Source of the DNA: Lepidostoma basale
Lineage: Eukaryota; Arthropoda; Insecta; Trichoptera; Lepidostomatidae
DNA length: 64,000 nt
Direction of reading: 5' to 3'
NCBI GenBank assembly: GCA_022606425.2
Contig: JAHDVF020000240.1
Coordinates: 2,294,001 to 2,358,000, forward strand
The first letter of the stretch is position 1. The number at the start of each line of letters is the position of its first letter. The translations under genes were made by a program, and so were the position numbers. The notes under the pieces are model-generated. The model was not told the origin of the DNA. It searched no databases and saw nothing but the letters and a program-made list of their open reading frames with translations. Positions 1 to 64,000 of this stretch are shown here, in pieces.

Positions 1-840
1 TAATTAACAAACTAACTAGGTTAGTTAATTAGTTAAAATACGTAAAATCCTCAATATAATTTTACTGTCTATTTAATCCGATTTCGGGAGCTCTCAAGAA
101 TATTCTGGTATCTACATTAAATTTCTTTAGCTTTTAAATAGAATACTAGTGGTAACTGATAAAAATTAAAGATTCATTATAATCTTTTAATGGTAGTGAT
201 TATGAAAATTTTGTAAAACTGAGATTATTTTTTGGTTTTGATGGTACATGTGTAATTATTCAATAATTTAATAATTAAAGACTAGAATGATCAACATTGT
301 TTTTATCTAATACGGAAAAAATTCATTGTTTAATTGGAGTATTGTATTATTTGTTAAAACCCGGATGATTCTACTAGTACGCACCTGCTATGTTTCTTAT
401 ATTATATATTCTTGTCGCGGAAAATGTTTTATAAGTACCGAAGTTTTATGATAGAAGATGGAAACCAAATATAAAGTTGTTGTATTTCATACAACATTAA
501 AGAATTGTACTGAAAAAATAAACAAAATATTGTTGAGTCTAATTACTAATTTATTCACAATAAAAACAAGACAAATTATGACGACATCTGAAGGCAAAAA
601 TATATTGGGTTCAATATATAAGAGAGTGGACCGGCTTAACAAATGAAAATAATATTGTTGATTGAAGATGGAGTCTTTCTTCCAAGCGATGGCCACGGGT
701 GAATCCGTAGAACATGGGATGAAAGGAAATTAAATTAAATAAATAAATCTTAGTTAATGAACCAATATTTGATTTGAAATAAATTTGCGAATGATGTATT
801 ATTTCTAAAATCATCTTATTTAAAAAAGGTTTACATATCT
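1..840. other. AT-rich DNA, nothing recognised
   Basis: No coding frame longer than about 70 codons and no family motif. The first 35 bases are loosely palindromic around TTAGTT/AACTAA words similar to RTE1 tails, but no RTE1 body adjoins them. Confidence 0.5.
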
Positions 841-844
841 GTAA

Positions 845-965
845 ATGAATTGGGATTTGATTGGAACAGTCGAGGCACTATTTAGAATTACGCAAGACAA
901 GAGCATGCACTCTCAAGTGATAGTCCACGTCGGGGGGACTCGACATGACACACGAAGAAAAAGAA
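845..965 (+). pseudogene. L3-type LINE 3' end fragment
   Basis: The plus strand reads GTVEALFRITQDKSMHSQ then VIVHVGGT, followed by an Arg/Lys-rich tail from a GAA-type tract. This matches the extreme C-terminus of the LINE seen at 2365-2570 and 30942-31290 (pattern W.G..TVGELFRAAQDR...VIANVG). Only about 40 codons remain, so it is a dead 5'-truncated insertion. The family is an endonuclease-reverse transcriptase LINE of RTE-like type; the clade is inferred from tail motifs only. Confidence 0.6.
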
Positions 966-1105
966 AATATCTGTAAAATAATGTATTCATATTAACTTTG
1001 TACAGTTTACTTATTTTCATTTTAGTGTTAGAGCATTATTCTTCATGTAAAACTTCTTTTTATTGAATCGCTAATACAAACATTTGTAATAAAGTCATTT
1101 TTTTT

Positions 1106-1332
1106 ATAATTATTACGAATATAAATGTCAGTTTTCTAGAAGTTTTATTATATTTTATGGAAATGACATGTTTCGCCCTTCTAAGGCATTATCAAATGTC
1201 AAATTTTATAATGCCTTAGAAGGGCGAAACATGTCATTCCCATAAAATATAATAAAACTTATAGAAAACTGACGTTGTCATTCGTATTAATTATTTAATA
1301 TGGAGTTTTACATCATTGTTCAAGAAACAATA
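1106..1332. repeat. Family D hammerhead-like palindrome
   Basis: Two arms of about 85 bp face each other. Each runs from a TCTAGAAGTTTTATTATA-type outer segment to a core reading TTGATAA-T-GCC-loop-GGC-GAAACATGTC. The left core (1164-1200) reads on the minus strand, the right (1201-1235) on the plus strand; the right copy has G5 changed to T. A one-sided tail (TTTAATATGGAG...CATTGTTCAAGAAACAATAA) follows the right arm and contains a 6-bp hairpin. The GAAAC...GUC half, stem II and short self-complementary stem III fit a hammerhead. The C3 and G8 positions are U and A. Confidence 0.75.
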
Positions 1333-1689
1333 AATACGATTTTTTTATGTATTATGTAACGAATATAATTCAATTACAATTAATTTATATAAAAACCATT
1401 AACATTACTAATCGAATCCAAACAATTCATAATTAAGGAATTCATCAATTACAAATGTTTGCTGAAGATAGACTTACTCTAATAAAAAATGTCCTGATCC
1501 GAAGCTATGCGGTTTGAAAGGATTATTGCCCTACCCACGGAATTTAGATTCTTTGAATTTAAACAGAGGCAGGTGAAATAATCTATGTTGCCGTTTTCGC
1601 AAAAAAATGTCGAGGACAAACAAAATGATGTCATTCAAAATGTCCTCAAAATGTATTTGCCGAAGAATCAGTTAAAAAATGAACACCTT

Positions 1690-2065
1690 AATGGATACGT
1701 TTAATAAAACCTTAGAAAGACGAACCATAAATTTTATTATAATATAACTTTAAATTTTTCATTCGTATTGATTATATAAAAAAGATTTCGTTTATTTTCC
1801 AATGAAATTTGAAAACACATTTGATAATGCCTTAGCAAGCCAAAATATATCATTCTCGCACAAAAATACAAAGTAAGGCAAGACAACGCAATCGAACAAA
1901 ATATAATAAAATTTCTAGAAAGCATACGTTTTCATTCGTATTGATTACCTAAAAAATATTTTGTTTATTTTCCAATGAAATTTGAAAACACATTTGATAA
2001 TGCTTTAGCAAGCCAAAATATACCATTCCCGCACAACAATATAAAACTTTTAGAAAACAAATGGT
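1690..2065 (+). repeat. Family D units in direct tandem, degenerate
   Basis: Two head-to-tail copies start near 1759 and 1930. Both carry TTTCCAATGAAATTTGAAAA, then a core at 1821-1852 and 1994-2024 (TTGATAA, stem GCC/GGC-like, then CAAAATATAYC instead of GAAACATGTC). The spacer repeats the TCTAGAAAG...TTCATTCGTATTGATTA tail. Direct tandem arrangement contrasts with the inverted arrangement of most D copies in the window. Confidence 0.6.
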
Positions 2066-2169
2066 CTCCTTCTTATTTAATCATTTTCGATGCTTGGTAC
2101 TCATCACTACATCGTTTTCAAGAAACAAAAAAATAAAACATTGTATTTTTTACTTTACATGTGATTTTT

Positions 2170-2300
2170 TATCGTTCTTCGGATAATGAAGGTGTTAAAA
2201 ATTTATCCAAAAGTGGAAAAAAATGGTATTAAAAAAATATTCATTATGGAATTCTAAAGTGTGAACGCCTAAATTTTATCTAAAAAAATAAAATTTAAAT
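2170..2300. repeat. Family F terminal remnant
   Basis: Holds AAAGTGGAAAAAA and then TATGGAATTCTAAAGTGTGAACGCC, the outer right arm of the F palindrome at 9345-9605, without the ribozyme-like centre. Confidence 0.45.
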
Positions 2301-2364
2301 AAACTTATTGCCTATTGTTTTGGCCGAAACACTGATATGATAATATGATACCTTAAAATTTCTT

Positions 2365-2570
2365 CTTTACGTGTTCTGCCAGGTCTCCCCAACGTTGACT
2401 ATCACCCTTGAGTAGGCCTCCCCGTCCTGGGCAGCTCGGAACAGCTCCCCCACGGTCCTCAGCCCCGTCCACTCTCGGATGTTCCTCAGCCAGGAAACCC
2501 GCCTTCTCCTAACACCTCGTCGACCCTCAATCTTACCCTCCAAGTAACATTTCAAACTGTTAAATTAAAT
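2365..2570 (-). pseudogene. L3-type LINE C-terminal fragment
   Basis: Minus-strand frame of 62 codons contains LEGKIEGRRGVRRRRVSW, then LRNIREWTGL, TVGELFRAAQD and VIVNVGETW. The basic GRR/RRRVSWLRNIREWTG block followed by FRAAQD is the conserved C-terminal tail of an insect endonuclease-reverse transcriptase LINE. All upstream domains (endonuclease, RT) are missing, so this is a 5'-truncated 3' end. Same family as 845-965, 16060-16275, 30942-31290 and 31828-31930. Confidence 0.7.
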
Positions 2571-2582
2571 AACTTTTTTATA

Positions 2583-2705
2583 TCAAAATTGTATTTTATT
2601 TTACGCGACAGCTGCGATATTATTGTAACACCTGAAGATGTCAACATAGGTTGACGAAACAGCTGTCGCGTAAAATAAAATACGATTGTGATGAAAAAAA
2701 TAAAG
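2583..2705. repeat. Family A hammerhead palindrome
   Basis: Arms TATTTTATTTTACGCGACAGC and its inverse face each other. The left arm has lost its stem II and CUGANGA parts, while the right arm keeps an intact ribozyme motif (2632-2667). Followed by the A-family tail (ACGATTGTGAT..AAATAAAG). Confidence 0.75.
2632..2667 (+). ncRNA. Hammerhead ribozyme motif, family A, core intact
   Basis: Read 5' to 3': CUGAAGA (2632-2638), one extra U, stem II GUCAAC/GUUGAC closed by a 4-nt AUAG loop, GAA, stem III ACAG/CUGU with no real loop, then C17 at 2667 as the predicted cleavage site. Every core residue is present (position 7 may be any base). Stem I (ACAC before, GCGT after) is weak, with an A-C mismatch. 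Motifs with so short a stem III usually work as dimers. Predicted from sequence only. Confidence 0.75.
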
Positions 2706-2729
2706 TTATTTAATTTAATAGTTTAAACC

Positions 2730-2860
2730 TAATGGGTTAACATTGTGGAATTCCATTATGACGAATTTTCAATGAAAATAAAACTTTTTTTTTCACTTTA
2801 AAATATGGAAAAAACAGTGTAATCCGAAAAAAAAACATGTTTTTTTTTTTCTGGTAAAGC
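2730..2860. repeat. Family F arm remnant
   Basis: Carries AACATTGTGGAATTCCATTA then TGACGAATTTTCAATG and GGAAAAAACAGTG, which are the outer arms of the E/F palindromes without a ribozyme-like centre. Confidence 0.45.
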
Positions 2861-3009
2861 TTGGGTTCAATCGAAACTATTGAGGTTGACGTATTTACTC
2901 TTCCGTAGTTAATATACAAAATGGTGTTTTTTTTAAATATGTAATAATTAAAAATTGTTTTTTCTTAAGCATTAATTTTGTAAATCATTTCCATTGTTCG
3001 TATTTGCAG

Positions 3010-3245
3010 TTTCATCGTTGATTTACTTGCTATCTCCATCCGAACCCACTGTTCTCTTGCAGCTAATCTCGGAGAGGTGCCGAGTTCGTGTGAGAGATCT
3101 GATCACGTACAGTATGGTCCAAAACTATTAGTCTAAAAAATCGTGTAATTTTCTCCGGTATAATAATTAGCGTTTGCGCAATTTGAAGCGCTTAAGTGTC
3201 CGTGCCGTACCCAAATAATGAATTCGGCGTGTGAAATTATTGTTC
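3010..3245. other. Unassigned, possibly single-copy DNA
   Basis: More balanced base composition than its surroundings and no match to any repeat family seen elsewhere in the window. A CTCTTGCAG acceptor-like site lies at about 3054 but no open frame follows it. No function can be assigned. Confidence 0.3.
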
Positions 3246-3420
3246 AAACATTTAATATACGTACTGTATTTCTAATAATAAGTCATTATTTTTAGTGTTA
3301 TTGCATTATTTTTTGTCTTAAAGATTTTCTTAAATAAAAACGCTAGTACACACATATTGGTGTAAAGTGATTTTTTAATATAAGTTTTTATAAACGTTAA
3401 ATTTGACTTCACGTTAACTT

Positions 3421-3830
3421 TTTTTATTTGTCTTTTTATTTTTTATATACTTTGTGCATATAACACTAACATTAAAAAAATAATTAAATTTCAAACATGT
3501 TTCGGACAACCAGTCCTTCTTCAGTGATACATATTATAAAGGTACATATTTAAAATGTTATAAAATTATTTACAAATATGATCAGTTTTCACAGATGTTA
3601 TAAAGATTTATAAGATATTTATAACATCTGTCAAAACTGATGATATTTGCAAACAATTTTAAAATATTTTAAATATGTATCTTTATAACGCTGAGGAAGA
3701 ACCGGTTGTCCGAAACATGTCTTATAATTAATTAGTATTTTTTTATGTTAGTGTTGTACATACAAAGTATATAAAAAATAAAATGACAAATAAAACATCT
3801 ACAACACCAAGTATGGTGAACAAAATATAA
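3421..3830. repeat. Family B hammerhead palindrome, near full length
   Basis: Arms of about 180 bp: outer TTTTTATATACTTTGTGCAT with ACACTAAC on the left is mirrored by GTGTTGTACATACAAAGTAT on the right. Inner segments ATAACATCTGTCAAAACTGA and their inverse meet near 3600. A hammerhead sits in each arm: minus strand about 3494-3527 (CUGAAGA, GGAC/GUCC, GAAAC, but cleavage triplet GUU) and plus strand 3691-3721 (complete). The right tail ends near ACAACACCAAGTATGGTGAAC. Confidence 0.75.
3691..3721 (+). ncRNA. Hammerhead ribozyme motif, family B
   Basis: CUGAGGA (3691-3697), one extra A, stem II GAAC/GUCC (one A-C mismatch relative to the GGAC of other copies), GAA, self-complementary ACAUGU stem III, C17 at 3721. 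The core is complete; the stem I partner is decayed in this copy. Confidence 0.65.
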
Positions 3831-4079
3831 ATGAAATTTATTTGATTATTTTTAATATAGTCAAAAATTTTAATTGCTTCTTATAATTTCTTAAATTACT
3901 AGATTATATTTCTATTATTAACACGCAAACGCCAATTTCAACGCCGTTATCTTTAAAGGATGAATGATATTTTTCAATGAGATGGGTTGCAAATTAAAAA
4001 AAAAATCTAAAAATACCTGGATATAAATTATAATTTTATTTTCAATTTATTCAAAATATTTGTAATAACAACAGCATAA

Positions 4080-4205
4080 ACATTTCAAAATAAATCATTT
4101 TAATATCTGTCACAACTGACCACATCTACGAATTTAAAAAAATATTTATTTGTAATATTTATATCACTGATAAAGGGCTTCGGTGTCCGAAACATTTTGG
4201 TTTTT
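4080..4205 (+). repeat. Family B remnant, single arm
   Basis: Plus-strand core at 4167-4196 reads CUGAUAA (G8 changed to A), stem II GGGC...GUCC, GAAACAUUUU. It lacks G8 and the GUC triplet, so it is presumably dead. Confidence 0.55.
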
Positions 4206-5150
4206 TTATTTATTTATTAATAACGTTGGTGCTGTTTACAAAGTTGAAAAAAAAAGACACATTGTTCAATGAATCTGCAACACAAAGCTTTGGAGAATAT
4301 ACAAGAAATACAAATAAAATGTTTAAAAATTCGTATTCGAATTGGGAACACCGTATTATATTCGGAGGGAGCGTGTATGATTGGTCGTAAAAGAATAAAG
4401 CGTAGACTGTGATTAGCTGGCGGAGAGCTCCTACAACTGTCATTATCAAACACGTTACAGGCTCGTAATAATAGTTTTTTTAACTATCGATTTATTTAAA
4501 CATTTATTTATAAAAAATACAATCATTTTTACACCGTTCCATTTTTATTATTAAATTATGTTCCAACTTATAGAATATTTATATGTATAAAGTAACATAC
4601 TCTGTTTCAGAAAAAAACACCAATTTATAATACATATTTTTTTAAGACATTTAAAACAAAATGTTTGCTATATTGGTGTTATAAGCAATTACTCTAATAA
4701 TGTGTTTGATATGATTTTAAACACTTTTATATTTTGTTTTATGCACCACTTTATTCTTTTAACGAATCAACCGGTTTCGCTCCCGCTAGAACTTTGTTAC
4801 AGAAACTTTCTAATTGCTAGTAAAAAAATGTGTACTAGTAGATATTTTGGAAGTTGTCAAAATAATATTTTAAAAATTTACTATAACTATTTATAATTTG
4901 TTTTAACCGCGCATTGAATTCTTTTCATTTTGAAGTTTAAATTAATATTGTTATAGTGTTGTTGCTAAAAAATTAAACCTTTAGATTCTCATTCATGTAC
5001 TAAACAAATTTCCATTTCATTTTTTTTTATTAAAGATATTATTAACACTGTGCGGAGTTCTTTTAATAATTTGGATGGGGAAATGTGAAAAACCAACTTT
5101 ATTTATTAAATATTTTGTGTATATAATATTTCAATATATTTTACTTTTTA
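4206..5150. other. AT-rich DNA, nothing recognised
   Basis: Only short chance frames. No repeat family from elsewhere in the window was recognised here. Confidence 0.45.
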
Positions 5151-5156
5151 GCTGAG

Positions 5157-5275
5157 GACAGCCGAGGAAAACATGGCATGTCCAAATTAATCAAATTCTA
5201 AAAGGCCGCCACATTACAAATTGGTGCAGTTAAGCGGTTCATCCCCTCAGCCTACCGTAAGTAAGTTTACTATTT
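5157..5275 (+). pseudogene. RTE1 LINE 3' fragment
   Basis: Reads PRKTWHVQINQILKGRH-like (CCGAGGAAAACATGGCATG) and then degenerates before CCTCAGCCTACCGTAAGTAAG, resembling the RTE1 end and its tetranucleotide tail. About 30 codons of the C-terminal tail remain. Confidence 0.5.
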
Positions 5276-5332
5276 TTTTATGATGTAGAATCTTTTTGAA
5301 ATTATTCAAAATACTACACTATTCAAAATACA

Positions 5333-5373
5333 TATCAGACATGTTTCGGACAACTAGTCCTTCTTCAGTGATA
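5333..5373 (-). ncRNA. Hammerhead ribozyme motif, family B, core intact
   Basis: Minus-strand reading: stem I UAUCA, CUGAAGA, one extra A, stem II GGAC-UAGUU-GUCC, GAA, stem III ACAUGU, GUC cleavage triplet, stem I UGAUA. Stem I is five perfect pairs. With its plus-strand partner at 5500-5540 it would let transcripts of either strand cleave. Confidence 0.8.
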
Positions 5374-5499
5374 CATATTATATTGATACATATTTAAAGT
5401 ATCATAAAATTGTTTACAAATATGATCAATTGATCTGTCAAAATTGATCATATTTGTAAACAATTTTATAATATATTAAATATGTATCTTTACAATATG

Positions 5500-5540
5500 T
5501 ATCACTGAAGAAGGACTGGTTGTCCGAAACATGTCTGATA
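5500..5540 (+). ncRNA. Hammerhead ribozyme motif, family B, core intact
   Basis: Stem I UAUCA (5500-5504), CUGAAGA (5505-5511), extra A (5512), stem II GGAC (5513-5516)/GUCC (5522-5525), GAA, stem III ACAUGU (5529-5534), C17 at 5535, stem I UGAUA (5536-5540). All invariant residues are present. This is the most canonical motif in the window together with its mirror copy. Confidence 0.82.
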
Positions 5541-5687
5541 TGTAATTTTAATAGTGTTATATATACAAAGTATATAAAATAAAGATAAAAAGAAATAAAA
5601 CATCAACAACACAAAGAATGCTGAATATAGAAGAAATTATTATTGGTTTTTAAATTTTCATAGTAGAAGTTCACTCTAACTATTTAA

Positions 5688-5805
5688 TTAAATTCTACAT
5701 AGCTTTATGATTTCAACCTGTTTCGGCAGCTTGCTGCCATCATCTGGTGATGCAATGTGCCGAAACCGGTCGAAATCATAAAACGAAATGGAATTTATCT
5801 AAATG
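5688..5805. repeat. Family C hammerhead-like palindrome
   Basis: Arms TTTATGATTTCAACCTGTTTC and GAAACCGGTCGAAATCATAAA are inverted. The minus-strand core (about 5713-5750) has stem II GGCAGC/GCUGCC and GAAAC but reads CAGAUGA, so U4 is A. The right arm keeps GCCGAAACCGGUCG, a perfect self-complementary stem III plus GUC, but lost its stem II. A related copy lies at 31740-31800. Confidence 0.65.
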
Positions 5806-6029
5806 CATGCTTCCATTTTTGTCTTTAACTCAATTAAAAAACTAAATTTAATTTAATAATTATTTATTACAAACCTCCAAAATATTTCGGTGAAATCATG
5901 AGCTAATTTAATTTTGTTTTAAATACTAATAATAATTGAAATTACTTAAATGAAACATCTGTAAAATGTACGTTTTTAACAAAGTTAAATATTTGATATA
6001 GAATTTTTATTGTTGTTTGAGTCGCAATG

Positions 6030-6560
6030 ATTTGCTGATTTTAAACGCGCCAATCGAGGATTTTCCTTTAATAAATATATCCATCACTTCCAGCATAATG
6101 CATTTCGAAACATCTCAATCTTACGGAAAATATTCAAATTATTCTTCCTGGATTAGCTAGGTCTGGACAAGATGATAACCATCTTGAAGATAATCTCTGA
6201 TCCAATGTTGCGTGATTATTTCGCTGATTTGATTTATATGTTGGGGAACGTACAGAGCCGTCTATCAAATCCACGTACCCGCGATAAATTACGAGCGTTT
6301 AATACGAGCGGAGATTTTTTCTTGCGTCTGTTGTCAATACCCATCCATCAAGAGGCCATCTTTCTCTTCCCATGGACCGTCTTCGGAGTTACGCAAAGAG
6401 GCGAGAAAAAATAGCGAGAGAAAGGAATAGCTGGGGCTCGTGAAAGTCGTGGCTCAGTACTGATGTTGCAGAGGAAAAAAATCACTTTTTTGTACGTAAT
6501 GCGCTCCGGTTATTTTGCTAACACTTCCTTGGAGTACTGCATTATTCATTATTTACTAGC
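6030..6560 (+). other. Unassigned region with an 80-codon frame
   Basis: A frame at 6172-6414 (MITILKIISDPMLRDYFADL...) stands in a less AT-rich block. I recognise no domain, no signal peptide and no repeat family. It may be a conserved noncoding or UTR block, or chance. No function is claimed. Confidence 0.25.
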
Positions 6561-6589
6561 TTCGTCGAAAATATCTACAAACAACAAAT

Positions 6590-6670
6590 AAACACAAATG
6601 AAAACGTCTGTTTATTAGAAGTTTCGTTATATTTTATGAGAATGACAAACTTTGCATGTGTCTCATTCAA
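6590..6670 (-). repeat. Family D left-arm fragment
   Basis: ATGAAAACGTCTGTTTATTA then GAAGTTTCGTTATATTTTATG and GAATGACA match the outer D arm; the core is destroyed. Confidence 0.55.
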
Positions 6671-7025
6671 ATAGTTCATTGTTTATTAATTTGTTATCAC
6701 AACTTTCCTAGCATTTAATTTTAATTATATCATCATGTTGCGATTACCAATGTTAGCATAAGATTACTAACAAATAATAACAAACCGCCATTTTACTAAC
6801 AATGCTACTAACATGCTATTTTATGTAGTTGTCACGATACAGGCCATGCCTAGTGTGACAACTACAGTCCATAAACTTTTTGGCAAATTAATGTATAACA
6901 TGCAAAAGTAATATAAATAAAAAATGAATAAATCGTTTTGGTCAAAACACCATGATACTTCAACTTTATAAACTCTTAAATAAATAAAACTTTGTTTATG
7001 TATCACAATTTTCACATTTTTTAGT

Positions 7026-7075
7026 TTTTGCGACAGCTGTTTCGTACACCTATGTTGACATGAACAGGTGTTACA
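7026..7075 (-). repeat. Family A hammerhead remnant
   Basis: Minus strand keeps GAAACAGCUGUCGC, stem II-like GUCAACAUAGGUGUAC and ACACCUG, but the CUGANGA box reads CUGUUCA. Probably inactive. Confidence 0.55.
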
Positions 7076-7114
7076 ATATTCCATCAAGTTGATTGTATCA
7101 CACGAACAGTTAAA

Positions 7115-7260
7115 AAAATTATAATGCAAAAGCAAGATAAACATGTCATTCTTATAAAATCTTTAAAACGTCTTGAAAATATACGCTTTCATTTGTAATA
7201 AATATTTAAAATAAACCTTCATATCATTGTTCAAGAAACAATAAATTATCATTTCAATAA
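7115..7260 (+). repeat. Family D right-arm fragment and tail
   Basis: AAACATGTCATTCTTATAAAA, a decayed TCTAGAA segment, and the tail CATATCATTGTTCAAGAAAC followed by AATAA. With 6590-6670 it may be one D unit interrupted by the A remnant. Confidence 0.5.
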
Positions 7261-7675
7261 ATGCACTATACTCGTATATGAAGACAAGATATAAAATCCC
7301 ATGTTATAAAATTATCTGAAGAACTGGTCATATCTTAATTATTTCTTGCAATATTATATTATATAATATAAATTTAGAAGTAGGCTGACGAGATAAACTC
7401 TAAAATAATACGTAGGTCATAACTTGTTATGAATATTCTACGGTACAGCATTTTCATAAAGAAAAAAAAACGAATCATTTGCACAAAAATGGATTCAAAC
7501 AGTATAATTATTTTGGAAATTTTATTAATTCAAATAATGTTGTTAATTCAAATTTAAAAGGTAAAAGGTGTAGAGATATGTAGCTACAGTGACCTATATG
7601 ACGAAGAACGAACACAAACCAACAAAGCGCCAGCCGTTGCTGGCTGCTTGCGCGACACCATTTGAAGGAACAAAT

Positions 7676-8050
7676 ACATGCTAACCGAAAGTAAAGTCAA
7701 GATATCCAAGGCGTGCGTCCGCCTCATCATGACTTATGGAATAGTGGTCAGAGCCGATACCAACAGAACTAAGAACCTTCTTAGAGTAGCAGAAATGTGA
7801 ACCTTGCGCTCAGATATCGGATCAGAAATGAAACGATAAGGTCTGTCTGTGCTGTTGAGGACATATTAAAATGGGAAAGAAGCAGAAGGCGCTTTTGGAG
7901 AGACCACGTGAACCGCATGGAGTATACAAGAATTGCAAAAAATGTTCAAGATGAAAACCCAAACAGCAAGAGACTACCAGGAAGGCCGCCAAAAATATGG
8001 AGAGATGGCTGGAAATCATCATCATCACCAGAACAACTCACAATCACTAA
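7676..8050 (+). pseudogene. L4-type LINE C-terminal region, frameshifted
   Basis: From 7676 one frame reads MLTESKVKISKACVRLIMTYG, RADTNRTKNLLRVAEM and a stop. A second frame from 7797 continues RYRIRNETIRS, EDILKWERSRRRFWRDHVNRME, then KRLPGRPPKIWRDGWKSS. This is the post-RT C-terminal domain of an endonuclease-reverse transcriptase LINE (TYG..., RIRNETIR, DHV.RM, GRPPK.WRD). A frameshift near 7797 separates the halves. The RT and endonuclease are absent. Related fragments: 15280-15545 and 16276-16475. Confidence 0.7.
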
Positions 8051-8279
8051 CAGGCCATACGACCAAAATTAAGAGGTGGAAGAAATATCATTTCTTCATT
8101 AGTTTCGATCATTTAAGCAGAGAGCTATCGAAACTGGCTGAAACTAAATAAATATTATTAAAAAAACTAGTTTTATACATATATATTATATCTAAGTGCT
8201 CGTTTATAAAAAAAAATTATTTATTTTTGTATCATGATGTAGATTTTTAAACATTGAGTGATTGAGTGAAGTAGATTTT

Positions 8280-8410
8280 TAAACATTTTAGATAAACTTA
8301 AGACGTTAATACTGGAATTCCATATGACGCATTTTGTATAAAATAAAACACGGTTTTTTCTACTTTTCAAAAGTGTTGAACACTGTTTTATCCACTCCAC
8401 AAAATTAGAG
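8280..8410. repeat. Family F arm remnant
   Basis: AACTTAAGACGTTAATACTGG then AATTCCATATGACGCATTTTG resembles the F/E terminal word; no ribozyme-like centre remains. Confidence 0.4.
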
Positions 8411-8519
8411 TATTGAATGTGTGGAGAAAATGATACTATAATTTTTAACCATTCATCGCAAACATTAAGATGTAATGCGCAAATCTATACTGTGTATAAA
8501 AACAAACATAGTATATTTA

Positions 8520-8830
8520 CATAAGTCGTCGTTCTGACGCGGCGTTTTACATCTGTCAAACAGAAACTTGTTCAACTGGTAGATTCATAATACCGTTGAT
8601 TACCGGATATTATAATTGATCTCTATCTATTACATTTCAATGCAGCCCAGTCTTTATCTCCGGCGATACATTACCTTGGGCGACCGTTGTCCCCTTTAAA
8701 GCGCCCAAAGACGTAAATAATTGTAATTATGTTTTTTTATCGTATCGAGAGAACTCCGCTTTATTTTAATTTAATATTTTATTGAGATGTCTTTATGCGT
8801 CGTGAAGATGCTAATTACAGAATATTAAAT
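8520..8830. other. Unassigned, possibly single-copy DNA
   Basis: Less AT-rich block (TCTCCGGCGATACATTACC, GGGCGCTTTAAAGGGGACAAC on the complement) with no match to the repeat families here and no open frame. Could hold a regulatory element; not demonstrable. Confidence 0.25.
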
Positions 8831-8924
8831 TTTGAATTATTAAGATACAATGCTTCTTCAAGAAGCGTTAACAAATTTCTCTTTCAAGAGTAATTATATA
8901 AGTATTAAAATAAATATTCTCATC

Positions 8925-9110
8925 ATCACGCCGTCTCCCCGAAGGGTTGGAAAAAAAGATGGACCACCACACTGTTATTTCCTGACATACTTCTGTCGAT
9001 TCCTCAATATACATACACCGTATCAAGCACGCACGTCGATTTCTCCGACTCCTTACGTGGCCGACATTTTATATTTGATCGTGACACGTCTTCCCTGATT
9101 TTATTCTATA
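8925..9110 (-). pseudogene. RTE1 LINE 3' fragment
   Basis: Minus strand begins at ACGGCGTGATGATG and reads back through the RTE1 C-terminus (hairpin CCCUUCGGGGAG, then a decayed VRSR.NRRACMTRCM.VEE.R.VCQ). Several stops and a missing tetranucleotide tail. About 55 degenerate codons. Confidence 0.65.
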
Positions 9111-9344
9111 TCTTGTTCCATTTATGTAGTTTACATGTGCTTTTCTTAAACTTTTAATGTTTACCTTCCTTATACTTTTATTATGTAAGTACTTAATAGT
9201 TTTAATTCACTTTCCTAAAATCAAAAATATAAATTTTGGTTGTTTAAATTTCATGGAGAAAGTTCATGGTAAACAGTGAAATTTCTTTTTTTAAATCCTT
9301 TACTATATACATTTATATTTATTCCACTTAATTTTATATAAACT

Positions 9345-9605
9345 TAAGGCTTTAACACTGTGGAATTCCATAATGACGAATTTTTATGAATTACAAAAAT
9401 GTATTTTCCATTTCCACAACTTTATTTTTCTCAACATGTTTCGAAGGCTTACACCTTCATCATCGGGAGAACGACATAAACTGATATAAGTTTAAATCGT
9501 TCTCTCGATGATGAAAGTGCAAGCCTCCGAACATGTCGAGAAAAATAAACTCAAAACTGGAAAAAACAGTGTTTTAATTCACAAAAATTCGTCATTTATT
9601 CCACT
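9345..9605. repeat. Family F hammerhead-like palindrome
   Basis: Outer arms CACTGTGGAATTCCATAATG (left) and AATTCGTCATTTATTCC (right), inner arms AACTTTATTTTTCTC and GAGAAAAATAAACTC. Minus-strand core 9432-9467: stem I UUCUC/GAGAA, CCGAUGA (U4 to C), stem II GAAGG/CCUUC, GAAACAUGU then U17. The plus-strand copy 9503-9540 reads UCGAUGA and CGAACAUGUC. Stems are preserved, the core is one or two changes from consensus. Confidence 0.65.
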
Positions 9606-9839
9606 TGTTATGGTATTTAAGTTCTATGCATATTTATTTTGTATATAAATGTTCTTCTAGAAAATAGTGTTTTACATAGTAAAAAAATAAAGCATTCGTG
9701 TAGTCTCTTTGTATTGTAATTAATAGTTGAAAATTTATAAAATCTTGAATCTTGAATTTTTAAGCATCCTATGATAATCTACTTTGGGAATTTATTAAAC
9801 ATTGCTTAGACCACTTTTTTAATAAAAAAATATCAAAAT

Positions 9840-9890
9840 ACACGACATGTTTCAGAAAATACCTCCTCCATCTTCAGGTGTAAAAAATAT
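9840..9890 (-). ncRNA. Hammerhead ribozyme motif, family E
   Basis: Minus reading: stem I UACAC, CUGAAGA, extra U, stem II GGAG...UUCU (with wobbles), GAA, stem III ACAUGU, GUC, stem I GUGUA. Core complete; stem I is five pairs. Only one arm of the palindrome is present in this copy. Confidence 0.65.
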
Positions 9891-11090
9891 AACCAAAACA
9901 AAACAAAGGAAGACTTATAAAAACGCATTTAAAATTCGATACAAAAATTTTAAATTACAAATTAAGTTCGACTATTTGTTATAAGTAGGTACTAACAATT
10001 TTTTTTTAATACTAAATAACATTAAATAAGAATAATACATGATGATAATATAATTTAGAAAAACACATACATTTGAAAAGAAATAATTTATATAAAAATT
10101 AATAAATAAATAAATAATTAATTTGCATTTGGTTGGGAATGGGAACTTGGGATCCTAAGATATATTGTTTTTAATTAAATTAAAATCATATTCTTGAAAC
10201 TCAAAAAAACAATTAAATCATATTGCATTGAAAAAACTAAAATGTAATAAATGCAAATAAAGTATACTAATAGTAAATAAATAAATAAAAACGCCGTAAC
10301 CTCTTTAAGTATAAAAATTATCAAATAAAAAACTATTTTCTTCACTTTTGGGTTTATTGATTCAACACGTTAAAAGGTATTAAAACTCTTATCATCGAGG
10401 AACAAAATAACCACCGGCAAAAAGTGACATATGATGACGTGTCTTGTATTTTGCCCTGTTTATAAATAATTGAGTAAAAACTTACAAATACGTAATAAAT
10501 AAGACACAGAAAATTAAATTCATTTTTAAAATCATTACAGAAATTTAATTGTGTTAATATATTTTTTTTGTAACAGATAACATATCGACACACAAGCTAT
10601 TAAAAAAATCATCTATTACATGTAATAAACCAGAACTCGTGTTAGCAGAACAACTGTATTTTATTACGTCATCGCTTATTAGTTGAGAACAACATTACTT
10701 CTATCAGTCAATCAGCGATTATGCAATGACATTAAAAAACGTACAAATCGCTGTCTCCAAAAACACCTCCAACACAATTAAGATACTCACGATAAACCCA
10801 GGCATTGGGTCAGTCACTAATCACACATTTGGTTCAATTAAATTAAAAACACGCTTTAAATTAATTACACAGATCATAAAAGAACGTTAAAAAAGCTCAT
10901 TAAACCAATTTTAAGCACAAGCTGCGAGACTTAGTAAGCTTTTAATTAACGAGAAATGGCTTAATCGCTTATGTGTCAATGAATTCGATGCGTTAAAAAT
11001 ACAACAATGTAATTATCTAGAACCTGAGTATATCGCTGAAGTATATTTAAAAATATATAATTAATCACTTTTCACTTACAGGGGGAGGAC
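9891..11090. other. AT-rich DNA without a recognised gene
   Basis: No frame above 80 codons with family signal. The segment at 10620-11000 is less repetitive (GTTGAGAACAACATT, AGCTGCGAGACTTAG) and may be single-copy noncoding sequence. Nothing further can be supported. Confidence 0.35.
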
Positions 11091-11252
11091 ACGAAATAGA
11101 CTTCGGAATGAGATTTCCCAAGATTGTAGTACCCCTTATAAGTCGTCGATAGACAAAGTAAAAAAGCGAAATAGACAGCCAATTTCTAGAAAATTGCCTT
11201 CAAGGTTTTCATCATTGCTTATATAATATAAAATACTATACAATACAAACCA

Positions 11253-12062
11253 TCACGCCGTTTCCCCGCAGGGGTAGGCAGAGAGAATGGACTGCCACAC
11301 TACTCTATCCTGGCCATCCTCTCTAGCTTCCTCCACATTCATACAACGAATCATACACGAACGTCGATTCCTCCGACTTCTAACATGACCAACCTTTAAA
11401 ATTTGATTAATTTGGTCATGCCATGTTCTCCTCGGTCTGCCTCGACTTCGTACCCCATTTACATCATTAACGTATACTTTCTTAACCATTCTTTTCCATC
11501 CATGCGTTCCATATGTCCGAACCAAGGCAGCGATCCTTTCATAATTTTGTTCATAATACCTTCTTCCGCTCTACATTCCTTTCTTATATCAGCATTTGAG
11601 ATTCTGTCGTATATCGTTCTACCACACATAGTCTTAGGGACCTCATCTCTACCGAATTTATTCTGCTCTCATCCTTCTTCTGCCAGTTTCATGCTTCGCT
11701 TCCATACATTAGGGTTGGGACCAGAACTCCATTGTGAACGGCCGTTTTCGCTTTCATTGATAAATTCTTGTTTCCAATAACTATTTTTAAAGCTCCATTC
11801 AATTTGTTACCCGCAACAACCCTTCTTTTGACGTCACTATCCGTTCGGCCATCTGCTGTGAACATGCTACCTAAATACACAAATTCCCTCACCTGTGCCA
11901 AGTTCTCTTCGTTCACACTTATATTACAAACTGTCATTTGCTCTTCCCTTTCAAAAACCATAATCTTTGACTTTCCGACATTCATCATTAAATCATTTGA
12001 CTTGCATACCTCATACATTCTCGACACCAAGACTTGTAATTCGTCCGCACTATCCGCAACGT
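11253..12062 (-). pseudogene. RTE1 LINE, 3' part, frameshifted
   Basis: Upstream frame 12030-11689 reads MYEVCKSNDLMMNVGKSK, EFVYLGSMFTADGR, KRRVVAGNKLNGALK, AVHNGVLVPTLMYGSEA and then a stop. The downstream frame 11525-11253 reads MVRTYGTHGWKRMVKKVYVN then RSRGRPRRTWHDQINQILK, ending SAYPCGETA-stop at the conserved ACGGCGTGATGG end. These are the post-RT segments of the RTE1 protein; the YADD box lies just upstream and is lost. At least two frameshifts and one stop. It lacks the tetranucleotide tail. Confidence 0.8.
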
Positions 12063-12159
12063 GAATGGATTTAAAAAATACATATTTTATTTAAAAATAT
12101 AAATATATGACCATATTTATCTTAACATATTTCGAAGATAGAACAGAATTTACAATTTA

Positions 12160-12600
12160 AACGAATGAAAACGTCTGTTTTTTAGTAGTTTTATTATATC
12201 TTATGGAAATGACTTGTTTCGCTTTGTTAGGTATTAAAAATGCCTTAGCAAGGAGAAACATAATATCTAATATTTTTTTTTGAAAATGGTCATTTGTCTT
12301 TTTTATTTAACATAATACATACACATTATTATTGTTTCATGAAAAATGATGTAAAAGTCCATATTAAATTATGAATATGTATGCAAAAACGATAGTTTTC
12401 AAGGAGTTTTATTATAATATTTATATATGACAAGTTTCGCCCTTCAAGGCATTATCAAATGTTGGCATTATCAAGGCGAAACATGTCAATCTCAAACTAG
12501 AACATTTGATAATGCCTTAGAAAGGTGAAACATGTCATGCATAAATATTATAATAAAACTCCTTGAAAACTATCATTTTTTCATACATATTAATGACTTT
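12160..12600. repeat. Two family D palindromes, adjoining
   Basis: 12160-12370 holds a decayed D unit whose tail occurs in inverse (ACATCATTTTTCATG-like). 12384-12590 is a fresh-looking palindrome with a different outer arm: AACGATAGTTTTCAAGGAG and its inverse CTCCTTGAAAACTATC. Cores: plus strand TTGATAATGCCTTAGAAAGG then GAAACATGTC; an additional partial core GGCGAAACATGTC lies in the spacer. The arms differ from other D copies, so the arms and ribozyme-like centre evolve separately. Confidence 0.65.
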
Positions 12601-12664
12601 TAAGATGTTTATCAAATTCCTCTTCAAAGGCGAAACATGTCTATCCGAAAATAGAACATATAGT

Positions 12665-12775
12665 TTTCACGCATGTTTATCAGTAATTCTTTCATAGTTT
12701 TGTTTATACCACTTTCTTCGGCTCTAAATCTTTCCTCATTTGAAATTCTGCTATAGTTATTTTTACCACACATCC
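12665..12775 (-). pseudogene. RTE1 LINE internal fragment
   Basis: Minus strand resembles RMCG...IAEFQM, a decayed R.ECG...V.NKI.K stretch, matching the segment upstream of the RWFGHMERM motif. About 35 degenerate codons. Confidence 0.5.
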
Positions 12776-13219
12776 GTCCATCCATTCGCTGATGATAAGA
12801 CAAAGTTAGTATTATAACAATTTAACGCCGACAAATAAATGAAAAAATCTACCAGTGTCTAGACCATTCATTATTATAATAGGAAGGTAAAGCAAAAAAC
12901 TCTTAATCTGATTTCGGATCAACGCCATCTGTGAATACGTTAGCACGACTGAAATTGTCTTTAGCGCTTTAGGATGTTCCTAATTACATTTTTTCGTACT
13001 ATTCGAATAAACTATTGATTGAATATCAGTGATGGTTATTACGCAAGGCATGGCAAGCAGCTGTTACTTCGCGCTGTGGCAACCAATAATAACAATGAGA
13101 GTGTATTGTTTCTTGAAGAATAATGTACTCTTTACTAAATAATTTTATGACTTGACAGAAATCTATAGATTAAATAAAGTTAATTTTAAATAACAATAAC
13201 AAAAAAACGATGTTTTTTA

Positions 13220-13295
13220 ACTAGACCAGAATGTCGATACCAGAAAGCCTGACGACACCGATCGCTTGCGAAATAAGGGCAAAAGTGGAAATACC
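13220..13295 (+). repeat. Family C2 hammerhead-like remnant
   Basis: AATGTCGATACCAG ... GCCTGACGACACCGATC ... CGAAATAAGGGCAAAAGTG aligns to the C2 copies at 35620-35715 and 52440-52500. Core substitutions suggest decay. Confidence 0.5.
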
Positions 13296-13313
13296 TTTTT
13301 ATATAAAATTAGA

Positions 13314-13490
13314 ATTAAACACTTTTAAAACGTTGTATAAACCACATTATTTTGAGTCAGGAGCACCAACCGGTTTCACTCTGTAACGAGATTCGTCAGG
13401 GCTATACGCAAACTGTGTTGAAAAGTTTGTGTATAGCCCTGACTCAAAATACTGTGATTTTACACAATGTTTTAAAAGTGTTTAATTATA
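13314..13490. repeat. Family G hammerhead palindrome
   Basis: Outer arms AACACTTTTAAAACGTTGT and ACAATGTTTTAAAAGTGTT are perfect inverses. TTTTGAGTCAGG/CCTGACTCAAAA and AGGGCTATAC/GTATAGCCCT form inner arms. Unlike A, B and D, only the left arm contains a ribozyme motif (13363-13402); the right arm skips it, as if the centre was deleted from one side. Confidence 0.7.
13363..13402 (-). ncRNA. Hammerhead ribozyme motif, family G
   Basis: Minus reading: CUGACGA, extra A, stem II UCUC/GAGU-like around CUC...GAG, GAA, stem III ACCGGU, then U17 (GUU cleavage triplet), stem I GGUG. GUU is cleaved poorly in studied hammerheads but is permitted by the UH rule. A sister copy with better stems is at 47109-47148. 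Confidence 0.55.
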
Positions 13491-13532
13491 TTTTAAATAT
13501 GTCAAACCATCAAGTAATAGCTTCTTTCCAAA

Positions 13533-13800
13533 CCTTTTTATATAATTAATACGAATGAAAACGTCAGTTTTCTAGAAGTTTTATTATATTTTATGGGAAT
13601 GACATGTGTCGCCCTTCAAAGGCATTATCAAATGTCATTATAATCATATCATTTGATAATGCCTTAAAAGGGCGAAACATATCATTCCCATAAAATATAA
13701 TAAAACTTCTAGAAAACTTCTAGAAAACTTTTCATTCGTATTAATTATTTAAAATGGAGTTTTACATCTCTGTTCTAGGAACAATTAATGCCCTTTTTAT
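13533..13800. repeat. Family D palindrome with target-site duplication
   Basis: Element 13542-13791 lies between 9-bp direct repeats CCTTTTTAT (13533-13541, 13792-13800). Two arms with cores: left minus strand TTGATAAT GCC...GGCGACACAUGUC (GAAAC altered to GACAC), right plus strand TTGATAATGCC...GGGCGAAACATATC. The right arm has a small direct duplication of CTTCTAGAAAA. The tail ends with a diverged GTTCTAGGAACAATTAATG. Confidence 0.7.
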
Positions 13801-13824
13801 TATTATTATTCAATATTCAATAAT

Positions 13825-14110
13825 TAAAACGAATGAAAACGTTTCGCTAATTATATTTTAAGGGAGTAAAATGTTTTGTTGTAACAGCTAAATGTATCAT
13901 TTGATAATGCCTCAGCAATGCGAAAGATATTTTTTCATTGTGATTAATTCGTAAGAAAGCGTCGGTTTTCTAAAAAAAATTTATGGAAATGACATATTTG
14001 GCCTTGCTAATGCAATATCGCGTAAGGTGAATCATGTCATTCACACAAAATAAAATAATATTTTTAGAAAAACAGACGTTTTGATTCGTATTAATTAAAA
14101 ATATTTTTGT
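13825..14110. repeat. Degenerate family D units
   Basis: Plus-strand TTGATAATGCCTCAGCAATG then CGAAAGAT near 13890-13930, and an inverted pair around GGCCTTGC ... AAGGTGAATCATGTCATTC near 13990-14042. Outer TTAGAAAAACAGACGTTTTG arm is present. Confidence 0.5.
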
Positions 14111-15275
14111 TAATCTATCTTATAATTTAATAATCATTTTTTGTCCTGTGTCATTATTGTTATATTTTTAATGTTTTTGTTTATGTAAAATCCATGTTAA
14201 AACCATTCAAAAGGCTTTATACAAATACGTTTCTAAAATTCCGGTATAAGAAATAGTACTGTAATAACAAAAAAGTTATTCATTGATTAATAGTTTATAA
14301 GTGATTCTGTGTATATAAAATACGAGTATATTATAAAAAAATACCGCTAAAGCCACATGTTGTGATACTCCGGAAACAACATTTTTTCAAGCACTTATCT
14401 TCCAACAACAATAGCATCCATTTTTAAAAGAGAAAATTGATTACGTACTTTTTCATCTACGCTGTATTATGTGCCAGTGGGGCTGAACGTGTTGAATAAC
14501 TGAAACTGATTAAATCATCATACGGAGATAAATGCTTCTCGATTGTCCTCTAATGACCACTGCTACGAGTGAGCAGTAGTTAACACCTTTAATCCCGGAT
14601 AAACATGTTCATAAGCCTGACAAATTGCTTTCCGAAAATATTTACTTAAAACGATATATCATTCTTACACACTAATAAAAAAAACATTTATTTTTCAAAT
14701 GAACACAAAGAAACTTGATTTTTACAATTTGAAGTATTACTAAATTATAAACTGTTAATAATATTAAATATTTTTTTCAAAAATACATACGCCATTATTT
14801 TCATACAGGGTGTTTTTTTGAGGTTTGGTTTTTAAACTAGCAACATTGTTTCTACAGAGTGTCAATTTAACAATTAATAGTTGATTTATAGTCAATACGT
14901 TTTGCCATTTTACTCAATTGTTCAATAAACGTGTCGAAAATTGGACTTCACGATTGCACTTCATTCGAGCTAGCCGTGGCGCTCGTATGCCCGAAATTAT
15001 ATTTAAACAATAATGGCATGAAATGATCTATTAAATAAAGCCAATATCATTGACTAACATTATTTTAATGTGTTTTTTTTTCATTGTGACTTTGTATACC
15101 TCTAAAAAAAACATCCTCTGTATAACTATAATGGTAAACGGAATGAAATAAGACGAGTGCTGACACCATGTGAACAAGAAATTTCATAAGAACCAAAAAA
15201 ATTAGGACTCTTCGATCCATTGATGGAACGACACTCCAAAGAGAAGTGATAAATTCCGGAATAAAGTAGATTTTC
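14111..15275. other. Unassigned DNA
   Basis: No recognised repeat or gene. 14330-14640 is less AT-rich and includes a short palindromic segment ACTGCTACGAGTGAGCAGT. A fragment near 14920-15000 (ATTGGACTTCACGATTGCAC) is also unassigned. No open frame with family signal. Confidence 0.35.
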
Positions 15276-15279
15276 AATT

Positions 15280-15545
15280 TGTATTATGCAGTAGGGAAGA
15301 CGAAGAAGACGCAATTTGAAAGATATTGGGGAAGAGAGCGTATTTTACGAGAGTGATAAGCAAAGTGACAAATAGAGAAACAACGGCAACCGACCTCCAG
15401 GAAGACAATCCAAAAGATGGCGAGGTAGATGGATCTCAAATACCAGGAACAGGCTCTGAGAAATAACAGGACACAGAAGAAAGACAGATCACGTTATTTA
15501 TGTGAATGCAGCAAGTTATTGAGGAAGACAGAGGAAAACGTGCAA
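15280..15545 (+). pseudogene. LINE C-terminal fragment, degenerate
   Basis: Plus strand shows GNRPPGRQSKRWRGRW, then a decayed ISNTRNRL..., and EEDRGKRAMTKY-like end. The basic GRPPGR..KRW motif is typical of LINE C-termini like L4. Multiple stops. Confidence 0.45.
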
Positions 15546-15584
15546 TGACCAAATATATATTTTTTTATACTTAGGAAATTAAAA

Positions 15585-15975
15585 ATCACTTTGTTTAATC
15601 CATTAATTATTTTAAAAAATATTGAAAAACACTTGTACTTTAGCTTTCAAAACTAGTCCTTTAAAATATAATACTCAAGTGCTAAAAAAAGTGTTTTATT
15701 TATAACTTAATTAAAAAACACGACATGTTTCGGAGGATACCTCCATTTTCAGGCTATTTGTTATAAGTACTTATAACAAATAGCCCAGGTTAATTTTTAA
15801 ATTTGAATTATTGTATCGAATTTTAAATGCGTTTTTATTTAGTTTTTATTATTTGTTTAGTTTTTATTATATTTTTACACCTGAAGATATGGGTATTCTC
15901 CGAAACATGTCCCGTTTTTTAATATTTTTTAAATAATTAGTGGATTAAACAAAGTTATTTATAATTTCCTAAGTA
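15585..15975. repeat. Family E hammerhead palindrome
   Basis: Outer arms TCCATTAATTATTTTAAAAAA and its inverse near 15925-15950 flank inner arms ACACGACATGTTTCGGAGG and CTCCGAAACATGTCCCG. The minus-strand core 15721-15755 has a perfect stem II GGAGG/CCUCC but reads CUGAAAA (G8 lost). The plus-strand core is complete. The right flank carries CTATGGAATTCCACAGTG, the word shared with family F. Confidence 0.7.
15881..15911 (+). ncRNA. Hammerhead ribozyme motif, family E
   Basis: CUGAAGA (15881-15887), extra U, a weak stem II (GGGUAUUCUCC region), GAA, stem III ACAUGU, C17 at 15911. Core residues complete, stem II impaired relative to the mirror arm. Confidence 0.55.
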
Positions 15976-16059
15976 TATTACTATGGAATTCCACAGTGTT
16001 AATACCTTAGCGTTCAATAAATATTTATTTTTTATATTTGAGGAATTGGAAATATCGAA

Positions 16060-16275
16060 GCGCAGGCATGACAAGGTGTACGAATATTGTGGAGGCTAAA
16101 AAGGCATATTAGCCTCTTGAAGTTGAATTGGGTTGGCCATATAGTGATAAAAACAAAGTGTTGCAACTGATTATCCAAGGTAAAAAGAAAGAAAAACGAT
16201 ATGTGAAGAAAATACGAAAATCCTGAAAGAAAACTTTTAAGAATGGTTCAGGTTCACAGCATCCTTGTTAAGAGC
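16060..16275 (+). pseudogene. L3-type LINE fragment
   Basis: Plus strand reads LKLNWVGHIV, then LQLIIQGKKKEKR, and EWFRFTAS in shifted frames, matching the L.W.GH...LLQLI.QGK.EG.R...W..N..EW pattern of the L3 tail. It meets an oppositely oriented LINE end at a TTC-rich tract (16276-16300). Confidence 0.6.
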
Positions 16276-16475
16276 TTCTTTTTCTTCTTCTTCTCCTTAT
16301 AGACCTTTGGTCTGTTCCTGAAATCAGGCTGGCCTCTCTTGGGAGATTGACTCCCAAATATTGCTCCATCTCTTCGGCGGTCTTCCGGGGGGACGGCAAC
16401 CGGCATGAATCTGATGCGCCACAGCGTGTGGGATTCTGGTGGGATCCATCCTCGGCACGTGGGCATTCCAGTATC
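16276..16475 (-). pseudogene. L4-type LINE C-terminal fragment with GAA tail
   Basis: A minus-strand frame contains RYWNAHVPRMDPTRIPHAV then GCRPPGRPPKRWSNIWESI and a stop before QEQTKGL. The GRPPKRW..IWES motif places it with L4. The 3' tail is a (GAA)n-like tract at 16276-16300. Confidence 0.6.
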
Positions 16476-16862
16476 TTCCGCGTTGTCTGCCCTATCTCAC
16501 AAATAGAGCTGTTGTATCAAATGTAGAAATAGCCATGTTGCTGTCCAACCTCCAAAAGGAGAGGAATAATAAGAAGAATAATAAATTAGCAGTCGCGGAT
16601 CACCAATGGAACTAAAAGTGTTAACTTTCAACGCACAGAAGGTAGTGATTGGAGCAATGACTGTCCAAAATACTCTTGGCCAGAATAAAAGATCATGGTG
16701 ATTCAATGCATTGCCGTATTATGCAGGAAGCTGGTACATTTCATTATAGAGATTATATCTCGTATTGCTGGGCTGATTAAATGGTTATCATTTATGAAAC
16801 ACAATCGAAAAGTATCAATTGTGCCTATGGATACAAATTGTGAATATCTTTTACTAACTAAC

Positions 16863-17430
16863 AAACCATCACGCCGTCCAACCCGAAAGGGTAGGCCGAA
16901 AGAATGGACTGCCGCATTTTTCTTTTCTAACATATTTCTCTCGCTTCCTCAACATCCATACATCGTGTCTTCCTCTATTTCTGTTTTTTTTAAAGACTAT
17001 TTATATCAATGATATTAAAAAAAATTAATTACAATCTTCAATGTGAGCAGAAAATAGCTCATTATTATGAAGAAGGAATCTGGTCGTGTCCAGGCTTGAA
17101 CCCATGTCCCCTGGATCGGGAGCCAAGCGTTCTATCCCCTAGACCACCACCCGATTTACATCGTCCATTTACATCCATCGTCGTCGGTTCCATTTACATC
17201 GTCAACATATACTTTTTTTTAACATTCTTTCTTCATTCATTCTTTCAGTGTCCAAACCATCTTAATGATCCTTTCATTATTTTGTTCATAAAACTATCAT
17301 TCCAACCGCATTCACTTCTTATATTTTCTACTGCATTTATTCTACTCATTTCTACTGCATTTATTCTACTTTCATCCTTTTTTTGCCAGTTTCATGCTTC
17401 GCTTCCTTTCACATATTTTTCAAAACAAAA
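16863..17430 (-). pseudogene. RTE1 LINE 3' end split by a SINE
   Basis: The RTE1 end (ACGGCGTGATGG complement at 16868) and its ~35 terminal codons occupy 16863-16975. The RTE1 sequence resumes at about 17165 (GTNRGRPR-, VYVNDVNG-, HMERMNEE-like segments) through 17415. The gap holds the SINE2 insertion. No uninterrupted frame. Confidence 0.65.
17031..17160 (-). repeat. SINE2, tRNA-derived, inside RTE1
   Basis: Minus strand starts GGGTGGTGGTCTAGGGGATA (box A-like TGGTCTAGGGG) and continues to ATGGGTTCAAGCCTGG (box B-like GGTTCAAGCC), as in tRNA-derived SINE heads. It ends with GAGCTATTTTCTGCTCACAT then TGAAGATTG. A second copy is at 26868-26990, and a head fragment is at about 29325-29345. 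Confidence 0.65.
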
Positions 17431-17439
17431 TATGTATTT

Positions 17440-17612
17440 TTGATAAACGTAAGGCGTTCACACTGTGGAAATCCATAATAACGATTTTATATTGAATAAA
17501 ACACTATTTAAAGGATTAACACCTTCAACATTGGTAGATAGATATAAACAGTTTATATCGATCACCAGATGAAGAAGTTTTAAAACGTTGGAAACGTGTC
17601 TAGAAAAATAAC
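17440..17612. repeat. Family F palindrome, degenerate
   Basis: Left arm CACTGTGGAAATCCATAATA then ACGATTTTATATTG; right core CACCAGATGAAGAAG...TTGGAAACGTGTC then TAGAAAAATAACT. Core positions are changed in both arms. Confidence 0.5.
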
Positions 17613-17630
17613 TAACTTAATAAATAAATT

Positions 17631-17775
17631 ACCATCACGCCGTCTCCTCGAAGAGGTAGGCTGAAAGAATAGACTGTCACACTTTAACCAATGCGGCACT
17701 CCATCCTTCTCTTTTCGCCCCCGCGGGTGTTGGGTTGCAAACCTCATCGCCACCAATAGCCATCTCTCGCGCACA
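17631..17775 (-). repeat. Chimeric SINE with RTE1 3' end
   Basis: The minus strand begins with a non-RTE1 head (GATGGCTATTGGTGGCGATG, GGGGGCGAAAAGAGAAGG) and ends with the last ~60 bp of RTE1, including the terminal hairpin (CCTCTTCGAGG) and ACGGCGTGATGG. The same composite recurs at 27240-27400, 54180-54325 and 58015-58140. Sharing a LINE 3' end is the usual sign that a SINE uses that LINE's enzyme. Confidence 0.65.
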
Positions 17776-18490
17776 GATAGTAACTAAAACTTCCACAAAA
17801 TATATCTTAAATAAATACAATAATATGTAATAAAATAACAAAATAAAAACAACATAACACATTATATTATAGTTTTGTTCGATGGTTCAAATGTTGTCAG
17901 TTGAGCGATCAGGACATTTGTTTATAATCTAATTTAATTTTTTATTCTAGAAAAATAATCTTTATAATTCGTGACAATATTTTTATATTAATTTTAAAGC
18001 ATATATGGCTTATGGCTTCTCATTTTATAATATTCTGTCAAACGTATTTTCTGAAGTATTTATTTTAAACAAGTAAGTACCAACTTACTGGAATCAAGTA
18101 CCTACGCAGAGTATCACGAAGTGATGATGTCGGTATACTTTCAATGAATCATCAATAATAATTAATACACACTATTTCAAAACATAGTGACAAGTTACGA
18201 AATCTGTATTAAATATAATAATTAATTTATTCGAATTAAATTAAACATCTGTATTTTGCTTGGATACCGAGTGATCAGTGATACAATTTCATGATTGTCT
18301 GGACTGTCGCGCGGGCAAGACGTGAGTTCATGCGTTTTTATATTCTTATTATTTTACAGTTTTATTTCAGGGGTAAAATGGCAGCAAAGCTCTGCATTCC
18401 ATCCTCTCCACTCGATCTAAAGCAATCCTTCCCAAAAACTAGTGTACTTCAACATTATTAAATGTTTAAATTTCAAAAAGTGTTATCAGG
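17776..18490. other. AT-rich DNA, nothing recognised
   Basis: No repeat family or gene identified. Confidence 0.4.
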
Positions 18491-18495
18491 TATCA

Positions 18496-19294
18496 CTTAT
18501 TTACTTACTTACTTACCATCACGCTGTCTCTCCGGAGGGGTAGGCAGAAAGAATGGAACGCCACACTGTTCTGTCCTGACATACGTCTCTCGCTTCCTCT
18601 ACATTCATACATCTTGTCATGCACGCACGTCGATTTTTCCGACTCTTCACGTGACCGACATTCAATATTTGATTGATTTGATCGTGCCACGTTTTCCTCG
18701 GCCTTCCTCTATTTCTAGCTCCGTTCACGCCGTTTACATATACCTTCTTTACCATTCTGTCTTTACTCATTCTTTCCATGTGTCCAAACCATCTTAATGA
18801 CCCTTTCCTTATTTTGTTCATAACACTTTCATTCGCACCACATTCACTTCTTATACTTGCATTTGTCACTCTATCATAAACAGATTTGCCACACGTTCGT
18901 CTTAGAGATCTCATTTCTAGTGCATTTATTCTACTTTCATCCTTCTTTTGCCAGTTCCATGCTTCACTTCCATACATAAGGGTCGGCACAAGAACACCAT
19001 TGTGCACTGCCATCTTAGCTTTTTTGGATAGACTTTTGTTTGCGATGACAACTTTAAGTGCACCATTTATTCTGTTGCCTGCCCCAACCCTTCTTTCAAT
19101 ATCCTTCTCCACCCTCCCATCCTTTGTAAACATACTTCCTAAATAAACTTGTTCCAGATTTTCACCGTTTACACTAATGTTGCAGACTGTCATGCTTCCT
19201 TCTTTTTCGAAAATCATTACCTTAGACTTATTCACATTCATCATCAAATCGTATCGCTTGCATACCTCATACATACTAGACACCAGGGCTTCAC
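18496..19294 (-). pseudogene. RTE1 LINE, best-preserved 3' frame (254 codons)
   Basis: An uninterrupted frame (19283-18519) begins after the lost RT catalytic box: MYEVCKRYDLMMNVNKSKVM, NLEQVYLGSMFTKDGR, ERRVGAGNRINGALKVV, MAVHNGVLVPTLMYGSEAW, RSLRRTCGKSVYDR, GSLRWFGHMERMSKDR, VKKVYVNG, RNRGRPRKTWHDQINQIL, RACMTRCMNVEEAR, ending SAYPSGETA-stop. This is the thumb and C-terminal tail of an RTE-like LINE protein that copies its RNA at the nick site. Four residues (VEFV) are missing before YLGS relative to the 39207-40231 copy. The copy is 5'-truncated, abuts a family A palindrome and ends in a (TTAC)n-type tail at 18496-18515. Confidence 0.85.
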
Positions 19295-19435
19295 AATTAA
19301 TTTATTTGAGTTTGTCGGGACAGCTGTTTCGCCCATCTATGTTGGCATCATCATGTTTTACAAACAACTAACAAAACCTGACTGACAAACAAAAGGGTTG
19401 GCGAAACAGCTGTCACAACGAACATTATAAATTTA
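19295..19435. repeat. Family A palindrome
   Basis: Arms around GGGACAGCTGTTTCGCC and GGCGAAACAGCTGTCAC. The minus-strand core (19318-19360) has GAAAC and ACAGCUGUC but reads AUGAUGA (C3 to A). The right arm lacks the CUGANGA box. Confidence 0.6.
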
Positions 19436-19499
19436 TTTAGATATGAAAAAATAGTGTTTCAAAATTATGTATGTTATAAGTAAATAATGTTTATTGACA

Positions 19500-19765
19500 T
19501 TAAGTAATTGAAAGTTAAGGCATCAACACTGTGAAAATCCATTGTAATACAATTTGAAATTGAAAACTAACGCTGTTTATTTTCCACTTAAATATTAAAT
19601 ATCACGACATGTTTCGGAGGAGAACAAAAAACTAAACAAAGGAAAAAAATTTAAAACGCATTTAAAAATCGATACAATACAAAGGAACAATACATTTAAA
19701 TTAATTTCATATTTAAGTGGAACAAATAACGTTATTTTTCAATTCCAAAGAGTATTTTTTAACAT
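19500..19765. repeat. Family E palindrome, deleted centre
   Basis: Arms AACACTGTGAAAATCCATTG, TTCCACTTAAATATTAAAT and the inverse ATTTAAGTGGAA ... CAATTCCAAAGAG. Only ACGACATGTTTCGGAGG of the ribozyme remains (19602-19620). Confidence 0.55.
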
Positions 19766-19988
19766 TTAAAGTTTTATTTTAATATTTATTTTTTATGAAT
19801 AAGAACACTGTTTTTTACACTTTTGTTTTTTTTTCTCGGCGTGTTTCAAGAGCTTTCACCTTCATCATCGAGAAAACGATACAAAAATAAGCTCAAAAGC
19901 GGAAAAAACGGTGTATTATTCATAAAAAATCGTCATTTTGGAATTCCAAAGTGTAAACGCCTTAAATTTGTCTAAAATTATTTAAAAT
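19766..19988. repeat. Family F unit
   Basis: Minus-strand core UCUCGAUGAUGAAGGUGAAA then GCUCUUGAAACACG around 19838-19885: stem II AAGGU/GCUCU is weakened and the cleavage region reads CACGCC. Outer TTTTGGAATTCCAAAGTG at 19935-19952 is the F terminus. Confidence 0.5.
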
Positions 19989-20160
19989 TATCTCTAAGAG
20001 TTTATTTTGCTAGACATGTTTCGAAGGCTTACACCTTTATCATCGGGATAACGATATAAAAATAAAGTCAAAAGTGGAAAAAACAGTGTTTTAATGAATA
20101 AAAAGTCATCTTTATGGAATTCTAAAGTTTTGACGCCTTAAATTTGTGTAAAATTTTTTA
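19989..20160. repeat. Family F unit
   Basis: Minus-strand core 20018-20062: CCGAUGA (U4 to C), stem II AAGG/CCUU, GAAACAUGUC with a GUC triplet. Right arm AAAGTGGAAAAAACAGTG and TATGGAATTCTAAAG. Confidence 0.55.
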
Positions 20161-20174
20161 AAAATATCTATTCA

Positions 20175-20440
20175 AGTACAGGGATTAATTTTATCTCAAT
20201 AGAGACGAAGATGCAAACTGGAAACTGAATATGGTGATCGAGGTGTTTACAGGACTTATGACCTGTCATTGGTTGGGTTAAGCGCACGCTTTGTGTAATT
20301 ACAACATTCCCCATTCCACCTTTCTTATGACCACCATGTCTGACAAATTTTTGGAAGTTGTATATATGTTAATATCCAACACCACATTTCACATGTCAGT
20401 TTCAATTTACAGACCAGCGCCATCTATGAAGATTAGATTT
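20175..20440 (-). repeat. Repeat X copy
   Basis: Minus strand starts with the GATGGCGCTGGTC end, passes TTGGAAGTTGTATATATG-like, GGAATGGGGAATGTTGTAAT, CAACCAATGACAGGTC, AGTCCTGTAAACACCTCG, and ends TTCGTCTCTATTGAGATA then AAATTAATCC. No coding potential. At least eight copies are in the window in both orientations, several as snap-backs. Class unknown. Confidence 0.7.
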
Positions 20441-21060
20441 AAGCATTAAGCCGAAGATCTTTATAACGCAACGTGAAAGGCTACCGCCATTAACGCACTG
20501 CTAGATAACGCCTGGAAATGTCACTCCAATATGCTAACTTGGACCTATTCAAGTATACATTTACAAAACAAAGTGAAGGTGAATATCGAAAAAAAAATTC
20601 ATATAGTTAGACAAATCACTTTCTAATCACCATGTATAATCGTGCGACAGAATGTAAAATATCCTTATAATATCGACAGACCACTAATCAATAATTAATC
20701 CCCTGCAAACGGATTAGGAATAGGCGAATGTGTTGCGCAAGCCACTGGACTCGTATTTTGACATCTGACGCATGCTTTTTTACTAGATTTTTTATCATCT
20801 CGTTCCTCTACCGCAGAACGCCGTTCATTATTAAATCACCTACATAGGCCGCTTGACGAGTGATTGAATATATTGTGACACCCACTCTCCAGTGGCTCGG
20901 AGCAAAACTAACATTATCCAAAATGATTGGATGCTTACTCAACGTGATGAAACGAAATTAAACAATAATACTTCGAAAGCAAAATCCTCCGTATACTAGA
21001 TTTATATAAATTCATAGATAAATCTACACCAGAACGTCAGCGTTGTCAAGTCTATTAAGA
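20441..21060. other. Unassigned, possibly single-copy DNA
   Basis: Contains less AT-rich blocks (CCGCAGAACGCCGTTCATT, GGCCGCTTGACGAGTG) without repeat or gene matches. Confidence 0.3.
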
Positions 21061-21066
21061 TAACAT

Positions 21067-21240
21067 ATATAAGGTTCCCACCACCACCCGAGACTGTTAT
21101 AGGACGCAGCGACGCCCTTTCGTCAGTCTCGCTGCACTATCTAGGCCTGTTCCTTGTCCATCCGGGACTTACGTTCATTTAATTTAGCCTTTTCTTGTCA
21201 TCAATCAAAAGGGTGACAGACCCCATTTAATCTATTCTTT
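21067..21240. repeat. Repeat Y copy
   Basis: Shares AAGGTTCCCACCACC, GTCCATCCGGGACTTA, AAAGGGTGACAGACCCCATT with 25515-25650 (AGGGTTCCCACCACAT, ATCCACCCAGGACTTA, AAAGGGATGCCAGACCGCAT). Two dispersed copies; class unknown. Confidence 0.6.
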
Positions 21241-21499
21241 CAACCTTATATACAATATCTCCCGCGCGGCCTCACATCTCTTTATTATTAAATAAAATCA
21301 GAAGTAAATATTATATAAAGCACACCTTAAATTAGTAAAAAAAACACATTAAAATTATATAAAACACACATTAATACACAATACACAATAGGACAAATAT
21401 ATAACAAACTAAATTTTAAAACAGGAAGAAGATAGTGTATGTCTATTAAGATAAACATATTATAATTATTATTGTAATTTTTTTTTATATACGAAGCCT

Positions 21500-21645
21500 T
21501 TAATTGGTAGTTTGACGTATTAAAAGTTTGACATTTAAGTAGCGCCAAACGTTTTCACTCTTTTTCCGAGCTTCCTCAGGGGTATACACAAACAAAAAAA
21601 AGTGGTATACGTATGCTAAGTGAAAAAGTGTTAAAATTTTTTTTT
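21500..21645. repeat. Family G hammerhead unit
   Basis: Minus-strand core 21543-21582: CUGAGGA, extra A, stem II GCUC...GAGU, GAAAAC (one extra A), stem III ACGUUU, then UGGCGC. The right part GTATACGTATGC ... AAAGTGTTAAAATT mirrors GGGGTATACAC and the left flank. Core complete but a one-base insertion in the GAAA box makes activity doubtful. Confidence 0.55.
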
Positions 21646-21649
21646 AATT

Positions 21650-21905
21650 ATTATTATTATTAATTTATTTGTTTATATATAATGTACAAATGAGACACAA
21701 CGAACGAAAAACGTTTAGGTGACTCATTTGAACACAAAACGGTATAAAAAAGATAAAACAACGACATGAAACCAAAAAATCACACATATCAGAAGGAACC
21801 CAAATATGTCGACGTCAGTGAGGCAGTACTCTTTCCAGAATTTCTAATATATTTTTTATGAACACTGCCTCACTGGCACTATTATGTCTATATCCGAGAC
21901 GATTA
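21650..21905 (-). pseudogene. CR1/Jockey-type LINE 3' end fragment
   Basis: Minus strand reads SNRLGYRHNSASEAVF, IKNILEILERVLPH-stop, resembling the C-terminal IDVFH.SES.F...I..IL.. pattern of the LINEs at 44387 and 48711. A ~170-bp 3' UTR follows. Confidence 0.45.
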
Positions 21906-21914
21906 GATTCAACA

Positions 21915-21985
21915 TCATTATTATCATTATTATTATTATTATTACTATTATTATAATTATTATTACTATTATTAGTTTATTGAAA
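21915..21985. repeat. ATT-type trinucleotide microsatellite
   Basis: Imperfect (ATT)n with TATC and TACT interruptions, adjacent to a SINE1 copy on its right. Confidence 0.8.
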
Positions 21986-22004
21986 AGCCCTTATCATTAT
22001 AACA

Positions 22005-22185
22005 GCGTTTTTACCTATTATATTGATTTTCATGAAATGTGAAAAGTAGCTAATCTATCGCCATTTTACTGTCACGTGAATTCTGCAGACCAAACACAGT
22101 GTGAAAAACACACTGCCATCGCTGAGAATCGAATTCAGGACCTTTGGGGTGGCAGTCAAAGCACTTAACACCCGGAAACGATGTT
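22005..22185 (-). repeat. SINE1 copy, tRNA-related
   Basis: Minus strand carries AAAGGTCCTGAATTCGATTC (box B region), GCGATGGCAGTGTGTTTTTC, then AATTCACGTGACAGTAAAAT, GGCGATAGATTAGCTAC. Six other copies share this body. Box A (TGGCATAGTGG) is clear in the 50465-50640 copy. Confidence 0.65.
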
Positions 22186-22189
22186 GTCA

Positions 22190-23580
22190 ATCATATTGCC
22201 TGGCTAATTCATTTGAGGGATGGTTTCTATTTTTCTTAGATTTATTTGATCTTATTTCCAGTTTTGATACTCAAATTTCTATAGACCCTAAAAATGAAGA
22301 AATTAAAAAAATGTAAGCACATTAAAAATGCGTTTTACTTTGTATAAATTCATATTTTCGAAAATATTCAAACGTTAGTATGACGACGGGATGACTTAAA
22401 AATTTGATTTTTTAACGTGTTAAATGTTTCACGCGACGCCACTGGAGCCACTTGTGAATTGTTGACTCGAACTATTTCTCTAACGACACGTTCTAAGTAC
22501 CTGCCTGTCTTGGTAGTAAGAAATATTTCCAATTGCAACACACAATCAAGCATGAGCGAGTACTTATGGTCACACATTCGTACATACTTTAATGGATCGC
22601 TTATTTCACGGTGGGTTAATTGTAAACATTGCTACATTATTTTTATTTTATAACATTCATTCACCTATATTTTAACAAAAATGCTTTCCAAATATATTAT
22701 AATATTTCGTAACCAAAAAACAACCCCTTTTAAAAGTATCTTACAACCTAAGCCTTACTATTTTCTTAATTGTTTCTTGAACAATGATGTTAACCGTCGC
22801 GTCGCCATGTGGTAAATTGAGTTTCCACTGCCAATTTAAAGTTGATTTTCTTAAAACCTATGGACCCTAATATTATAAAAAAAATTGTAATCCTCCATTG
22901 AAGTGTTCTCAATATTTCGTAATAAAAAAAAAAGCAAAAAATTACTTCCTTCATCCCAAAAAAAAATATTTTCTAAGACTGCCCTCACCTTCATTCGTGT
23001 TAAGGTAGAATTTGTTTTGCTAATATTTACAACTTTATCAAAAGTGACAAATACTTACTCGCTGTTTTGAACGTATTATAAATTATATCTTTGGCTTTTT
23101 CAATATGTACGTAATAATACCGACTGTAGACGGAAACGCAGGACGCAACTTAATAATATCAGAACTGTGAAAATATTAACACTTTACCTAAAGGGACAAA
23201 TATTAATACGTACTCGTTGTCTTGAACGTACTATACATTTTGCCGAGGTGCCTTTATCATACGTAAAATCTCGTAAAGTCTAGCCGCGCCGGCCGCCGCG
23301 CGGCGCTTGTCTTTACATGCGTGTCCAGTCACTCGTATGTTATGACGCATTACATATCAGAAATCGCATGGTTCCAGAAAAAAATTAATAATGATATGTT
23401 TTTCAAATAATCCATGTATGTTATAGATATCGATCTATTCCTAATGAAATTCCCTACAAGATGACATAAATTAAATTTTGATTCATCTAGTCATATGCTT
23501 GATATTTAGATAAAGTTAGCGGTAAACTGAACTTACCACATGGGAGCAAGCGTTTTGTTTTGAACACGGTACGTTAAGGG
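22190..23580. other. Unassigned DNA with a small GC-rich palindrome
   Basis: Mostly AT-rich without recognised genes. At 23284-23306 a run of CGCGCCGGCCGCCGCGCGGC stands out sharply from the background and is self-complementary in part. It could be a CpG-rich promoter or insulator relic, but there is no adjoining exon. Confidence 0.35.
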
Positions 23581-23583
23581 TTA

Positions 23584-23722
23584 AACTCCGTATTAAATAA
23601 TTAATACCAATGGAAACGTAAGTTTTCTATAAGTTTTATTATATGTTATGGGAATGACATGTTTCGCCCTTCTAAGGCATTAACCTTTTATTAGTTTTCA
23701 TTCGTATTAATTACTTAATTGT
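23584..23722. repeat. Family D unit, collapsed palindrome
   Basis: Left arm CTATAAGTTTTATTATATG to GACATGTTTCGCCCTTCTAAG then GGCATTAA, joined directly to AGTTTTCATTCGTATTAATTA of the right arm. The centre and most of the right arm are deleted. Confidence 0.65.
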
Positions 23723-23849
23723 TTTGACGGAAACACACATAACTGTTACTGAACCTAATTACTGTTTTCCCATATTTATTATAATTGTTTACAATACTGT
23801 GTGTAGTTTAGTCCCTTCCTTATAAATATGTATATAAACTAAGTCTAAA

Positions 23850-23965
23850 AACACTTGATGATTTCAACATAGGTTGACGAAACAGCTGTTACGTAAAATA
23901 AAAATACAATTGTGATACATAAAACAAAGTTTTTTTATTTAACATTATATCATGTTTAGGTATCA
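23850..23965 (+). repeat. Family A unit, plus-strand arm
   Basis: Core 23855-23890: UUGAUGA (C3 to U, giving a U-G wobble with G8), stem II UCAAC/GUUGA, GAAACAGCUGU, U17. Followed by the A tail TACAATTGTGATACATAAAAC. Confidence 0.6.
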
Positions 23966-24024
23966 TAGTGTTTCAGCTGAAACAAGGGACTATTTAAACT
24001 AAGTCTTTCTGACCTTTTTTTAGT

Positions 24025-24300
24025 TGATTGTAAAACCTGGCGATGCTAATATCGGTTAGCTAAGGTTAGATGTGGTGGTCATAAGAAGGGCGGAATGGGA
24101 AATGTTGTTAAACATAAAGCGATCGCTCAACCCAACCAATGACAAGTCATAAGTCCTGTAAGCGCCTCGGCCACCATATTCTGTTCCCAGAAAAACAATT
24201 TACACCTTCGTCCCTATTGAGATACAATTAATCCTTACATAATAAAAAAAATTATCAAGTTGCAAGAATTTGTAAACATTCAAAATGCTGTGTTAAATGC
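24025..24300 (+). repeat. Repeat X copy joined to a family A fragment
   Basis: 24038-24060 reads CUGGCGAUGCUAAUAUCGGU then UAGC, a truncated A-type ribozyme (A6 to G). Repeat X follows from about 24065 (GGTGGTCATAAGAAGGGCGG, AATGGGAAATGTTGTTAA, AACCCAACCAATGACAAGTC) to TTTGTAAACATTCAAAA. Confidence 0.6.
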
Positions 24301-24304
24301 AATA

Positions 24305-24455
24305 CAGGACACGTTGAGGATGTGAACGGAACAAGAAGCAGAGTGATGAGTCGGAGAAATCGACGTATGAATGTTGAGCGATCGATATAAGTTTGTCAGG
24401 AAAGAACAGTGTGGCAGTGCTTTACATTCTTCCTTCTTCTCCGGAGAGATTGCAT
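24305..24455 (+). pseudogene. RTE1 LINE 3' fragment
   Basis: GATGTGAACGGAACAAGAAG (DVNGTRS), SRRNRRMNVER and GKNSVAVL-like shifted frames. Ends near CTCCGGAGAGATTGCATG, a decayed terminal hairpin. Confidence 0.6.
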
Positions 24456-24565
24456 GATGGATATATAATTTATCGTTTTCTTTAATATTGAAAACATTTT
24501 ATAATATAATTTCTCAAGAAATAATTATTTCTTTATTTTATTTCATGACTAGCAATATTAGTCCT

Positions 24566-25290
24566 TTCCTTTTTAACATAGTTATGGACTACCTTACCAG
24601 AAATTTACAGCAAAATGTACCGTGCTGCATTCTATACGCAGACGACATAGTTTAGATTGCGAACTCGGTTGAACAATTACAAGAAAAATTGAATTAGTTG
24701 GTAGTCCCTTGAAGTTAAATGGACTAGCAGGTCTAAAACAGAGTATTTAGAATGTGAATATGAGGGAATCGCTACAGATCTGGCTCATGAAAATACAATT
24801 CATAGTGAAAATATTCCAGTTCACAAGGTGTCCCAATTTAAGTATCTCGGGTCGGTCCTTACTGCAGACGCCAACGTAGACACAGAACAAACACCCCCTT
24901 GCTCAAGTGGAGATCTCTGTCGGGTGTCCTGTGTGATCAAAAAATTCCAACCAGGACCAAGGGCAAAGTCTACAACACTACAGTGAGGCCCGCCATGCTT
25001 TATGGGGCAGAGTGCTGGACCAACAAAAAAGTCCACGAACGTCGAGTCCACGCTGCTGAGATGAGATAGCTGAGGCGTGGGCCGGAGGCGTCACAAAGTT
25101 GAACCACGTAAGGAACGATTACGTGAGAGGTAGCTTTAAGGTTAAAAATTTAGAGAATCTCGCCTCCGGTGGTACGGTCATGTGATGCAAAGAGATATTG
25201 AATACATTGTCGAAAAAACCCTCAGCATTCCCATAAAATCAAGTTGAAGAGGCTGCTAAATGGCAACATGGTGGGCTATCATGGAAAAGG
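24566..25290 (+). pseudogene. L5-type LINE, RT palm to C-terminal tail, broken
   Basis: Starts inside the RT domain: ISPFLFNIVMDYLTRNLQQ, then CCILYADDIV (catalytic YADD) followed by a stop, EQLQEKLN, a decayed LECEYEGIATDLAHE, FKYLGSVLTADANVDTE, VLCDQKIPTRTKGKVYN, TVRPAMLYGAECWT, HAAEMR, LNHVRNDYVRGSFKVK, RLRWYGHVM. This is the finger-palm-thumb order of an RTE-like reverse transcriptase that also circulates in many metazoans. At least four stops and several frameshifts. It is 5'-truncated at about 24565 and distinct from RTE1. Confidence 0.75.
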
Positions 25291-25354
25291 AGCTGCAACA
25301 CGAGAACCTGATCACAACGTTTTATCACACATACGTCAAAGGGATATCATTTCT

Positions 25355-25432
25355 GCCACATTAATTCTATTCTCATCCTGCTTCTGCCAGTTTCATGCTT
25401 GGATTCCATAAATTAGGGTTGTAACCAGAAAT
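25355..25432 (-). pseudogene. RTE1 LINE internal fragment
   Basis: Minus strand resembles TLIYGIQA.NWQKQDENRIN, the MYGSEAWNWQKKDESRIN segment of RTE1, with one stop. No flanking RTE1 sequence survives. Confidence 0.6.
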
Positions 25433-25514
25433 TAATATAACGAAATATAACTATCTAAACTTCTCTAATATCATCTAATGTTTTCTTCCTACGACCACAG
25501 ATTTTCCTATACAT

Positions 25515-25650
25515 TGAAGGGTTCCCACCACATACCCATGGCTGTTATTAGCCTTGTTCGTGCACTTCCTAGGCTAGTTCCCCATCCACCCAGGACTTAT
25601 ATTTAATAAATCGATCGCAAAGGGATGCCAGACCGCATTTAATCAAATCA
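25515..25650. repeat. Repeat Y copy
   Basis: Second copy of the repeat at 21067-21240 (shared GTTCCCACCAC, CAGGACTTAT, CCAGACCGCATTTAATC). Confidence 0.55.
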
Positions 25651-25689
25651 AAAAAAAATCTCAAAGAAAAAAGGAAGAGATTTTCTTGT

Positions 25690-25885
25690 ACCCTCTTAAC
25701 TTCTTCTTTCTTTTTCTTAGTCGTATTCCTCATGATTGAGGGTCGTGCCCATTCTGTAAATTATTGATCATGGCACGCCATGCGGTCCTATCACCCGTCA
25801 GTCTCCAGGCTGCAGCTAATGAGAGACCAGTCAATCTGACCAGCGGCTTGGTGATCGTCCATGTAGTCGCTTTTCTTTTACTTTG
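25690..25885 (-). pseudogene. L6-type LINE C-terminal end with GAA-rich tail
   Basis: Minus strand reads TTWTITKPLVRLTGLSLAAA, WRLTGDRTAWRAMINNL, QNGHDPQS-stop. The G.(S/P)L..A.....DR..WR..I.N. motif is typical of LINE C-termini. A GAAAAAGAAAGAAGAAG tract follows at 25690-25710. Confidence 0.55.
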
Positions 25886-26179
25886 CTCATGATGATGGGC
25901 TTTTCTCTGTTTACAAATGATTTTAATTAACTTAAAAGGCCGTAGACGAAAAAGTTAATTCGCACGTTTGAGTTGGTCGGACAATAGTGACAGGTTTTAT
26001 TATGGTTTAACAATACGGGTTTTCTAGCCTACGTGGGTTGTCACTTACCTTTGTTGACTAAATATTTGATACACAGCAAACAACAGTGTACTCAACAAAG
26101 TTATACAGTACTTGCCGTTACTACACGGTGTTCTTAAACTGATAACACGTTTAAAAATAATACAGGTTTTTTCGAAAGA

Positions 26180-26335
26180 AGAGTGGTAAGTGCATTGACT
26201 GCCACCTCGAAGGTTCCGGGTTCGATTGTCGGCGAGTGCAGTGTGATTGTCAGACTCATTGTAACCATAAAATGGCGATAGATTAGCTACCTATCACTAT
26301 TACTATGATAGCTATAATAATTCTCTTTACCGAAT
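26180..26335 (+). repeat. SINE1 copy
   Basis: GAGTGGTAAGTGCATTGACTG (box A region decayed), CCGGGTTCGATTGTCGGCGA (good box B), GCAGTGTGATTGTCAG, AAAATGGCGATAGATTAGC. Confidence 0.7.
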
Positions 26336-26404
26336 TGGTTCATGCTGTCATGATGTAAAGAGCGATTCAACAGAATAAAAATAAATATAATTAGTAACAA
26401 AAAA

Positions 26405-26765
26405 TTATCATTGAAGCAATGGCCGTTCACAATGGAGTTTTAGTACCAACCCTGTTATATGGAAGTGAAGCATTAAAACTGGAAGTAGAAGGATGAGAGA
26501 AAAATAACATAAATGCGGTAAAGATGAGATCCCTTAGAAGTATGTGTGAGAAAATAATGTACGACAGAATTTCAAATGTTGATATAAGGAAAGAATGTGT
26601 AGCGGAAGAAAATTATGAAAAGAAAATTATGAAAAGATAAGAATGAAGTACGTATACGTTAACGATTTGAATGGAATACGGAGTCGTGGGTGACGGAGGA
26701 AAACTTGGCATAATCAAATTAATCTAATTTTAAAGGTCAGCCAATATAGAAGTGTCATTATTATA
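26405..26765 (+). pseudogene. RTE1 LINE fragment, stops and deletions
   Basis: AMAVHNGVLVPTLLYGSEAL, a stop, NNINAVKMRSLRSMCEK, YDRISNVDIRKECVAEE, then a deletion removing the RWFGHMERM block, a VYVND-like and a GRRRKTWHNQINLIL-like stretch in shifted frames. Confidence 0.7.
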
Positions 26766-26867
26766 GAATGGACTTACGTGTATGACTCTCTATTACAGTG
26801 TTAGTTTTTTTTTAACAAATTACTAACTTCAAGGATTTAAATCAATGAAATTAGAATTAATTTTACA

Positions 26868-26995
26868 ATCTTCAATATGAGCAGAAAATAGCTCATTATT
26901 ATGAAGAAGGAATCCGGTCGTATACAGACTCGAACACAAGTCCCATGGATCAGGAGCCAAGCATACTATCCCCTAGACCACGATTCGGTAACCAG
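26868..26995 (-). repeat. SINE2 copy
   Basis: Same body as 17031-17160 (complement of CAATCTTCAATATGAGCAG, AAAATAGCTCATTATTATG; tRNA-like head CGTGGTCTAGGGGATAGTAT). Box B decayed to GTTCGAGTCTG. Confidence 0.6.
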
Positions 26996-27239
26996 CGGTT
27001 GGTACGGACGATATCATACGATAAATGTTTCAATTCTGAATTATCGAAAAAACAAACATTATTCTCGGTTATCGGATTCACATTTAGACGCAATACAACG
27101 CGTCTCAAAAATGCATGGTAATGTAAAAAAAATTTACACTTCAAATGCAACCACAGAAATCTTATTGATTTTATTTACAAGAATAAATGTCCTAAGAATA
27201 TACGATAAGCATTCTATTTATGAAACTAAAATATTTGTA

Positions 27240-27400
27240 CACAAGTATTGTAGGAGTGGGAGATGCCTTTTGGTGGCGATGAGGTCTGAAACCCATCGCA
27301 CCTCGTCTCCCGCGGGGGCGAAAATAGAAGGATGGAGTGCCACATCGGTAAACGTGTGGCAGTTTATTCTTTCTGGCTACCCCTTTGGGAAGTTTGGTTA
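27240..27400 (+). repeat. Chimeric SINE with RTE1 3' end
   Basis: Plus-strand GGTGGCGATGAGGTCTGAAA, CCCGCGGGGGCGAAAATAG, AAGGATGGAGTGCCACATCG, then RTE1-like GTGTGGCAGTTTATTCTTTC and TACCCCTTTGGGAAG. The apparent 166-codon frame across it is not a real gene. Confidence 0.6.
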
Positions 27401-27836
27401 AATATTGTAGGTATACTGTAATGGCACGTGACTCAAGTGCGGCCCGCACTAATCCCCGCGTCAAATATTTGACCCTTTCACAACAAAGGTTGTCAACCCA
27501 TGCCCTAGAGGTTACAAAACAAACTGAGTTTTCATCTTTGTTCAAGATATGATTGAACTTTTTTTTATATAATTTCGTTTTTTTTTCGGAACACCGAGTA
27601 CAACGATATAAGATAACGCAGTTGTCAGGAAGCCGTCTGTTGGACTTACAATGTGGATTGTTGCCAAACAATTTCACAAGCGTTATTATTGCCATTGTCC
27701 GTCACAAACTTAATTCGTCATTAACCAGCATTAGTTGTGGATTTTACTATTGTTATTGTTTTTTATCATTTCTCGAAAGTCAGGTAACCATTATTCCATC
27801 CCACATTGTTAGTTTGATTATTAACATTATCCATAT

Positions 27837-27984
27837 ATATTTTTGTGAATGTATACTTATACTTGTATACGAATCCTGGATTTTCACCCATGGTAGGTGG
27901 TTAATTCAAATTTGAATTAACCACCCACCATGGGTGTAAATCTAGGATTCGTATACAAGTATAAGTATACATTCACAAAAATAT
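27837..27984. repeat. 148-bp palindrome without spacer
   Basis: Two 74-bp arms meet at AATTCAAA|TTTGAATT (27910/27911) with about three mismatches. Arms contain TATACAAGTATAAGTATAC and ACCCATGG, related to the tail of repeat X (GGGTAAAATCCAGTATTCG, TATACAAG). It would extrude as a cruciform or snap back as a hairpin RNA. Confidence 0.85.
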
Positions 27985-28111
27985 TTGTAATCATTCTGCT
28001 CAATTCTTTGGCATATAGATAGGAATAATACTCCAGGCGGCTTCTAAAATAATACGCTAATAGGCGATAGCCTTCGCATTGTGTTAATAAAGTAGTTTGC
28101 TAAATGCTAAA

Positions 28112-28430
28112 AATCATTCTCCATAGATGGCGTTAGTGGGTGGATTATATAGGTTAATCTTAAAAAGATTGACATGTGTAATCAAATCTACATAGATGGC
28201 CAATTGAAACTGAAACGTGAAGATAAGTATAGATTTGGGGCATATATACAACTTCCAAAAATTTATCATTCATGATCATAAAAACAAAAGTGGAATGGGG
28301 AATGTTGTAATTACATAAAGCGTGCGCTTAACCCAACCAATGACAGGTCATAAGTCCTGTAAACACCTTGATCATCCATATTCAGTTTCCAATTTGCGTC
28401 TTCGTCTCTATTGAGATACAATCAAATTAT
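28112..28430 (+). repeat. Repeat X copy, near full length
   Basis: Starts CATAGATGGCGTTAGTG and passes CATATATACAACTTCC, GGAATGGGGAATGTTGTAAT, CCAACCAATGACAGG, TCATAAGTCCTGTAAACACC, to CTCTATTGAGATACAATC. No frame. Confidence 0.7.
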
Positions 28431-28535
28431 CAATATAAAAATATACAAAACAACATTTGAATTATAAATTAATGAAACTTACGTACTGTCTATAGAATAA
28501 TGTTGTCAAAAATATTTTAAATAATAAAATCTTTT

Positions 28536-28900
28536 TTCTTATGACCACCATGTCTGGCAAACTTTTTGGAAGTTGTATATATGTTAATCTCTAAGAATAC
28601 TATTTACGTGGTAGTTTATGCAATCTACATACTAACGCCATCTATGAAGATTTGTGTTTATTAAGCATTAAGCAGAATATCGGAATGGGAAATGTTGTAT
28701 TGTTGTAGCAGAATATAGGAATGGGGAATGTTGTATTACATAAAGCGTGACAGGTCATAAGTCCTGTAACCACCTTGATCAACCATATTCTGTTTCCAAT
28801 TTGCATCTTCGTCTCTATTGAGACACAATAAATTCTTGAATTGATAACCCGCAATGGGTGAAATCTAGTATTCGTATACAAGTATTTGTATACATTCAAA
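28536..28900. repeat. Repeat X, snap-back pair
   Basis: 28536-28655 is the 5' third of X in minus orientation (TATGACCACCATGTCTGGC ... AACGCCATCTATGAAG). 28670-28900 is the 3' two-thirds in plus orientation, with an internal duplication of GGAATGGGAAATGTTGTAT. It ends TATTTGTATACATTCAAAAA. Confidence 0.65.
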
Positions 28901-28954
28901 AAATGTTGTAAAGAAAAATTAAATCTTTTTTTTATCTTGCAAATTTTCCTAACT

Positions 28955-29565
28955 AACTCACTACCTAACGACCACGCCATTTTCCCGGAGTGTTGACAAA
29001 GAGGATTGATTGCCACATTATTCTATCCGGACATAACTTTCGCATCTTTTCTACATTCACACATCGTGACATGCACGCTCGTCGATTGTTCCTACCTCGA
29101 ACATGGCCGCCTTCCAGTAATTGATTAATTTGGTTATGCCATGTCTTCCTTGGCCTTTCTCGGCTTCTTTTTCTATTCCCACTACTTGTATATATATTTT
29201 AACCATTCTTCACTAATCCATTCGTTCCATATGTCCAAACAGTTTTTGTGACCCTTTCTTAATTTTATTTATTACGCATTCATCCGCATAACACTAGTTT
29301 CTTTCTTCTTTTTATTTCGTTAGCGTTCTATCCGCTAGACCACCACCTGAATATAATAATAAATAACTTAATCATTAGATATTCTAACATACATTGTTTT
29401 TCCGTACATTGCTACAAGTGACCTCATTTCTACGACATTTATCCTTGTTTCATCATTATTCTGCCAACTCCAAGTTTCACTTCCATACATAAGGGTTGGT
29501 ACCAGAACTCCATTGTGCACTGCCATCTTTGCTTAGGTCGATATGTTTCTATTTGCGGTAATTGC
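28955..29565 (-). pseudogene. RTE1 LINE 3' part, heavily decayed
   Basis: Terminal CGTGGTCGTTAGG-like end at 28955-28990, then complement of TRCMNVE, HDQIN-, RRGRPRK-like, HMERM-like segments, and KMAVHNGVLVPTLMYGSET at the right end. A SINE2 head fragment (GGTGGTCTAGCGGATAGAAC) interrupts it near 29325-29345. Confidence 0.65.
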
Positions 29566-29599
29566 TATTTTCATATGTCCATATAACTTGTTATCTTCC

Positions 29600-29725
29600 T
29601 CAAATAAAAACAGAATGTTGCATTCGTATTAATTATTTATTGTGGAATTTTACATCATTGATCAAGAAACAATAAATAAAGCAAAACATGTCACTCTCAT
29701 AAAATAAAATATAAAAACTTCTAGA
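29600..29725. repeat. Family D fragment
   Basis: Tail piece (TTACATCATTGATCAAGAAAC then AATAA) is followed by GCAAAACATGTCACTCTC and AAACTTCTAGAAAACAGAG. Order suggests rearrangement; core lost. Confidence 0.5.
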
Positions 29726-29969
29726 AAACAGAGTTTTTCAGAAGTAATAATGAATAAAAAAAAAACAAAATGGCGAGACATCTATATTTATTTCAGCAAA
29801 CATAAGAGATATTTCTTCCAAAGATTTATTTTTGTGGCAGCTTTTTCGTGATTAAATCTACCATTAAAAAAGTATTTGGCAGAGTAATTAACTTTTTTTA
29901 AGAATAATATAAATAGAATAAAATAAAACTACACTTTAATATATTATATAATATAAAAAAAATCTTATA

Positions 29970-30552
29970 ACTAACTAACTAACTAACTAACTTACCATCA
30001 CGCCGTCTCCCCGGAGGGGTAGGCAGAAAGAATGGAACGCCACACTGTTCTGTCCTGACATACGTCTCTCGCTTCCTCTACATTCATACATCTTGTCATG
30101 CACGCACGTCGATTTTTCCGACTCCTCACGTGACCGACATTCAATATTTGATTGATTTGATCGTGCCACGTTTTCCTCGGCCTTCCTCTATTTCTAGCTC
30201 CGTTCACGCCGTTTACATATACCTTCTTTACCATTCTGTCTTCACTCATTCTTTCCATGTGTCCAAACCATCTTAATGACCCTTTCCTTATTTTGTTCAT
30301 AACACTTTCATTCGCACCACATTCACTTCTTATACTTGCATTTGTCACTATCATAAACAGATTTGCCACACATTCGTCTTAGAGATCTCATTTCTACTGC
30401 ATTTATTCTACTTTCATCCTTCTTTTGCCAGTTCCATGCTTCACTTCCATACATTAGGGTCGGCACAAGAACACCATTGTGTACTGCCATCTTAGCTTTT
30501 TTGGATAGGCTTTTGTTTGCGATGACAACTTTAAGTGCACCATTTATTCAAA
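29970..30552 (-). pseudogene. RTE1 LINE 3' part, frame of 123 codons
   Basis: Frame 30369-29998 covers TNASIRSECGANESVMNK, GSLRWFGHMERMSEDR, RNRGRPRKTWHDQINQIL, RACMTRCMNVEEARD, ending SAYPSGETA. A 2-bp loss at about 30350 shifts it from the upstream CGKSVYD-, MYGSEAWNWQKKDE-, KMAVHNGVLVP- segment. Ends in a (GTTA)n tail (29971-29996), like the 38085-38575 copy, to which it is almost identical. Confidence 0.8.
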
Positions 30553-30940
30553 AATCTTATACAATAAATTAAATGCAATAACATATCCGTATATGCTTAT
30601 CCCTTGTTAATATTTAAATTTTGCACACTTGGAACATAATTTGTATGTTTTGTGCAAATATTATAATATAATACCAAGGTATTGCCCATTTATTTCGTAT
30701 TATTTAACAATATCCTGTGGTTACCCGACAATATTGAAAGTAACGTTACTGGTTTTATATGATTACTACAAATAATGTAGTGTTCGCGTATAAAGATTTA
30801 AAATTACTTATTGTTTGCGTAAATATTGACCAAAAAAGGGAAAATTGTGTAGACCCAAAACAGCATACGTACAATATCTCACAAAAAAGACGTGAATTGT
30901 TTTATAGACCATTTAATGTACCATGTTTTAAAAAAAGTTA
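30553..30940. other. AT-rich DNA, nothing recognised
   Basis: No family match; short chance frames only. Confidence 0.4.
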
Positions 30941-30941
30941 T

Positions 30942-31292
30942 TCTTCTTCTTCTTCTTCTTCAAGTGCCCTGTCGGGTCCCCCAACGTTGGCGATCACCTC
31001 GGCGAACCTGTCCCTGTCCTGCGCCGCCGCTCGAAACACATCCTCCACACTTCGGATGCCGGTCCACTCCCTCACGTTTCGCAGCCAGGACATTTGTCTC
31101 CTTTCGAGCCCTCTTTTTTTTTCCCCTCCAATATCAGTTGGAGAATGTGGTACTTTTCCCCGCGCAGTATATGACCCAGATGTGAGATCTTTCGAACCTT
31201 GATGGTTGATAACAATTCCCTGTCAACTCCAGCTCGCCTCAGGACTTCGGTATTGGTAACCATGTCTGTCCAGGGAACTCTGAGCATTTTAT
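30942..31292 (-). pseudogene. L3-type LINE 3' end
   Basis: Minus strand: RVPWTDMVTNTEVLRRAGVD, RELLSTIKVRKISHLGHILR, GEKYHILQLILEGK, then in a shifted frame RNVREWTGI, VFRAAAQDRDRFAEVIANVG. Followed by (GAA)n at 30942-30962. One frameshift near 31100. Confidence 0.75.
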
Positions 31293-31369
31293 TTAATATT
31301 ATACATTAATTTTTGATAAATCTTAAAAGTAAATTTTGAAGTTTCGTTATTTTTACAAAGGCTACTTCG

Positions 31370-31516
31370 ATTTTTAAGGACATTTAATAACGCCTTAGGA
31401 AGGCAAAACATGTCATTCCAATAAAATAATATAAAACTTCTAGAAAACAGTTTCGTTTGCATTAATTATTCAGTATGGAGTTTTACATCATTGTTTAAGG
31501 AACAATAAATATGCAA
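31370..31516 (+). repeat. Family D unit, single arm plus tail
   Basis: Core UUAAUAA (from UUGAUAA), stem GCC/GGC, CAAAACATGTC (G12 lost), CTTCTAGAAAACAG arm, tail GGAGTTTTACATCATTGTTT then AAGGAACAATAAATA. Confidence 0.6.
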
Positions 31517-31633
31517 GATACCTTTATGTTTGCATTTGAAATTGGTTTGGTGTTGTTTATGCTCCAGATCTAATATTTCATATTTTTAAAAATGTATTGT
31601 GTAACAGTATGGTGTTTCGCCGTTTATCTCATA

Positions 31634-31732
31634 GCGTTTAGATTGTGTTTTCGCTTTTGTTTCGTTTTTTTGGCATTTTCGCTTTTGTTTCGTTATTGTT
31701 TTTTTTCGCTTTTGTTTCGTTTTTTTTATTCC
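31634..31732. repeat. Minisatellite of TTTTCGCTTTTGTTTCG units
   Basis: Three to four copies of TTTTCGCTTTTGTTTCGTT with variable T-rich spacers. Confidence 0.75.
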
Positions 31733-31739
31733 ACTTATC

Positions 31740-31802
31740 TCTTAATTTCTACCGATTTCAGCAGCTCACTGCCATCGTCTGGACTATATAATGAAAATAG
31801 TT
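31740..31802 (-). repeat. Family C hammerhead-like remnant
   Basis: Minus reading CAGACGAUGGCAGUGAGCUG then CUGAAAUCGG: stem II GCAG/CUGC kept, U4 is A as in the 5688-5805 copy, GAAAC decayed. Confidence 0.5.
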
Positions 31803-31827
31803 GGAATAAATCAATTTATTTCTTCTT

Positions 31828-31932
31828 CTTCTTTTTGGAGGGCCATGTTAGGTTCCCCCGACGTTGGCTATCACTTTGGCGTATGCCTCTCTGTCCTGTG
31901 CCAGGTATAACAACTCCCCCACCCTTTTTGAT
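31828..31932 (-). pseudogene. L3-type LINE extreme 3' end
   Basis: Minus strand GVGELLYLAQDREAYAKVIA then NVGGT, then a (GAA)n tail at 31828-31842. About 30 codons. Confidence 0.6.
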
Positions 31933-32344
31933 AAAAATAATAATGTAAGAGAATCCTTTGAATTAAAAATTAAAACTACTTGATTTTAAAAAACAAACGA
32001 AATATGGGTTAACACAATTTACCTTGTTCTAATACAATACATTGTTAAATGTAGTGATGTCGTATTATTCATGTTTTTATTAGAAAAAAAAAACTTCAAG
32101 TTTACTTCCATTTCAAAAAAAGAAAGGAACGTATTTCTTATGTTTTTTTCTTAACTCCATATTTTTTCACAATACTTAGTTTGCTAGCGTAACAAAACAT
32201 TATCGAATTGCGCATTGTTACAACAGATTTTGTTTTTTTATCATAACAGAATACGGCGTCAACATGGTATGTTAAACAACGAGAACGAACTCTAATAATT
32301 CACATGTTTTGTTTTTATTTTCAAAGCCATGAGTTCTTAATTTT

Positions 32345-32520
32345 TATTAAATTATTTTTTTCATAGTCTCTTGTTTTGGCCGAAAAACTTTGATAATTCA
32401 ACATTATTGACTGTCAAAAATTTAACACCATTATGAAATCACAATTTTTATTATTCACTTTTTGAGTATCGCGACAGCTGTCTCGCCAACCGATTTCGGC
32501 ATCATCAGGTGTTATTTTTT
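32345..32520. repeat. Family A unit with altered GAAA box
   Basis: Minus-strand core 32470-32509: CUGAUGA intact, extra U, stem II GCCGA/UUGGC around an AAAUCGG loop, but GAGAC instead of GAAAC, then AGCUGUCGCG. Left terminus TTGTTTTGGCCGAAAAACTTTG is the shared A terminal word. Confidence 0.6.
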
Positions 32521-32700
32521 TTTCAAATTAAAAATATTTGAAGAGGTGTCAAAGAAAAGGAAGTCGAGAAATACCGAGAAAAGCATTGCCAATTTAATCA
32601 ATGACTTAAATAGGGCCAGATTTGTCACGATTGAACAACGTTGCGTTCCATCCTCTATGCCTACCGCTACGGAAAAACTTGATGTTTTGGTAATTATTTA

Positions 32701-33255
32701 ATTAGTAAATATGTCAGTTACAAGATCACTCTAACTTTAATAAAGAAAAATCAACCGATATAAACTACAAATTAATTCCCTCATAAAAAGTGGCCGCAAC
32801 TTCGAAACGCTTAAAGTATTTGTATGTGTTTAATGTTGTTTATGATGAACTGTACAAAATTTGAATATAGAATAGAACACGACCGTTATTGCATTTAAAG
32901 TTCAACAAGTCCCATAGTATGCTTCAGTATTTGGGGCATAGTTCAACAGATAGCAGTATGGCTCATTGGTAAGGAACCTATTGATCTGTGAAGACCAAAT
33001 GTCTTTATGGATGCACATGGACCATGGATGAAAGAGATAAAAGAATAGGAAGAATAGAACAGATAATATTTGTCACTGAACTAACAGAGGCGCATCAACA
33101 AATGAATACTCAAAAACATTTTTTTCAATAAACAAATCAAAATAAAAAATGGAAAAATTAAATTATCAGAAAAGTTTAACTCTACTTGTGACCGTGCATC
33201 ATTACATTTAGTTGTGCACATGTCTGACCTTGCTAGGGTATCATCAAATTAAGCG
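32701..33255. other. Unassigned AT-rich DNA
   Basis: No family match except weak LINE-like composition near 32930-33060; no frame supports it. Confidence 0.35.
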
Positions 33256-33261
33256 AATATT

Positions 33262-33432
33262 AACACGAATGAAAACATCTGGTTTCTAGACGTTTTATTA
33301 TATTTTGTGGAAACTACATTTTTCGGCTTGATAGGGCATTATACATTGTTGATAATGCCTTTGAAAGGCGAATTATGTTTTTCACATAAAATATAACAAA
33401 ACTTCTAGAAAGCGGACGTTTTAACCTATATT
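33262..33432. repeat. Family D palindrome
   Basis: Arms TCTAGACGTTTTATTATATT and ATATAACAAAACTTCTAGAAA. Plus core UUGAUAAUGCCUUUGAAAGG then CGAAUUAUGUU; the minus core is decayed. Confidence 0.6.
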
Positions 33433-33539
33433 TTTAAAGTAGGGGCAATTATTATTCCCTACAATTAATTACCTTGTTCTGCTCCATTCATTCAGGGATA
33501 TTAACAGCATTGTCATTATAATGGTTTGGATACTCGGAA

Positions 33540-33755
33540 AGAATGATTTACACATTGAATATTAACGATATAAATGGTACTAGATATATCGGAAGACCGA
33601 GGAAAATGGCACGATCGAAGAAAACGACGCGCGTGTATGACACGATGTATGAATTTTGAGGAAGCGAGATAAATATGTTAGGAAAGTAAAGTGTGTCAAT
33701 CCATTTTTTCTGTCTATCCCTTCGGAGAGACTCTCCGAAGGGACAGACTTATAAG
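33540..33755 (+). pseudogene. RTE1 LINE 3' end
   Basis: LNINDINGTRYIGRPRK then a 40-bp deletion, RRARVYDTMYEF-like and C..KVSRKVKCVNPF-like shifted frames, ending with CCCTTCGGAGAGACTC. The terminal hairpin is followed by an inverted copy of itself (CTCTCCGAAGGG), so the end is palindromic rather than ACGGCGTGATGG. Confidence 0.65.
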
Positions 33756-33834
33756 TAAGCTAGTTTAAAAAAATATGCATAACAATTTCAACTGTAACTC
33801 GTTTATAAAAACAACAACGCGTGTGATTTTTGTT

Positions 33835-33935
33835 ACATTTGATATTGTCTTAGGCAGGCAAAACATTTCATTCATACAAGTTATAATAAAACTTCTAGAA
33901 AACAGGCGTTTTCGTTCGTAATAATTTAAAAAAAA
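33835..33935 (+). repeat. Family D fragment, one arm
   Basis: UUGAUAUUGUCUUAGGCAGG then CAAAACAUUUC, AAAACTTCTAGAAAACAGGC, TTCGTTCGTAATAAT. Confidence 0.55.
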
Positions 33936-33959
33936 TTGTTTACACACACTTTGATATTT

Positions 33960-34165
33960 TAACATTATTAACAGTTAATTTGGAACACTTTTTTAATATC
34001 ACAATTTATTTAATTTCTATGAAATTGTCGCGACAGCTATTTCGCTAACCAATGTTGATTGTCACACCTGATGATGCTAACATTGGTAAGCGAAACAGCC
34101 GTCGCGACAATTTCATATGAATTAAATCAATTGTGATACTATAACAGTGTTTTAATTGAACAGTT
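33960..34165. repeat. Family A palindrome with one intact ribozyme
   Basis: Arms TGAAATTGTCGCGACAGCTA and GCCGTCGCGACAATTTCA. The left arm retains stem II and GAAA but not CUGANGA; the right arm is complete (34068-34103). Confidence 0.75.
34068..34103 (+). ncRNA. Hammerhead ribozyme motif, family A, canonical core
   Basis: CUGAUGA (34068-34074), extra U, stem II GCUAAC/GUAAGC-like with an AUUG loop (one mismatch), GAA, stem III ACAG/CCGU (one mismatch), C17 at 34103. Followed by GCGACAAUUUC. Confidence 0.7.
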
Positions 34166-34179
34166 AAGAACATGTTGTA

Positions 34180-34262
34180 CTAACTAACTAACTAACCATC
34201 ACGCCGTCTCTCTGAAGGGATAAGCAGAAATAATGGACTGCCACCTAACCCAAACCTAACCT
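34180..34262 (-). pseudogene. RTE1 3'-end scrap with tail
   Basis: (AACT)n-type tail, ACCATCACGCCGTCTCTCTG and AAGGGATAAGCAG: the last ~45 bp of RTE1, then CTAACCTAACCTAACCTAAC, a short pentanucleotide run. Confidence 0.65.
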
Positions 34263-34365
34263 AACCTAACCAATGTTGATTGTCACACCTGATGATGCTA
34301 ACATTGGTAAGCGAAACACCTGTCGCGACAATTTCATAGGAATTAAATTAAATGTTATACTGACT
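34263..34365 (+). repeat. Duplicate of the family A right arm
   Basis: Direct repeat of 34049-34130: ACCAATGTTGATTGTCACAC to GCGACAATTTCATAG. The two copies flank the RTE1 scrap and pentanucleotide run. Confidence 0.7.
34289..34324 (+). ncRNA. Hammerhead ribozyme motif, family A, duplicate
   Basis: CUGAUGA (34289-34295), the same stem II as 34068, GAA, stem III ACA(CC)UGU, C17 at 34324. Core complete. It differs from the first copy by a base change in stem III. Confidence 0.65.
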
Positions 34366-34854
34366 AACTAAATAAATGGACTGCTACACTTGCGCCACTC
34401 TATCCTTCTTTTTGGCCCCTTTTGTTACTGACATGTTATATTTTATAAGTTACCAAAAAATCTTTGCTACACCACTGTATCGTCTATTGTTTCGTCTCTC
34501 ATTCACGACATGTTCTCTTTAGTCCAGTGATGGCGTAACTCTAGTGTTAAGGCGTGAGAACCAACGATTTTCAGATATTGACTGCCATACAGCCCGTACG
34601 TGCATAGCTAAAATGTGACCAAATTTATATTTTCGAATGACGAACGAACAATAAATTGCATTTTAATGGTGAGAAACAGGAAGAAATTGTGGCTTATTGT
34701 TGGCGAAATTTGGATGTTCAGAAATACTAGTTTCTATTTCGAAAGAAAATATTTAAACTGCTTTTTTGTAAGCTATCTTATTAAGGTAAACAATTCGCAT
34801 TATTTGGTTCTTTATTGTATCGTTTGTTGAACAATAACAAAAAACTCCAAAATT

Positions 34855-35030
34855 AAATGATATGAATGAAAACATCTGTTTTCTAGAAGTTTTATTATAG
34901 TTTATGGAATGACATGAAACAAAACACAAATGGCGTAGTCAAATAACATATAATAATGCCCGAGCAAACCAAAACGTATCATCCTCTTATAATAAACAAC
35001 ATTTCTATGAAACAGACGTTTTTGTTCTGT
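34855..35030. repeat. Family D palindrome, decayed
   Basis: Left TTTTCTAGAAGTTTTATTATA and right CAACATTTCTATGAAACAG; the plus core retains AATAATGCCCGAGCAAACC then AAAACGTATC. Confidence 0.5.
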
Positions 35031-35154
35031 ATAAATATTTATAAAAAACGTCAATTGAACGTCTGCTAAAAATATGTAATAAATAAATAGTCAATTGTTT
35101 TGGCCGAAACACTATGATATTTAAACATTATTTACTGTTAAAAACTAAAACTTA

Positions 35155-35372
35155 ATACGAATGAAAACGTTCGTTATCTAGAAGTTTTATTATATTTTAT
35201 GAGAATGACATGTTTCGCCCTACTAAGGCAATATCAAATGTCCTAATAATGCCTAAGTAGGGCGAAACATGTCATTCCCATAAAATATAATAAAACTTCT
35301 AGAAAACTGACGTTTTCATTCGTATTAATTATTTAATATGGAGTTATACATCATTGTTCAAGAAACAATAAA
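35155..35372. repeat. Family D palindrome, well preserved
   Basis: Left TATCTAGAAGTTTTATTATA, GACATGTTTCGCCCTACTAAG; right GCCTAAGTAGGGCGAAACATG then TCATTCCC. Stem II loop changed in both arms in step (TTAGTAGG versus CTACTAAG), as expected of a palindrome homogenised between arms. Tail intact (CATCATTGTTCAAGAAACAA). Confidence 0.75.
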
Positions 35373-35619
35373 AAAATTATTTTATGGTATAAAATTTTTA
35401 AAACAAATTTAATATCTTATTCTCGCAAAAAATAATAAAAAAATATAAATTGTGATACTACAACAGCGTTTTCAATGTTAACAGATACGTATTAAATATT
35501 TATATGATACGAGTACATCTGTTTTATATAAGTTTTATTAAATAATAATAATTCTTGAAAACGTACGTTTCATCAATATTAGATACTAAATAGTAATGAA
35601 AACCAAATGATTTTACTTA

Positions 35620-35718
35620 AATCTCTTGATGGTGACTGGTGACCAGTCTGTCGATGCCAGCGAACCTGGCAAAACCGGTCGCTATCGAAATAAAGACGAA
35701 AGTGGAAGTTGTTAAAAA
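35620..35718 (+). repeat. Family C2 hammerhead-like unit
   Basis: Core 35648-35680: CUGUCGA (A6 to U), extra U, stem II GCCAG/CUGGC with a perfect 5-bp match, AAAACCGGUC (GAAAC lost its G), then GCUAUCGAAAUAAAGACG. The same CUGUCGA occurs at 52457-52489. Confidence 0.6.
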
Positions 35719-35744
35719 ACATCGTTTTATTTCATTATTATTTA

Positions 35745-35948
35745 ACAATGAAAACTTCTGTTTTCTAGTTTTATTATTGTACATGGGTATGACATGTATC
35801 ACCTATATAAGGTATTATCGAATTTCAACATGTGATAATGGCTTAAAAAGGCGAAATTTGTCTTTCTCATAAACAATAAAAATAAACAGTATAAAACAGA
35901 AGTTTTCATTCGTATTCATTATGGAGTTTTATGTCATTGTTATTTTTT
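35745..35948. repeat. Family D palindrome, diverged
   Basis: Left CTTCTGTTTTCTAGTTTTA, GACATGTATCACCTATATAAG; right GTGATAATGGCTTAAAAAGG then CGAAATTTGTC, tail GGAGTTTTATGTCATTGTT. Confidence 0.6.
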
Positions 35949-36009
35949 TTTAAACATAGTATTTGTCATTCCATTTATTAATAAATAATGTCGTTAATTT
36001 GTTCACCTA

Positions 36010-36065
36010 GTGAAGAAGATATAATACCTTCGAATCGTGTCGAGAAAAGTTAACTGAAAAGTATG
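36010..36065 (+). repeat. Family F remnant
   Basis: TAGTGAAGAAGATATAATACC then TTCGAATCGTGTCGAGAAAAG keeps the spacing of F but not its core. Confidence 0.4.
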
Positions 36066-36179
36066 AACCTGTTATAATTTAAAGAATCACTAAACAATAA
36101 TACTTAATCTAAATCGCTGAGATCTTTTAAATTTATTATCTGATTATGATGCAATTTAATGCACATTATTTTGAAAACA

Positions 36180-36660
36180 TATTAATATATGTTTATAAAA
36201 AAAAACTATCATTGCACAATATCTTGTGTGGGCAAAGCAAACAAATTACTATAAAAAACACAACTGTCTAGTAATAATTGAACTTTTCATTGTGGCATCA
36301 GATTTTACACGATTTTGGGATTCGTTGACCCCGAGGCAATCCATCAATTCGTTTGCGAGCCGTAGACAAATACACACAAGCGTTTTGCTCTCCGGCATGA
36401 CAAAAGATCTCATCTCTCGCGATTCTATTATTTCTATCGTCATCTCGTCATTTGTCAAACACTTTTCTGGGTCTATTGACACAAATGGCGGGCGACAGCA
36501 TCTTTGAAGTTTTCTAAAAAGACAAATACTCCGCCTAAGTATCCGTGTGGATATAATATGGCGTGTTATTCTAATACGTGAGCGCGCTGTGCTAATTTTT
36601 GGCTCTTTTTCTTTACCGTTAATTCCTATGTGTGCCTATCAAATATTGTACTTATGTACT
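36180..36660. other. Unassigned, possibly single-copy DNA
   Basis: Two overlapping chance-length frames (36226-36507 plus strand, 36482-36249 minus strand) in a less AT-rich block (CCCCGAGGCAATCCATCAAT, GACAAATGGCGGGCGACAG complement-like). Neither frame shows a domain. May be noncoding conserved sequence. Confidence 0.3.
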
Positions 36661-36670
36661 AACATGAAGT

Positions 36671-37230
36671 TCTTCTTCTTCTTCTTCTTCCTCAGCCTAT
36701 TCCCGTCCACCCTTGGACAAAAACCTCCTCCATTCGCTTTCATATTACTCTGTCCTGTGCAGACTGCATCTAGGCTATTCCGACATGTCTGTTCAGATCA
36801 TCCTTCCACCGTAGTTGCGGTCGCCCTGCACTTCTATTTGCCGTCCACGGTCTCCAAGTCAGCAGTCTTCTTGTCCACTTTTCATCTGCCCATTGCCATT
36901 TTAGAGTCGCCCCCCGGTGGATGATGTCAGTGACCTTTGTTTTTTCTCTCACCGTATCATTTCTGACTCTATCTCTTAGGCTTATTCCTAACATGGCTCT
37001 TTCATGGCTCTTTGGGTCCCTCGTAGTTTCTCAGTACTTTGTTTGGACAATGTAACAGTTTCAAGACCATAAGTACCAACTGGTAGAACGCAGGCTTCAT
37101 AGACTTTTCGTTTCAGGTTGAACGGTATTTTCCGGTTTTTAAGGATGTAACTCATGTTTCTGAAAGCTGCCCAGCTTAGTTCAATTCTTCTTTTTAGCTC
37201 TGCGGTTTGCTTATCTCGGCCCAATCAACA
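36671..37230 (-). pseudogene. L2f-type (RTE/BovB-like) LINE C-terminal part
   Basis: Minus-strand frames: TAELKRRIELSWAAFRNMSY, LKRKVYEACVLPVGTYGLET, LSKQSTEKLRGTQRAM, then after a short overlap MLGISLRDRVRNDTVREKTK, VTDIIHR, LKWQWA, EKWTRRLLTWRPWTANRS, GRPQLRWKDDL, followed by W-rich remains and a (GAA)n tail at 36671-36690. Order and motifs (RKVYEACVLP...G.ET, LRDRVRN, W.GH..R..D.RWT) match RTE-type LINEs of the BovB group. The GH dipeptide is lost by a small deletion. Confidence 0.75.
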
Positions 37231-37294
37231 TGAAGTTACATATACTTTATTCTATAATACAATAGATACTATTTTTATGTCAGATGGGAACAAA

Positions 37295-37645
37295 CTTATC
37301 ATCATCATCATCAGTCTATATCCGTCCACTCCTGGATATCGGCCTTTTCCATCTGCTTCCATGTCTGTCCATCCTGCGCATCACGCATCCATGTCGTATC
37401 AGCGGTCTCTTTAATGTCGTCACTCCATCGAAGCGAGGACATCCTGGGTTTCGAGTCGTAGTTCTTGGACACCAACAAAGAAGGCGTTTTGTCCATCTAT
37501 CTTCAGAACTGCGAGCTACATGGCCTGCCCTGCCCTATTTTAGCGCTGCCATTCTTCCGATGAAGTCCGACACTTCTGTTATTGCTTTAATAGTGGTGTT
37601 TCTCACCCTGTCCGCTATATCTTTTTTTAGATATGTCTTAAAAGA
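37295..37645 (-). pseudogene. L2f-type LINE C-terminal fragment, decayed
   Basis: Minus strand: RYLKKDIADRVRNTTIKAIT, FIGRMAALK-stop-GRAGHVARSSEDRWTKRLL, then in another frame SSLRWSDDIKETADTTWMRD, AQDGQTWKQMEKADIQEW. One stop, one frameshift. Ends with a (TGA)n-like tract at 37295-37313. Confidence 0.7.
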
Positions 37646-37722
37646 AGGGTTGAGGCAGGCAACAAATTAATGGTGCACTTAAAGTTATTATCGCAAAACA
37701 AAAACTTATCCAAAAATACTTT
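37646..37722 (+). pseudogene. RTE1 LINE internal scrap
   Basis: RRVEAGNKLMVHLKLLSQ then NKNLSKN corresponds to RRVGAGNKVNGALKVVIANKNLSKK, with changes. Orientation opposite to its LINE neighbour. Confidence 0.6.
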
Positions 37723-37734
37723 GATAATAATAAA

Positions 37735-37818
37735 AAATAAAATACACTCCTAGTATTATAGAATATAAACTTCTTGAAAAACAGACGTTTTCATTCCTAT
37801 TCATAAAATCCATTTTTT
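37735..37818 (+). repeat. Family D arm scrap
   Basis: ATATAAACTTCTTGAAAAAC, AGACGTTTTCATTCCTATTC matches the D right arm; no core. Confidence 0.5.
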
Positions 37819-38084
37819 TTTAAATATGTTTCTGGTGGTTGATATCCTTCTTCATCTAATAAAATAATTATGTATTTTTTTTCTAATAGAAAATTATCAA
37901 TTTATATCCTAAATTATTTAAAAGTTTTAGAAATGCTATTGTAAATAATGAAAATACATACTATAAATAACCAATTAAAAATTTTGTACAAGCCCTATTT
38001 TCGATTTTTTTCCTTTATTTCCACAAGCCCAAAAATGTTGCGAGTGTCCAAGTTTCCATACTCAACTTCATCCCCTTCATTGAA
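37819..38084. other. AT-rich DNA, nothing recognised
   Basis: No gene or repeat identified. Confidence 0.4.
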
Positions 38085-38570
38085 TATACTAACTAACTAA
38101 CTAACCATCACGCCGTCTCCCCGGAGGGCTAGGCAGAAAGAATAGAACGCCACGCTGTTCTGTCCTGACATACGTCTCTCGTTTCCTCTACATTCATACA
38201 TCTTGTCATGCACGCACGTCGATTTTTCCGACTCCTCACGTGACCGACATTCAATATTTGATTGATTTGATCGTGCCACGTTTTCCTCGGCCTTCCTCTA
38301 TTTCTAGCTCCGTTCACGCCGTTACATATACCTTCTTTACCATTCTGTCTTCACTCATTCTTTCCATGTGTCCAAACCATCTTAATGACCCTTTCCTTAT
38401 TTTGTTCATAACACTTTCATTCGCACCACATTCACTTCTCATACTTGCATTTGTCACTCTATCATAAACAGATTTGCCACACATTCGTCTTAGAGATCTC
38501 ATTTCTACTGCATTTATTCTACTTTCATCCTTCTTTTGCCAGTTCCATGCTTCACTTCCATACATTATTG
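38085..38570 (-). pseudogene. RTE1 LINE 3' part
   Basis: Frames 38565-38314 (MYGSEAWNWQKKDESRINAV, RRMCGKSVYDR, SLRWFGHMERMSEDR) and 38317-38129 (RNRGRPRKTWHDQINQIL, ACMTRCMNVEETRD). A 1-bp loss at about 38322 separates them. Ends with (GTTA)n tail at 38088-38103. Confidence 0.8.
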
Positions 38571-38879
38571 AATATATAAGAATATATTCGGATGATGAAA
38601 ATTAGTTTACGCTTCTTTTAGAATAATACTAATGGTGTTATTTATTGTCAGGTAACATTACAGAGATCTTACCAATTAATTCTGGATGTGAGGAGTTATT
38701 ACCGATCGTGGTGTCCCTGTCCAGCGAGAGTTGAAGAAACTAAAAAAGTCAAAACTATTGGAAGGAACCGAAACAGCGCGTTCCCGTTCTCACAGTCTTA
38801 TACAACGCCATTCAGAAATCAGTACTCAGCTGTCAATGCCTTTTAATACATCAGGGGCGGTATGTTATATTTTTTAACT

Positions 38880-38962
38880 ATTAATTGTTAAAACACTTTT
38901 TTAGATATCACAATTTTTATTATTCATATTTTGAGCATCGCGACAGCTATTTCGCATATTTT
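38880..38962 (-). repeat. Family A left arm, truncated
   Basis: ACACTTTTTTAGATATCACA, TTTTGAGCATCGCGACAGC, TATTTCGCATA; truncated at the fused RTE1 copy. No CUGANGA box. Confidence 0.5.
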
Positions 38963-38964
38963 TA

Positions 38965-39206
38965 TTTCAAGTAGAATAAATGGAGTAGAAATGAGATCTC
39001 TTAGACGAATGTGTGGATATTCTGTGTACGATAGAGTGTCGAATGAAAATATAAGAAGTGAATGCGGTGCGAATGATGGTGTCGTGAACAAAATAATGAA
39101 AGGATCATTAAGATGGTTTGGACATATGGAAAGAATGAATGAAGAAAGAATGGTAAAAAAATTATATGTTAATGATGTAAATGGTACCAGAAATAGAGGA
39201 AGAACC
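38965..39206 (+). pseudogene. RTE1 LINE internal segment, plus-strand arm of a fold-back
   Basis: SRINGVEMRSLRRMCGYS, NIRSECGANDGVVNKIMKG, SLRWFGHMERMNEERMVKK, VNDVNGTRNRGR and then an abrupt switch to the 3' end of the minus copy (ACCATCACGCCG). About 96% identical, by eye, to the inverse of 39395-39632. Confidence 0.75.
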
Positions 39207-40231
39207 ATCACGCCGTCTCCCCGAAGGGGTAGACAGAAAGAATGTACTGCCACACTTTTCTTTCCTGACATATTTCTCTCGCTTCCTCAACATTCATACA
39301 TCGTGTCATGCACGCGCGTCGTTTTCTCTGACTCCTCACATGACCGACATTCAATATTTCATTTATTTGATCGTGCCACGTTTTCCTCGGTCTTCCTCTA
39401 TTTCTGGTTCCATTTACATCATTAACATATAATTTTTTTACCATTCTTTCTTCATTCATTCTTTCAATATGTCCAAACCATCTTAATGATCCTTACATTA
39501 TTTTGTTCATGACACCATCATTCGCACCGCATTCACTTCTTATATTTTCATTCGGCACTCTATCATACACAGAGTATCCACACATTATTCTAAGAGATCT
39601 CATTTCAACTGCATTTATTCTACTTTCATCCTTCTTTTGCCAGTTCCATGCTTCGCTTCCATACATAAGGGTCGGTAGAAGAACACCATTGTGCACTGCC
39701 ATTCTAGCTTTTTTGATAGGTTTTTGTTTGCGATGACAACTTTAAGTGCACCATTCACTTTGTTGCCTGCCCCAACCCTTCTTTCAATATCCCTCTCCAC
39801 TCGCCCATCTCTTGTAAACATACTACCTAAATACACGAACTCAACTACTTGCTCCAAATTTTCACCATTCACGCTAATGTTGCAGACTGTCGTGGTTTCT
39901 TCCTTTTCAAAAATCATTACCTTGGACTTATTAACATTCATCATCAGATCATTTCGCATGCATACCTCATACATACAATTCACCAGGACTTGTAGTTCAT
40001 GCTCGTTGTCTGCAAGAAGGACAGCGTCATCCGCATACAAGAGACAGCTTACTGACACTCCGCTCATTTTGACACCTACATCCAACCTTTTCAGCTCTTT
40101 CATTCATTTGTCCATATTCAGATTAAATAACCACGGGGACATTATGCAACCCTGTTTGACACCTTTATTGATATCAAACCAGGCTGTAAGATCTCCATTT
40201 ACTCTGACACTAGCAGTGCTTTCTGTGTATA
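39207..40231 (-). pseudogene. RTE1 LINE, longest copy, including part of the RT domain
   Basis: Reading leftwards from 40231: SLYTESTASVRVNGDLTAW, FDINKGVKQGCIMSPWLFNL (RT fingers/palm GV.QGC..SP.LFN), a stop, KRLDVGVKMSGVSVSC, LLYADDAVLLADNEHEL (catalytic YADD), MYEVCMRNDLMMNVNKSKV, EFVYLGSMFTRDGR, AGNKVNGALKVVIANKNLSK, frameshift, GVLLPTLMYGSEAWNWQKK, frameshift, MNEERMVKKLYVNDVNG, GRPRKTWHDQINEILNVG, CMTRCMNVEEAREICQE, ending SVYPFGETA-stop. The protein would nick target DNA and copy LINE RNA; here it is broken at three or more places and cut at 40231 by a CR1/Jockey-type LINE. Confidence 0.85.
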
Positions 40232-42890
40232 GCGACTATATTTTTTTTTTATTTTTTATTATCGAGGGTAACAAACAGCAATTACAGTATACGAGTATAA
40301 ACACATAGAGACAACAAAACAAGGCCAATTACATGCTACCACAAATATTATATAACAACTGACATAAGGTTAAATATATAAGAGTAATAAAGTAACACTT
40401 TTATAAGATAAAGAGAAAACTATTAGTAATAATGAATTAAAAATAAAATACAATTTTAAAATGTAAAAGAAAAAAGAAAAAGACAAGAAAAGAAAAAAAA
40501 AATAGAGTAACTAATTTCATTCGCCCCGAAGGGTTGCTCCAACCATTTTTTTAAAATCACTTTCATTAAGATGGAACACATCGATGTTACTAAAGCACTT
40601 ATTGTACGTGTCGCACGTCCGGTACACCGCCGCACTCTGAGCGTAGTTAGTCCGATAAGCAGGAAGGTGGAATATTTGGTTCGCAGTGTGTCTTGTGCGA
40701 AGCATAGGGGTATTCAGTAATAATTTACTAAGAAGTTCGGAGTTGTCTATTTTGAAGTGAATGATTTTGTGAAGCAACATCATATCATTAATTGTTCGCC
40801 TATTTTCGAGAGAGTCCAAGGAATAAAATTTAAGGGCAGAATTATAATTTGCAAATGACCTGCACATTTTGAAATTAATGTGTTTAATGAAAATTTTTTG
40901 GACTCTTTCGATGCGTTGAATATGCGCTGCATAGTAAGGAGACCAAACGGGAGATACGTATTCGAGTAGTGAGCGAACCATGGTTGTATAAAGAACTTTG
41001 AGGGCTGTGATGTTCTGAAAGGGTTTGCATGTACGCAATATGAATCCTAATGTCCTGTAGGATTTGTCTAAAATGCCATCAATGTGACTTACGAAAGTGA
41101 GTTTCGAGTCCATTGTGACTCCGAGATCTCGCACGCGATCTGAGTTAGATAATCTTGTGTTATTAATAAAATAGTCATGATTGTGCGGGTTGATTTTACG
41201 AGAAAACGAAACTTTGAGACATTTGTCAGCATTGAGGGTCAGTTTATTTATCTTACAATAATCAGAGAGTCTGTCGAGATCAGACTGAAGTTTATGGCAA
41301 TCGGATATGTCAGAAATATTCAGAAAGACCTTCATGTCATCAGCAAAAAGGAGGTGTTTGGAGTAGAGGAAACAGTTGCCAATATCATGAATATAAAGAA
41401 TAAAGAAGAGGGGTCCCAGATGGGAGCCTTGAGGAACTCCGGATGGAATTCCCACGAAGTCTGACTTGAAGCCACCAATCACCACAGCCTGTCTTCGATT
41501 TTTGATATATGAATTTATCCATCTTAGAAGGTCACCGTGGATTCCAAGTCTGCCAAGTTTATCTAGGAGTACGCTGTGGTTTACCTTATCAAAAGCTTTG
41601 GCGTAGTCAGTGTATATGGCATCAGTTTGGAGTCCGCGGTGCATGTTCGAAATAATATAGTCAGTGAACGGTATCAGATTGGATAAAACAGATTTATTAC
41701 GGAGGAAACCATGTTGTTGATCACTCAGAACACATTTAAGAGAGGGATATAATTGGTCATATACAATACGCTCGAAAATCTTACTAATGGCAGATAAAAT
41801 GGAGATTGGACGATAGTTCTTGATGAAGCTTTTGGGTCCTGATTTGTGAACTGGAATAATAAAGGCTTCTTTCCATTTATCTGGAAAGCAACCTTCAGAT
41901 AGAGAACGGATAAAAAGGATAGAAAGAGGTTCAGCGAGGGTTTTTGCACAGTTAAATAAGTATAATGGCGGTATTCCATCACTTCCAGCACCTTTGTTGG
42001 TGTCGACACCTGATAAATATCTGGCGAGTGTGTTCCTATCTGTAAGACAGCTTCCGATGTTAGTGGTGTTTGAGGGCTCGTAGGAGTTTATAGTACTGGG
42101 GGTAGTGTCACAATCAAAGACAGAATGAAAATAAGTGGAGAACGCATGGCTGATATTTCTGCCACCACTTATTGATTTATTATCATCAATAGACATTATC
42201 TTTGGAAGGGAGTTATTCTTGTACTTGCTCTTGACGAATCGCCAAAAGGAGTTTGGATTATTAGTAATATTCATTTCGGTAGAGTGAATATACTCAGAAA
42301 AACATTTCCTGGCCATACGCTTTTGGCGAGTTCTCAGCAAAGAAAAGGTGTGATAATCAAGGGAATTTTTATATTTGGTAAACCGCTTGTGATATTTGAT
42401 CTTTTCTTTGGTAAGTTTTATGAGGGAACTATTGTACCAAACTGGAAAATTGGAGTTACTCTTAAAATGTCGGAGGGGTATAAATTGCTCAATGGAGTTA
42501 TTCAACACGATATAAAAGGCATCTACCGCAGCGTTGAGGGGATATGTGGATAGAATATTTGACCAATTAACCTCAGATAAAAAAATATTAATTGATTCAT
42601 AGTCTCCATGTTTAAAAAGATGAACGGCTCGTTGGGGTTCACGTAGTAGCTGAGAAGGTTCAAATGATAGAGTTAATTCAATAGCTGGGTGATGGGAATC
42701 CTCGGGTACAAGTGGAAAAGCAGATCGAGACACTCCGGAGACAAAATGGGAAGTACTAAGTATAAGATCCAAGGTACGATTAAGTGAGTTTTTAATTGAA
42801 TTATACTGGTGAAGACCGAGAAGAGACAGATATAATTTATAGTTGGATTTAATTTATGTAAATTATATAGAGATATAATTTACATAAATT
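40232..42890 (-). mobile_element. CR1/Jockey-group LINE, 5'-truncated, RT intact
   Basis: Full extent of the insertion on the minus strand: truncated endonuclease end (SNYKLYLSLLGLHQYNS, LNRTLDLILSTS) from about 42890, the RT frame, a ~285-bp A-rich 3' UTR and an A-rich 3' terminus at about 40232-40250. It joins the 5' cut end of RTE1. The rest of that RTE1 copy is not found on the other side, so the insertion was accompanied by a deletion or used the truncated end. Confidence 0.8.
40517..42772 (-). CDS. LINE reverse transcriptase frame, 751 codons, 5'-truncated
   Basis: Uninterrupted frame for the C-terminal part of a LINE ORF2. It starts at the end of the endonuclease domain (LDLILS at residues 2-7, with SHHPAIELTL near 26-35). 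The RT domain follows: NYRPISILS (319-327), QQHGF (352-356), DYAKAFDKVNH (389-399, catalytic Asp), SGVPQGSHLGPLFF (444-457), LLFADDMKVF (474-483, catalytic FADD). A C-terminal region with R.IERVQKIFIKHI follows, ending ATLRGE-stop. The listed Met is internal to the original protein: the frame is open upstream to about 42880. FADD with the QGS.LGPL and DLGV..D motifs fits the CR1/Jockey group. Without its endonuclease it cannot act alone. The lack of stops suggests recent insertion. Confidence 0.85.
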   Translation of the reverse strand: MDLILSTSHFVSGVSRSAFPLVPEDSHHPAIELTLSFEPSQLLREPQRAVHLFKHGDYESINIFLSEVNWSNILSTYPLNAAVDAFYIVLNNSIEQFIPLRHFKSNSNFPVWYNSSLIKLTKEKIKYHKRFTKYKNSLDYHTFSLLRTRQKRMARKCFSEYIHSTEMNITNNPNSFWRFVKSKYKNNSLPKIMSIDDNKSISGGRNISHAFSTYFHSVFDCDTTPSTINSYEPSNTTNIGSCLTDRNTLARYLSGVDTNKGAGSDGIPPLYLFNCAKTLAEPLSILFIRSLSEGCFPDKWKEAFIIPVHKSGPKSFIKNYRPISILSAISKIFERIVYDQLYPSLKCVLSDQQHGFLRNKSVLSNLIPFTDYIISNMHRGLQTDAIYTDYAKAFDKVNHSVLLDKLGRLGIHGDLLRWINSYIKNRRQAVVIGGFKSDFVGIPSGVPQGSHLGPLFFILYIHDIGNCFLYSKHLLFADDMKVFLNISDISDCHKLQSDLDRLSDYCKINKLTLNADKCLKVSFSRKINPHNHDYFINNTRLSNSDRVRDLGVTMDSKLTFVSHIDGILDKSYRTLGFILRTCKPFQNITALKVLYTTMVRSLLEYVSPVWSPYYAAHIQRIERVQKIFIKHINFKMCRSFANYNSALKFYSLDSLENRRTINDMMLLHKIIHFKIDNSELLSKLLLNTPMLRTRHTANQIFHLPAYRTNYAQSAAVYRTCDTYNKCFSNIDVFHLNESDFKKMVGATLRGE

Positions 42891-42898
42891 AAATCCAA
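42843..42898. repeat. Perfect 26-bp-arm palindrome at the LINE 5' junction
   Basis: Left arm 42843-42868 and right arm 42873-42898 are exact inverses with a 4-nt AGAG loop. The left arm overlaps the 5' end of the truncated LINE, so the LINE's terminal sequence has been copied back in inverse at its 5' junction. Confidence 0.85.
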
Positions 42899-43334
42899 GT
42901 AAAATCATTTAACAATCGTGTTTATTATTATAAATTTAAGTGTTATAATTCATAAAAATGAATATTGTCTCGTTGTATGAAATTATTAATATTGGCTTTT
43001 TTATAGGATTCACGGGCCGCCACTGCTGATTATACGTACAACTGACCGCGTGGTTATTCCTGCTTTCTCCACCGGCGCGCGTGTCCGTGAGTGTGCACAA
43101 TAAATTGCCACTCGGCCTTCCTCCTCGGCAGGTAAAACATTGTTTGCCATTAGAGTAAACAAAACATTCTAATACACTTGATTCAATCATTAAATTGTGT
43201 TATTATAGCCTATTTGGTTAGCATTCATAACTACGTGTAGTCCATTCCATGAGATATAAGAAAGAAAATCAATTTTCATGTTATAATCATGTGCCATCTT
43301 CAGTTGAATATAAACTAAAGAAGAGAAAACTTAT
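42899..43334. other. Unassigned, partly less AT-rich
   Basis: 43010-43140 (GGATTCACGGGCCGCCACTG, TCTCCACCGGCGCGCGTGTC) has no family match, though TAGGTTCGCGAGCCGCCAC at 59100 resembles its start, so it may be a low-copy repeat. Confidence 0.3.
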
Positions 43335-43365
43335 CTTAATAATAATAATAATAATAATAATATGC
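43335..43365. repeat. (TAA)n microsatellite
   Basis: About eight TAA units. Confidence 0.9.
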
Positions 43366-43479
43366 TAACTTTTAAAGCGCCGTTTTTGTGATGTAATCAC
43401 CTCAAGGGCGCATTAAGACGTGTTTTAAATCTAAAAATCTAAATGTGACCGCTTAAAAAACGATCGGTTTAAAAGTATA

Positions 43480-43965
43480 GTAGAACAAAGTATAAATGTT
43501 TAAATTGGGTATGAAATATGAAAATATGAAATCTGTCGGATCATTTATGCATCTAAGGTATGAAGGGAGATTGTTCCAAGCTGATGGACCGGCTACCGCG
43601 AACGCTCGATCCCCGAAATTTGTCCTGGGCAACGCTTCGGCTCAACTAATCTTCCTATTGCTGAGGAGTTTGCCGAGTGAAGTGTGGATTTCCGTGAATT
43701 TAGGCTGTCCGTTATACAGAGTTCAGATATATAACTTGGCGCCATTCCATGTAGCGCTTTGAAGACTGTCCAGCAGAGTTTATAATGGATTCTTTCTGGA
43801 CTTTTAAGCCAGTGAAGTTCTTTGAGATGTTGTGTTATATGTGACTTTTTTGGAATGCCTTTAATGAGCCTTGCTGCTGCATTGAACGCAGATTGAAGTT
43901 TGTTTATTTGTTGTTTTGGAATGTTTGCATAAATCCATTACAATAATCAAGTCGTGACACAACGA
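43480..43965 (-). pseudogene. L2/CR1/Rex1-type LINE RT C-terminal fragment
   Basis: Minus strand: SRLDYCNGFM, KLQSAFNAAARLIKGIPKKS, HITQHLKELHWLKSPERIHY, KLCWTVFKALHGMAPSYISE, then with frameshifts DRAFAVAGPSAWNNLPSYLR. The LDYCN, NAAARLI, L..LHWL...RI.YK, K.LHG.AP.Y, GP.AWN.LP series is the conserved region after the RT palm in L2, CR1 and Rex1 LINEs. At least three frameshifts. A short piece of the same family is at 61645-61745. Confidence 0.75.
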
Positions 43966-44059
43966 ACTTAAGATGTCATTTCACGTTCAATTACTATTAT
44001 TTTTAAATTTTCATATGAAACACTCATTTTGTGGACATTTTAGTCTTATAGATACAAAA

Positions 44060-44250
44060 TAATAAAACACATTGTATTTAGCCACGGTATGGTTATTATA
44101 ATCGATGCCAACTGGTTTTACTTAGACCGAAGCTTTATCAGGGCAATATATTAACTATGTACGTTATTATAAGCTTGTGTCCAAGCGAAGCTAGTTGGCA
44201 TCAATTCTAATAACCACACCGTGCTTAAATACAAAGTATTTCAATATTTG
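44060..44250. repeat. Family G palindrome
   Basis: Outer arms TTGTATTTAGCCACGGTATG and GTGCTTAAATACAA; inner ATCGATGCCAACTGG and CTAGTTGGCATCAAT. Minus core 44106-44147 reads CUGAUAA (G8 to A), stem II GCUU...AAGU, AAAACCAGUU. The right arm keeps AGCGAAGCUAGUUGGC only. Confidence 0.6.
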
Positions 44251-44269
44251 ATTTAATATCAAATCAAAT

Positions 44270-44790
44270 CAGTTTATTTCATCAACAGTCATTACAAAAT
44301 TTATTTTTAAGGCATCTATTGAGAACAGGTAAAATAATATATTATATATAGTATACTACCAGAAACGCATAAGAGATGGTTCAACATTAGGAAGACAGGA
44401 TACTCTCCAGAATCAAGAGTATTTGCCTTCTGAACGTACTTTCACTAACATGAAAGACGTCGATCTCCGAGGAGACCGCGTTCAGCAGACTAATTGCTCT
44501 TCCCACCGGTGACACCAGAGGCAGATTGGTTCTGGCGGCCGGTAGGTAAAACAATCTGTGCTGTCGCTGTCGGAGATATCTATCGGGGACAAAAAGCCGA
44601 ACACCCTCCAGTACGGCAGAGTTCTCGAAGTATCCCCTAATTAATCTAAAGAAATGGGTAATTAGATGTCCATCTCTTCGAAGCTGTAGAGAATTGGTTC
44701 CGAGCATTCCCAAAAGAAATGCCGTGGGATAGAGCCAAGGATAGCTACCATACTCCCTCATGTAGAGATTTGTGTGACTGCCACACTAAA
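44270..44790 (-). pseudogene. CR1/Jockey-group LINE 3' end
   Basis: Frame 44761-44387: YGSYPWLYPTAFLLGMLG, RRDGHLITHFFRLIRGY, RLFVPDRYLRQRQHRLFYL, PAARTNLPLVSPVGRAIS, NAVSSEIDVFHVSES, ending ESILSS-stop. This is the extreme C-terminus of the family whose RT is at 49069-50415, about 90% alike. The 3' UTR runs to an ATAAACTG-type tail at about 44270. Confidence 0.75.
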
Positions 44791-44965
44791 GAACCTCTAT
44801 TGTGACTGCCACACTGAAGATCCCGAGTTCGATTCCCGGCGATGATAGTGTGTTTATCACACTGTCTTTGTTCAGTTGATGAATTCACGTCACAACAAAA
44901 TTGTTATATATTACCTACCTATTACATGTCACGATGAGAATCAATAATATTGTCTAATTGTATCT
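44775..44965 (+). repeat. SINE1 copy with duplicated head
   Basis: TGTGACTGCCACACTAAAG is repeated as TGTGACTGCCACACTGAAG, then ATCCCGAGTTCGATTCCCGG (good box B), GATAGTGTGTTTATCACACT. Confidence 0.65.
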
Positions 44966-45165
44966 CAATAGAGACGAAGATGTATTTTTTTTTATAAACT
45001 GAATAGTATCAGAAATATAATAGAATAGGAAACAGAATAGAATAGAATAGGAAATAGGAAAAAGAATAGAATAGAATAGGAAATAGGAATGGAATTGAAT
45101 TGGAAAAAGAATAGAATAGAATAGGAAACAGAATAGTATCAGAATAGTATTTTTTTGGAAACAGA
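44966..45165. repeat. GAATA-type minisatellite within repeat X
   Basis: Minus-strand X end (AATTGTATCTCAATAGAGAC) is followed by an expansion of AGAATAGAATAGAATAGGAA and GGAAACAGAATAGTATC units. The unit resembles the GGAAACAGAATATGG word inside repeat X, so it probably arose from it. Confidence 0.7.
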
Positions 45166-45480
45166 ATATTATCTTAATAGATGGCGCTAGTGTAGATTGA
45201 CCTACAAAATGTGAAGTTATTTAAAAAAAAGTAGCATATATACAAGTTCCAAAAATTTGTCAGACGTGGTGGTCGTAAGAAGGGCGGAACGGGAAATGTT
45301 GTTAACATAATGTGATCGCTTAACCCAACCAATGACAGATCATAAGTCCTGTAAACGCCTCGACTACCATATTCTGTTTCCAAAAAAAAATTATATGTTC
45401 GTCTCTATTGAGATACAATTAATCCTTAAAAATGATTAACCCGCAATGGGTAAAAATCCAGTATTTGTATACATTCAAAA
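45166..45480 (+). repeat. Repeat X copy
   Basis: AATAGATGGCGCTAGTGTAG, CATATATACAAGTTCC, GGTGGTCGTAAGAAGGGCGG, AACCCAACCAATGACAGATC, CGTCTCTATTGAGATACAAT, AACCCGCAATGGGTAAAAAT, TATACATTCAAAAA. Full set of X landmarks. Confidence 0.75.
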
Positions 45481-45569
45481 AACAAATAATATTGTCGCTT
45501 TACCCTTTTATTTGACTCACGATCCAATTATCCAAAGAGCTATTTAACAAAATATTAATAATAATAATA

Positions 45570-45740
45570 TATGTATTGAATGTCGGCCATGTGCGGAGTC
45601 AGAGAAATCGACGCGCGTGCATGACACGATGTATGAATGTTGAGGAAACAAGAGAAATATGTCAGCACTTCAGAAAGAAAAGTGTGGCAGTCCATTCTTT
45701 TGGCCTACCCCTTCGGGGAGACGGCGTGATGGTTAGTTAC

Positions 45741-45771
<31 letters not shown>

Positions 45772-45775
45772 TTAT
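45570..45775 (+). pseudogene. RTE1 LINE 3' end with TTAG tail
   Basis: NVGHVRSQRNRRACMTRCMN-like frames, then KVWQSILLAYPFGETA with CCCCTTCGGGGAGACGGCG, TGATGG and (TTAG)n to about 45772. The best preserved RTE1 3' terminus in the window. Confidence 0.8.
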
Positions 45776-45779
45776 AATA

Positions 45780-46140
45780 TACGATATGGAATCGAAAATT
45801 AAGAGTATTGTCTCGATATTATTTCAATTTATATGCGTTTCATACGAACTATTCCCGAAGCCATGAATCCCACAGTTCGGTCGTAATTTCGGTTGATCAA
45901 GACAGTTTCAAATCAGAGAGATGTTCTTCTCTTGTGTGGCCCGCCCTGGGTCAGTGGTAGGAAGAATTAAAAACTCAAATGCAAATGTATTATTAATCGC
46001 CTTCTGGGGAACGGTTTGTCTTGTTGACTATTTCTAGTTTCTATGGCCAGAAGTAGACAACATTTTTATTTAATTTTTCTGCACATTACAGATTATTCAC
46101 ACAAACGTCAACATTACAATTTAAAACATCCCTTTAGTCC
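45780..46140. other. Unassigned DNA
   Basis: No match to the repeat families; no frame. Confidence 0.35.
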
Positions 46141-46147
46141 ACATCCC

Positions 46148-46450
46148 GTAGACAAATACTGGATTTTTATACATTGCGGGTTAATCATTTTTTAAGGATT
46201 AATTGTATCTCAATAGAGACGAAGATGTAAATTATTTGGAAACAGAATATGGCAGTCGAGGCGTTTAGAGGACTTATGACCTCTCATTGGTTGGGTTAAG
46301 CGATCACTTTATGTTAACAACATTCCCCATTCCACCCATCTAACGACACCACATTTTGACAACTTTTTGGAACTTGTATATATGCTACTATTCTGTTTCC
46401 AAATAATTTACATCTTCGTCTCTATTGAGATACAATTAATCCTTAAAAAT
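46148..46450. repeat. Repeat X snap-back with perfect 56-bp arms
   Basis: 46194-46249 and 46389-46444 are exact inverses (AAGGATTAATTGTATCTCAA ... GGAAACAGAATA). The minus-oriented X body lies between them. The arm includes the X 3' region only. Confidence 0.85.
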
Positions 46451-46489
46451 ATATGTTTACACATACGCATATATATATAAAAAATGACG

Positions 46490-46690
46490 AGCTTCGTGAT
46501 AAAGAGGCAAATGCTATGACTGTAACACCGTATTGTCCTGGTTCGAATTCCGGCGATGTCACACTATCTTTGATCTGGTGTAAAATCAATATAATAACTC
46601 AAAAATAAATATGTATACAGTAATTGGGTCCAAGAAACCTGTTGTATCAATAAAATAATAATTATTATTAATACTCGTACATACGTAGGC
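46490..46690 (+). repeat. SINE1 copy, with 3' body
   Basis: Head decayed at box A; CCTGGTTCGAATTCCGGCGA (good box B), TGTCACACTATCTTTGATC, GTATACAGTAATTGGGTCC, AAGAAACCTGTTGTATCAAT. Shares the 3' body with 60715-60905. Confidence 0.7.
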
Positions 46691-46754
46691 AACTAAACAA
46701 CATAAACGCTTAATTCACAAAATTAAACAAGTTTACACAGACGCATCACTGTTT

Positions 46755-46850
46755 ATCTTTATGATTGTCGCGATAGCTATTTCGTCAACTTATGAACAAC
46801 CGAGATTGGCGAATCTCCGAAACATCTGTTGAGAAGGACAAGTTACACGG
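46755..46850. repeat. Family A arm and an F-like core fragment
   Basis: TTGTCGCGATAGCTATTTCG then TCAAC (A arm, minus), followed by CCGAGATTGGCGAATCTCC then GAAACATCTGTTGAGAAG, in which GAGAUUGGCGAAUCUC is a perfect hairpin before GAAAC. Confidence 0.5.
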
Positions 46851-46893
46851 ATTTTCCCAAAATCCCAAATAACAATACGTCAATAGTCAATAT

Positions 46894-47100
46894 ACGAGGT
46901 GTGGCAATTAAATTCCGAGAATTTAGTTGCGGCGTGCGAACCGGCAACACTGCATGACTGGATTTAGAGATCGTAGACTCAATCCTGGATTTAAATATTC
47001 AATTTTACCCTTCACTACATCTAGATGAATTTTGTTACGGCGTTTAAGATATTGTGTATTTGGAACATTTATCTGCAATGTGCTTAAGCATTGAGCTTCA
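46894..47100. mobile_element. Possible mariner-like terminal fragment
   Basis: TATACGAGGTGTGGCAATTA then AATTCCGAGAA resembles the terminal repeats of some mariner elements, which begin after a TA target. Nothing after it reads as a transposase. A minus-strand frame (47111-46923, LKRRNKIHLDVVKGKIEYL...) is unrecognised. No second terminus was found. Confidence 0.3.
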
Positions 47101-47108
47101 TATTCTGT

Positions 47109-47148
47109 CACCCTGACGAAGCTCCGGCGGAAGCGAAACCGGTTGGTG
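47109..47148 (+). ncRNA. Hammerhead ribozyme motif, family G
   Basis: Stem I CACC, CUGACGA (47113-47119), extra A, stem II GCU.C/G.AGC with a CGGCG loop, GAA, stem III ACCGGU, U17 at 47144, stem I GGUG. Stem I has four perfect pairs. Cleavage triplet is GUU. Confidence 0.6.
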
Positions 47149-47199
47149 TTAATAACAAATAAAGTGGTTTAGATAAAAGTATTACAAGTGTACAAACAA

Positions 47200-47445
47200 A
47201 CAAACCATCACGCCGTTTCCCCGCAGGGGTAGGCAGAGAGAAAGGACCGCCACACTATCCTGGCACACCTCTCTAGATTCCTTTACATTCATACAGCGAG
47301 TCATACACGCACGTCGATTCTTCCGACTTCTAACATGACTAACCTTTAAAATTTTAATAATTTGGTCATGCCATGTTTTCCTCGGTCCGCCTCGACTCCA
47401 TACTCCATTTACGTCATTAACGTACGAGTATACTTTCTTAACCAT
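47200..47445 (-). pseudogene. RTE1 LINE 3' end
   Basis: Frame 47445-47182: MVKKVYSYVNDVNGVWSR, GGPRKTWHDQIIKILKVSHV, RKNRRACMTRCMNVKESRE, then the frame shifts before the hairpin CCCCTGCGGGG. The loop is UGC instead of UUC, with the stem kept. Confidence 0.75.
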
Positions 47446-47449
47446 TTTT

Positions 47450-47548
47450 TCACCTCAGAAGGCTGAAATATGACATTCCATTTAAAATATGATTAAACCC
47501 CTAGAAGACAGATGTTTTCATTCATATACGTATTGATTAGAAATATTT
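47450..47548 (+). repeat. Family D arm fragment
   Basis: CCTCAGAAGGCTGAAATATG then ACATTCC, AAACCCCTAGAAGACAG, TTTTCATTCATATACG. Core half lost. Confidence 0.5.
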
Positions 47549-48575
47549 TTATGTATTAATATATTTTTTATATTTGATACCAAAGCCGGCTTAAACCCTA
47601 TACATAGAATAAAAGATTTTGTTAAAGTTAACTTTATTTTAATCAAACAATGACAATATTACCAAGAAACCGGTCGAAATAAATTTAAATAATGTGGAAT
47701 TTTAAATCTTATTTTTTTAAATTGTAAATTTTTTTTTTCTGTATATAATTTATATATTTGCAATGATTTGATAGCAAAAAATATATATAACTAAATTAGA
47801 AAATAACTCTTTGATGTGTATGAATTTTGAGTATCCGGCTTGTTTATAATTATTATATATTAGCTATGAATAAATATTTTAATTGTGAATTATTATTCTA
47901 ATTTGATGCATTCCAGTCGTTTTAAAACATTAGGATAGGATTGCATTTAAATTATGTATTTAAAATGTCTAGAAAAATATTGATCCGAAAATATTTAAAT
48001 AAATTATGTTGCGTTGAAATTTAAATATCAATAATAAAAATAAATTAAACAATTTTAACAATGCAAATGAGACGCAAATCTAAAAGGTTTCTTATTCATG
48101 AGATGTACTCAAGCTTCATATAAAGAAATATTGTTTAACTTGGAGGTGAAGTGCCTTAACCTTTATTCGTATTGTGTTTATCGAATTAAAACAAAACAAA
48201 AAAAACCTTGTCAAAGATTGATTCATTTGTTGTCATTTTTTCGAGTTTCTGTTCAAAGGATTGGTTTGCAGTTAAGTTCTTGGGATAAAACTTGAACCTT
48301 TTTAATGTGTTTATTTGAACCCAGTTACAGTAAACAACTTTTATGTTATTTATTCTCATGACAGGTCTCTAATCTAAAACATATGTTTGAAGACTTGATA
48401 AATTACACATCTTTTCATAATTACGTAGACACATTGAACTTTTTTATGTCAGTTTAAACTGAGTTTTATTCCGATCAATTTGTTAATGTTCGAAATTATT
48501 ATTATTATTATTATTATTTTGTTGATACGCTCTTTACATAATTACGGCCGAGCCGAATCGATGTTTTCAGTTTAT
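47549..48575. other. AT-rich DNA with an ATT microsatellite
   Basis: No gene or dispersed family recognised. (ATT)n at 48497-48521. Confidence 0.4.
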
Positions 48576-48576
48576 C

Positions 48577-50440
48577 AGTTTATCAGTTTATTTCATTTCA
48601 TCAATAGACATTACAAAATTAATTTTTAAGGCATCTATTGAGAACAGGTAAAATAATATATTGGTAAAATAATAATATACTACCAGAAACGCATGAGAGA
48701 TGGTTGAACATTAGGAAGACAGGATACCCTCCAGAATTATGAGTATTTGCCTTCTGAACGTACTTTCACTGATATGAAAGACGTCGATTTCCGAGGAGAC
48801 CGCGTTCAGCAGATTGATTGCTCTTCCCACCGGTGTCACCAGAGCCAGGTTGGTTCTAGCGGCGGATAGGTAAAACAATCTATGCTGGCGCTGTCGGAGA
48901 TATCTGTCGGGAACAAAAAGACCTACACCCTCCAGCACGGCTGAGTTTTCAAAATATCCCCTAATAAGCCTAAAGAAATGGGTTATGAGAAACCCGTCTC
49001 TTCGAAGCTGCAGAGAATTAGACCCCAACATTCCCAAAAGAAACGCTGTGGGATAGAGCCATGGATAGCTACCATACTCCTTCATGTAGAGATACCTCAG
49101 AAATTTTTTTCTGAACCCTCTCCAGCATAAGGGAATATCTCGCCTCGTGCGGACTCCATATCACAGAACCACTTTCGAGTCTGCTCCGAACCAATGAATT
49201 GTATAGTACTCTGAGCACATTGGGATCTCTGAAAACCCTTCCGGTCCGAATTATGAAGCCCAACATCTTCAGCGCAATGCCACAAATTCTCTCAACATGA
49301 GCATGAAAGGTTAATCTACTCTCATAGATGACCCCGAGATCTCTCATAGTGGATACATGTGCCAACTGCTGGTTATTCATCGTGTATCTATGATATATAG
49401 TTCTCCGTGCTCTCGTAAAAGATAACATTACGCACTTAGAGACATTGAATTTCATATGATTACTGTGACTCCAGGTAACAATATTATTAATATCCGACTG
49501 AAGGCGTAGACAGTCGTCAGGATTATTTATGTCTAGGAATAATTTCAGGTCATCGGCAAATAAAAGAAATCGCGAGAAGTTTATTACCTTCGCAATATCG
49601 TTTATGAATATAGTGAAGAGGAGTGGGCCAAGGTTCGAACCCTGTGGCACCCCTGAATAAACAAAAAAAGGTTCCGATTGAAAAATTCCGTACGAGACGA
49701 ATTGTTTCCTCCCCTCAAGGTAACTAGTGAAAAGCATAATAAGTTGAGAAGAGAAACCAATTTGAGATAGCTTTGCTATAAGAATGTCATGGTTCACAGT
49801 ATCAAATGCCTTTGAGAAGTCATTATATGAACAGTCAACTTGGTGACCATTGTCCAAGGCCCTTGTTATGTATTCTGTGAAGACCATGAGATTTGTTTCA
49901 GTAGAGCGCCCCTTCCTGAACCCATGTTGTTCTGTTATAATATATGGGTCAACTCTGGGAAATATCAATTTATGTAGAATAGATTCGAATAGCTTGGCTG
50001 GAGCCGACAGTATTGCTACAGGTCTGTAGTTTTCGACTGACTCTTTTGTTCCGCTCTTGAAGATAGGACTGATCCTAGAAACTTTCCAGAGATCAGGAAA
50101 AGTATTTGTACTTAACGATAGGTTAAATAAAAAGTACAGCGGATATATTAAGAGCTCAGAGCAGCCTTTAAAGAAGAAGATGGGAAGAAAATCCGGACCA
50201 ACCGAGTGCGAATTCTTCATTGCTTTGATGGATGATTTAATATCATTTGTGTCTATGTTAGATATGTCAAAGCTATGAGCGCACTTACTGGTATTTGAAC
50301 CGGTCGCTGAATTTAAATTAAGCCGCGGGGGAATATTGCTATAGACAGATTGAAAGTGCTTAGCGAATGCGTTCGCTATGTTTGCGCCCTCAACCTCTCT
50401 ATCCCCATGCATCATGGTATTTAGGATGCCACCGTCCTTA
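48577..50440 (-). pseudogene. CR1/Jockey-group LINE, 5'-truncated, one frameshift
   Basis: Minus strand from about 50440: KDGGILNTMMHGDREVEG, SIKAMKNSHSVGPDFLPIFF, NYRPVAILSAPAKLFESIL, TEQHGFRKGRSTETN, NDFSKAFDTVNHDIL, SGVPQGSNLGPLLF, LLFADDLKLFLDI, DLGVIYESRLTFHAH, VLYNSLVRSRLESG, LERVQKK. A one-base change in a run of seven As near 49100 shifts the frame to YGSYPWLYPTAFLLGMLG ... EGILSS-stop (49085-48711). All RT boxes are present, but the endonuclease is missing. The 3' UTR ends in a short (ATAAACTG)n tail at 48577-48600, like the octamer-type tails of CR1 elements. A triple GTCCTTAC repeat marks the 5' truncation point. Confidence 0.85.
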
Positions 50441-50464
50441 CGTCCTTACGTCCTTATGTTAAGA

Positions 50465-50645
50465 GTATAGGCATCATATTGATTCTCATGACATGTGACA
50501 GGTAGCTAATCTATTGCCATTTTATTGTCACGTGAATTCTACACAGGACCAAAGACAGTGTGACAATCACACTGCCATCGCCGATAATCAAATCCGGGAC
50601 TTTCGTAGTCATAGTTCATGCCACTATGCCACGAAGGTCGTCATA
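50465..50645 (-). repeat. SINE1 copy, near full length
   Basis: Minus strand: ACGACCTTCGTGGCATAGTG (box A TGGCATAGTGG), GGCATGAACTATGACTACG, AAAGTCCCGGATTTGATTA (box B decayed), GCGATGGCAGTGTGATTGTC, AGAATTCACGTGACAATAAA. Box A to box B spacing is about 33 nt, as in tRNA genes. Confidence 0.75.
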
Positions 50646-50844
50646 CTTGTTTTATTAGGGCAAAAAACGCAAATATTTATTTAATAATATTTTAAACTCT
50701 TCTTAATAAATTAAAAAGAAAAAAACATTAAAATGTAAGTTAATTTACAACACGAGCAAAAAATAATATAACTTTATTTATATTTGCCATCATTTTGTGT
50801 TATGGAATCAAATTTGAAAAATATTGGGTTCTACAAAACTCTTT

Positions 50845-51000
50845 TGCATTTTCACAAATATGTTTCGGACCGCAGACGTCTTTCCTCAGTGTAAAAATCT
50901 TAACAAGTGTTCAACAATTGTAGTTGTAATTTTAACACTAAAGAAGGACGTCTGAATTCCGAAAGATATTTTTGAAAATTACAAGGAAGTATTGTAAAAT
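50845..51000. repeat. Family H hammerhead palindrome
   Basis: Arms CTTTTGCATTTTCACAAATA and TATTTTTGAAAATTACAAGG. Minus core 50862-50890: CUGAGGA, extra A, stem II GACGUC...GGUCC-like, GAAACAUAUUU (no GUC). Plus core about 50940-50973: CUAAAGA, AGGACGUCUGAAUUCC, GAAAGAUAUUU. Spacer ACAATTGTAGTTGT. Confidence 0.6.
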
Positions 51001-51114
51001 ACAATCTTTTTAAAATGATATAAAAATAAAAATAATCAGTTTAAATTCGAGTGGAATTTCTTAAGATTGATTTTTTGTGATTTTATAATTAAACTAATTT
51101 CATAATTTTTAATA

Positions 51115-51250
51115 AATAACTAACCATCACGCCGTTTCATCGAAAGGTTAGGCAGAGGAGATGGACAGCCACCCTGTTATATCCTGACACAACTCTCGCG
51201 CCTCTTCTACAATCACACATCGCGACATGCACGCTCGATTCTTAAATATA
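51115..51250 (-). pseudogene. RTE1 LINE 3' end fragment
   Basis: TAACTAACCATCACGCCGTT then TCATCGAAAGGTTAGG, complement of RACMSRCVIVEEAREL-like remains. About 40 codons, decayed. Confidence 0.65.
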
Positions 51251-51344
51251 CTAAATATCCAAAAAAGTTAATATCCACGATTATCAAACGACCAAATTTT
51301 TTTCTCTCATGTTTAGGACCAAAAATAATAAATTAAAATAATAA

Positions 51345-51725
51345 ATTAATAAATTAATAGATGACGCTATTATTAAGAAGTAATTAATAAATTAATAAAA
51401 ATAATAAATTAATAGATGACGCTAGTGTAGAGTGAACTGAAATATGTAAAGATAAGCGCGGGATTCTAGCATATATACAAGTTCCAAAAAAATTGTCATA
51501 AGGAGGGCGGAATGGGGAATATTGTTAAAACATAAAGCGATTGCTCAACCCAACCAATGACAGGTCATAAGTCCTGTAAACGCCTCGACGCCATATTCTG
51601 TTTCCAATTTGCATCTTCGTCTCTATTGAGATACAATTAATCCTTAAAAATGATAACCCGCAATGGGTAAAATCCAGTATTCGTCTTCAAGTACAAGTAT
51701 ATTTGTATATCTTCAAAATGTTGAA
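51345..51725 (+). repeat. Repeat X copy with duplicated start
   Basis: AATTAATAGATGACGCTATT at 51350 is repeated at 51407 (AATTAATAGATGACGCTAGT). Then CATATATACAAGTTCC, AACCCAACCAATGACAGGTC, CGTCTCTATTGAGATACAAT, AACCCGCAATGGGTAAAATC. Confidence 0.75.
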
Positions 51726-51890
51726 AATATAAGAAGTGAATGTAGTGCGAATGAAGCATTAAGCATTTCGTCTCTATTGAGATACAATTAATCCTTATAA
51801 AAAAAACATTTATCCATTTATCCGGAATGGGTAAAATCCAGTATTTGTCTACAAGAATTTGTAAACATTCAAAATGTTGAATTAAAAAAA
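51723..51890 (+). repeat. RTE1 scrap then repeat X 3' end
   Basis: GAAAATATAAGAAGTGAATG then TAGTGCGAATGAAG (RTE1 ENIRSECSANE) is fused to TTTCGTCTCTATTGAGATAC and GGGTAAAATCCAGTATTTG of repeat X. Confidence 0.6.
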
Positions 51891-51894
51891 ATTG

Positions 51895-52435
51895 AGATAA
51901 CGTTGTTTACCTCCGAGGCACCAACAATATTGTTGATTATTAATATGTAAATGCATATGTATAAATCAACTTCATTAGTACCGCAGCACTGTTTCAAATA
52001 AAGTGTTTATAATATATCAGTATTCTTATATAGAACTAAAACATATTATTATTGTGCAATTCTTGAAGTCTGATTTATTACAGTTTTAATATTATTCATA
52101 TCAGTAACCAATCAATATGTGGAATCAGATGACTCATGGCAACACAATACAAGAATCTTAAGGTTGAACAATTAAATATTACCTTTAGCTTATTCATAAT
52201 TTCATGAATTCATTAATAACAACTACACGGTGATCAAAAACAATCTATACTTTTTTTTCTCCATAAAATCAAATACCCCTAAAAAGATTTTTTTTGTATT
52301 CATTGTACAGATTTTCTAATGGTTTTAATAAATAAAAAACGTTAATATAGTAGTTAACGCGTCTTGGTGAAATCTTTTGATGGAAGTTAATTTCAAATAT
52401 TAATTAAAAAAACGATGTTCATTAACTACTTCCAC
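51895..52435. other. AT-rich DNA, nothing recognised
   Basis: No family match. Confidence 0.4.
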
Positions 52436-52505
52436 TATCGTCTTTATTTCGACAGGGATCGGTTTCGCCAGGTTTGCTGGCATCGACAGACTGATGACAC
52501 TATTG
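52436..52505 (-). repeat. Family C2 hammerhead-like unit
   Basis: Minus core 52457-52489: CUGUCGA (A6 to U), extra U, stem II GCCAG...CUGGC (five pairs), GAAACCGAUC. GAAA is intact here. Flanks CGAAAUAAAGACGAUAGUGG match 35690-35710. Confidence 0.6.
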
Positions 52506-52789
52506 CAAACGTCCTTACATTCATTCAGATCAGGGGTGGTTAACATAATTCCATACAAAAATAATCTTTAAATAATTATGTAAAATTTACAGAATTTAAA
52601 TATTGGAATCAAGTTATTTGAGAGGATTCGTATTCAATATATTGAACTTAAATTTTATTTCATTTTAGCTGATCTTAAGCATATTTTTATATAATGTTTG
52701 AAAGAAATATAGAAAAAAAAAAGAAATAAAGAAATATATTAGTCAATCTGAAATCTTTTTAATTAATTTTAAATCAACGTTTTTCGTTA

Positions 52790-53205
52790 GCCTCAAAGTA
52801 TGTCTAATAAACTGGCACTTAGACGATTGTGTGAAAAATCTGTATATGATAGAATGTCGAATGGAAATAAAAGAAGTAAATGCAGTACGAATGAAAGTGT
52901 TATAAACACAATAATGAAAGGAAAATTAAAATATTTTGGACACATGGAAATAATGAATGAAGAAAGAATGGTAAGAAAATAATACGTTAATGATGTAAAT
53001 GAAATAGAATAGAGGGTGACTCAAGAAAACGTGGCACGATAAAAAAAATCAAATATTAAATGTTGGCTTCGTGAGGAGTTGGAGAAATCGACCTGTGTGC
53101 ATGACACGATGTATGAATGTTGAGGAAATGAGAGAAGTATGTCAGGAAAGAAATGTTTGGGAGTCCATTCTGTCTGCATACCCCTGCGGAGATACGGTAT
53201 GATGT
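52790..53205 (+). pseudogene. RTE1 LINE 3' part, decayed
   Basis: LALRRLCEKSVYDRMSNGNK, RSKCSTNESVINTIMKG, KLKYFGHMEIMNEERMVRK, stop, VNDVNEIE-like, RKRGTIKK-like, TRCMNVEEMREVCQERNV, SILSAYPCGDTV-like. Several stops; the end is CCCCTGCGGAGATACGG. Confidence 0.75.
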
Positions 53206-53770
53206 TTATTTATTTAGCTCTATACTCTCGTTCTGATTTGAATGTAATTTTTTTAATTTCAGTTATTCTCGTATTTTTATTCCTTAGGATGAAGGCCAAC
53301 TCTAAAACACGTTGTGTGGTATATTATTGTTTTTATAAATATATAATGAATAAAACGAATTATATAATGGTATAAATTCTCCTTCCAAATGTTAAATATA
53401 AACATTTTGAAATGTATCACGTTTCTCTTTACGTGTAATTAGAATGCTCTAAGTAAATTTGAATTTTTAAAATATATATTTTATAGAAAACATGCGTTTT
53501 CTTAAAAGGTAAACTTTTACAATCACAATCATTAATATGCTAACGAAAGAGATTTTTCTTGATATATTGAGATTTTATTTATTAAAAGGCTAAAAGGAAT
53601 CGTATTAACATATTTTTAATGCATAAATTAGTTTAACCACGTTAATTGTATTCCTTATAAGGATGTAAAGAGGTGTATACTAACTAAACTTATTGGAGCA
53701 CACTATTATAACGCAAGGCAATATTAGATTCCATAAGTATTTACCATACAATGACGCATTGTGAATGTCA
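53206..53770. other. AT-rich DNA, nothing recognised
   Basis: Only a chance 78-codon frame at its left side that runs out of the RTE1 end. Confidence 0.4.
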
Positions 53771-53773
53771 TAT

Positions 53774-54057
53774 AAAGTTTTATTATATCATATAATTAAT
53801 ATAAATGAAAACGTCTGTCTTCTAGGAGTTTTATTAAATTTTATATGCAATGACATGTTTCGCCCTTCTATGGCATTATCAAATGTCATCAATATATAAA
53901 TATAAAATATCAAATCAAACATTTGATAATGCCTTAGAATGGCGAAACATGTCATTCCATATAAAATTTAATAAAACCCATAGAACACAGAAGTTTTCAT
54001 TTGTATTATTTATTTAATACGGAGTTTTACATCATTGGTAAAAAAAAAGTTTTATTA
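53774..54057. repeat. Family D palindrome with 12-bp target-site duplication
   Basis: Element 53786-54045 lies between AAAGTTTTATTA copies (53774-53785, 54046-54057). Left core minus strand, right core plus strand, both UUGAUAAUGCC...GGCGAAACAUGUC. Spacer CATCAATATATAAATATAAA. Tail GGAGTTTTACATCATTGG, shortened. Confidence 0.75.
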
Positions 54058-54179
54058 CATTTTCATAAAGTGACATACTCGTACATGCTTTGATAGGACA
54101 TTTTCAAATATAACTTCACCTGTAACACCTTAAAATTTAACTTTTATACAAATAACAAATTCCTCAAATTTAGATAATT

Positions 54180-54325
54180 TAACTAACCACCAGGCCGTCT
54201 CCCCGAAAGAATAGGCAGAAAATATGGACTGCCACACTTTAACCGATGCGACACACGATCCTTCCCTTTTCGCCTCCGCGGGAGACACCAATAGGCATAT
54301 CCCGCGCACAGTTCACACTCAAACG
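54180..54325 (-). repeat. Chimeric SINE with RTE1 3' end
   Basis: Minus strand: TGTGCGCGGGATATGCCTAT then TGGTGTCTCCCGCGGAGG, GAAAAGGGAAGGATCGTGTG, then the RTE1-like AGTGTGGCAGTCCATATTTT, CTGCCTATTCTTTCGGGGAG, ACGGCCTGGTGG. Confidence 0.65.
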
Positions 54326-54459
54326 TCACAAACGTCAAAAAATAAATCTTAAGTAAAATACAATTATATTAATTAAAATATCAATATAAAAATAATAACT
54401 TGTGTTTAACCATAAAAAATCTTTCATAAAGCTGTCGGAAGATGTTTGAAAGAATATTA

Positions 54460-54965
54460 TTGTTAATTGAACAATGGTGTAAAACTCCATATTAAATTAT
54501 AAATACGTATGACAACGTCTGTTTATTAAGAAGCTTTGTTAAAAATATGTAAATGGTACTGGAAATAGAAGAAGGCCGGGGAACGTGGCACGATCAAATC
54601 AAACAAATATTGTCGGTTACGTAAGGAGTTGGAAAAATGCGACTAGTGTGATACCACGATATATGAATGTAGAAGAATCGAGAGAAGTGTGTCAAGACAG
54701 AACAATGTGGTGGTCCATTCTCTCTGATTCTTTTAATTGTTACTTGAACGATGATGTAGACTCTGTATTAAAAATGAATAAGAATGAAAACGTCTCCTTT
54801 CTAGAAGTTGTATTATATTATATGCAATTGAAATGTTTCGCTTGCATGGGATGCTACGACATTCGAAGAGACTAATGAATTTATGGTTTCTTGAATAAAA
54901 TGGTTTAAAACTCCACTTCCATAAAACTTCTAGAAAACAGACGTTTTCATTTGTATTGATTATGA
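54460..54965. repeat. Family D palindrome disrupted by RTE1
   Basis: A left D tail in inverse (AACAATGGTGTAAAACTCC) and ACGTCTGTTTATTAAGAAG lead into the RTE1 piece (54545-54740). After it come another inverse tail, CTCCTTTCTAGAAGTTGTA, a decayed core GTTTCGCTTGCATGGGATGC, and the right arm TAAAACTTCTAGAAAACAGA then CGTTTTCATTTG. Confidence 0.55.
54545..54740 (+). pseudogene. RTE1 LINE 3' end inside a family D unit
   Basis: YVNGTGNRRRPGNVARSN-like, then ARSNQTNIVGYVRSWKNATS, RYMNVEESREVCQDRTMWWS, ILSDSFN. The conserved end (hairpin and stop) is lost. Confidence 0.65.
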
Positions 54966-54969
54966 GACT

Positions 54970-55590
54970 AATTAAGTTTATCAGTATAGAAATGTCCATT
55001 TGAAGAAGCTACTGGTAATATCTACATTACACGGGTTGGCTTTTATTGTATAATGCTGCTTGAATAATATTCAACTGAAAAAAAAACCTTAAATTGTATA
55101 ATTTAGTGGTAATGTTTGTAAATGAAAAACACAATTATAACATGTTATAACGAGACATCGGTTTTACTATTGTGTTAACAGTGAAACAATGTTTTTGGCC
55201 TTCTTCGAATTCCAAATTATCGTAATAGCCAGGTGTTGGCGACAATGGAATCTAGATGATAATGGCAAAGCCTAATCGTTTATGACAATGATGCCAACTG
55301 TGTACATTTCAAACAATATTTTGTTGACACGACTAAATTCTCACAAGGTCTGTCGAAAAAAATCACGCAATATTATCAAATTATAAAAAAAACACGTTGT
55401 TACTATACGTAAAGGGACACTGGAAACCCAACAGTACATACATATCTTCCCTGTTATTCTATTCACCTATTATGTCATCACCTTCTTATAGGTGATGCCA
55501 GAATAGCTATTCAATTGAATAAATGGTTGGCTTCAGATATTGATATTTAACCTTAATACTCCAGCAATTTATACAAAAAATTACAACTTT
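54970..55590. other. Unassigned DNA
   Basis: No recognised gene; 55200-55330 is less AT-rich but shows no family match. Confidence 0.35.
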
Positions 55591-55594
55591 AATT

Positions 55595-55772
55595 ACTAAT
55601 ACGGATGAAAACGTCATTTTCAAATGTTTTTAAGGCATTTGTTAATGCCTTAGAAGGGCGAAACATGTCATTCCCATAAAATATAATAAAAATTCTAGAA
55701 AACTGACGTTTTCATTCGTATTAATTATTTAATATGGAGTTTTACATCATTGTTTAAGAAAAAATTAACAAC
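55595..55772 (+). repeat. Family D unit, right arm and tail
   Basis: Left arm reduced to ACGTCATTTTCAAATGTTTT then TAAGGCATTTG; right core UUAAUGCCUUAGAAGGGCG then AAACAUGUC, AAATTCTAGAAAACTGACG, full tail. Confidence 0.65.
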
Positions 55773-55774
55773 TT

Positions 55775-55912
55775 TAATGTTTTTTTGGAATAGAATTAAT
55801 AACACTGTTTTGAATCCACTTTCATTTATTATATATTTCAACAGAATAAAAACATTAATCACATCATGTTTCGGAGGTGACCTTCTTCATTATCATGTGT
55901 AAATATATTTGT
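55775..55912 (-). repeat. Family E/F-like unit
   Basis: Minus core about 55860-55900: stem I CACAU/AUGUG (five pairs), GAUAAUGA in place of the CUGAUGA box, stem II AGGU...ACCU, CCGAAACAUGA. Left outer arm TTTTTGGAATAGAATTAATA then ACACTG. Confidence 0.5.
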
Positions 55913-55914
55913 CT

Positions 55915-56180
55915 TCAATAGTCTATTGTTTTGACCGAATGATACCATAAAGTCCATTGTTTTGGCCGAAACACTATGATACTTTAACATTATAAACTGT
56001 TAAATTAAAAAAAAAATGTTTTTTTGTTTCACAATTGTATTTTATTTTACGCGACAGCTGTTTCGTCAACCTACGTTGACATCATCAGGTGTTACAATAA
56101 AGGAAAGGTTGACAAAACAGCTGTCGCGTAAAATAAAATACAATTGTGATACATAAAACAAAGTTTTTTTTAATTTAACA
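55915..56180. repeat. Family A palindrome, best ribozyme
   Basis: Terminal words TCTATTGTTTTGACCGAATG and CCATTGTTTTGGCCGAAAC (duplicated), then arms TTTTATTTTACGCGACAGC and GCTGTCGCGTAAAATAAAA. The minus ribozyme (56053-56088) is intact. The right arm keeps GGUUGACAAAACAGCUGUC without CUGANGA. Confidence 0.75.
56053..56088 (-). ncRNA. Hammerhead ribozyme motif, family A, canonical
   Basis: Minus reading: CUGAUGA (56088-56082), extra U, stem II GUCAAC-GUAG-GUUGAC (six perfect pairs), GAA, stem III ACAG/CUGU, C17 at 56053. All conserved residues match the classic consensus, including U7. Stem I is weak (CAC with GCG). Confidence 0.8.
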
Positions 56181-56345
56181 GTTTATGATAATATATTTAT
56201 ATGTATATAAGGTTCGAATCATGAAAATTTAACAGTTGATATATTATTATAATACCTGATGATCTCAACTTAGATTGATGAAGCAGCTGTCGCGAAAAAT
56301 AAAAATAAAATTGTGATACATAAAAACAAAGTTTTATAATTTAAC
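56181..56345 (+). repeat. Family A unit, plus arm
   Basis: Core 56256-56291: CUGAUGA, extra U, stem II CUCAAC/AUUGAU with mismatches, GAAGC (A15.1 to G), AGCUGUC. Tail AAAATTGTGATACATAAAAA then CAAAG. Confidence 0.6.
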
Positions 56346-56389
56346 ATTTTTTTTTATGTTTCATCTTTAAGTACCGTATCCTCTGCGAA

Positions 56390-56720
56390 GGGTAGCGATC
56401 ATCAGGGGCTATTTCCACCTTGATGACTGCGGCCCTAAACAGCGATGCGGTGCTACTTCGGAACCATTGTCTTAAATTGTTCAACCAAAATATTAATTTA
56501 TTGAGTAATTTTGTCTGAATTATAAGTTGTAGGAGTTTTTTCTCCTCTCATAACATGACCATAGTATTACAGATTCCTTGTTTTTACACCTTCAAGCAAC
56601 CCCAGATGCCAGATGCCCAGATTTTTCATCCGTTGGAGAACAATCTCACTGCGAACTCTGTCTCTCTAAGTTTATAGCAGTTATTTACAGATTGATGACT
56701 AGCTTTATGTCGCACTTCCG
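56390..56720 (-). pseudogene. Possible LINE fragment
   Basis: Minus strand has weak LINE-like words (VIKVEIAPDDRYPSQRI, LRETEFAVRLFSNG) in scattered frames. Family not assignable. Confidence 0.25.
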
Positions 56721-57165
56721 TAACAGGGTGCATGTGAAAAAACTCGTAATTTACCCTCTTTTATCGCGCCAATTAGTATAACTCCAAAAATTTAATACAA
56801 CTCCTGGAAAAGCATCGTTTTACAATCCCGCTCCAAAACTGGATTGGCGTATGTGTTACAACTACAAATATATAAATTATCGAATGTGTACATAGGTGGT
56901 TACCGCTTTTTACTGATATTTTTTATTTGTTATTTTCTAGAAAGCAAATAAAATTAATCAGAGATTAGAGACTCTCGCTAGACGAGCAATAAATTAACCT
57001 CCAGATTAAAAAATAACACATACACACATATATAATACACCAGGGGCACAGCCCGAGATTGCGATAAAATTATGTTTAGTGCATACTTGCTTATAGACAG
57101 CTCTTAAAAAACACCTGTTAGGTGAACGACGATTCCCAAACTGTGTTACGATGCAATAATTTTTA
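56721..57165. other. Unassigned DNA
   Basis: No recognised feature. Confidence 0.35.
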
Positions 57166-57169
57166 ACAA

Positions 57170-57790
57170 AAGGACCGTATTTTGTGGACGATAAGACGCA
57201 TCGGACCATACGACGCATGCCAACATTGATCTATCAATTTTGAAAAAAAAATGTTCTGGACGATAATACACATCGGACCATAAGACGCATCTGAAAATTG
57301 ATCTATAAATTCTTGGAAAAAAATATGTTTTAGACCATAAGACACATCGAACCATAAGACGCATCTATTGATCTATTAATTTTTGGAAAAAAAATATGTT
57401 TTGGACGATAAGACACATCGGACCATAAGACGCATCTGAAAATTGATCTATCAATTTTTGGAAAAAAAATATGTTTTGGACGATAAAACAAATCGGACCA
57501 TAAGACGCATCCCAAAATTTATCTTTAAATTTTGGAAAAAATATGTTTTGGACGATAGTACACATCGGACCATAAAACGCATCCCAAAATCGATTAATCA
57601 ATTTTGGAAAAAAATATGTTTTGGACAATAATACACTTCGGACCATAAGACGCACCTGAAAATTGATCCATCAATTTTTGGGAAAAAATTGTTTTGGACG
57701 AAAAGACACATCGGACCATAAGACGCATCTGAAAATTGATCTATTAATTTTTGGAAAAAAAAATTGTTTTGTACGATAAGACACATCTGT
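57170..57790. repeat. 73-bp minisatellite, about eight units
   Basis: TCGGACCATAAGACGCAT starts units at about 57201, 57273, 57347, 57418, 57493, 57565, 57638 and 57711, a spacing of 72-74 bp. Each unit holds ATTGATCTATCAATTTTTGG (with GATCTATCAAT partly palindromic) and TTTTGGACGATAAGACACAT. The last word is a diverged copy of the unit start, so the unit itself is a dimer of about 36 bp. Short overlapping minus-strand frames are by-products. Confidence 0.9.
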
Positions 57791-57904
57791 TTCACTTGTT
57801 GACTTTCCGAGTTTCAATTCTCAAAGTCACATATTTTTAAATAGTGAATAAAGGTTGTAAATGTTGATAAAAATATTCTACTAAGAAAAAAAAATACAAA
57901 TTTA

Positions 57905-57992
57905 AGTAACTAACCATTACGCCGTCTCTCTAAAAGAGTAGGCAGACTAGAATTAATCAGCACGATGTTTTTTTCTGACATATTTAGTCCGA
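57905..57992 (-). pseudogene. RTE1 LINE 3' end scrap
   Basis: TAACTAACCATTACGCCGTC then TCTCTAAAAGAGTAGGCAG: the terminal hairpin is changed on both sides (CTCTTTTAGAG), then decayed. Confidence 0.6.
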
Positions 57993-58014
57993 AAAAAACG
58001 TTCCACTATCAAAT

Positions 58015-58145
58015 CATCACATAGCGTCTCCCGCAGGGCAAAAAGAGAAGGATGGAGTGCTCCATCGGTAATGTGTGACTGTCCATTATTTCTGCCTACC
58101 CTTTCGGGGAGACGGCGTGATGGTTAGTTACTTAGTTAATATTTA
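58015..58145 (+). repeat. Chimeric SINE with RTE1 3' end and TTAG tail
   Basis: GCGTCTCCCGCAGGGCAAAA, AGAGAAGGATGGAGTGCTCC, then CTGCCTACCCTTTCGGGGAG, ACGGCGTGATGG, TTAGTTACTTAGTTAA. Confidence 0.7.
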
Positions 58146-58504
58146 ACGGAAATTGCAGAACAGGGCACCGAAATGAAAATAACCCGTGGTTTGAGAATCT
58201 TAATGTAGAATAATAATAAAAATCTTCTATTCATTAGTAGATAGACAAAATCTTATTTATTTCAGTGAAGTATTTCTTGCGGTTTTTATTTGATTTCTCA
58301 TGTAGATAAGAATTAATTGATTTCAGAACTGTCTTGGCCCACCCCCTGCCGAGTGAGCAACATTTCTATCTCAAATCTACACATATACCATAATTAATTT
58401 ATATTTTACAGATTAAATTATCAGCAGTTAAGGTAATTATTATCAATTTTATGTCTCATCTTAGGTGGCAAATCAAACTTAATTTTATTAAAAAATATTA
58501 ATGC
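58146..58504. other. Unassigned DNA
   Basis: No recognised feature. Confidence 0.35.
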
Positions 58505-58955
58505 TTAAAAATACTTAAGAAGGATGAAAGTAGAATAAATGCAGTAGAAATTAGATCTCTTAGACGAATGTGTATGATATAGTGTCGAATGAAAATATAA
58601 GACGTGAATGCGGTGTGAATGATGGTGTTACGAACAAAATAATGAAAGGATCATTAAGATGGTTTGGACATATGGAAAGAATGAACGAAGAAAGAATGGT
58701 AAATAAAGTATATGTTAACGATGTAAATGGAACCAGAAATAGAGGAAGACCGAGGAAAACGTGGCAAGATCAAATAAATAAAATATTGAATGTCGGCTAT
58801 GTGAGGAGTCAGATAAATCGACGCGCGTGGATGACACGATGTATGAACATTGAGGAAGCGAGAAAAATATGTCAGAAAAGAAAAGTGTGGCAGTCCATCA
58901 TATCTGCTTACCCCTTCGGGGCGAGACGGCGTGATGATTAGTTAGTTAGTTATAT
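58505..58955 (+). pseudogene. RTE1 LINE 3' part, 123-codon frame
   Basis: ESRINAVEIRSLRRMC, then a 2-bp loss, YDIVSNENIRRECGVND, SLRWFGHMERMNEERMVNK, VYVNDVNGTRNRGRPRKTW, NKILNVGYVRSQINRRAWMT, CMNIEEARKICQKRKVW, SAYPFGARRRDD. A one-base insertion in the terminal hairpin (GGGGCGAGACGGCG) destroys the usual GETA-stop ending. Tail (TTAG)n at 58938-58952. Confidence 0.8.
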
Positions 58956-59009
58956 TATTGCTTTTAATAGAAATTTATCGGTAGAAATTCATTATAAATT
59001 AATTAAATA

Positions 59010-59078
59010 ACTAACCATCACGCCGTATGGCAGTCAAAGCTCTCACATCTCTATGGCGAAGGTCGTCGTCATAAATGT
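59010..59078 (-). repeat. Short chimera: SINE1 head plus RTE1 3' end
   Basis: Minus strand: ATTTATGACGACGACCTTCG then CCATAGAGATGTGAGAGC, TTTGACTGCCATACGGCGTG then ATGGTTAGTTA. The SINE1 head is directly joined to the last ~20 bp of RTE1 with its tail. Confidence 0.55.
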
Positions 59079-59079
59079 A

Positions 59080-59317
59080 TAATAATAAAATAAAAATATT
59101 AGGTTCGCGAGCCGCCACAGTCAGAAATGAAATACAATAAATCTTGTGGCACCTTTCTATTAGTTACCTACTAATATCTCCTCTCGTATCTCCGTACATA
59201 ATTCACATTTTTACTTGTAACCGGGCATACAATTTCCTTCAATTGTTCAGGCACCGATAAACCTTTCGGCACGCCTCCCTAAATGGACTATTCTGATATA
59301 ATTCACCCGGCCAGCGC
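59080..59317. other. Unassigned, less AT-rich
   Basis: TTAGGTTCGCGAGCCGCCAC at 59100 resembles 43005. CAGGCACCGATAAACCTTTC and following sequence are unmatched. Confidence 0.3.
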
Positions 59318-59485
59318 TTCTCAAACTATTCTCACTCTTTAAACATTTCAATTAAAATTATATTTATTATTATCAAATGATTTTACTGAAAAAAAAAAAT
59401 TAAAAAGCAAACTATTCTCATTCTTTAAACATTTCAATTAAAATTATATTAATTATAATCAAATGATTTTTTTTAAAAAATAATT
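59318..59485. repeat. Tandem duplication, ~84-bp unit
   Basis: CAAACTATTCTCACTCTTTA then AACATTTCAATTAAAATTAT recurs 84 bp later with few changes, each ending TCAAATGATTTT and an A-run. Confidence 0.85.
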
Positions 59486-59768
59486 AAAAGGATCCCTGAG
59501 ATGGTTTGGACATATGGAACGAATGGATGAGAGTGTAGAATGGTTAAAAAGTTGTACGCAAGCAGCGCGAGTGGAAAAAGAATCCGAGGACGACAAAGAA
59601 AATATGGCATGGCCAAATTCGGAAGTTAGAATAATCGACGTGCGTGCATGGTACGATGTATGAATGTAAAGAAAGCCCGAGAGGTATGCCAGGACAGAGC
59701 ATTGTGGCGATCCATCCTCTCTGCCTACCCCTCCGGGGAAATGGCGTGATGGTTAATTAGTTAGTTTA
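59486..59768 (+). pseudogene. RTE1 LINE 3' end, decayed
   Basis: GSLRWFGHMERMDE-like, RRQRKYGMAKF-like, NRRACMVRCMNVKKAREVCQ, DRALWRSILSAYPSGEMA-stop. The hairpin is CCCCTCCGGGG (loop UCC). Followed by TTAATTAGTTAGTTTA. Confidence 0.75.
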
Positions 59769-60004
59769 TTATATTTATTATACACTTCGCGTTATCTGTG
59801 ATTTGATTAAAATCTAAAGACTCTGACAAGTAGATGATTTTTTCTTAGTTTCTATCTAGGGGTTTAGAAAAAAGCGTAATATTTCTTGCTAGTTGCTGGG
59901 ATGCCACTTGGGCCTTTAATATGGTATGTTTCCCGTTGCTTTTCACATTTGTATACAGCAGATTATTTTAACCCAATTACTTTATACAATATTTTAGCTT
60001 ATTA

Positions 60005-60165
60005 CTACATATGATAGATAACTAAACTATCGCCATTTTATTGTCACGTGAATTCTACACCAGATCAAACATAGTATGACAATCACATTGCCATCACCGG
60101 AATAGAACCCGGAATCTTCGATGTAGCATTAATGGTTCTTACCACTCTGCCGCAAAGTTTGTTTT
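60005..60165 (-). repeat. SINE1 copy
   Basis: Minus strand: TTTGCGGCAGAGTGGTAAGA (box A GGCAGAGTGG), ATCGAAGATTCCGGGTTCTA (box B decayed), AATGTGATTGTCATACTATG, GAATTCACGTGACAATAAAA. Confidence 0.7.
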
Positions 60166-60255
60166 ATTAATTAGATATTTAAAATCTAAATATATAAAAT
60201 AAAATGGACACTTTGTGTATTAACCACGGTTTTTTTTATTATATTTGACGCCAAC

Positions 60256-60635
60256 TATGATAGTTTCATTTTTCTTTTTCTTTTTTATTTACTTTGTATA
60301 TACAACACTAACTTTAAAAAAAACATAATTAAATATCTGACATGTTTCGGATAACCGGTCCTTCCTCAGTTATATTATAAAGATACATATTTAAAATTTT
60401 ATAAAATTGTTTAAAAATATGATCATTTGATAGATGTTATATCAAACAAACAAATTTATAATATTTTAAATATATATTTTTATAATATCAATGAGGAAGT
60501 ACCGGTTGTCCGAAACATGTCAGATATTTAATTATAATTTTTTAAAACTGTTGTGTTTACAAAGTATAAAAAAGAAAGACAAATAAAACATCTACAACAA
60601 AAATATGGCAAACATAGAAGAAATATGATAGTTTC
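60256..60635. repeat. Family B palindrome with 12-bp target-site duplication
   Basis: Complete unit 60268-60623 (356 bp) between TATGATAGTTTC copies (60256-60267, 60624-60635). Left arm TTTATTTACTTTGTATATAC ... minus hammerhead 60339-60369 ... TATGATCATTTGATAGATG. Right arm with plus core 60491-60521 (AUGAGGA, C3 to A), then TGTTGTGTTTACAAAGTAT, AAAACATCTACAACA, and the end GCAAACATAGAAGAAA. It split a short G-like repeat (GACGCCAACTATGATAGTTTC). Confidence 0.85.
60339..60369 (-). ncRNA. Hammerhead ribozyme motif, family B
   Basis: Minus reading: CUGAGGA, extra A, stem II GGAC/AUCC (three of four pairs), GAA, stem III ACAUGU, C17 at 60339. Core complete. Stem I is weaker than in the 5333 and 5500 copies. 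Confidence 0.65.
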
Positions 60636-60714
60636 GCTTCTACCTATTATATATATTTGACATAAAATGTTATGTCGAATAAAAGTAAGAACAGTTTTTA
60701 AATTGTTAGTTGTT

Positions 60715-60905
60715 GTTGATAAGTCGATTCCCGGCGATGGCAGTGTGATTGTCACACTGTCTTTGGTCTGGTGTAGAATTCACGTGACAATAAAATGGCG
60801 ATAGATTGGCTACCTATCATATGTCATGTGGATCATCAATATAATAGCTAAAAATAATGTGTATACAGTAATTGGGTTTAAGCGACCTGTTGTATACAAG
60901 AAAAA
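60715..60905 (+). repeat. SINE1 copy, head-truncated
   Basis: GTCGATTCCCGGCGATGGCA (box B), GTGTGATTGTCACACTGTCT, AATTCACGTGACAATAAAAT, GTATACAGTAATTGGGTTT, GACCTGTTGTATACAAG, then an (AT)n run. Confidence 0.75.
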
Positions 60906-60984
60906 ATATATATATATATAATATATATAAATATATAGTTTATTATTTAAAATATTTTTTGACCTTATGAAGCCAATTACTAAC

Positions 60985-61465
60985 GAAACATAGAAAGAAA
61001 ATATGCAGTATTTATTAATATCTCTCATAGTGATTGGGAACAGCGTGATTACTATTAAGAAACCTGCTTCCAAGTGAGCAGTTCGGTCCATTGTGTCTGA
61101 TAGGCGCCATAATATAATAAGGAACGGATAAACGGCGGAGTCTGTGGGACACCAACAAGCGGCCTAACGAATTATTGTTGCCTGAGCATTTCGTTAATGG
61201 CAATTAACACGATTCAGGTGATGTCGGCGGCACGGTAACGCCATTGTTAAGGACAATATCGAGTGGGAAGAATGCGGACTGAAGTATTTTAATAGTAGGA
61301 CAATCATTTTAATTAATACAATAAAATTTAGAAGATATTTTTAAGTGGATTTGAAATTCTGATGATTTTTTTCAATTACGATAATGATTCGAAATAACGA
61401 AGATTGTCGATGGCAGTCAGCCTGGCTATAGTCAGCCCATCCAAATAAATAATTAATTAAGTAAA
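60985..61465. other. Unassigned, least repetitive block
   Basis: 61085-61300 is less AT-rich (GGAACGGATAAACGGCGGAG, GATGTCGGCGGCACGGTAAC) and has homeodomain-like words (TTAATGGCAATTAAC). No frame and no repeat match. Candidate conserved noncoding element, unproven. A C2-like scrap (TTGTCGATGGCAGTCAGCC) sits at 61406-61424. Confidence 0.3.
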
Positions 61466-61467
61466 AA

Positions 61468-61612
61468 CAGCGTTTATTTTTTTTTTGCAAACGCACTGTC
61501 ACTCACACTATTGCAAACAATCTCCCTGAAATGAACGAATTCTAAACGGGTATTAATATCCTTTAAGCAGAAATGTGATAATATAGAATTACGAGTATAT
61601 ACAAATGGTAAT
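61468..61612. repeat. Direct repeat, left copy
   Basis: TTTGCAAACGCACTGTCACT, GGAAACAATCT-like, ACGGGTATTAATATCCTTT, GCAGAAATGTGATAATATAG correspond to the right copy at 62085-62232. The two are about 620 bp apart. Confidence 0.7.
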
Positions 61613-61644
61613 GGTAGCAGCAAAACTCGAGTTCTATAAAACAC

Positions 61645-61748
61645 AACATCTCAAAGAACTTCACTAGTTTAAAAGTCGAGAAAGAATACATTATAAATTG
61701 CTGGACAGTCTTCAAAGCGCTACATGGAATAAAGCTACAATATTCAGT
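61645..61748 (+). pseudogene. L2/Rex1-type LINE scrap
   Basis: CAACATCTCAAAGAACTTCA, then LKS-like, GAATACATTATAAATTGCTG, GGACAGTCTTCAAAGCGCTA, CATGGAATAA: QHLKELH...RIHYKLLDSLQSATWN in two frames, matching 43480-43965 closely at base level. Confidence 0.7.
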
Positions 61749-61749
61749 T

Positions 61750-61985
61750 ATTTTATTACATCTGTCAAAACTGATCATATTTGTTAACAATTGTATAATA
61801 TTTTATATACGAGTATGTATCTTTATAACATCACTGAGGAAGGACCGGTTGTTCGAAACATATCGGATATGTAATTTTTTTTTTAAAAGTAAGTGTTGTA
61901 TATACAAAGTATCTAAAAAGAAAAAAGCTATTATAATAAAACATCTATAACACAAAGTATGGCGAACATAGAATAATTTTTTTTT
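61750..61985 (+). repeat. Family B unit, right arm only
   Basis: TACATCTGTCAAAACTGATC, then core 61834-61864: CUGAGGA, extra A, GGAC/GUUC, GAAACAUAUC (GUC changed to AUC), stem I UCA/GGAU weak. Tail TACAAAGTATCTAAAAAG and AAAACATCTATAACAC ... GGCGAACATAGAA. Confidence 0.65.
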
Positions 61986-62084
61986 TATTAAAAAGGGGTT
62001 TGGGTATTTTCATGTTTGAATACGAAATATAATTGCAATGTTTTTTTTTGCTTTTTCTATTCATAAAAAATAAAATAATAACAG

Positions 62085-62232
62085 CTTTAATTTATTTTTT
62101 TTGCAAATGCACTGTCATACACACTACTGGAAACAATCTACCTGAATTAAACGGATTCTAAACGGTTATGAATATCCTTTTAGCAGACAATGTGATAATA
62201 TGGAATTATATACAGATGGTAAAGCTACAATA
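62085..62232. repeat. Direct repeat, right copy
   Basis: TTTGCAAATGCACTGTCATA, ACGGTTATGAATATCCTTTT, GCAGACAATGTGATAATATG, followed by GGTAAAGCTACAATATT, which also ends the LINE scrap at about 61725. Confidence 0.7.
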
Positions 62233-62569
62233 TTAATGAGTATTTTATGACTTTGTTTTGTATCACAATGATTCCAGCGAATATGCTTAATCCAAGGTAC
62301 TAAATTAATAATAAGCATTCCCCATCATTAGCCATGCGATATCCAGGCCCTCAGATAGAGCAGCGGTATTTTTATTAAACAGATTGATAGCATCCTGCTA
62401 ACAATTGCTAGGGACAATACAATACATAGGTATCCTTGGTCGCCTTTCGCTAGTACATTGTCATAGCGACGCAAACGATCATTCAACATGTAACTGATGC
62501 TCGTACGGTGTGCCCAATTTGGAAGATTAAAAATATCAGAATTGCAACTATTTATAAAACTATCTAACG

Positions 62570-62862
62570 AACTAACAATCGCGCCGTCTACCCGAAGGGG
62601 TTGGCAAAAATAATGGATTGCCACACTTCCTGACATACTTCTCTCGATTCCTCTACATTCATAAATCGTGTCATATACGCACGTTGATTTCTCCGATTCC
62701 TCACGTGATCAACATTTAATATTTGATTGATTTAATCGTGCCACGTTTACTTCTGTCTTCTTCTATTTCTAGCTCCATTCACGTCGTTTATATATACCTT
62801 ATTTATCATTATGTTTTCACTTATTCTTTCAATGCGTCCAAACCAAGTGGTAGTCCACGTAA
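62570..62862 (-). pseudogene. RTE1 LINE 3' part, decayed
   Basis: Complement of GTTGGCAAAAATAATGGATT; RTE1 words INVDHVRNRRNQRAYMTRFM, DVNGARNRR-like, HVERIS-like. The end is CCCCTTCGGGTAGACGGCGC. No TTAG tail. Confidence 0.7.
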
Positions 62863-62924
62863 ATGGGAAGAAGGCGGGCATGCGACCAACTTGTTCGGAG
62901 TGTTGGCCACTAAAAAAACTACTT

Positions 62925-63420
62925 ACTTACTTTACTAAGACAGCCGTTGTTGTCCATTGCTGGACAAAGGCCTCCCCCATACTTCTCCACGTATCCCTAT
63001 CTTGTGCCTTTTGCATCCAATCGCCAGCAATTCTTCTAATGTCATCGTACCATCGTGTGGGGTTCTCCCTCTGTTTCTTTTGTCTTCGCGGGGTCTCCAC
63101 TCCACCACCCTTCTGGTCCATCTATCGTCTGCCAATCTGGCAACATGTCCCGCAAATGACCATTTAAGCTTCGCTACCCTTGCGACGACATCTGTTACTC
63201 CCGACCTTCTACGTATTTCAGTATTTCTTATCCGGTCTGAGAGTTTTACGTATAGCATAGCTCTTTCGTATTTCCTCTGTGCTACATGGAGTTTCCTTAT
63301 GGTCGACTTGGTGAGGGTTAGTGTTTCTGTTCCATATGTCAGTACTGGAAGTAGGCATTGACCATACATTTTGCGTTGACACTGGGGAATCTTACAATTA
63401 AAGAACTTCTTCAGATTGCC
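62925..63420 (-). pseudogene. L2f-type (RTE/BovB-like) LINE C-terminal part
   Basis: Frame 63369-62935: MYGQCLLPVLTYGTETLTLT, LHVAQRKYERAMLYVKLSDR, IRNTEIRRRSGVTDVVARV, LKWSFAGHVARLADDRWTRR, VVEWRPREDKRNRGR, then a frameshift to TRWYDDIRRIAGDWMQKAQD, TWRSMGEAFVQQWT. Motif order LPVLTYG.ETLT, ERAML, LSDRIRN..IR, W.FAGHVAR..D.RWTRR, GR..W.DDI...G..W...AQDR..W is the RTE/BovB-type tail. Only one frameshift, so it is younger than the 36671-37645 copies. Confidence 0.8.
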
Positions 63421-63462
63421 ATATGCCGCCCGCCCAAGACCGATTCTTTTCTGAATAAAGAT

Positions 63463-63711
63463 TTAACCCCTTCAGACCCCCTGTGCATAATTATGCACAT
63501 AACATTTAAAACCCTATAAAATAATTATTTGAAATAATTTGCCCTTCAGACATCATTCTGCGCAAGAATCAAATTGTTATGATAAAGATTTTATAATTAA
63601 TAATATATTATTTTCTATTAATCAACAATCAAATCTATTATCAGTTTTGTAGTGACAGTTGTCGAAGTTAAGAAAATACCATTAACAATAATTCATGTCT
63701 GAATGAGTTAA
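63463..63711. mobile_element. TTAA-flanked MITE, piggyBac-like
   Basis: TTAACCCCTTCAGACCCCC at the left is inversely matched by GTCTGAATGAGTTAA at the right, with TTAA at both ends. Inside are a perfect 16-bp palindrome GTGCATAATTATGCAC (63483-63498) and an internal repeat CCCTTCAGACATCATT. TTAA with CCC-starting ends is the pattern of piggyBac-group elements. About 250 bp, no transposase. The right end has several mismatches. Confidence 0.5.
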
Positions 63712-64000
63712 AAAATATATATTTATATATTTATTTTCATTATTTACTATGATCTTTTACCAAGATATTTCAAATAACAATATAAATTAATTAAATGTCA
63801 TTTTTTAATGGAACGAGGTTAGGACGAAGAAGGTGTTGAAACCAATCATTATATTTATATAACTAGTAAACAGCAGCTTTATTTTTATTATAAATATTTA
63901 TAATATTTCTGCTAAATATAAATCCTGTTAAATGCATTCGATAAATATATAAATAACTTGTTATGATATTCACAATATATTAGGTGTGATAAATTATGTT

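What the first reader, a model, noticed from the sequence alone, without database searches (positions are those of the whole stretch)
2583..61985. A field of hammerhead ribozyme motifs in at least seven families
About 25 sites show the hammerhead arrangement CUGANGA - stem II - GAAA - tiny stem III - GUC/GUU, and ten have the whole core. Families A, B, C/C2, D, E/F, G and H differ in stem sequences but keep the same spacing. Known carriers of short-stem-III hammerheads are Penelope-like elements, retrozymes and some animal satellites. Several unrelated-looking families side by side in one short window, with no Penelope-type protein visible, is unusual.
Basis: partly seen in the sequence, partly recalled or inferred. 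Interest (0 to 1): 0.92.

Follow-up and report, generated by a model that had tools for sequence, protein, structure and literature searches.

The report
Mirror-image Penelope retrotransposon ribozyme scars
This stretch of an insect-like genome holds many short mirror-image pairs of hammerhead-type ribozyme sequences; two of the families match the terminal repeats of Penelope-like retrotransposons in the same genome, the others are likely of the same kind, and the pairs were likely made when the element's enzyme copied the front end of its RNA onto both sides of one DNA cut.

Summary
In detail: a hammerhead-type core with covarying stem II recurs in about nine families (my grouping), far beyond chance (17 sequence-only matches against 0.7 in shuffles; stem II 88% paired), although Rfam's models detect none. 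One core pattern occurs 10,524 times in the 769-Mb assembly, another 5,974 times. Window families K and D match the terminal repeats of two GIY-YIG Penelope-like elements (PLEs) in that assembly. PLE-1 is inserted the same way: head-to-head dimers, a 12-13-nt target duplication in 8 of 8 informative cases, and a 41-nt 'tail' on exactly one arm in 9 of 9. One B subfamily has a sharp 5' edge 15 nt before the core. I infer that the short palindromes are 'strong-stop' PLE insertions: both strands of one staggered break prime cDNA of the RNA's 5' end. Head-to-head PLEs with a tail on one repeat are already in print (PMC3846280). New here are the strong-stop reading, the scale, and a mobile lineage whose core is mutated. 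Ribozyme activity is untested.

The parts
1106..1294 (.). T-family head-to-head palindrome (core UUGAUAA)
   Evidence: tail marker on right arm, plus a more distant 2-mismatch match on the left
2551..2727 (.). B-family palindrome; motif 2620-2679 (+), left arm cut within the motif
3422..3795 (.). A-family palindrome; motifs 3482-3536 (-) and 3679-3733 (+)
4155..4209 (+). further model hit, A-like sequence
   Evidence: E 0.00028, read
5316..5557 (.). A-family palindrome; motifs 5326-5380 (-) and 5493-5547 (+), stem I of 9-10 bp, best-looking copies
   Evidence: predicted fold shows both helices
5682..5804 (.). H-family palindrome; motif 5703-5758 (-), core CAGAUGA; other arm lacks the CUGANGA box
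9421..9549 (.). J-family palindrome; motifs 9421-9478 (-) and 9493-9549 (+), core CCGAUGA
9775..9968 (-). D-family copy; motif 9832-9889
   Evidence: 89% identical over 195 nt to the repeat downstream of a PLE-2 GIY-YIG fragment in L026
12360..12607 (.). T-family palindrome
   Evidence: tail marker on left arm only
13300..13499 (.). G-family palindrome; motif 13356-13411 (-), right arm ends before the motif
13533..13757 (.). T-family palindrome
   Evidence: tail marker on right arm only
15566..15977 (.). D-family palindrome; motifs 15710-15764 (-) and 15869-15923 (+)
   Evidence: 77-87% identical to repeats downstream of PLE-2 fragments at 9 of 9 loci
19295..19437 (.). B-family palindrome; motif 19307-19366 (-)
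20001..20058 (-). J-like motif
   Evidence: E 6.4e-5, read
21535..21591 (-). G-like motif
31738..31793 (-). H-like motif, core CAGACGA
32461..32520 (-). B motif, no second arm seen
33961..34176 (.). B/C-family palindrome; motif 34056-34115 (+), left arm cut in stem II; a further copy at 34277-34336 (+)
35146..35335 (.). T-family palindrome
   Evidence: tail marker on right arm only
35636..35692 (+). K motif, the family of PLE-1
   Evidence: same core as downstream of the 758-aa PLE ORF
44057..44249 (.). G-family palindrome; motif 44098-44153 (-)
47101..47156 (+). G motif with 4-bp stem I CACC/GGTG
50812..51016 (.). E-family palindrome; motifs 50845-50901 (-) and 50926-50982 (+)
52445..52501 (-). 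K motif, the family of PLE-1
53774..54057 (.). T-family palindrome 53786-54019 with a 12-nt flanking repeat AAAGTTTTATTA at 53774 and 54046
   Evidence: tail marker on right arm only
55989..56303 (.). B-family palindrome 55989-56189 (motif 56041-56100 on -, right arm cut in stem II) and a further B copy 56244-56303 (+)
60256..60635 (.). A-family palindrome; motifs 60327-60381 (-) and 60479-60533 (+), 12-nt flanking repeat TATGATAGTTTC at 60256 and 60624
61822..61876 (+). A motif, no second arm seen

Best explanation
The motifs are minimal hammerhead-type sequences in short head-to-head palindromes that are, for two families by direct match and for the rest likely, front-end fragments of Penelope-like retrotransposons, likely inserted when both strands of one staggered DNA break primed reverse transcription of the element's RNA. 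Inferred mechanism: PLE RNA starts a short way upstream of the hammerhead; the PLE protein cuts the target with a 12-13-nt stagger; each 3' end primes reverse transcription at one of two adjacent internal sites just before and just after an ATG that I take to be the start of the ORF, one arm at each site; on an ordinary mRNA the polymerase would run off at the RNA's 5' end (a strong-stop product), and the two antisense cDNAs would be joined 5'-to-5', sometimes with filler. On read-through or tandem RNA the same start would copy back into the ORF and give long head-to-head PLE copies. Shown here: motifs and covariation, the palindromic order, the match of families K and D to PLE loci, target duplications and the one-tail rule in PLE-1, the sharp 5' edge in one B subfamily. 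Inferred: dual priming, run-off at the transcription start, PLE origin of the other families. Untested: ribozyme cleavage; in PLE-1 it appears dispensable for movement.
For: K and D motifs lie downstream of GIY-YIG/RVT_1 coding sequence. PLE-1 dimers: tail on exactly one arm in 9 of 9; 12-13-nt duplication in 8 of 8 informative, best of 72 cross pairs 8 nt. GIY-YIG list: all 5 close pairs diverge. Two-armed B dimers: tail marker on one arm in 13 of 18, both in 1, neither in 4; T palindromes in the window: near one arm in 5 of 5, with a second distant match in one. Neighbour orientation 10 of 12 (B) and 12 of 13 (K) head-to-head. Agreement among 22 GCC/GCT-type B sites falls from 0.73-0.95 at -15..-12 to 0.32-0.55 upstream. 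Published: a PLE protein cuts and extends both strands and starts at two internal sites (PMC11167929, parts 1-2 of 4 read).
Against: The same paper saw no difference in start site between strands in vitro. The 15 GTC-type B sites have no sharp edge; A and D units reach about 110 nt upstream of the motif. Four of 18 B dimers show no tail and one shows two. Window flank repeats are weak: 12 nt or more in 3 of 18 palindromes against 8 of 266 cross pairs. Several K dimers share a 43-nt gap, so some dimers may spread as units. No autonomous partner was found for A, B, E, G, H, J, T. No RNA start site was measured.
Confidence: 0.65

Rival explanations
1. Self-priming: one PLE strand folds back and is copied into its own mirror image, as proposed for rotifer Penelope elements with an antisense template; no second initiation at the target is needed.
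For: Published proposal based on palindromes at the inverted junction (PMC3846280, passages). In the two dimers compared without crossing the centre the arms are nearly identical: 1 substitution in 1,430 columns (L031) and 2 in 453 (L030). Some B seams have no filler (L060).
Against: A copied arm should end where its template ends, yet one PLE-1 arm lacks the 41-nt tail in 9 of 9; several B seams contain unrelated filler. Near-identity of arms is also expected if both came from one source RNA.
Confidence: 0.2
2. The short palindromes are independent non-autonomous elements (a SINE-like or retrozyme-like family) that replicate as palindromes and borrow PLE enzymes, not by-products of PLE mRNA.
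For: Very high copy numbers of short forms; no autonomous B partner found; a recurrent 43-nt gap among K dimers.
Against: K and D short forms share motif and outer ends with coding PLEs; B seams vary in length and sequence.
Confidence: 0.25
3. The conserved box is mainly a promoter or protein-binding site and not a ribozyme.
For: Rfam scores none; the box lies close to the inferred transcription start; PLE-1 is mobile although position 6 is U in 98 and C in 2 of 100 listed copies; only 4 of 11 predicted minimum-energy folds show both helices.
Against: Stem II changes compensate across families and within B; minimal hammerheads in PLEs are published, and one was seen to cleave when its protein was present (PMC11167929).
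Confidence: 0.12
4. DNA transposons of the MITE type with hammerhead-like terminal inverted repeats.
For: Short palindromes without ORF and with flanking duplications.
Against: The two arms end at different places, and K and D match PLE repeats.
Confidence: 0.03

Closest known systems
GIY-YIG Penelope elements of the rotifer Adineta vaga (PMC3846280, passages read)
   Different: There few copies, no hammerhead mentioned in the text, junctions read as self-priming on an antisense template; here duplications of 12-13 nt, thousands of motifs, and short forms limited to the repeat
Poseidon PAc of Anolis carolinensis (PMC11167929, parts 1-2 of 4 read)
   Same: GIY-YIG PLE with hammerhead at the pLTR-ORF junction, two adjacent internal start sites, both DNA strands cut and extended, catalytic mutants still insert in vitro
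   Different: Described as tandem copies; head-to-head insertion as the outcome of two-strand priming and strong-stop forms are not described in the parts I read; no strand difference in start site there
Minimal type I hammerheads of PLEs and Terminons (reviewed in PMC7761336 and PMC6155905, passages read; the primary papers are not held)
   Same: Minimal cores with tiny or no helix III, thousands of dispersed copies in non-coding DNA, some in pLTRs
   Different: The role of these motifs is called a mystery there; here many copies are placed as arms of head-to-head insertions. Whether published PLE motifs have the extra nucleotide before stem II I could not check
Animal retrozymes (PMC7229834, passages read)
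   Same: Short, AT-rich, non-coding, type I hammerhead
   Different: Retrozymes are head-to-tail tandem repeats giving circular RNA; here neighbours are mostly head-to-head

Membership tests
Penelope-like element (PLE) | RT plus GIY-YIG coding sequence in the same element | tested here: met
   Met for families K (758-aa ORF with RVT_1 and GIY-YIG) and D (nine loci); not found for the others, and none in the window itself
Penelope-like element (PLE) | pLTR with hammerhead motif, inverted or direct repeats, optional tail | tested here: met
   PLE-1: inverted repeats with tail on one arm in 9 of 9 dimers
Penelope-like element (PLE) | Target site duplication | tested here: met
   PLE-1 8 of 8 informative; B 9 nt or more in 7 of 13 against 6 of 156 cross pairs; window set weak
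Hammerhead ribozyme (minimal type I) | Core CUGANGA..GAAA..UH with helices I and II | tested here: met
   Met in families A, B, D, G with one extra nucleotide before stem II; core substituted in K, T, H, J
Hammerhead ribozyme (minimal type I) | Recognised by Rfam models | tested here: not met
Hammerhead ribozyme (minimal type I) | Self-cleavage | not testable with these tools
   needs in vitro transcription
Animal retrozyme | Head-to-tail tandem repeats of about 170-400 nt | tested here: not met
   close neighbours head-to-head 10 of 12 (B), 12 of 13 (K); 3 same-strand neighbours in these lists
MITE / TIR DNA transposon | Both terminal repeats end at the same place | tested here: not met
   one-tail rule; transposase not searched for

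The most novel reading that the evidence does not exclude
PLEs insert by two-sided priming: two reverse transcriptases start on opposite strands of one 12-13-nt staggered break, one at each of two adjacent sites beside the start codon. When they copy an ordinary mRNA they run off at its 5' end and leave ribozyme-bearing strong-stop palindromes by the thousand. This would be the source of the dispersed minimal hammerheads of animal genomes, and ribozyme catalysis would not be needed for it, as one highly copied lineage with a mutated core suggests.
Probability: 0.5. Interest if true: 0.8.

Novelty: new variant of a known kind. Interest (0 to 1): 0.62.

Why it matters
Minimal hammerheads dispersed by the thousand in animal non-coding DNA are described as having an unknown role (PMC7761336, passages), and the steps of Penelope integration are not settled (PMC11167929). 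A genome with thousands of short insertions that have readable ends, flanking duplications and seams turns both into countable questions: are two start sites used once each per insertion, does the centre equal the RNA's 5' end, and do lineages with mutated ribozymes spread as well as others?

Tried and rejected
Rfam finds no hammerhead; its microRNA-family matches at E<=10 (down to 1e-10) all lie below their gathering scores and fall mostly on long foldbacks. A first descriptor that allowed no extra nucleotide found 1 spurious site. In one search the printed totals (21 head-to-head, 3 tail-to-tail, 17 tandem) allow 3 mismatches, and the 3-mismatch tandem hits are mostly the palindromic word overlapping itself; at 2 mismatches or fewer I count 19 of 33 sites head-to-head, 0 tail-to-tail and one tandem pair (L008). 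In one search the comparisons of L015, L016 and L034-L037 ran across the dimer centre and are not used. Window flank repeats were weak as a set. The genome-wide count of K copies with A at position 6 was asked and not answered; I have 0 of 100 listed rows and none among the K-type rows. A direct-repeat control pattern did not complete. Sampling: L029-L038 were picked from the GIY-YIG list for long ORFs, close pairs or top score and are not random; L032 and L033 look bacterial. L039-L058 are nearly consecutive rows of the list; L059-L063 were picked because both arms are listed there. K-type ends in L017, L020, L021, L025, L028 and L038 were left out of the dimer count because no second recognised end lies in the fetched stretch or orientation did not pair. 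Only PLE-1 was used as a query for PLE protein in the window. A transposase search was not made. Papers: PMC11167929 parts 1-2 of 4; PMC3846280, PMC7229834, PMC6155905, PMC7761336, PMC4918200, PMC5718144 and PMC12910113 passages only; three wanted papers are not held. The paper searches listed no title or abstract opening that describes short head-to-head hammerhead insertions; most of those papers I did not open.
Full report
1. The observation. With a sequence-only pattern (CTGANGA, 9-21 nt, GAAA, 2-6 nt, [GA]T[CT]) the window has 17 matches, 16 of them in recognised families; 200 dinucleotide shuffles average 0.7 with a maximum of 5. A structural descriptor finds 13 exact cores against 0.25. 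On 27 aligned sites stem II is 88% paired with changes on both sides in 3 of 4 pairs, stem I 65%, stem III 94%; the whole structure is at 77.8% against 53.3% for shuffled and 24-43% for slid partners, while the mere number of pairs with a double change (10) does not exceed the shuffles (9.4). These 27 were partly picked for pairing. In 32 B-type sites picked by sequence alone, stem II cells are 90.6% paired against a shuffled mean of 84.5% and maximum of 88.0% in 1,000 shuffles. Rfam finds no hammerhead. Twelve of 13 exact cores have one extra A or T between CUGANGA and stem II; all 32 B-type sites have T there. A viroid hammerhead with an extra core nucleotide is known to me by title only (reference in PMC6155905).

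2. The arrangement. Inverted-repeat searches place the motifs in palindromes. I aligned the arms around 22 centres; 18 of them belong to motif families A, B, D, E, G, H, J and T. In these the motif lies in one or both arms with its 5' side towards the centre; in several (for example 2.6, 13.4, 34.0 and 56.1 kb) one arm is cut within or before the motif. A palindrome at 27.8-28.0 kb has no motif. Of 18 neighbouring model hits within 200 nt (49 hits at E<=0.6), 13 diverge, 2 converge and 3 lie on the same strand; with the 37 hits at E<=0.01 it is 6, 2 and 2.

3. The genome. The window lies in a 769-Mb assembly. One B-type pattern matches 10,524 times and one K-type pattern 5,974 times, with 0 matches of the reversed patterns. 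A strict two-armed B pattern matches 688 times counting both strands, so a symmetric dimer can count twice; the control is 0. Among the first 100 listed rows, neighbours within 250 nt are head-to-head in 10 of 12 (B) and 12 of 13 (K); the other three are same-strand and none converge.

4. The link to Penelope. A GIY-YIG search gave 62 matches (150 of 541 candidates scored); the five close pairs in the list all diverge. L029 and L030 carry an element with a 758-aa ORF holding RVT_1 and GIY-YIG domains; they share one flank and are counted once. Named relatives of the ORF among the 120 listed are insect proteins; the best are from Phthorimaea and Euphydryas at 40-45% identity. About 0.4 kb beyond the ORF lies the K motif, AGTGTTACCAGT-CTGTCGA-T-GCCAGCGAGCCTGGC-GAAACCGGTC, found in the window at 35.6 and 52.4 kb. 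Nine further loci encode a second lineage, 40-50% identical in protein. Downstream of these lie D-family sequences, 77-87% identical to the window copy at 15.8-16.0 kb at 9 of 9 loci; the CUGANGA box is intact in 7 of 9.

5. How PLE copies are inserted. In the nine PLE-1 dimers with both ends recognised (L001, L015, L016, L030, L031, L034-L037), one arm ends near ...TTTAATTATTAT and the other runs through a 41-nt tail that begins with ATG and ends ...CATTTGATTA. Eight are flanked by a 12-13-nt duplication; the ninth lies in a TA repeat; the best of 72 mismatched flank pairs is 8 nt. Each dimer is thus best read as one insertion at one staggered break, with arms ending at two different but fixed places, which argues for two initiations rather than a fold-back copy. 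It fits the in vitro finding that a PLE protein cuts and extends both strands and starts at two adjacent internal sites, although no strand difference in start site was seen there (PMC11167929). A tail on one of the inverted pLTRs, and head-to-head as the most frequent order, were described in rotifers and read as self-priming (PMC3846280). That the tail's ATG starts the ORF is my inference.

6. Why the short ones are short. Among 18 two-armed B dimers the tail marker is on one arm in 13, both in 1, neither in 4; the marker also occurs in 18 of 420 arbitrary 150-nt slices, and the L046 hit may be chance. Shared flank words of 9 nt or more occur in 7 of 13 one-tail dimers and 6 of 156 cross pairs, the longest cross match being 15 nt. 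In the window's T family a tail marker lies near one arm in 5 of 5; T1 has a second, more distant match. Aligned on the core, 22 GCC/GCT-type B sites (some are two arms of one dimer) agree at 0.73-0.95 from -15 to -12 (AGTT) and only at 0.32-0.55 upstream; the 15 GTC-type sites lack this edge. Several seams have filler between arms that both begin at AGTT. In PLE-1 the arms of one short dimer meet at CCAGT, 33 nt after TATATAAAGG. I recall CAGT as an arthropod initiator; no call tests it. The simplest reading is that the arms end where the RNA begins: a strong-stop product of a polymerase that starts just inside the ORF.

7. The ribozyme's role. Families A, B, D and G keep the classical core. 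In PLE-1 position 6 is U in 98 and C in 2 of 100 listed copies, yet the lineage has left insertions with exact duplications. From general knowledge that position is essential, so cleavage appears dispensable for this lineage, as catalytic mutants were for PAc in vitro. T has UUGAUAA, in which both members of the C3-G8 pair are changed to U3-A8. Only 4 of 11 predicted minimum-energy folds show both helices. Activity of any copy is untested.

8. Verdict. A confirmed observation, better explained as front-end PLE insertions than as independent ribozyme families; a new variant of a known kind.

Noticed in passing
window 57178-57787: Tandem array of about 8 copies of a 73-nt unit (GGACCATAAGACGCATC...); no hammerhead motif noticed in it.
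   Followed up: no
window 27837-27984: Near-perfect palindrome (74-nt arms, 96%) without the motif, of unknown kind.
   Followed up: partly
window 38969-39625: Inverted pair of 235-nt LINE-derived arms, 95% complementary.
   Followed up: no
window 40517-42853 (-) and 49069-50445 (-): Long open frames with RVT_1 only, of non-LTR type by appearance, no GIY-YIG.
   Followed up: partly
window 17.6, 34.2 and 47.2 kb: A repeat beginning CCATCACGCCGT... stands just 3' of several motif copies; may be a shared insertion preference or nested insertion.
   Followed up: no
L032 (contig C102) and L033 (contig C729): Dense long ORFs around the two GIY-YIG hits of about 620 aa look bacterial by eye (uvrC-like), so the assembly probably includes bacterial contigs.
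   Followed up: no
T family, e.g. window 53840-53894: Core UUGAUAA: both members of the C3-G8 core pair changed together to U3-A8 in an amplified family.
   Followed up: partly
G000 contigs C7, C12, C13: Several K dimers share the same 43-nt gap between cores, which may mean that some palindromes spread as units.
   Followed up: no
L029 and L030: Two contigs carry the 758-aa PLE with one shared flank in opposite orientation; a duplicate or haplotype contig is likely.
   Followed up: partly
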